Shown here one piece after another: positions 1 through 21,234 of a stretch of 21,234 bases of DNA (the stretch's first letter is position 1; the number at the start of each line of letters is the position of its first letter). The translations under genes were made by a program, and so were the position numbers. The stretch covers positions 1-21,234 of the forward strand of contig CAMLGD010000032.1 of assembly GCA_946479405.1 (NCBI GenBank), read 5' to 3'. The notes beneath the pieces were generated by a model, which made no database searches, was not told where the DNA came from, and worked only from the letters and a program-made list of their open reading frames with translations. Origin of the DNA: an uncultured Vogesella sp. (lineage in GTDB: Bacteria > Pseudomonadota > Gammaproteobacteria > Burkholderiales > Chromobacteriaceae).

Positions 1-54
1 CGTTATGCGCAAATGTGGCGCCTGCAGCAGGAGGGGGAGCCGGAGCCGGCCTGA
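1..54 (+). CDS. C-terminal end of an ABC transporter (exporter type), partial
   Basis: The first 17 codons are open in frame 1 and end in TGA. The encoded tail begins RYAQMWRLQQ and finishes with an acidic, proline-containing stretch. A Gly/Arg-Tyr-Ala-x-Met-Trp-x-Leu-Gln-Gln ending is typical of the region just after the nucleotide-binding domain in ABC exporters of the MsbA/ATM1 kind, where the last helix follows the H-loop. Only the extreme C terminus is in the window, so substrate and full architecture cannot be seen. A bidirectional terminator follows 24 bases later. The assignment rests on one short motif. Confidence 0.45.
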   Translation, partial: RYAQMWRLQQEGEPEPA

Positions 55-62
55 GTGCGCGT

Positions 63-71
63 TGCGGCCAA
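63..71 (-). repeat. TTGGCCGCA repeat copy (intergenic)
   Basis: Exact copy read on the minus strand, preceded by CG. It lies between the ABC gene stop and the terminator hairpin, so it is outside coding sequence. Confidence 0.75.
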
Positions 72-77
72 CGTAAA

Positions 78-110
78 ACGCCCCGCTAACTGACGGGGCG
101 TTGTGTTTTG
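78..110. terminator. Bidirectional rho-independent terminator
   Basis: An 8-bp stem ACGCCCCG (78-85) pairs with CGGGGCGT (94-101) around an 8-base loop. It is followed by a T-rich run on the plus strand and preceded by AAAA, which serves the minus strand. It sits between two convergent genes and can end both. Confidence 0.85.
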
Positions 111-114
111 TCGC

Positions 115-792
115 TTATTTGCTGGTGCTGGTTTTGTGTAGCGGCTTGCGTTTTTTTGACGCTTTCTGTTTCGCGGCCTTTGATGCTGTGACTTTGGGTT
201 TGCTGGCTTTGGCCGTGGCTGCGGCGGATGCCTTGCGCAGTTTGTTGGTCCCGGCTTTGTTGGTGCGCTGGCTGCTGCTGGCTTTCGGCAGCGCCTTGCT
301 GCCGTGCTTGCGGGTCTCGGCTGCGCTGCTGGCCTTGCGGCTGGCAAGTGTACTGGCTTTGCGCTTGGCAGCGATCCGGCCTGCTGACTTGCGTGCCGGC
401 CGCTTGCTGATGGCCTGTTGCGTCAAACGCTGGCGTTTGCCAGTAAGTTGCTTGCGCTTGGCATCACGTTTGCTTGTCTTGCCGGCGATGCGATGCCCAG
501 CTTTTGTTTTGCGCAACGTTGTCTGTGTAGTGGCCTGGCTGCGTTTAGCTGGTTTGCTGGCGGTTTTGTCTGCCTCTTGGCGCACCGGTTCGCTCTTGCT
601 CTGTGCCGGTGCTTTGGCCGGGCTCGGGTTTACCGGCGGCAATTGCAGCGGTTTTGCCTTCGGCGGCTTGGCAGCCGGGGTGGGCTGAAAATCGCCCGGT
701 AATGGCGCATCTTCGCCTTCGGCATGGCTCAAGCTGGCAGAAAATGCCATTGTGGCGATTAGTAATGCAGCAATGGTGCGAGTTAATTGCAT
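115..792 (-). CDS. Secreted, highly basic histone-H1-like protein of unknown function
   Basis: The predicted 225-residue protein starts MQLTRTIAALLIATMAFSAS and has a convincing Sec signal peptide, probably cleaved after SHA near residue 23. A proline-rich linker follows (about residues 28-60). The rest is low-complexity and dominated by Lys, Arg, Ala, Ser and Thr, with AAKRK and KASKK type runs. After the signal peptide I count over 50 Lys/Arg, fewer than ten Asp/Glu, no Cys, Trp or Tyr, and a single Phe. The tail resembles histone H1 and bacterial H1-like proteins, but those are cytoplasmic, whereas this one should be exported. An upstream extension would run into the divergent gene, so the Met at 792 is chosen, although no clear Shine-Dalgarno sequence precedes it. 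Binding to DNA, LPS or another polyanion outside the inner membrane is inference. I do not recognise a named family. Confidence 0.7.
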   Translation of the reverse strand: MQLTRTIAALLIATMAFSASLSHAEGEDAPLPGDFQPTPAAKPPKAKPLQLPPVNPSPAKAPAQSKSEPVRQEADKTASKPAKRSQATTQTTLRKTKAGHRIAGKTSKRDAKRKQLTGKRQRLTQQAISKRPARKSAGRIAAKRKASTLASRKASSAAETRKHGSKALPKASSSQRTNKAGTNKLRKASAAATAKASKPKVTASKAAKQKASKKRKPLHKTSTSK

Positions 793-832
793 GTGGATAA
801 ATTTAGCAGGCAAAACAGCGGTTATGCGGGCG

Positions 833-861
833 TTGTGGCCCCCGAATGAGGTTGTTATATT
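833..861 (+). promoter_or_regulatory. Predicted sigma-70 promoter for the amino-acid transporter
   Basis: TTGTGG (833-838) and TATATT (856-861) are separated by 17 bases in the 128-base gap between two divergent genes. The -10 element matches the consensus at five of six positions and the -35 element at three. Transcription would start about 50 bases before the substrate-binding protein. Confidence 0.5.
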
Positions 862-920
862 AGCACGCCGGTTGTTTGTGCAACGAATGGGCCGGCTATC
901 ACGCCTAGGAGAACAAGGGA

Positions 921-1742
921 ATGAAACAAAACAGAAGAACGCTGCTCGCGGGGATGTTGTTGTCCGTTTTCGCACTGGCCGGTTGTGGTCAGAAACAGGA
1001 GGCCCAGCAACAGGCTTCTGCACCGCAAGCTGCCGCGCCGGCAGCGGGGGGCGAGATGAAAGAATACGTAGTGGGCACGGATGCCAGCTACGCACCGTTC
1101 GAGTTCCAGAACGACAAGCAGGAAATTGTCGGTTTCGACATTGATGTGCTGACCGCTGTTGCGGCCAAGGGTGGCTTCAAGGTCAAGTTCGTGAATACCC
1201 CGTGGGAAGGCATGTTCGCCACCCTGCCGCAGGGTGACCGCGACATTCTGTCGTCCGCCATCACCATCACCGACGAGCGCAAGCAGAGCATGGATTTCTC
1301 CGATCCTTACTTTGAAGCACGTCAGCTGATCGCTGTTGGCAAGGGTGTGGCCGATGTGAAGTCGTTTGCTGACCTGAAGGCCAAGAAAGTGGCTGTACAG
1401 ACAGGCACGACTGGCGACGAAGTCGTGCAGAAGCTGCTGGGTAAGACCAACCCGAGCATCAAGCGCTTCGAAAGCATGCCGCTGGCACTGAAGGAACTGG
1501 AAGGTGGCGGGGTTGATGCTGCCGTGGGTGATAACGGTGTGGTGGCCAACTATGTGGCCAACAACCCGCAGCATGGCATGGTGACGGTGGAAGACACCAA
1601 GAGCTTTGCGCCCGAGTATTATGGCTTTGCGGTAAACAAGGGCAACAAGGAACTGCTGGACAAGATCAACGCCGGTATCAAGGCCGTCAAGGCTGATGGT
1701 ACTTACGACCAGATCTTCAAAAAGTACTTCGGTACCAAATAA
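921..1742 (+). CDS. Amino-acid ABC transporter, substrate-binding lipoprotein (family 3)
   Basis: The 273-residue product is the periplasmic binding component of a polar amino-acid importer. The N terminus has basic residues, a hydrophobic stretch and a lipobox LAGC, so the mature protein should be lipid-anchored at the Cys near residue 22. A Gln/Ala-rich linker follows. The solute-binding family 3 fold starts near residue 47 with YVVGTDASYAPFEF, then GFDIDV, DRDILSSAITITDERK and MDFSDPYFEA, which are the typical ligand-pocket segments of the GlnH/ArtJ/HisJ group. The start is supported by AGGAGA at 907-912. The exact substrate (glutamine, arginine, histidine or cystine) cannot be told from these motifs. 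A terminator separates it from the permease gene, which should make this component the more abundant one. Confidence 0.92.
   Translation: MKQNRRTLLAGMLLSVFALAGCGQKQEAQQQASAPQAAAPAAGGEMKEYVVGTDASYAPFEFQNDKQEIVGFDIDVLTAVAAKGGFKVKFVNTPWEGMFATLPQGDRDILSSAITITDERKQSMDFSDPYFEARQLIAVGKGVADVKSFADLKAKKVAVQTGTTGDEVVQKLLGKTNPSIKRFESMPLALKELEGGGVDAAVGDNGVVANYVANNPQHGMVTVEDTKSFAPEYYGFAVNKGNKELLDKINAGIKAVKADGTYDQIFKKYFGTK
1160..1168 (-). repeat. TTGGCCGCA repeat copy (coding)
   Basis: Exact copy on the minus strand inside the substrate-binding protein gene. It is the only copy preceded by C instead of G. Confidence 0.6.
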
Positions 1743-1751
1743 CAAGTTGTC

Positions 1752-1793
1752 GCAAACGGCGGGTCTGGGTTGCAGGCCCGCCGTTTGCTTTTA
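1752..1793 (+). terminator. Intra-operon rho-independent terminator or attenuator
   Basis: A perfect 12-bp stem GCAAACGGCGGG (1752-1763) pairs with CCCGCCGTTTGC (1777-1788) and is followed by TTTTA. It lies between the binding-protein and permease genes, with the permease Shine-Dalgarno immediately after. Partial read-through would give the usual excess of binding protein over membrane component. Confidence 0.85.
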
Positions 1794-1812
1794 GTATCCG
1801 GGAGGGACAAGC

Positions 1813-2556
1813 ATGGATTTCCGCTGGGGCATGATTGCCGAGTACGCGCCGCTGTTTATTGACGGCGTGAAAATGACGATGGGTATTACGGTAATCGCCG
1901 TGGTGTTTGGCACCCTGATCGGCTTGTTCATGGGGATGGCGCGACTGGCCGAGGCCAAGCACGGCGGCATGAAGTACTTCCTCAAGTTTGGTGTGCGTAT
2001 GCCAGCGGGGGCTTATGTTGCCTTTTTCCGTGGCACGCCGCTGTTTGTACAGATTCTGCTGATTCACTTCGCGCTGATGCCGATGCTGATTCATCCGACC
2101 GACGGCCTGTTGCTCAATGGCGATGTCGCGAGAGAGATTCGCCAGAACTATGGTGCTTTCCTGTCTGGCCTGGTGGCACTGACGCTGAATGCCGGTGCCT
2201 ACATCACTGAGATTTTTCGCGCCGGTATTCAGTCCATTGACAGGGGGCAAATGGAGGCTGCGCGCTCGCTGGGGCTGTCCTACGGCCAGACCATGAAGTT
2301 CGTGATCGTGCCGCAGGCATTCCGCCGCATGCTGCCGCCGCTGGGTAACGAAGCCATCATGCTGCTGAAAGACAGCTCGCTGGTGTCGGCTATCGGGCTG
2401 GCGGAACTGGCGTTTGCCGCGCGTACCGTGGCCGGGGTGTACTCGCGCTACTGGGAGCCGTATCTGACCATTTCCTTCATCTACCTGGCGCTGACCATGC
2501 TGATGGCGTGGGGGATTGGCCGGCTGGAGAAAAAGCTGCAGATCGGTGCTCGCTAA
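1813..2556 (+). CDS. Amino-acid ABC transporter, permease (HisM/GlnP family)
   Basis: This 247-residue integral membrane protein is the inner-membrane channel for the binding protein encoded just upstream. It begins with an amphipathic segment and a first membrane helix around residues 20-40. The motif AFFRGTPLFVQ near residues 75-85 is characteristic of polar amino-acid permeases. The cytoplasmic EAA loop is clear (AGIQSIDRGQMEAARSLGLS, about residues 137-156), as is PQAFRRMLPPLGNE after it. The EAA loop is where the ATPase docks, but no ATPase gene follows here. The start is supported by GGGAGGG at 1800-1806. Length and motifs are normal for the family. Confidence 0.92.
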   Translation: MDFRWGMIAEYAPLFIDGVKMTMGITVIAVVFGTLIGLFMGMARLAEAKHGGMKYFLKFGVRMPAGAYVAFFRGTPLFVQILLIHFALMPMLIHPTDGLLLNGDVAREIRQNYGAFLSGLVALTLNAGAYITEIFRAGIQSIDRGQMEAARSLGLSYGQTMKFVIVPQAFRRMLPPLGNEAIMLLKDSSLVSAIGLAELAFAARTVAGVYSRYWEPYLTISFIYLALTMLMAWGIGRLEKKLQIGAR

Positions 2557-2572
2557 GCGTTGCTGCAGTCTG

Positions 2573-2602
2573 AAAAAGGCCGGATTTCTCCGGCCTTTTT
2601 TG
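2573..2602 (+). terminator. Rho-independent terminator after the transporter operon
   Basis: An 11-bp stem AAAAAGGCCGG (2573-2583) pairs with CCGGCCTTTTT (2590-2600) around a 6-base loop, giving a continuous T-tract. It closes the two-gene transporter unit before gyrA. Confidence 0.9.
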
Positions 2603-2644
2603 CGCCTGTCATCCGGTGTCGCAGCCGCTTGCAGCAGGGCTTTG

Positions 2645-2653
2645 TGGTAGAAT
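2645..2653 (+). promoter_or_regulatory. Extended -10 promoter element for gyrA
   Basis: TGGTAGAAT combines a TGn extension with a -10 hexamer matching the consensus at four of six positions, 35 bases before the gyrA ATG. The only TTG-like -35 candidate (2629-2634) is too close, which fits an extended -10 promoter. Confidence 0.45.
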
Positions 2654-2687
2654 GCGACCATATTTTTGCTCACGTTAACGGATTTCC

Positions 2688-5291
2688 ATGACCGATCAGC
2701 TTTTTGCCAAGGAAACACTGCCCGTCAGCCTGGAAGAGGAGATGCGCCGCTCCTATCTCGATTACGCCATGAGTGTGATCGTTGGTCGCGCCCTGCCAGA
2801 CGTGCGGGACGGCCTGAAACCGGTGCATCGTCGTGTGCTGTTTGCCATGCACGAGCTGTCCAATGACTGGAACCGCGCCTACAAGAAGTCTGCCCGTATC
2901 GTGGGCGATGTGATCGGTAAGTACCACCCGCACGGCGACTCTGCGGTGTACGACACCATCGTGCGTATGGCACAGGATTTCTCGCTACGTTATCCGCTGG
3001 TGGATGGCCAGGGTAACTTTGGTTCGGTGGACGGTGACAACGCCGCTGCCATGCGATACACCGAAATCCGCATGGCGCGCATCGCGCACGAGCTGATGGC
3101 GGACATCGAGAAGGAAACCGTCGATTTCGGCCCCAACTACGATGGTTCCGAACAGGAACCGTTGATCATGCCGTCGCGCATTCCCAACCTGCTGATCAAC
3201 GGCGCCGCAGGTATCGCAGTGGGCATGGCGACCAATATTCCGCCGCACAACATCACCGAGGTGATCGATGGCTGTCTGGCACTGCTGGCCAATAGCGAGC
3301 TGACCATCGATGAGCTGATCGACATCATCCCGGCGCCGGACTTCCCGACCGCCGGCATCATCTACGGTACCGCCGGCATCAAGGAAGGCTACCGCACCGG
3401 TCGCGGCCGCGCCATCATGCGTGCCCGCGTGCACTTCGAGGATATCGGCAAGGGCGACCGCCAGGCCATCATCGTCGACGAAATTCCGTACCAGGTGAAC
3501 AAGGCGCGTCTGCTGGAGCGTATCAGCGAGCTGGTGCGTGACAAGCAGATCGAGGGCATTTCCGACCTGCGCGACGAGTCGGACAAGTCCGGCATGCGCG
3601 TGGTGATCGAGCTCAAGCGCGGCGAAATGCCGGAGGTGGTGCTGAACCACCTGTACAAGCAGACCCAGCTGCAGGACAGCTTCGGCATCAATATGGTGGC
3701 GCTGGTCGACGGCCAGCCGCGCCTGCTGAACCTGAAGCAGATCATCGAGGAGTTCCTGCGTCATCGCCGCGAGGTGGTGACCCGTCGTACCATTTTCGAA
3801 CTGCGCAAGGCGCGCGAACGCGGTCATATCCTGGAAGGTCTGGCCGTGGCGCTGTCCAACGTGGACGAGATCATCGCGCTGATCAAGGCGTCGGATGCGC
3901 CGCCGCAGGCCAAGGCCGCGCTGATGGCCAAAGCCTGGCGCTCCGAACTGGTGGAAAGCATGCTTGCTCGTGTGGACCAGACCCAGGCGCGCCCGGACGG
4001 CTTGGCCGAGAACTTCGGCCTGCATCCGGATGGCTACTACCTGTCCGAGGTACAGGCACAGGCGATCCTGGATCTTCGTCTGCAGCGCCTGACCGGCCTG
4101 GAGCAGGACAAGATTGTCGGCGAATACCGCGAGATCATGGACACCATCATGGACCTGATCGACATCCTGGCCCGCCCGGAGCGCATCAATCAGATCATCA
4201 ACGACGAACTGAATGCCATCAAGCTGCAGTACGGCGATGCGCGTCGTTCCGAGATCGAGCCGTTTGGCGGCGACATCAATATCGAAGACCTGATCACCCC
4301 GCAGGACATGGTGGTAACGGTAACCCACGGCGGCTACCTGAAGGCGCAGCCGGTGGACGACTACCAGTCGCAGCGCCGCGGCGGTCGTGGCAAGCAGGCT
4401 GCTGCCACCAAGGACGACGATTTCATCGATACCCTGTTCGTGGCCAATACCCACAACTACGTGCTGTGCTTCTCCAGCTTTGGCCGTTGCTACTGGATCA
4501 AGGTGTACGATATGCCGCAGGGCGGCCGCACCAGCCGTGGCAAGCCGATTGTCAACGTACTGCCGCTGGCCGATGGTGAGAAGATCAACGCCATGCTGCC
4601 GGTGAAGGCGTTTGCCGAAGACCAGTACGTGTTCATGTGCACCGCCAATGGCACCGTCAAGAAAACCCCGCTGGCCGATTTCTCCCGTCCGCGCAGCGCC
4701 GGCATCATTGCGGTGAACCTGGACGAGGGCGATTACCTGGTGGGCGTGGCACTGACCGGCGGTAGCGACCAGATCATGTTGTTCTCCAACGGTGGCAAGG
4801 CGGTGCGCTTTGATGAAAGCAATGTGCGCGCCATGGGCCGTAACGCCACCGGTGTACGCGGTATGGCGCTGGCCGAAGGGCAGCAGGTGATTTCGCTGCT
4901 GGTGGCTAACAGCGACGAGCAGCAAGTGTTGACGGCCAGCGATGGCGGCTATGGCAAGCGTACCCGGGTGGGCGAGTTCCGCCATACCAGCCGTGGCACC
5001 CAGGGCGTGATCGCCATGGATCTCACCGACAAGACCGGCCTGGCGCTGGTGACCGCCAGCCTGGTGGAAGACAGCGACGACGTGATGCTGATCACCACCG
5101 GTGGTGTGCTGATTCGTACCAAGGTGGCCGAGGTACGTGAAACCGGCCGTTCCGCGCAGGGTGTCCGCCTGATCAATCTGGACGAGGGCGAGAAGCTGAT
5201 CTGTCTGGTGAAGGTGGCGGAGAGCGAGGAAGAGGTCGAAGGCGAGGGCGACGAGTCTGCGGCCAACGTTGACGCGGGCGAGGAAGCCTGA
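2688..5291 (+). CDS. gyrA: DNA gyrase subunit A
   Basis: The 867-residue protein is the DNA cleavage and rejoining subunit of gyrase, which forms an A2B2 complex and introduces negative supercoils. The opening segment, [19 protein letters not shown], is canonical. The catalytic tyrosine is Tyr124 in [10 protein letters not shown]. The quinolone-resistance region reads [11 protein letters not shown], with Ser85 and Asp89 at the positions of E. coli Ser83 and Asp87, so it is wild type for the common resistance changes. The GyrA box QRRGGRG begins near residue 562 and opens the C-terminal beta-pinwheel. The last 25 residues are strongly acidic, a regulatory tail seen in other GyrA proteins. It has its own promoter region and is followed after two bases by a thioesterase gene, so the three genes are probably one transcript. 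Confidence 0.98.
5258..5266 (-). repeat. TTGGCCGCA repeat copy (coding)
   Basis: Exact copy on the minus strand, preceded by CG. It lies in the variable acidic tail of gyrA, where the coding constraint is low. Confidence 0.7.
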
Positions 5292-5293
5292 GC

Positions 5294-5764
5294 ATGAGTC
5301 AGGCACCTGCCAACGCGGCATTGCTGCAGGCGATGGGCGAGTTGTTCGTCTCGTTTCCGCATTGTGTGACGCTGGGCTTCCAGTATCTGGGCACTGTGGA
5401 TCGCAAGCCGACACTGAAAGTGGAGTGGCGTGACGAGCTGGTGGGCAACCCGGCCACCGGCGTGGTGCACGGTGGGGTAATCACCTCTATCGTCGATACC
5501 TGTAGCGGTATTGCGGTGACCGCGCACATGACCGAGCTGGAAACCATTGCCACGCTGGATCTGCGCATCGACTACCTGAAGGCGGCCACGCCGGGCAAGG
5601 CCATCTACTGCACAGCGGAGTGCTACCGGATGGCCAACCAGATCGCGTTCACCCGTGCGGTGTGCTATCACGACAGCCCGGATGACCCGATTGCCCACGG
5701 TGTGGCCACCTTCATGCGCGATTCCAACCCCAAGCCGATGTTGGCCGCGGAGGGCAAGTCATGA
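5294..5764 (+). CDS. PaaI-type hotdog-fold thioesterase
   Basis: This 156-residue protein belongs to the PaaI/hotdog thioesterase superfamily, whose members hydrolyse acyl-CoA or related thioesters. The diagnostic HGG segment is present (TGVVHGGVITSIVDTCSG, about residues 55-72), where the conserved helix carries the catalytic acidic residue. The second half has the expected strand pattern (ATLDLRIDYLKAA, TAECYR, ITFTR-like AFTRAVCY). It starts two bases after the gyrA stop, and its own stop overlaps the ATG of a second hotdog gene, so expression should be coupled. The physiological substrate is unknown. A link to gyrase function is not implied by the family. Confidence 0.85.
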   Translation: MSQAPANAALLQAMGELFVSFPHCVTLGFQYLGTVDRKPTLKVEWRDELVGNPATGVVHGGVITSIVDTCSGIAVTAHMTELETIATLDLRIDYLKAATPGKAIYCTAECYRMANQIAFTRAVCYHDSPDDPIAHGVATFMRDSNPKPMLAAEGKS

Positions 5765-6207
5765 GCGCTTTCATGGAAAGCTTCACCCAGCTGCGCGACG
5801 AGAAGCGCTACGCTGAAATCATCGCGGCTGTGCCGTATGCGCAGCTGATGGGGGTGGAGTTTGGCGAGACGGAAGATGGCGAGCTGCAGTTCCGGCTGCC
5901 GTTCTACGAGCGCAATGTCGGCAATGTGACCCTGCCGGCCCTGCATGGCGGCCTGATCGGTGGTTTCCTGGAAAATGCCGCGCTGCTGCACCTGATGTGG
6001 AACAGCGAGTCGCGGGAAGCGCCGAAGATCGTCGATTTTTCGCTGGACTATCTGCGCTCCGGTCGTGCCCGGGCGCTGTTTGCCCGCTGCGAGATCACCA
6101 AGCAGGGCAAGCGCGTGGCACATGTGTTGATCGAGGCGTGGCAGGACGACCGCAGCAAACCGGTGGCGGTGGCGCGTGCCCACTTCCTGCTGAGCTCCAG
6201 TAGTTAA
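5761..6207 (+). CDS. Second PaaI-type hotdog-fold thioesterase
   Basis: The 148-residue product is another hotdog-fold protein, related to but clearly diverged from its upstream neighbour. It carries the HGG motif in LPALHGGLIGGFLENAA (about residues 59-75) and the later strands IVDFSLDYLRSGRARALFA. Its ATG overlaps the preceding stop as ATGA. Tandem PaaI-like genes could form a heteromer or act on different acyl chains; neither can be decided here. A terminator hairpin starts nine bases after the stop. Confidence 0.82.
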   Translation: MSAFMESFTQLRDEKRYAEIIAAVPYAQLMGVEFGETEDGELQFRLPFYERNVGNVTLPALHGGLIGGFLENAALLHLMWNSESREAPKIVDFSLDYLRSGRARALFARCEITKQGKRVAHVLIEAWQDDRSKPVAVARAHFLLSSSS

Positions 6208-6215
6208 CAAACAAA

Positions 6216-6244
6216 AAGCCACGCGTCATTGCGTGGCTTGTTCG
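6216..6244 (+). terminator. Weak rho-independent terminator after the gyrA cluster
   Basis: A 9-bp stem AAGCCACGC (6216-6224) pairs with GCGTGGCTT (6231-6239) around a 6-base loop. The T-tract is short and interrupted (TTGTTCG), so read-through into serC is likely. Confidence 0.65.
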
Positions 6245-6274
6245 TATCAGAAGACAAAGAGACAGAGGTCTGAC

Positions 6275-7360
6275 ATGGCAAAAGTGTACAACTTCTCAGC
6301 CGGGCCGGCGGTGCTGCCGCACGAGGTTCTGGCGACAGCACAGGCAGAACTGCTGGATTGGCACGGCTCCGGCATGTCGGTGATGGAAATGAGCCATCGC
6401 GGCAAGGAGTTCATGGAAATCATCCACGAAGCCGAGCAGGACTTGCGTGAGCTGCTGCAAGTGCCGGCTGGCTACAAGGTGCTGTTCCTGCAGGGCGGTG
6501 CGTCGCAGCAGTTCTCGATGGTACCGCTGAACCTGGCCCCGGCTGACGGCGTGATCGATGTGCTGGATACCGGGCACTGGTCCAAGCTGGCAATCAAGGA
6601 AGCCAAGCGCTACACCAATGTCAATGTGGTGGCCAGCAGCAGCGACCGCAACTACGCCTACGTGCCGGCGGTGGACACCTGGCAGCGTAGTCCGAATGCC
6701 GCCTACTTCCACTACACCTCCAACGAGACCATCGGCGGCCTGCAGTACAGCGAGATTCCAGCGCTAGGCGATACTCCGCTGGTGTGCGACATGTCGTCCG
6801 ATTTCCTGTCGCGCGAAATCGACGTATCGAAGTTTGGCCTGATTTACGCTGGCGCGCAGAAGAATATCGGTCCGTCCGGCCTGACCGTGCTGATCGTGCG
6901 CGAAGACCTGCTGGGCCGCGCCCAGCCGCAGACGCCGACCATGCTCAACTACCAGATCCACGCCGATGCGGATTCGATGTACAACACCCCGGCGACCTAC
7001 CCGATCTACATCGCCGGGCTGGTGTTCAAGTGGCTGAAGGCGCGCGGCGGCATCAAGGGCATTCAGGCGCGCAACGACGAGAAAGCTGGCTTGCTGTATC
7101 ACGCCATCGATAGCAGCAACGGCTTCTACTACAGCCATATCGATGCGCCATACCGCTCCAAGATGAACGTGGTATTCCGCCTGAAGGACGATGCGCTGGA
7201 AGACGTGTTCCTGTCCGAGGCCAAGAAGAACGGCCTGGTGCAGCTCAAAGGCCACCGCTCGGTCGGCGGCATGCGCGCATCCATCTACAACGCCATGCCG
7301 ATCGAAGGCGTCAAATCGCTGGTGCACTTCATGCTGGATTTCGCCCGTCAGCACGGATGA
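6275..7360 (+). CDS. serC: Phosphoserine aminotransferase
   Basis: This pyridoxal-phosphate enzyme converts 3-phosphohydroxypyruvate and glutamate to phosphoserine (serine synthesis), and also acts in the pyridoxine pathway of proteobacteria. The ATG at 6275 is chosen because GAGG lies at 6265-6268 and the protein then opens with the family signature VYNFSAGPAVLP. The resulting 361 residues match the usual length (E. coli 362). An in-frame upstream ATG at 6233 falls in the preceding terminator and is rejected. The PLP lysine is Lys196 in AGAQKNIGPSG. Other family landmarks are GGASQQFSM, TSNETIGG and the C-terminal GHRSVGGMRASIYNAM. The gene is followed by a perfect palindrome and a terminator. 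Confidence 0.97.
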   Translation: MAKVYNFSAGPAVLPHEVLATAQAELLDWHGSGMSVMEMSHRGKEFMEIIHEAEQDLRELLQVPAGYKVLFLQGGASQQFSMVPLNLAPADGVIDVLDTGHWSKLAIKEAKRYTNVNVVASSSDRNYAYVPAVDTWQRSPNAAYFHYTSNETIGGLQYSEIPALGDTPLVCDMSSDFLSREIDVSKFGLIYAGAQKNIGPSGLTVLIVREDLLGRAQPQTPTMLNYQIHADADSMYNTPATYPIYIAGLVFKWLKARGGIKGIQARNDEKAGLLYHAIDSSNGFYYSHIDAPYRSKMNVVFRLKDDALEDVFLSEAKKNGLVQLKGHRSVGGMRASIYNAMPIEGVKSLVHFMLDFARQHG

Positions 7361-7366
7361 TTACGC

Positions 7367-7390
7367 CATGCGGCCAACGTTGGCCGCATG
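7367..7390. repeat. Perfect 24-bp palindrome made of two inverted TTGGCCGCA copies
   Basis: The copies at 7369-7377 (minus) and 7380-7388 (plus) are separated only by CG and extended by CAT/ATG, giving 12 bp of perfect dyad symmetry. It starts six bases after the serC stop. It has no T-tract of its own, but a conventional terminator begins at 7397. Confidence 0.85.
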
Positions 7391-7396
7391 CAGACT

Positions 7397-7425
7397 AGCC
7401 CGCCACCATGGCGGGCTTTTTGTTG
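7397..7425 (+). terminator. Rho-independent terminator after serC
   Basis: An 8-bp stem AGCCCGCC (7397-7404) pairs with GGCGGGCT (7410-7417) around a 5-base loop and is followed by TTTTTGTTGTT. It is the second hairpin downstream of serC. Confidence 0.88.
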
Positions 7426-7476
7426 TTCAGCAAAACGATCAATCTGTTTCCGGCGAAAGCTGGCGGTGCGGCGAAA

Positions 7477-7489
7477 ATGGTTGCACCAT
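7477..7489. promoter_or_regulatory. Small inverted repeat upstream of the MFS gene
   Basis: ATGGT (7477-7481) and ACCAT (7485-7489) flank TGC, 25 bases before the MFS start codon. It could be an operator, but it is short and I see no good -35/-10 pair to anchor it. Confidence 0.2.
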
Positions 7490-7513
7490 GCGCAAAATCG
7501 TTAAGGAAAAATC

Positions 7514-8728
7514 ATGAAACTGTCACCCATGGCCCTGCTGTTGCTAGCCGCCAGTGCCATTGTCTCGCTCAGCATGGGGGTAAGGCATGGCTTTGGTTTT
7601 TTCCTGCCACCTATGACACAGGAGTTTGGCTGGACGCGCGAAACCTTTGCCCTGGCACTGGGCATCCAGAATCTGATGTGGGGTGTGGCGCAGCCGTTTG
7701 CCGGTGCGTTTGCCGACCGCTACGGCCCGGGGCGGGTGCTGATGATCGGTGGCCTGTTGTATGCGGCGGGTCTGGCCTTGATGACGGTATCCGCCAATGG
7801 CTGGCTGTTGTCCGGCTCCGCCGGGCTGCTGCTGGGGCTGGCGCTGTCCTGTACCACCTATAGCGTGGTGTTTTCCGTGATCGTACGCGCGGTGCCGGAT
7901 AGCTATCGTTCCAGTGCCATGGGGCTGACCGCGGCCGCTGGCTCCTTCGGCCAGTTCCTGATGGTGCCGATCGAGCGCGGACTGATCGATGGCCTGGGCT
8001 GGATGCCGGCGTTGCTGGTGCTGGCCGCATTGGCCGCCCTGCTGGTGCCATTGGCGGCACCGCTGCAACGAGCCTATGTGCGCGCACCAGCGGTGCCGAA
8101 GGCGACGCTCAGTGTCTGGCATGGCATCACTCATGCTTTTGGCGAAGCCTGGCAGCAGCGTTCCTTCCGTCTGCTGATGGCTGGCTACTTTGTCTGCGGT
8201 TTCCAGGTGGTGTTTATCGGTGTGCATCTGCCAGCCTACCTGCGCGATCACGGGCTGGCCGGCAATGTCGCCAGTACCGCGTTGGCGTTGATCGGTCTGT
8301 TCAACATTGCCGGCACGTATATTTCCGGCAAGCTGGGCGGACGTTATTCCAAGCCCTATCTGCTGGCGGGCATTTATTTTGTCCGCAGCGTGGTGATTGT
8401 CATCTTCCTGCTGCTGCCATTGACCAGTACCTCGGTGGCGGTGTTTGCCGCCGCCATGGGTTTCTTGTGGCTGTCTACCGTGCCGCTTACCAACGGCGTA
8501 ATCGTCAGCCTGTTCGGCATCAAGAACCTGGGCATGCTGTCCGGCGCGGTGTTCTTCTCGCACCAGGTTGGCAGCTTCCTCGGTGTCTGGCTGGGCGGGG
8601 TGATTTATGACCGTACCGGCAACTACGATCTGGTCTGGGGTCTGGCGATCGGCCTTGGGGTTGCCGCAGCGCTGGCCAACCTTCCGGTGAAGGAAACGTT
8701 GGCCGCACCGGCAGAGGCGCGGGCATGA
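7514..8728 (+). CDS. Major facilitator superfamily transporter (MCT / oxalate-formate antiporter-like)
   Basis: The 404-residue protein is an inner-membrane MFS carrier with about twelve hydrophobic segments in two halves of six, separated by a polar loop near residues 190-215. The N terminus (GVRHGFGFFLPPMTQEFGWTR) and the motif-A-like loop GAFADRYGPGRVL after the second helix resemble the monocarboxylate and oxalate/formate antiporter branch. The substrate is unknown and could be an organic acid or an amino-acid-related compound. The start is supported by AAGGA at 7503-7507. Its stop overlaps the start of a small membrane protein gene, and an O-methyltransferase and pheA follow closely, so all four are probably co-transcribed. 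Confidence 0.85.
   Translation: MKLSPMALLLLAASAIVSLSMGVRHGFGFFLPPMTQEFGWTRETFALALGIQNLMWGVAQPFAGAFADRYGPGRVLMIGGLLYAAGLALMTVSANGWLLSGSAGLLLGLALSCTTYSVVFSVIVRAVPDSYRSSAMGLTAAAGSFGQFLMVPIERGLIDGLGWMPALLVLAALAALLVPLAAPLQRAYVRAPAVPKATLSVWHGITHAFGEAWQQRSFRLLMAGYFVCGFQVVFIGVHLPAYLRDHGLAGNVASTALALIGLFNIAGTYISGKLGGRYSKPYLLAGIYFVRSVVIVIFLLLPLTSTSVAVFAAAMGFLWLSTVPLTNGVIVSLFGIKNLGMLSGAVFFSHQVGSFLGVWLGGVIYDRTGNYDLVWGLAIGLGVAAALANLPVKETLAAPAEARA
8699..8707 (+). repeat. TTGGCCGCA repeat copy (coding)
   Basis: Exact copy preceded by CG, near the 3' end of the MFS gene, read as Leu-Ala-Ala. Confidence 0.65.
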
Positions 8729-8838
8729 GAGTGCTGGCCTGGGCGCTGTTGGTGGCAATGACGGCGCTGGGCTTCTGGGGCTATCTGCAGCCCAATTTTG
8801 TCGTCAATCTGGGTAATATGCTGTCAGCCTGTTTTTAA
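8725..8838 (+). CDS. Small single-span membrane protein (37 residues)
   Basis: This short gene begins with ATG overlapping the MFS stop (ATGA) and ends with TAA, whose last bases form part of the Shine-Dalgarno sequence of the next gene. The product starts MRVLAWALLVAMTALGFWGY, one hydrophobic helix of about 20 residues, followed by LQPNFVVNLGNMLSACF. The Trp-Gly-Tyr-Leu-x-Pro-x-Phe pattern after the helix and the terminal Cys-Phe recall short conserved hypothetical proteins of betaproteobacteria; this is from memory and not verified. Coupled start and stop signals on both sides argue for a real gene. Function is unknown. Confidence 0.7.
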   Translation: MRVLAWALLVAMTALGFWGYLQPNFVVNLGNMLSACF

Positions 8839-8848
8839 GGAGTAACCC

Positions 8849-9439
8849 ATGCTGACCGCTGCTTACCGCGCACGCCTGCAACAACTGTGGCAAGAGGGTG
8901 AGGCACACGATGCGCGTCACGCGGCTCGTGCTGACAAGCGCCTGAATATCACGCCGGATACCGGCATGTTCCTGTATCAGCTGGTGCGCGCTCGCAAGGC
9001 GATGTCGCTGCTGGAGATCGGCACTTCCAACGGTTATTCCGCCGTCTGGCTGGGGTTGGCGACGCAGGCGAACAAGGGGCGGCTGCGTTCGGTGGATCAC
9101 AGCGCACACAAAACTGCGTTGGCCAGTGCCATGCTGGATTCGTTTGGTCTGCAACACACTGTGTCACTGCTGACCGGCGATGCCTTCGGCGTGCTGGCTG
9201 GCTGCGATGACGAGTCGGTAGATATGCTGTTTCTGGACGCTGATCGGTCACGTTATGCCGGCTACTGGCCGGAAATCGCCAGAATTCTCACGCCACGCGG
9301 CATGGTGGTAATGGACAATGCCATTTCACACGCCGAAGAGTGTGCGGATTTCCGTGCCGCAGTGCTTGCGACCCATGGCTATCTCGCGGAAACTTACGAG
9401 ATCGGTAAAGGCCAGTTTGTCATCCTGAAAGACCTGTGA
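8849..9439 (+). CDS. SAM-dependent O-methyltransferase (class I, COMT/CCoAMT-like)
   Basis: The 196-residue protein has a Rossmann-type methyltransferase core. The SAM-binding motif I is LLEIGTSNGYSAVWL (Glu56 near its start). Motif SVDHS marks the acidic end of strand 2. The metal- and substrate-side motif FLDADRSRYAGYW (Asp130, Asp132) is followed by VVMDNAISH. This order and spacing match the divalent-cation-dependent O-methyltransferase family 3 found in bacteria. The start is supported by AAGGAG at 8837-8842. The stop overlaps the GTG of pheA. The acceptor molecule is unknown; catechol-like substrates are typical of relatives. Confidence 0.85.
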   Translation: MLTAAYRARLQQLWQEGEAHDARHAARADKRLNITPDTGMFLYQLVRARKAMSLLEIGTSNGYSAVWLGLATQANKGRLRSVDHSAHKTALASAMLDSFGLQHTVSLLTGDAFGVLAGCDDESVDMLFLDADRSRYAGYWPEIARILTPRGMVVMDNAISHAEECADFRAAVLATHGYLAETYEIGKGQFVILKDL

Positions 9440-10515
9440 ACGTGTCGGAAGAACTGCTCAAGCAACATCGTGACGCCATCGACAATATCGATGTCGAAAT
9501 TCTCAACCTCCTCAATCAGCGCGCCCAGCACGCCCGGGACATCGGTGAAATCAAGGGCGGCGGTATTATCTATCGTCCGGAACGTGAGGCGCAGGTACTG
9601 CGTCGCGTCAAGGATCTGAATCCCGGCCCGCTGGCGGGCGAGTCGGTGGCCCGGCTGTTCCGTGAAGTGATGTCGGAATGCCTGGCGCTGGAAAAGCCGC
9701 TGTCCATCGCTTATCTCGGCCCGGAGGGTACTTTTACCCAGTTGGCCGCACTCAAGCACTTTGGCCACGCAGCGCGCACCGTTGCCTGTGGCTCCATCGA
9801 CGAGGCATTCCGCCTGGTGGAGTCGCGTGCGCTGGATTACGTGGTGGCGCCGGTGGAGAACTCCACCGAAGGTGCCATCGGCCGTACGCTGGACCTGATG
9901 GTCAGCTCGCCGCTGAAAATCTGCGGCGAAGTGGTGCTGCGCATTCACCACCACCTGCTGCGCAAGGATGGCGCCATGGACGGCATTCGTCGTGTATATG
10001 CCCATGCCCAGGCGCTGGCGCAGTGTCACGAATGGCTTAACAAGAATTTGCCGGCCAGCGTGGAGCGGGTATCGGTAGCCAGCAATGCCGAAGCTGCCAG
10101 GTTGGCCGCAGAAGAGCCTGACTGCGCCGCCATTGCCGGTCAGGCCGCAGCCGAACGTTACTGCCTGGTGAAACTGGCGGAAAACATTGAAGACGAGCCC
10201 AATAACACCACGCGCTTCCTGGTGCTGGGCAATCAGGATGTCGGTCCGACCGGGCTGGATAAGACCTCCATCATCGTGGCGGCCCCCAATCGTCCGGGGG
10301 CGGTGCACTACCTGCTGGAGCCTCTGGCGGCCAACGGCGTATCGATGACCAAGTTCGAATCGCGCCCGTCCCGCGCCGGCTTGTGGGACTACGTGTTCTT
10401 CATCGACATGGAAGGCCATGCCCAGGATGCCCATCTGGTCCAGGCATTGGCCGGTTTGCGCGAGCGCACCGCCTTCGTGAAGGTGCTGGGCGCTTATCCG
10501 CAGGCGGTACTGTAA
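9436..10515 (+). CDS. pheA: Bifunctional chorismate mutase / prephenate dehydratase
   Basis: The 359-residue enzyme converts chorismate to prephenate and then to phenylpyruvate, the committed route to phenylalanine. An AroQ-type chorismate mutase domain occupies about residues 1-90 (RDAIDNIDVEILNLLNQRAQ, YRPEREAQVL). The prephenate dehydratase domain runs from about 90 to 270, starting AYLGPEGTFTQ and including the catalytic Thr-Arg-Phe at 259-261. The C-terminal ACT domain carries ESRPS at 308-312, the phenylalanine-binding motif, so feedback inhibition by Phe is expected. The GTG at 9436 overlaps the upstream TGA; a second in-frame GTG at 9442 is also possible. A strong terminator follows. 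Confidence 0.97.
   Translation: MNVSEELLKQHRDAIDNIDVEILNLLNQRAQHARDIGEIKGGGIIYRPEREAQVLRRVKDLNPGPLAGESVARLFREVMSECLALEKPLSIAYLGPEGTFTQLAALKHFGHAARTVACGSIDEAFRLVESRALDYVVAPVENSTEGAIGRTLDLMVSSPLKICGEVVLRIHHHLLRKDGAMDGIRRVYAHAQALAQCHEWLNKNLPASVERVSVASNAEAARLAAEEPDCAAIAGQAAAERYCLVKLAENIEDEPNNTTRFLVLGNQDVGPTGLDKTSIIVAAPNRPGAVHYLLEPLAANGVSMTKFESRPSRAGLWDYVFFIDMEGHAQDAHLVQALAGLRERTAFVKVLGAYPQAVL
9742..9750 (+). repeat. TTGGCCGCA repeat copy (coding)
   Basis: Exact copy preceded by AG within pheA, read as Leu-Ala-Ala. Confidence 0.6.
10102..10110 (+). repeat. TTGGCCGCA repeat copy (coding)
   Basis: Exact copy preceded by GG within pheA, read as Leu-Ala-Ala, 360 bases from the previous copy. Confidence 0.6.
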
Positions 10516-10520
10516 CTGGC

Positions 10521-10558
10521 AGCAGCTCGCCGGGCATGGGCCCGGCGAGCTGCTTTTT
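10521..10558 (+). terminator. Strong rho-independent terminator after pheA
   Basis: A perfect 14-bp stem AGCAGCTCGCCGGG (10521-10534) pairs with CCCGGCGAGCTGCT (10541-10554) around a 6-base loop, followed by a T-run. It ends the MFS to pheA unit. Confidence 0.93.
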
Positions 10559-10581
10559 ACGCCAAGATTCATTTGTGGAGA

Positions 10582-10598
10582 GCCCGCTAGCTGCGGGC
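10582..10598 (+). other. Short hairpin in the 5' region of the LOG gene
   Basis: GCCCGC (10582-10587) pairs with GCGGGC (10593-10598) around TAGCT, eleven bases before the LOG start codon and in the place where a Shine-Dalgarno sequence would be expected. It may affect translation, but nothing else supports a regulatory role. Confidence 0.3.
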
Positions 10599-10609
10599 GC
10601 AAGCACGCC

Positions 10610-11197
10610 ATGACTATTCAATCCATTTGCCTGTTCTGCGGTTCCAGTAGCGGCAGTAACCCTGCCTACAGTGACGCTGCTCGCGAGCTGGGTGCCACGC
10701 TGGCTACCCGTAACATCACCCTAGTATACGGTGGCGGCAATATCGGCCTGATGGGGTTGGCCGCCGATGCCGCGCTGGCTGCCGCTGGCCGCGTCGTCGG
10801 TGTGATTCCCGGTTTTCTGAAAGAAAAGGAAGTCGCTCATGACGGCCTGTCCGAGCTGCATGTCACCCAGACCATGCACGAACGCAAGGCGTTGATGGAA
10901 GACCTGTCTGGCGGTTTCATTGCGCTGCCTGGCGGCTTTGGCACTTACGACGAACTGTTCGAAATGCTGACCTGGGGGCAGTTGTCGGTGCATCAGAAGC
11001 CGATTGGCCTGCTCAATGTCGCCGGTTTTTTTGATCCGCTGCTGGCCATGGTGCAGCACGGTGTGCGCGAAGGCTTCATCCGCGAGTCCAATCTGGAGCT
11101 GTTCGTGGTGGCCGATACGCTGCCTGCGCTGCTCGATCGCATGAACAGCTATCGTGCCGCGCCGGTGGCCAAATGGCTGTCGCACGACAGTATCTGA
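10610..11197 (+). CDS. LOG family protein (cytokinin riboside 5'-monophosphate phosphoribohydrolase-like)
   Basis: The 195-residue protein has the Rossmann-like LOG fold. Motifs are CLFCGSSSGSNP at the N terminus, LVYGGGNIGLMG (about residues 38-49), VIPGFL, MHERKALM and the signature PGGFGTYDE at residues 107-115. Characterised relatives hydrolyse the N-glycosidic bond of nucleoside 5'-monophosphates, including cytokinin precursors and AMP. In non-plant-associated bacteria the role is often purine salvage or is unknown. It is followed after nine bases by the DAHP synthase homologue. No good Shine-Dalgarno sequence is visible. Confidence 0.9.
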   Translation: MTIQSICLFCGSSSGSNPAYSDAARELGATLATRNITLVYGGGNIGLMGLAADAALAAAGRVVGVIPGFLKEKEVAHDGLSELHVTQTMHERKALMEDLSGGFIALPGGFGTYDELFEMLTWGQLSVHQKPIGLLNVAGFFDPLLAMVQHGVREGFIRESNLELFVVADTLPALLDRMNSYRAAPVAKWLSHDSI

Positions 11198-11206
11198 GTC
11201 TTTGCC

Positions 11207-12223
11207 ATGATTATCGTGATGGCCGCGAGCGCGACGGCGCCGCAAATCGATGCCGTGGTTGGCCGCATCCGTGCTGCCGGCCTGAGTGAGCACATTTCGC
11301 GCGGTACCGAGCGTACCATTATCGGCGCGGTGGGTGACGAACGTAGCTTGAGCGCCGACATGTTCGAAACCATGCCCGGCGTCGAGCGCGCCATGCGCGT
11401 GGTGAAGGATTACCGCATGGTGTCGCGCGAAGTGAAGCCGGACAGTAGCGTGGTGTCCATTCGCGGGGTGCCCATTGGCGGGCCGCAGTTGCAGCTGATC
11501 GCCGGTCCCGGCGCCATCGAAGACGCTGCGCAACTGGACGCGCTGGCGGGAGAGCTGCACGGGCAGAGAGTACGGCTGCTGCGCGGTGGAGCGTTCAAGC
11601 CGCGCACCAGCCCGTATGCGTTTCAAGGGGTGGGCGAGATCGGCCTGGAATACTTGCAGCACGCTGCCCGCATGCATGGCATGCCGATGATCAGCGAGAT
11701 ACTGGATGTGCGACTGCTGGATACCTTCCTGGAATATGACGTCGACGCCATCCAGGTGGGGCCGCGCAATATGCAGAACGTGCCGCTGCTGCGCGAACTG
11801 GGGCGCATCAACAAACCGGTGTTGCTGTATCGCGGCGTGTCCGCCACGCTGAGCGAGTGGCTGATGGCGGCCGAGTACATCGCCATCGGTGGTAACCACA
11901 ACATCGTGCTGTGCGAGCGCGGCATCCGCAGCTTTGAGCCGGCGGCGCGCCATGCGCTGGATATCACCGCCATTCCGCTGCTCAAGCGCGAGACGCACTT
12001 GCCGGTGCTGGTGGACCCCAGCCATGCCGGCGGCCGGGGCTGGCTGGTGCCGCCATTGGCTGCTGCGGCCGTAGCTGCCGGTGCCGATGGTTTGCTACTG
12101 GAAGTTCACCCCGCGCCGCAGGATGCCTGGTGCGATGCCGAACAGGCGATTACCCCGTCCGAGCTACAGGCGCTGCGTGCGCAACTACAGCCATTGGCGG
12201 CCGCTGTTGGCCGTAGCCTGTAA
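11207..12223 (+). CDS. Type I-beta DAHP synthase homologue with altered active-site residues
   Basis: The 338-residue protein has the architecture of the Thermotoga-type DAHP synthase (phosphoenolpyruvate + erythrose 4-phosphate, first step to chorismate): an N-terminal ferredoxin-like regulatory domain (residues 1 to about 70) and a (beta/alpha)8 barrel with RGGAFKPRTSPYAFQG, RNMQN, EWLMAAEYI and LCERGIRSFE. Three of the four metal ligands are in place (His273, Glu299, Asp310). The fourth, a Cys in the family motif GPCSVE, is Gly102 here (motif GPGAIE). The barrel Lys of the family motif LLKRG is Tyr208 (LLYRG), and Ala of GARNMQN is Pro. A Cys309 next to Asp310 is unusual. It could be a variant enzyme, an enzyme with another activity, or a regulatory paralogue. 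No frameshift is visible. The start gives the usual N terminus (MIIVM). Confidence 0.85.
   Translation: MIIVMAASATAPQIDAVVGRIRAAGLSEHISRGTERTIIGAVGDERSLSADMFETMPGVERAMRVVKDYRMVSREVKPDSSVVSIRGVPIGGPQLQLIAGPGAIEDAAQLDALAGELHGQRVRLLRGGAFKPRTSPYAFQGVGEIGLEYLQHAARMHGMPMISEILDVRLLDTFLEYDVDAIQVGPRNMQNVPLLRELGRINKPVLLYRGVSATLSEWLMAAEYIAIGGNHNIVLCERGIRSFEPAARHALDITAIPLLKRETHLPVLVDPSHAGGRGWLVPPLAAAAVAAGADGLLLEVHPAPQDAWCDAEQAITPSELQALRAQLQPLAAAVGRSL
11259..11267 (+). repeat. TTGGCCGCA repeat copy (coding)
   Basis: Exact copy preceded by GG. It is read in a different frame from the pheA copies, giving Val-Gly-Arg. Confidence 0.65.
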
Positions 12224-12259
12224 TACCGTGTCCTTCTTATTCTGCGACAAGGAAATGCC

Positions 12260-12712
12260 GTGAGCGAGAACGCCATCGTTAAGCTGCAGCAGCTGCAGGA
12301 CTACCGCTTTGAAAACCAGTTTGCTGATGTCGCTCAGCCGTTGCAGACCGACGAGCCGGTGCCGCTGGGCGGCGGAAGCGGCCCGTCGCCGTCGCAGCTG
12401 TTGGCTGCGGCGGTGGCTAACTGTTTGTCCGCCAGCCTGCTGTTTGCCTCGCGTAAGTTTCATATCGACTTCGAACCGCTGTCCTGCGAGGCCAATGCGC
12501 TAGTAGATCGTAACGAGCGCAATCGCCTGCGGGTGCAACGTATCGATGTGGCGCTGCGTGCCGGGCAGCCGGTGGCGGCTGCGGCCAACCTTGAGCGCCT
12601 GCTGGCTAGTTTCGAGGATTTCTGCACGGTGTCGCAAAGCGTGGCGCAGGGTATCCCTGTGCATGTCACGGTGCTGGATGCCGACGGTAGCGTGTTGAAA
12701 CAGCCTGCCTGA
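12260..12712 (+). CDS. OsmC/Ohr family protein
   Basis: The 150-residue protein belongs to the OsmC/Ohr superfamily, whose characterised members reduce organic or fatty-acid hydroperoxides with a pair of cysteines. Both expected cysteines are present: Cys55 in AVANCLSAS at the start of the central helix, and Cys122 in FEDFCTVSQSV. The GPSPSQLLAAAVANC segment is typical of the group. Translation starts at GTG 12260, with AAGGA at 12249-12253. It follows the DAHP synthase homologue by 36 bases and ends just before a bidirectional terminator. The exact subclass (OsmC, Ohr or YhfA-like) is not resolved. Confidence 0.85.
   Translation: MSENAIVKLQQLQDYRFENQFADVAQPLQTDEPVPLGGGSGPSPSQLLAAAVANCLSASLLFASRKFHIDFEPLSCEANALVDRNERNRLRVQRIDVALRAGQPVAAAANLERLLASFEDFCTVSQSVAQGIPVHVTVLDADGSVLKQPA
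12580..12588 (-). repeat. TTGGCCGCA repeat copy (coding)
   Basis: Exact copy on the minus strand, preceded by GG, inside the OsmC-family gene; the plus strand reads Ala-Ala-Asn. Confidence 0.6.
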
Positions 12713-12726
12713 GCTTGTCTTCCAAT

Positions 12727-12758
12727 AAAAAGCCCGCCGTAATGGCGGGTTTTTTTTA
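12727..12758. terminator. Bidirectional rho-independent terminator
   Basis: CCCGCC (12733-12738) pairs with GGCGGG (12744-12749) around five bases, extended by A-run/T-run pairing and a G-T wobble, with eight T's on the plus strand. It separates the convergent OsmC-family and membrane-protein genes. Confidence 0.9.
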
Positions 12759-12773
12759 TTGCAGGAGTGGCGT

Positions 12774-13340
12774 TCAGACGTAGCGCAGCAACAGCGGCAC
12801 CAGCAGCTCGGCGGCCCAGCCCAGCAGCAACGGCGCGGCCACCGCAGTCATGATCACCCCTGGCCAGGACAGCCAGCCTTGCTGCTGCTGGCTGAACCAC
12901 AGGCACAGCCGGTACAGCAGGTAGCCACCAGCCGCAACCAGCGGTGGCAGCATGGCGTAGGCCTGTAGCGGACGATCCGCCAGGACGGTGCTGAGTGTAA
13001 CCAGCCCCAGGTGCAGGCACAGTTGCGACAGCGCATAGGCGGTCATCAGTGGTGGCACGCCTTGCAGACGGATGCCGGCGCGGCCAACCTCCAGCGTGCC
13101 ACAGGCCAGTAGCAGGGCGGCAATACCAGTCCAGGCATACGGATACAGAAAGGGCAGCCAAACGGGCACCACCGCCAGCGTGGGCAGGGTCAGGCGGAAC
13201 AGGATGGCACAGATGAAATAGGCGCCGATGAAGGCCAGCACCGCCGGCAGGCTGTCGCTGGCAATCAGCCGCCACAATGCATGCAGTACATACAGGGCGA
13301 GGGGCGCCAGCAACAGCAGGCTGGAGATGTCCGGGCTCAT
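12774..13340 (-). CDS. Integral membrane protein of unknown function
   Basis: The 188-residue product is almost wholly hydrophobic, with about six predicted membrane helices (LLLLAPLALYVLHALW, FIGAYFICAILF, LPFLYPYAWTGIAALLLACG, MTAYALSQLCLHLGLV, MLPPLVAAGGYLLYRL and a C-terminal helix). I recognise no family motif. Its ATG overlaps the stop of the upstream DUF484 gene by four bases, so translation is coupled and it is the third gene of the dapF unit. In many proteobacteria the xerC recombinase gene occupies this place after dapF and DUF484. Confidence 0.75.
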   Translation of the reverse strand: MSPDISSLLLLAPLALYVLHALWRLIASDSLPAVLAFIGAYFICAILFRLTLPTLAVVPVWLPFLYPYAWTGIAALLLACGTLEVGRAGIRLQGVPPLMTAYALSQLCLHLGLVTLSTVLADRPLQAYAMLPPLVAAGGYLLYRLCLWFSQQQQGWLSWPGVIMTAVAAPLLLGWAAELLVPLLLRYV

Positions 13341-13972
13341 GCCTTGCCAAGTACCCGTAGCAGCGCCTGCGACATCAGCTCCGCCATCTGCGCCAGATAG
13401 TGGGTCTGCATTTCCAGGGTAAAGCGCTGGGCATCGTCGCTGGCGATCACCAGCATGCCGAACGGTTCGGTACCATCGCGCAGCGCCAACTGGGCGAACG
13501 ACTGCAGTACCGGCGTGGGCGGGAACCAGCTGATGATTTCATCATTGGCATAGGGTCCGCAGTAGGGGGCGGACAGGTTGCCGGCCAGCAGGCGGATATC
13601 CTGCCGGCTGTTGTACAGCTCGCTGTTTTCTGCGCCCGGATGCCACAGACGCAGCGCCACGCGTGGCAGGCCAAAATGCTCGGCAAAGCTGTGCTGGATG
13701 GCGTGGTGTACTTCGGCCAACGTTTGGCCACGCAGCAGGGCGACTGCCAGTTTGTGACTGCGCGCCACGATCTGATCGTTCTGCTCACCGTGGCGGATCA
13801 GCTGTGTCAGACGTGCTTCCAGCTGACGGTTGCGATCCTTCAAGTCCAGCATCTGGCGATCGGCAAACGATACCACCCGGTCCTGCAGCGGCTTCAGGCC
13901 ATAGCGCGGCGCATGGCTGGCCAGGAAGTCCGGATTGTCGTCGAGGTAGGCCAGAATCTCTTCAGCTTGCAC
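13337..13972 (-). CDS. DUF484 family protein (GAF-like)
   Basis: The 211-residue protein matches the DUF484 family, a GAF-like small-molecule-binding fold of unknown role found next to dapF and xerC in many proteobacteria. It opens AEEILAYLDDNPDFLASHAP, the typical N-terminal helix-loop, then has a coiled-coil-like stretch (about residues 35-65, LKDRNRQLEARLTQLI) and a GAF-type C-terminal domain ending in a long helix. Start is GTG at 13972 with AAGGAG six bases upstream. It follows dapF by 36 bases that contain a small hairpin. Confidence 0.85.
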   Translation of the reverse strand: MQAEEILAYLDDNPDFLASHAPRYGLKPLQDRVVSFADRQMLDLKDRNRQLEARLTQLIRHGEQNDQIVARSHKLAVALLRGQTLAEVHHAIQHSFAEHFGLPRVALRLWHPGAENSELYNSRQDIRLLAGNLSAPYCGPYANDEIISWFPPTPVLQSFAQLALRDGTEPFGMLVIASDDAQRFTLEMQTHYLAQMAELMSQALLRVLGKA

Positions 13973-13992
13973 AGAACACTCCTTTCTTGCGG

Positions 13993-14009
13993 GCGGCCAG
14001 GTTGGCCGC
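13993..14009. repeat. Degenerate inverted pair of the TTGGCCGCA motif
   Basis: GCGGCCA (13993-13999) and TGGCCGC (14003-14009) form a 7-bp hairpin around GGT. The right arm carries GTTGGCCGC followed by T instead of A. It lies directly after the dapF stop codon and has no T-tract, so it is not a full terminator. Confidence 0.5.
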
Positions 14010-14839
14010 TAGACGTCGATTTCGCCGTTGAATACGGTCACGGCCGGGCCGGTCATCTTTACCGGCAGACCGGGGCCGCCCCAGGAAATAGTCAGATCGC
14101 CGCCACGGGTGTGCACGCGCACCACCTTGTCCAGCAGGCCGCGACGGATGCCGGCTACCACGGCGGCGCAAGCGCCGGTGCCGCAGGCCAGGGTCTCGCC
14201 GGCACCGCGTTCGTACACACGCAGGCGGATTTCACCACGGCCGACAATCTGCATGAAGCCGGCGTTGACGCGCTCCGGGAAGCGGCTATGACGCTCGATC
14301 AGTGGTCCTTGTTCCGCAACCGGGGCGGTATCGACGTTATCGACTACCTGTACCGCGTGCGGGTTGCCCATCGATACCACGCTGATATCCACCGAATGCT
14401 CGCCCGCCTGCAGCGGGTGGGTGATGGCATCGCCTTCGGCAATGAACGGGATTTCCAGCGGTGCAAAGCGCGGCACGCCCATGTCTACGGTGATCAGGCC
14501 GTTGTCGTCCAGCATCGGTACGATCACGCCCTTGGCGGTTTCCACACGAATGGCGCGCTTGTTGGTCAGCTTCTGCTCGGTGACAAACTTGACGAAGCAG
14601 CGCGCGCCGTTGCCGCACTGTTCTACTTCGCTACCATCGTTGTTGAAGATGCGGTAGCGGAAGTCGTTATCCGCCGCTTGTGGCGCTTCCACCAGCAGCA
14701 GTTGGTCGAAGCCGACGCCGGTGTGGCGGTTGCCCAGCTGACGCAGGCGCTCCGCTGTCAGGTGCACGGTCTGGCGCACGCCGTCGATCACGACAAAGTC
14801 GTTGCCCAGGCCATGCATCTTGCTGAACTTGAGTTTCAT
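14009..14839 (-). CDS. dapF: Diaminopimelate epimerase
   Basis: The 276-residue enzyme interconverts LL- and meso-diaminopimelate, for lysine and peptidoglycan synthesis, by a cofactor-free two-base mechanism. The N terminus [16 protein letters not shown] is canonical. The two catalytic cysteines are Cys75 in QCGNGARC and Cys219 in ACGTGACA, each in the expected motif. Other landmarks are FNNDGSE, SMGNPH and the C-terminal GP-rich strand. Length is normal for the family. It heads a three-gene unit with the DUF484 and membrane-protein genes and has a good promoter at 14873-14900. Confidence 0.97.
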
Positions 14840-14872
14840 GGGTGCTCGGAAATAGCAGGAAAAATGGCCTTC

Positions 14873-14900
14873 ATCATAACCGATTCACCCGTGCTGTCAT
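14873..14900 (-). promoter_or_regulatory. Predicted sigma-70 promoter for dapF
   Basis: On the minus strand ATGACA (14900-14895) and TATGAT (14878-14873) are 16 bases apart. Each matches the consensus at five of six positions. Transcription would start about 27 bases before the dapF ATG. Confidence 0.65.
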
Positions 14901-14976
14901 GCAAATTCACCGCCTTATCTGCTCGGTGTTTGCACGCTGATCTCCGCCTGTGTGTTGGCTTGTGGTGGCATGTCAG

Positions 14977-14995
14977 TTGAAATTCAAACGCTTGA
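14977..14995. promoter_or_regulatory. Overlapping inverted repeats upstream of the TetR promoter
   Basis: TTGAA-A-TTCAA (14977-14987) overlaps TCAA-ACGC-TTGA (14984-14995), just upstream of the TetR -35 box. They could be extra operator half-sites but may be chance. Confidence 0.25.
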
Positions 14996-15024
14996 TTGAC
15001 ACCTTACTGACCGGTAAGTAGAGT
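14996..15024 (+). promoter_or_regulatory. TetR promoter with internal operator
   Basis: A perfect -35 TTGACA (14996-15001) and TAGAGT (15019-15024) are 17 bases apart. The spacer is filled by the near-palindrome CTTACTGACCGGTAAG (15003-15018), the typical position for a TetR-family repressor to block its own promoter. The predicted start point falls at or next to the ATG at 15031. Confidence 0.7.
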
Positions 15025-15030
15025 CGCCGC

Positions 15031-15669
15031 ATGAAAGCGGAAAACGACGCACGCGGCGATACGCGCAGAAAGATCCTGGACCTGGCGGAAGCGTTGCTGC
15101 TGTCGCGTGGCTTCAATGCCTTCAGCTATCAGCACATCAGCGCCGGACTGGGGGTGCGCAATGCCGCCATCCATTACCACTTTGCCCGCAAGACCGATCT
15201 GGGCGTGGCGCTGATCGAGCGTTATCGCCACCGTTTTGCCCGCTTCATCGTGGCGCAGACCGGGCTGGCGCCGGCCGAGCAGCTGGAACGTTACTTCACG
15301 CTGACCGACATTTATTTCCAGCGGCAGCAGATCTGCCCCAGTGGCATCTTGTCGGCCGAGCTGCAAACGTTGCCGCCGGAGATGCAGCAGGCGGGCGGGC
15401 TGTTCGTAACGGAAATGCGCGCCTGGGCGGTGGACATCGTGGCGCGTGGCCAGGCGGATGGCAGCATGCAGTACGCCGGCAGCTCCGCCGGCATGGGGGC
15501 GCTGATGTTTGCCACCATGCAGGGGGCGCTGCAACTGGCGCGCTTCGACGCGGATGCCATCGGCAGTGTCAAGCGCCAGCTGCGACAGCTGCTGGGCCTG
15601 GCCGCCGAGGCTGGCGGCACCAACAATACCAACAGCACAGCAACAACACACGAGGAGTCACAACAATGA
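15031..15669 (+). CDS. TetR family transcriptional regulator
   Basis: The 212-residue protein has an N-terminal TetR DNA-binding domain (about residues 10-57: TRRKILDLAEALLLSRGFNA, then the helix-turn-helix ISAGLGVRNAAIHYHFARKT) and a diverse C-terminal ligand domain. The promoter just upstream contains a palindromic operator, so autorepression is likely. There is no Shine-Dalgarno sequence and the predicted transcription start is about at the ATG, which suggests leaderless translation. Its stop overlaps the start of the DUF4442 gene, and an isomerase gene follows, so the ligand may be an acyl-CoA or a fatty-acid derivative; that is inference from context. The C terminus is an Asn/Thr/Gln-rich tail. 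Confidence 0.92.
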   Translation: MKAENDARGDTRRKILDLAEALLLSRGFNAFSYQHISAGLGVRNAAIHYHFARKTDLGVALIERYRHRFARFIVAQTGLAPAEQLERYFTLTDIYFQRQQICPSGILSAELQTLPPEMQQAGGLFVTEMRAWAVDIVARGQADGSMQYAGSSAGMGALMFATMQGALQLARFDADAIGSVKRQLRQLLGLAAEAGGTNNTNSTATTHEESQQ

Positions 15670-16169
15670 GCACACCCAAAAACAGCATGTGCCGCATGGT
15701 AGACAAGACTGCAGCACTGCCGGGCGGCCTACGCAGCTGGGCGATTACCAAGATGTTCGGCAAGTTCGTCCCGTTCCTGGGCACCGCCGGTCTGGTGTTC
15801 GAGGAAGTCAGCCGTGAACGTATGGTCGTCAGCGTCAAGAACCGCAAGAAGGTGCAAAACCACATCCACGGCCTGCACGCCGCGGCGATGGCGCTGCTGG
15901 CGGAAACCGCTACCGGTTTTGTGGTGGGCATGAACGTACCGGATGACAAGCTGATGCTGCTCAAATCGATGAAGGTCAGCTACTTCAAGCGCGCGCAGGG
16001 CAATATGAAGGCCGTTGCCACGCTGAACGCGGAGCAGGTTGGCCGCATGCAGCTGGAGGAAAAGGGCGACGTGCTGGTAGATGTACTGGTGACCGATGAG
16101 TCCGGCGAAGCACCGATTGCCTGTGAAATGGTGTGGGCCTGGGTGCCCAAGAAGCGCAAGGAGGGCTGA
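15666..16169 (+). CDS. DUF4442 family hotdog-fold protein
   Basis: The 167-residue protein resembles DUF4442, a hotdog-fold group related to PaaI thioesterases. Typical features are HIHGLHAAAMALLAETATGF (about residues 66-85), where the family has its HxxG/HGG-like helix start, and KSMKVSYFKRAQG, the following strand. It lacks a strict HGG, so catalysis may differ from the two thioesterases near gyrA. GAGGAG at 15652-15657 supports the ATG, which overlaps the TetR stop. Position between a TetR gene and a crotonase gene points to acyl-CoA metabolism. Confidence 0.75.
   Translation: MSTPKNSMCRMVDKTAALPGGLRSWAITKMFGKFVPFLGTAGLVFEEVSRERMVVSVKNRKKVQNHIHGLHAAAMALLAETATGFVVGMNVPDDKLMLLKSMKVSYFKRAQGNMKAVATLNAEQVGRMQLEEKGDVLVDVLVTDESGEAPIACEMVWAWVPKKRKEG
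16039..16047 (+). repeat. TTGGCCGCA repeat copy (coding)
   Basis: Exact copy preceded by GG in the DUF4442 gene, read as Val-Gly-Arg. Confidence 0.65.
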
Positions 16170-16172
16170 GCC

Positions 16173-16985
16173 GTGAACTACAGCACGCTGACTGTTGCTC
16201 TGCAGGACAAAGTGGCGCATGTGGCGCTGAATCGCCCGGACAAGGCCAATTCGTTGAACGAAGCCATGTGGCAGGAGCTGCAGGCCGCGCTGGAGTGGTG
16301 CGATGCCGAGCCGCAGGTGCGCGCGGTGGTGCTGTCCGGCAACGGCAAGCATTTCTGTGCCGGCATTGACCTGAGCATGCTGCTGGGCGTGCAGCAGTCG
16401 GTAGACGACAGTTGTGATGCACGCAAGCGCGAGAAACTGCGGCGGCTGATTCTGCAGCTGCAGGCCAGCGTCAACAGCCTGGAGCTGTGCCGCAAGCCGG
16501 TAATTGCCGCCATTCACGGTGCCTGCGTCGGCGGTGCGCTGGACATCGTGCTGGCAGCGGATATCCGTATCGCGGCTGCAAATGCCGTGTTCAGCGTGCG
16601 CGAGGTGGATGTCGGTATGGTGGCCGACGTGGGCACGCTGCAGCGGCTGGCACGGGTAGTGGGCGAGGGTAATGCCCGCGACATGGCGCTGACGGCACGT
16701 GACGTATCGGCGAGCGAGGCCGAGCGCATGCATCTGGTCAACCGCGTATTGCCGGATGCCGAGACGGCGCTGGCGGATGCGCTGGCCACCGCTGCGCAGA
16801 TTGCCGCCAAGTCGCCGCTGGCGGTGCGCGGCACCAAAGAAATCCTCAACTACAGCCGTGACCACAGCGTGGCCGACAGCCTGAACTACGTCGCCACCTG
16901 GAACGCGGCGATGCTGCTGTCGGAAGACATTCAGCAAGCTGTGATGGCTGCGGTGACCGGCGGCAAAGCGACGTTCCGCGACTGA
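16173..16985 (+). CDS. Crotonase family enzyme, probable delta3,5-delta2,4-dienoyl-CoA isomerase
   Basis: The 270-residue protein is a crotonase-fold enzyme. The oxyanion-hole segments are HFCAGIDLSML (about residues 65-75) and AAIHGACVGGALD. Three acidic residues, Asp124, Glu144 and Asp152, have the same spacing (20 and 8) as the catalytic Asp176, Glu196 and Asp204 of rat dienoyl-CoA isomerase. The stretch REVDVGMVADVGTLQRL is close to that family's signature. Such enzymes shift double bonds during beta-oxidation of unsaturated fatty acids with odd-numbered double bonds. Start is GTG, three bases after the DUF4442 stop. The gene ends at a terminator built from two TTGGCCGCA copies. A broader label, enoyl-CoA hydratase/isomerase, is certain; the specific activity is likely. 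Confidence 0.85.
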   Translation: MNYSTLTVALQDKVAHVALNRPDKANSLNEAMWQELQAALEWCDAEPQVRAVVLSGNGKHFCAGIDLSMLLGVQQSVDDSCDARKREKLRRLILQLQASVNSLELCRKPVIAAIHGACVGGALDIVLAADIRIAAANAVFSVREVDVGMVADVGTLQRLARVVGEGNARDMALTARDVSASEAERMHLVNRVLPDAETALADALATAAQIAAKSPLAVRGTKEILNYSRDHSVADSLNYVATWNAAMLLSEDIQQAVMAAVTGGKATFRD

Positions 16986-17002
16986 GCATTGCCGGCACAA
17001 AC

Positions 17003-17039
17003 AAAAAGGTTGGCCGCAGTGTTGCGGCCAACCTTTTTT
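17003..17039. terminator. Bidirectional terminator built from two inverted TTGGCCGCA copies
   Basis: A perfect 16-bp stem has arms AAAAAGGTTGGCCGCA (17003-17018) and its complement (17023-17038), with a GTGT loop. The T-run (plus strand) and A-run (minus strand) make it bidirectional between convergent operons. The motif copies are at 17010-17018 (plus) and 17023-17031 (minus). Confidence 0.93.
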
Positions 17040-17087
17040 ATTCGCTACGCCGGGGGCGGATACCCCATCGTGGCAAGCGCCGAACGC

Positions 17088-17741
17088 TCACCCTTTTTCC
17101 AGTCCGTGTTCTACTGCGTACACCGCCGCCTGCACCCGGCTGGACAGCCCCAGCTTGCGCAGGATGTTCTGCACATGCACTTTCACCGTGCTTTCCGCCA
17201 GATCCAGTGCGCGGGCGATTTCCTTGTTGCTGGCGCCGCGCGACAGCCAGGCTAGGGTTTCCCGTTCGCGCGGGGTCAGGCTTTCCAGCTCCGGGTTGCG
17301 GGCTTCCGCGGTCGGTGCCCGTAGCCTGGCCACCAGCTTGGCGGTCATCTCTGGTGACAGCACGCTGTCGCCATCTACCGCGCGGCGGATGCTGGACAGC
17401 AAAAAATCGGCATTGATGTTTTTCAGCAGATAACCGCGCGCGCCGCTCTTCATGCACTCGGCCAGGTCGTCGCCGTCTTCGGATACGGTCAGCATCAGCA
17501 CGGCCAGCTGCGGCTGGGTGACCAGAATCTGCGCCAGCGCCTCGCGGCCGTTCATCTGCGGCATGTCGATATCCAGTAACACCACGTCCGGCTTTAGTTG
17601 CTCCGCCAGTTTGACGCCTTCCAGGCCGTCGGCAGCCTCGCCGACGATGTCGAAGTCGGGCTGGCGCTGCAGCAGCGCTTTCAGGCCGCTGCGGAACAGG
17701 GTGTGATCATCTACCAGCAAAATGCGGATGCTGTTGCTCAT
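17088..17741 (-). CDS. narL: NarL-type response regulator
   Basis: The 217-residue protein has a CheY-like receiver (residues 1 to about 122) with the acidic pocket Asp11/Asp12, phospho-acceptor Asp57 in VVLLDIDMP, Thr85 and Lys107. A linker is followed by a LuxR/NarL-type helix-turn-helix (about residues 152-212: LTPRERETLAWLSRGASNKE, then STVKVHVQNILRKLGLSS). The pairing with a NarX-like sensor whose stop overlaps its ATG by four bases supports a role in nitrate/nitrite control of respiratory genes. No nitrate reductase gene is in the window. The downstream bidirectional terminator is shared with the isomerase operon. Confidence 0.9.
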   Translation of the reverse strand: MSNSIRILLVDDHTLFRSGLKALLQRQPDFDIVGEAADGLEGVKLAEQLKPDVVLLDIDMPQMNGREALAQILVTQPQLAVLMLTVSEDGDDLAECMKSGARGYLLKNINADFLLSSIRRAVDGDSVLSPEMTAKLVARLRAPTAEARNPELESLTPRERETLAWLSRGASNKEIARALDLAESTVKVHVQNILRKLGLSSRVQAAVYAVEHGLEKG

Positions 17742-19642
17742 GCGGCTTGTCTTTCAGTCTGGGGCAGGGTGAGGCAGACCTCGGTACCGCTGCCGGGCAT
17801 GGGGCGGATGGCAATGCGGCCGTGAATACGGGCAGCACGCTCCTGCATGATGGAAAGGCCGACGTGGCGTGCCTTGCGTGCTTCGAAGCGCTGCTGGTCG
17901 AAACCGCAGCCATCGTCACGAATAGTCATCACAAAATCGGCCTCGTTACGGATGTCGATGCTGACATGGGCGGCCTGTGCATGCTTGCGCACATTGGACA
18001 GCGCTTCCTGCAGGATGAAAATCACCTGCAGCTGCTGTTGCGGGTCCAGCGGCAGGCCGTTGCCGTGCATCGCCAGCTGGGTGGCAACCTGGGTCTGCTG
18101 CTCGAAGCGGGTCAGCAGGGTGTGTACCGCGTCGTTGAAGTCTTCCTTGTTGATGCGGGTGCGGAAATTGAGCAGTAGTTCGCGCACGTCTTCGTAGCAT
18201 TCCTGCACCCCGGTGCGGATGAACCCCAGGTTCTCCTGCGCCTGTTCCTTCTCGCCACTGGCCATGGCCGCTTCCAGCATCTGTACCTGCAGATTGAGGA
18301 AGGACAGCGACTGCGCAATGCTGTCGTGCAGACCCTGTGCCATCAGGTTGCGCTCTTCTGCCACGGCAAACTGGCGGTCACGTGCGGCCAGACGCTGGTT
18401 TTCGATTGCCAGCCCCAGGTGATTGCCCAGGGTTTCCAGCAGGAACTGGTCCTGTGGCGACAGCGGGGTTACCTTGCGGAAGTACAGGGTGAAGATGCCG
18501 ACATTGCTCTGGTTGTGGCGGACATGGAATACCGAGATTTCCTGGAAGCCGGCGCGCTGGCAGTGCTTTTCCTCGGCATGCTGCATGCGGTCGAAGCGGC
18601 GGATGACGGCAAACGGTTGCGGAACGGCATCTCCACAGTGGCAACCATTCAGTGGCGCGCAGTGGTCGTCGGCGAGCATCTCCGCCGGCAGGCCGTGTTC
18701 GGCGATCAGCTCCAGGCGGCCGCGTTTGACATCGACCAGCCGCACACTGCCGGCATCGGCGCCGGTCAGCTCGATCAGCCGGCTGATGAAACCGTCGCAC
18801 ATGGTTTCCAGCTCGTGCGATTCATGCAGGAACGAGGTGGTGCCATACAGCGCGGTGAGATGACGGTTTTTCTCTTCCACCGAGCGGGTTTTGTCCACCA
18901 CCTTTTGCTCCAGCGTGGCATACAGATCCTGCAGGTGGTCCGCCATCTGGTTGAAGCCGGTGGACAGCAGTGCAAATTCGTCGTTGCCGCTGACCTCCAC
19001 CCGTGCGTCCAGCTCGCCGTCGCGCAGCCGGGTGATAGCCTCGCCCAGGGTGTTGAGCGGGCGGATCACCAGCAGGAACAGCAGGAACATCATGGTGAAC
19101 GAGCCGACAATCGCCATGGCGATCAGCGCCATCTGGAAGAAACGCAGCAAGGTGGTATTGCGTGCGTTGTCCTCCTCGATCAGCCGCACCAGGCGATCGA
19201 TACGGTCGACAAAGCGGGTGACATCGGGGCGAACCTGATTGTTGGGGCGTGGTGGTTGCGCGGCGGCATGCTGCAGTTGCGGCAGGATTTCGCCATGCCA
19301 GTGCTGCTCGATTTCCTCGGCCTGCTGGCGTACCGCGGCATTATCCGGCAGGAACAGCGGGCGCGCCGGGTCGCCCTTCTTCAGGCGGGCGAGGGTGTCG
19401 GTGAAGTCTTGCTGCTCTTGCTGGATGATGGTCAGCGGCGCGTTTTCGCTGACCAGCAGCGCCACGTGGTAGCTGCGCATGCGCAGGCTGCCGGCATCGT
19501 TGATGGCGGCAGCGCCGCCTTCCAGCTTCCACGACAGTACCAGGGTGTAGCCGATAGAGGTCATCGCCAGCAGCAGCCAGGCGACGGTGAGCATCAGCAG
19601 CTTGCTGGACAGGCTGCGCATTTGCGGCGTTTGGCTGAGCAT
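17738..19642 (-). CDS. narX: NarX-type nitrate/nitrite sensor histidine kinase
   Basis: The 634-residue protein has a first membrane helix at about residues 15-37, a periplasmic sensor domain with a P-box-like segment (AINDAGSLRMRSYHVA, residues 46-61) as in nitrate sensors, a second helix at about 168-193, a HAMP linker, a GAF-like central module, a HisKA_3 dimerisation domain with His439 (GLHDSIAQ) and a C-terminal ATPase (QEALSNVRKHA, DDGCGF). The central module has a cysteine cluster: Cys328, Cys334, Cys336 and Cys361. The Met at 19642 is chosen because it puts a short basic segment before the first helix; the open frame further upstream enters the divergent regulatory region. It overlaps narL by four bases and is divergent from molybdenum cofactor genes. 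Confidence 0.9.
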   Translation of the reverse strand: MLSQTPQMRSLSSKLLMLTVAWLLLAMTSIGYTLVLSWKLEGGAAAINDAGSLRMRSYHVALLVSENAPLTIIQQEQQDFTDTLARLKKGDPARPLFLPDNAAVRQQAEEIEQHWHGEILPQLQHAAAQPPRPNNQVRPDVTRFVDRIDRLVRLIEEDNARNTTLLRFFQMALIAMAIVGSFTMMFLLFLLVIRPLNTLGEAITRLRDGELDARVEVSGNDEFALLSTGFNQMADHLQDLYATLEQKVVDKTRSVEEKNRHLTALYGTTSFLHESHELETMCDGFISRLIELTGADAGSVRLVDVKRGRLELIAEHGLPAEMLADDHCAPLNGCHCGDAVPQPFAVIRRFDRMQHAEEKHCQRAGFQEISVFHVRHNQSNVGIFTLYFRKVTPLSPQDQFLLETLGNHLGLAIENQRLAARDRQFAVAEERNLMAQGLHDSIAQSLSFLNLQVQMLEAAMASGEKEQAQENLGFIRTGVQECYEDVRELLLNFRTRINKEDFNDAVHTLLTRFEQQTQVATQLAMHGNGLPLDPQQQLQVIFILQEALSNVRKHAQAAHVSIDIRNEADFVMTIRDDGCGFDQQRFEARKARHVGLSIMQERAARIHGRIAIRPMPGSGTEVCLTLPQTERQAA

Positions 19643-19705
19643 GTTAGGTCGTCCGGTGGATAGGCAGGGCCATGCCGGCGCGGCACAATGATAGCGAGTC
19701 CGGAG

Positions 19706-19714
19706 TTGGCCGCA
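19706..19714 (+). repeat. TTGGCCGCA repeat copy (intergenic)
   Basis: Exact copy preceded by AG, in the 178-base gap between the divergent narX and mobB genes. A partial inverted copy (GCGCGGCC) follows directly. Confidence 0.75.
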
Positions 19715-19749
19715 GCGCGGCCGGGGCAGAAGAGGGCATGGCGTAACTT

Positions 19750-19777
19750 TTGCTGACAATACTGACAGCTCTACCAT
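19750..19777 (+). promoter_or_regulatory. Possible promoter for mobB-moaD-moaE
   Basis: TTGCTG (19750-19755) and TACCAT (19772-19777) are 16 bases apart, upstream of the mobB GTG. The match is moderate. I did not find a convincing FNR or NarL site in the gap. Confidence 0.3.
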
Positions 19778-19820
19778 AGCGCTGCGGCGCTGTCGCCACA
19801 ATCCACCAAAAGGAGAGGGT

Positions 19821-20315
19821 GTGCAGAAAGTACTGGGCATTGCCGGCTGGTCCGGCAGTGGCAAGACCACGCTGATCGAAGCCTTGCTGCCAAGGTTGGC
19901 CGCACGCGGCCTGCGCGTGTCGGTGATCAAGCACAGCCATCATGATATCGAGCCGGATGTGCCGGGCAAGGATACCTGGCGCCACCGCCAGGCGGGGGCG
20001 GCCGAGGTGATGCTGCTGTCGCCGCACCGGGTCACGGTATTTGCCGAGCTGGCACAGGAGCTGACGCTGGAACAGCAGCTGGCGCGGTTGCAGCCGGTGG
20101 ATCTGGTGCTGCTGGAAGGGCAGAAATGGCAGCCGGTGCCCAAACTGGAGGTGTATCGCCCGCAGCTTGGCAAGCCATTGCTGTGCGCCGAAGACAGCCG
20201 GGTACTGGCGGTAGCCAGCGATGCGGTACTGGACATCGCGCTGCCGCAACTGGCATTGAATGATTACGACGCCATCGCCGATTTCATCGTGCACTGGCAG
20301 GAGGAAGGCAAGTGA
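19821..20315 (+). CDS. mobB: Molybdopterin-guanine dinucleotide biosynthesis adaptor MobB
   Basis: The 164-residue protein is a small P-loop GTP-binding protein that assists MobA in attaching GMP to molybdopterin. The Walker A motif is GWSGSGKTT at residues 9-17. The family segments [20 protein letters not shown] and [16 protein letters not shown] are all present. Translation starts at GTG 19821 with AGGAG at 19811-19815. Its stop overlaps the moaD GTG. It heads the three-gene molybdenum cofactor unit. Confidence 0.95.
19896..19904 (+). repeat. TTGGCCGCA repeat copy (coding)
   Basis: Exact copy preceded by GG in mobB, read as Leu-Ala-Ala. Confidence 0.6.
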
Positions 20316-20563
20316 GTATCCGCATTCTGTATTTTGGCCGTCTGAAAGACGCGCTGGGCCGTGGTGAGGAAACCCTGGACTGGGCCGGTGGCGATAGCGC
20401 CGCGCTGTTGGCTGCACTGCGCGGCCGGGGCGAAGACTGGGCCGAGGCGCTGGCTGCCGGCAAGGTGTTCCGTCTGGTGGTGAACCAGCAGGTGGTGCGC
20501 GGCGAAGTGGTGATTCCGGATGGTGCCGAAGTGGGCATCCTGCCGCCGGTAACCGGGGGCTGA
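20312..20563 (+). CDS. moaD: Molybdopterin synthase small subunit MoaD
   Basis: The 83-residue ubiquitin-like protein is the sulfur carrier of molybdopterin synthase. It begins [12 protein letters not shown] and ends PPVTGG, the double-glycine tail that is thiocarboxylated. The start is GTG at 20312, overlapping the mobB stop, with a strong AGGAGGAAGG just upstream. The moaE ATG follows one base after its stop. Length is normal. Confidence 0.95.
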
Positions 20564-20564
20564 T

Positions 20565-21026
20565 ATGCACTGCCACATCACCGTACAGCAGGGCCGCTTC
20601 GATCTGGCGGCAGAAGAGGCCGCACTACGCGCCGTGGCCGGCGATGCCGGCGCACTGGTGGCGTTTCAGGGCATGGTGCGCGGCCATGATGCCGCCACAC
20701 CGTTGGCCGCATTGTTCCTGGAGCATTACCCCGGCGTGACCGAGGCCGAGATCGGCCGTATTGCCGATGCGGCCGCCGGGCGCTGGCCGATCAGCGCGGT
20801 GCGGGTGGTACACCGTGTGGGCCGCCTGGTGCCGGGCGAGCAGATCGTGCTGGTGCTGGTGGCATCCGCCCACCGCAAGGCGGCCTTTGCCGCCGCCGAA
20901 TACCTGATGGACTACCTCAAGACCGAGGCGCCGTTCTGGAAGCGTGAGGATTTTACCGATGGCAGCAGCCGCTGGGTGGACGCCAAAGCCAGTGACGACG
21001 CCGCTGCCGCCAGCTGGGGCGACTGA
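20565..21026 (+). CDS. moaE: Molybdopterin synthase large subunit MoaE
   Basis: The 153-residue protein is the catalytic subunit that, with MoaD, converts precursor Z (cPMP) to molybdopterin. Diagnostic segments are AFQGMVRGHD, FLEHYPGVTEAEI, VVHRVGRLVPGEQIV, the SAHRKAAF loop, and YLKTEAPFWKRED, which holds the two conserved catalytic-site lysines. The C terminus is an Ala/Asp-rich extension. It is the last gene of the mobB-moaD-moaE unit, and no terminator is visible before the window ends. Confidence 0.96.
   Translation: MHCHITVQQGRFDLAAEEAALRAVAGDAGALVAFQGMVRGHDAATPLAALFLEHYPGVTEAEIGRIADAAAGRWPISAVRVVHRVGRLVPGEQIVLVLVASAHRKAAFAAAEYLMDYLKTEAPFWKREDFTDGSSRWVDAKASDDAAAASWGD
20703..20711 (+). 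repeat. TTGGCCGCA repeat copy (coding)
   Basis: Exact copy preceded by CG in moaE, read as Leu-Ala-Ala. Confidence 0.6.
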
Positions 21027-21234
21027 AGCGCTGCCCGCTGTGCGGCCGCCGCTGGCGTGCCGGCTTGGTGACCGTTAACCCCGCCCCTGAAGCGTCCCTC
21101 TGTTTTGCCGCCGCTACATATGCCCGGGTGCGGCCGCCGCGCCGCTGCGGCAAGCAGCGTGACTGAATGTTTTCCTCCCGGCCGACTCGTCTTGTTCCCT
21201 GTCGCCGGCGAATGGCCTGCCCGTCACTGCAGGT

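What the first reader, a model, noticed from the sequence alone, without database searches (positions are those of the whole stretch)
63..20711. A dense short repeat, GTTGGCCGCA, that looks like an unrecognised DNA uptake sequence
Seen directly: TTGGCCGCA occurs 16 times on both strands (starts at 63, 1160, 5258, 7369, 7380, 8699, 9742, 10102, 11259, 12580, 16039, 17010, 17023, 19706, 19896, 20703), ten plus and six minus. Fifteen of the 16 are preceded by G, and the base before that is C or G in most. With about 62% G+C I estimate roughly 0.3 copies by chance in this length. Coding copies are read as Leu-Ala-Ala, Val-Gly-Arg or, in reverse, Ala-Ala-Asn/Lys, so one favoured peptide does not explain them. 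Six of 16 are in the roughly 7% of DNA that is non-coding, and two inverted pairs sit at operon ends. Near-matches also exist (5751, 8030, 10757, 14002). Known: Neisseria uptake sequences are 10-12-mers at about one per kb, often as inverted pairs in terminators, recognised by the pilin ComP. Inference: this is an equivalent signal in a Chromobacteriaceae-like genome, with a word unlike the CTG-containing neisserial dialects.
Basis: partly seen in the sequence, partly recalled or inferred. Interest (0 to 1): 0.88.

Follow-up and report, generated by a model that had tools for sequence, protein, structure and literature searches.

The report
Probable DNA uptake words beyond Neisseria
Vogesella and several related bacteria carry roughly 580 to 2,900 copies per genome (183 in one) of a short DNA word that looks and is arranged like the 'self' tag by which Neisseria chooses DNA to take up, but without the three letters thought essential in every such tag of that family.

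Summary
The repeat is real and genome-wide. The window comes from an unheld Vogesella species. GTTGGCCGCA occurs 1,871-2,895 times in 13 of 61 family genomes and at most 58 times in the other 48. In 400 kb of V. oryzae it is the commonest and most over-represented 10-mer, framed as (A)AGGTTGGCCGCA, enriched between genes and paired just after stop codons. Sister words appear in related genera: GTTGGCCGAA (8 genomes) and GTTGGCCGAG (2). All 23 word-bearing genomes encode a relative of ComP, the neisserial uptake receptor; the 22 wordless relatives whose version was read differ at two motifs.

Best reading: uptake sequences in three new dialects with CCG where the eight known dialects have CTG. 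They are DUS-like but fail two neisserial hallmarks: the CTG core and ComP's four-cysteine region. Uptake itself was not testable. The GAA word is scattered over deep branches and closest to neisserial dialects (9 of 12 letters), so an old shared origin with losses is plausible, against the published view.

The parts
63..72 (-). GTTGGCCGCA word (ACGTTGGCCGCA)
1160..1168 (-). TTGGCCGCA, the one copy without the leading G, inside the solute-binding protein gene
5258..5267 (-). word inside the 3' end of gyrA; intact in 4 of 7 aligned Vogesella loci
7369..7388 (.). two words back to back as a perfect 20-bp palindrome just after the aminotransferase (serC) stop codon; the commonest pair type in V. 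oryzae (11 of 25). A separate terminator-like stem follows at 7397-7417
8698..8707 (+). word inside the MFS transporter gene
9741..9750 (+). word inside the chorismate mutase/prephenate dehydratase gene; intact in 0 of 9 Vogesella loci
10101..10110 (+). word inside the same gene; intact in 9 of 9 Vogesella loci
11258..11267 (+). word inside the DAHP synthase gene; intact in 1 of 9 Vogesella loci
12580..12589 (-). AGGTTGGCCGCA inside an OsmC-like gene
16038..16047 (+). AGGTTGGCCGCA inside a DUF4442 gene
17009..17032 (.). inverted pair of AGGTTGGCCGCA words forming a 16-bp stem (17003-17038) with A and T runs on either side, between convergent enoyl-CoA hydratase and response-regulator genes; fits a two-way intrinsic terminator, although the consensus scan did not call it
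   Evidence: fold z -5.4 and -7.8
19705..19714 (+). word between the sensor-kinase gene and the mobB-like gene (kinase start uncertain)
19895..19904 (+). AGGTTGGCCGCA inside the mobB-like gene (name by reading)
20702..20711 (+). word inside the moaE gene
13714..13721 (-). 8-mer core followed by AA: one copy of the sister word ACGTTGGCCGAA

Best explanation
The word is a DNA uptake sequence. On this reading Vogesella binds outside DNA with its type IV pilus through a minor pilin of the ComP family. DNA carrying (A)AGGTTGGCCGCA is pulled in preferentially and recombined. Because words in donor DNA favour their own transfer, they build up wherever they are tolerated: between genes, as stem-loops after stop codons, and at permissive sites inside genes. 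Related genera use the sister words AGGTTGGCCGAA and AGGTTGGCCGAG. SHOWN: abundance, spread, shape, dialects, turnover between species, co-occurrence with a ComP-family pilin. INFERRED: preferential uptake, ComP as receptor, accumulation by transformation.
For: Whole-genome counts: 2,273 copies in V. oryzae, 1110/1163 by strand, against 13 for the reversed word; 13 of 61 family genomes have 1,871-2,895 and 48 at most 58. De novo ranking: first among 10-mers by count and by z under an order-5 Markov model in 400 kb; the 12-mer has 99 copies against 0.28 expected under an order-2 model, with +1 to +9 tight. Layout: 31.7% of sites in the 13.9% of DNA that is intergenic; 25 inverted pairs (null mean 3.7, maximum 12 of 1,000), 20 of 25 intergenic, 16 of 25 within 35 bp of a stop codon (measured from the pair's middle); 104 sense and 86 antisense. 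Conservation: 8 of 10 aligned window copies intact in V. oryzae against 30% of 10-mers; in 8 other Vogesella loci 1-3 of 6-8, while those loci carry 10-18 copies each. Dialects: GAA in 8 genomes (183-2,168 copies), GAG in 2 (1,940 and 1,590). GAG was looked for because G069 and G070 ranked high for a ComP-like gene and had a slight GAA excess, and was then found de novo. Four wordless relatives read at 121-440 kb show no dominant word (best 10-mer z 6.2-8.2, against 40.8 in 200 kb of V. oryzae). Receptor candidate: best solved-structure match of the V. oryzae pilin is ComP (2m3k, E 1.5e-6; profile 2.3e-10); the Pseudogulbenkiania one matches PF16732 ComP_DUS (E 2e-17); a candidate is present in 23 of 23 word-bearing genomes. 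ComEC-family gene in 11 of 11 genomes tested.
Against: No uptake or binding data; no report of natural competence in Vogesella was seen, and the one Vogesella genetics paper searched for terms used conjugation. The core is CCG, whereas the eight published dialects all have CTG. The candidate ComPs have two C-terminal cysteines, not the four that define ComP's DD region. The V. oryzae protein itself matches no Pfam family at E 0.001 and only 9 of 13 of its relatives match ComP_DUS. The pilin tree does not separate ComP from other neisserial minor pilins. The motifs linking ComP to the word were chosen after looking, and with kinship taken into account the link rests on 3 independent pairs (p 0.25 or above). 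The ComEC-family gene is also present in the 3 wordless genomes tested and in 10 of 14 control genomes. Word places are not shared between genera.
Confidence: 0.82

Rival explanations
1. The word is an uptake sequence, but its receptor is another pilin, for example the FimT/GspH-like protein encoded directly upstream of comP in V. oryzae, and ComP is a bystander.
For: A GspH/FimT-like gene (PF12019, E 5.2e-8) overlaps the comP start in V. oryzae. FimT-mediated DNA uptake is published (PMC8897410, seen as search listing). The candidate ComPs lack the DD-region cysteines.
Against: ComP variants co-vary with the word (one motif 22 of 23 against 0 of 22), and ComP is the known receptor in the nearest word-using family. 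FimT was not surveyed across the 61 genomes.
Confidence: 0.13
2. The word is a chromosome-organising or recombination site (a KOPS-, Chi- or nucleoid-protein-like motif), not an uptake signal.
For: Genome-wide, frequent and short; binding by some protein is plausible (inference)..
Against: No marked strand skew in any of 6 V. oryzae stretches (for example 36+/35- in 100 kb) nor relative to gene direction (104/86). Inverted pairs after stop codons, dialect change between genera, and background level in close relatives are unlike such sites.
Confidence: 0.04
3. The word is a transcription terminator element or dispersed REP-like repeat.
For: 25 inverted pairs, 16 of them within 35 bp of a stop codon; the 17009-17032 pair folds as a two-way terminator.
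Against: Only 50 of 290 copies are in inverted pairs. Flanks beyond -4 and +11 carry almost no information. 190 of 290 copies lie inside genes.
Confidence: 0.01
4. The word is a by-product of codon or dinucleotide bias.
For: G+C-rich and contains GGCC (seen directly).
Against: Reversed-word control 13 against 2,273. Read in all six frames. At background level in relatives of like G+C.
Confidence: 0.005

Closest known systems
Neisserial DNA uptake sequence (DUS) dialects (Frye et al. 2013, PMC3630211; sections 6 and 7 and passages read)
   Same: 10-12-mer near one per 1-2 kb in the richest genomes, both strands, AG at -2/-1, C at +6, G at +8, A at +10 (GCA and GAA words), overlapping dyads, inverted pairs near gene ends, one dialect per lineage, A/C change at +9 as between kingDUS and king3DUS.
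   Different: C instead of T at +7, so no CTG core; G at +10 in the GAG word; found in the Chromobacterium-Vogesella-Pseudogulbenkiania group; best identity 8 or 9 of 12 letters.
ComP, DUS receptor (Berry et al. 2016, PMC4906244; passages read; PDB 2m3k, 5hz7, 2nba)
   Same: Prepilin with N-terminal methylation motif, shared [YF]K..S..WPxLP-type stretch, best solved-structure match by sequence.
   Different: Only two C-terminal cysteines; different loops; 9 of 13 members of the Vogesella-type alignment pass E 0.001 for the Pfam ComP model.
Pasteurellaceae uptake signal sequences (USS) (recalled; search listing)
   Same: Abundant self-marking word.
   Different: Unrelated word (recalled); per a passage of PMC4906244 no ComP homologue in those species.
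FimT DNA-binding pilin (PMC8897410; search listing only)
   Same: A FimT/GspH-like gene is adjacent to comP in V. oryzae.
   Different: No word preference known to me (recalled).

Membership tests
Neisserial DUS | Single 10-12-mer hugely over-represented genome-wide on both strands | tested here: met
Neisserial DUS | Enrichment between genes and as inverted pairs after stop codons | tested here: met
   (400 kb, about 12% of one genome, home-made gene calls)
Neisserial DUS | Invariant CTG at +6 to +8 | tested here: not met
   CCG in all three words
Neisserial DUS | A at +10 | tested here: met
   met for the GCA and GAA words, not for the GAG word
Neisserial DUS | 5' extension AT, AG, AA or TG at -2/-1 | tested here: met
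   as a preference: A 0.64 and G 0.51 (V. oryzae), A 0.55 and G 0.59 (GAA genomes)
Neisserial DUS | Raises DNA uptake and transformation | not testable with these tools
   needs bench work
ComP receptor | Type IV prepilin of the ComP family in the same genome | tested here: met
   23 of 23 word-bearing genomes; closest PDB chain is ComP
ComP receptor | DD region closed by two disulfides (four cysteines) | tested here: not met
   two C-terminal cysteines only
ComP receptor | One-to-one orthology with neisserial ComP | tested here: inconclusive
   the 42-row side of the tree (99/99) holds ComP, the candidates and other neisserial minor pilins
ComP receptor | ComP fold and DNA-binding surface | not tested
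ComP receptor | Binds cognate word in preference | not testable with these tools
   needs protein

The most novel reading that the evidence does not exclude
Word-guided DNA uptake is older than the Neisseriaceae. The common ancestor of that family and the Chromobacterium-Vogesella group already used a word close to AGGTTGGCCGAA with a ComP-type pilin. The CTG core is a neisserial derivation, the Vogesella (GCA) and third (GAG) dialects arose by changes at +9 and +10, and the Chromobacterium, Aquitalea, Paludibacterium and Craterilacuibacter-like lineages lost the system while their ComP changed or vanished.
Probability: 0.45. Interest if true: 0.87.

Novelty: new variant of a known kind. Interest (0 to 1): 0.8.

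Why it matters
As far as I recall, uptake words are known from two bacterial families, Neisseriaceae and Pasteurellaceae. All eight neisserial dialects share CTG, which is held to be essential. Three further dialects in other genera, with CCG in that place and a matching set of diverged receptor candidates, would give natural variants for working out how ComP reads DNA. Lineages with and without the word let one ask how such a system is gained and lost. The words may also mark which DNA in these genomes is long-resident.

Tried and rejected
Window genome: not held, so genome-wide work was done on V. oryzae and relatives. Codon bias, terminator or REP element, and strand-biased chromosome motif: rejected. 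Words in wordless relatives: Aquitalea 440 kb (one 20-kb piece with a 55-copy array left out), Chromobacterium 269 kb, Paludibacterium 181 kb and Craterilacuibacter 121 kb gave no dominant word; 20 kb each of G051, G072 and G073 and 21 kb of Crenobacter caeni gave none either, but such short samples can miss a word: in 12.7 kb of G024 the method did not rank GAA first although the genome has 579 copies. The Aquitalea repeat CTTGGCCTTG, suspicious in 81 kb (a sample that double-counted about 6 kb), falls to 13 in 460 kb. Places shared across genera: the core was kept at 0-2 of 3-8 aligned sites against a background of 9-20%, so there is no positional memory with Pseudogulbenkiania and little with JH1-16. 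Similarity to neisserial dialects: suggestive only; shuffle P in register and with free strand and offset is 0.017 and 0.082 (GCA), 0.003 and 0.009 (GAA), 0.015 and 0.061 (GAG). Literature: in the held library (open PMC papers, no preprints) nothing on such words in Vogesella or Pseudogulbenkiania beyond Frye et al.; searching the words as text gave 138 papers with at least one, and the 15 listed were unrelated by title. Frye's Table S1D lists over-represented 10-mers for two Pseudogulbenkiania-type genomes and could not be read (no supplement look-ups), so the GAA word may be printed there unrecognised.
Full report
OBSERVATION. All 16 TTGGCCGCA copies are present at the stated starts, 10 plus and 6 minus; 100 dinucleotide shuffles gave a mean of 0.60 and never more than 3. 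15 of 16 are GTTGGCCGCA. Both inverted pairs are real: a perfect 20-bp palindrome after the serC-type gene (7369-7388), and a 16-bp stem with A and T runs between convergent genes at 17003-17038. Gene names in the window rest on Pfam matches or, for gyrA and mobB, on reading.

SOURCE. The window's genome is not held. Its PheA is 98% identical to Vogesella oryzae, but the DNA is 86.3% and 88.8% identical over the two aligned stretches. In a GyrA tree it sits next to V. oryzae inside a 14-row group made of the window and the 13 genomes with the GCA word (100/100). It is therefore a Vogesella species other than V. oryzae (inference).

GENOME-WIDE. V. oryzae (G001, about 3.4 Mb) has 1,110 + 1,163 copies of GTTGGCCGCA against 7 + 6 of the reversed word. 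Over 61 genomes of the family, 13 have 1,871-2,895 copies (reversed word 4-14) and the other 48 have at most 58. Of the 13, eight can be named by locus title: V. oryzae, V. urethralis, V. aquatica, V. margarita, V. indigofera, 'Beta proteobacterium L13' and two Neisseriaceae MAGs. G079 carries a ComP identical to that of Vogesella sp. LIG4, so it is probably that strain. The other four are unnamed handles.

DE NOVO RANKING. In 400,000 bases of V. oryzae from 6 contigs (about 12% of the genome), GTTGGCCGCA has 290 copies and ranks first among 10-mers both by count and by z under an order-5 Markov model. Flank information is mostly at -3 (A 0.47), -2 (A 0.64) and -1 (G 0.51, C 0.31). AGGTTGGCCGCA has 99 copies against 0.28 expected under an order-2 model; substitutions at +1 to +9 have 0-4 copies each, while changes at -2, -1 and +10 have 3-70. 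The AC form at -2/-1 (70 copies) is partly explained by back-to-back pairs: 11 of 25 close inverted pairs have exactly that geometry. Frye et al. describe overlapping dyads of DUS in Simonsiella.

LAYOUT. With home-made gene calls (350 genes, 86.1% coding), 190 sites lie in genes, 92 are intergenic and 8 straddle a border; intergenic DNA is 13.9% and holds 31.7% of sites. Gene-internal copies are 104 sense and 86 antisense and are read in all six frames. There are 25 inverted pairs within 35 bp (1,000 randomisations: mean 3.7, maximum 12). 20 of 25 are intergenic, and the middle of 16 of 25 lies within 35 bp of a stop codon. 50 of 290 copies are in such pairs. Spacing averages 1.5 kb with a longest gap of 7.7 kb. 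Of the four longest gaps three have G+C 0.565-0.571 and one 0.673, against 0.632 overall; two hold genes that look foreign by eye.

TURNOVER. Of 10 window copies aligned to V. oryzae, 8 are intact, against 29.7% of all 10-mers. In 8 other Vogesella loci 1 to 3 of 6 to 8 aligned copies are intact against 15-18%, although those loci carry 10-18 copies of their own per 19-21 kb. Between genera the core is kept at only 0-2 of 3-8 aligned sites, near background. Density is kept while places change.

SISTER WORDS. GTTGGCCGAA stands at 2,168 (G025, strain JH1-16), 1,851 (G074), 1,368 (G014), 1,245 (G071), 1,104 (G009, P. ferrooxidans 2002), 893 (G008, P. subflava), 579 (G024, Crenobacter oryzisoli) and 183 (G027, a groundwater MAG) in 61 genomes; the next are 78 and 77. 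Those two, G070 and G069, ranked high for a ComP-like gene, so I read DNA from them. De novo counting gave GTTGGCCGAG as their top 10-mer (74 in 100 kb, 38 in 75 kb); whole-genome counts are 1,940 and 1,590, against at most 165 in the other 59. GAA-word flanks are again A at -2 (0.55) and G at -1 (0.59). At order level 250 genomes were drawn: five exceed 1,400 GTTGGCCGMR, all among the 23 already found, and the other 245 have at most 221. G305 (139 against 31 reversed) and a few others show a mild excess.

WORDLESS RELATIVES. Aquitalea (440 kb), Chromobacterium (269 kb), Paludibacterium (181 kb) and Craterilacuibacter (121 kb) have no dominant word: their best 10-mers reach z 6.2-8.2, against 40.8 in 200 kb of V. 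oryzae. The other wordless genomes were tested only for the three words or in 20-kb samples.

RECEPTOR CANDIDATE. The V. oryzae prepilin at G001:C22:14321-14743 has ComP of Neisseria as its best solved-structure match (2m3k, E 1.5e-6), although it matches no Pfam family at E 0.001. A profile of 13 Vogesella-type sequences gives 2.3e-10, again ComP first. The P. ferrooxidans protein matches Pfam ComP_DUS at 2e-17 and ComP chains first in the PDB. In the family search 58 of 61 genomes have some match. The first 22 rows are all word-bearing genomes; the 23rd word-bearing genome (G074) is at row 27, behind wordless G032, G002, G056 and G065. PF16732 alone is not diagnostic: all 12 genomes tried, wordless ones included, have a match over its cut-off. 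In V. oryzae the gene overlaps a GspH/FimT-like gene and faces aroB, aroK, pilQ, pilP and pilO (the last five by reading).

RECEPTOR VARIATION. Sequences for 45 of the 50 tree genomes were compared. [YF]K..W[PA]xLP occurs in 21 of 23 word-bearing and 0 of 22 wordless genomes; N[TVA]D in 22 of 23 and 0 of 22. The motifs were picked after looking. With kinship taken into account there are 3 independent pairs, which agree or are neutral and cannot reach significance (p 0.25 or above). For 5 wordless tree genomes no ComP-like protein was read; two of these had weak matches that my script failed to extract. Frye et al. found no ComP in C. violaceum by BLAST; the Chromobacterium species here have a diverged relative.

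DIFFERENCES FROM NEISSERIA. All published dialects keep CTG at +6 to +8; these words have CCG. Neisserial ComP has a DD region held by four cysteines; the candidates have two C-terminal cysteines. In the pilin tree of 56 rows the candidates and three neisserial ComP-like rows (one from strain PsAf, in whose 21 kb no DUS stood out) lie on one side of a 99/99 branch, but so do other neisserial minor pilins, and inner forks are weak. I therefore do not file these as neisserial DUS and ComP, but as a variant that most likely works in the same way.

HISTORY. In the GyrA tree (window plus 50 of 61 genomes) the GCA word is one branch (100/100) and the GAG word is one branch (98/93). The GAA word and wordlessness each need 4 changes on the best tree, 3 of them forced by well-supported branches. 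GAA on several deep branches suggests that it is the old form, with losses in the Chromobacterium, Aquitalea, Paludibacterium and Craterilacuibacter-like lines. The tree is a single gene, midpoint-rooted, with weak deepest forks (71/71), so independent gains are not excluded. AGGTTGGCCGAA shares 9 of 12 letters with AG-mucDUS and AG-simDUS (shuffle P 0.003 in register, 0.009 with free strand and offset). This would put the origin before the split from Chromobacterium, against the published scheme.

VERDICT. A set of three new, non-CTG, DUS-like dialects outside the Neisseriaceae proper. Confidence that the word is an uptake signal is about 0.9; that a ComP-family pilin is its receptor, somewhat less. 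I know of no uptake experiment. Prior listing of the Pseudogulbenkiania word in Frye's Table S1D cannot be excluded, because that table could not be read.

Noticed in passing
L079 (Azonexus hydrophilus, 21 kb): TCGACCGCA occurs 11 times against 0.82 expected, scattered on both strands with unrelated flanks: a possible genome-wide word in another betaproteobacterial group. Only 21 kb seen.
   Followed up: partly
L021, L022, L024 (Aquitalea): CTTGGCCTTGA repeats in one region (6-7 copies in 21 kb) but only 13 CTTGGCCTTG in 460 kb: local, not a genome-wide word.
   Followed up: yes
L313 (Aquitalea, G021:C1:1-20000): 55 copies of a repeat containing TAGGCAGCTC within 20 kb, looks like a CRISPR array.
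   Followed up: no
window 115-1095, minus strand: Open frame for a putatively exported, very Lys/Ala-rich histone-H1-like protein (by eye).
   Followed up: no
V. oryzae G001:C18:1923-8896 and C1:23760-31414: Word-free stretches of low G+C (0.565 and 0.571 against 0.632); one has small phage- or plasmid-like frames, the other a large secreted-type protein with a transporter. Fits foreign DNA lacking the word (gene types by eye).
   Followed up: partly
G305, G227, G129 (order-level scan): Mild excess of GTTGGCCGMR over the reversed word (139/31, 208/71, 214/79): bias or decayed words.
   Followed up: no
G014 (L014, titled uncultured Aquitalea MAG): Bears 1,368 GAA words and sits apart from Aquitalea in the GyrA tree; perhaps mislabelled.
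   Followed up: partly
G027 (groundwater Pseudogulbenkiania MAG): Only 183 GAA words although its ComP has both motifs: incomplete or mixed assembly, or a decaying system.
   Followed up: no
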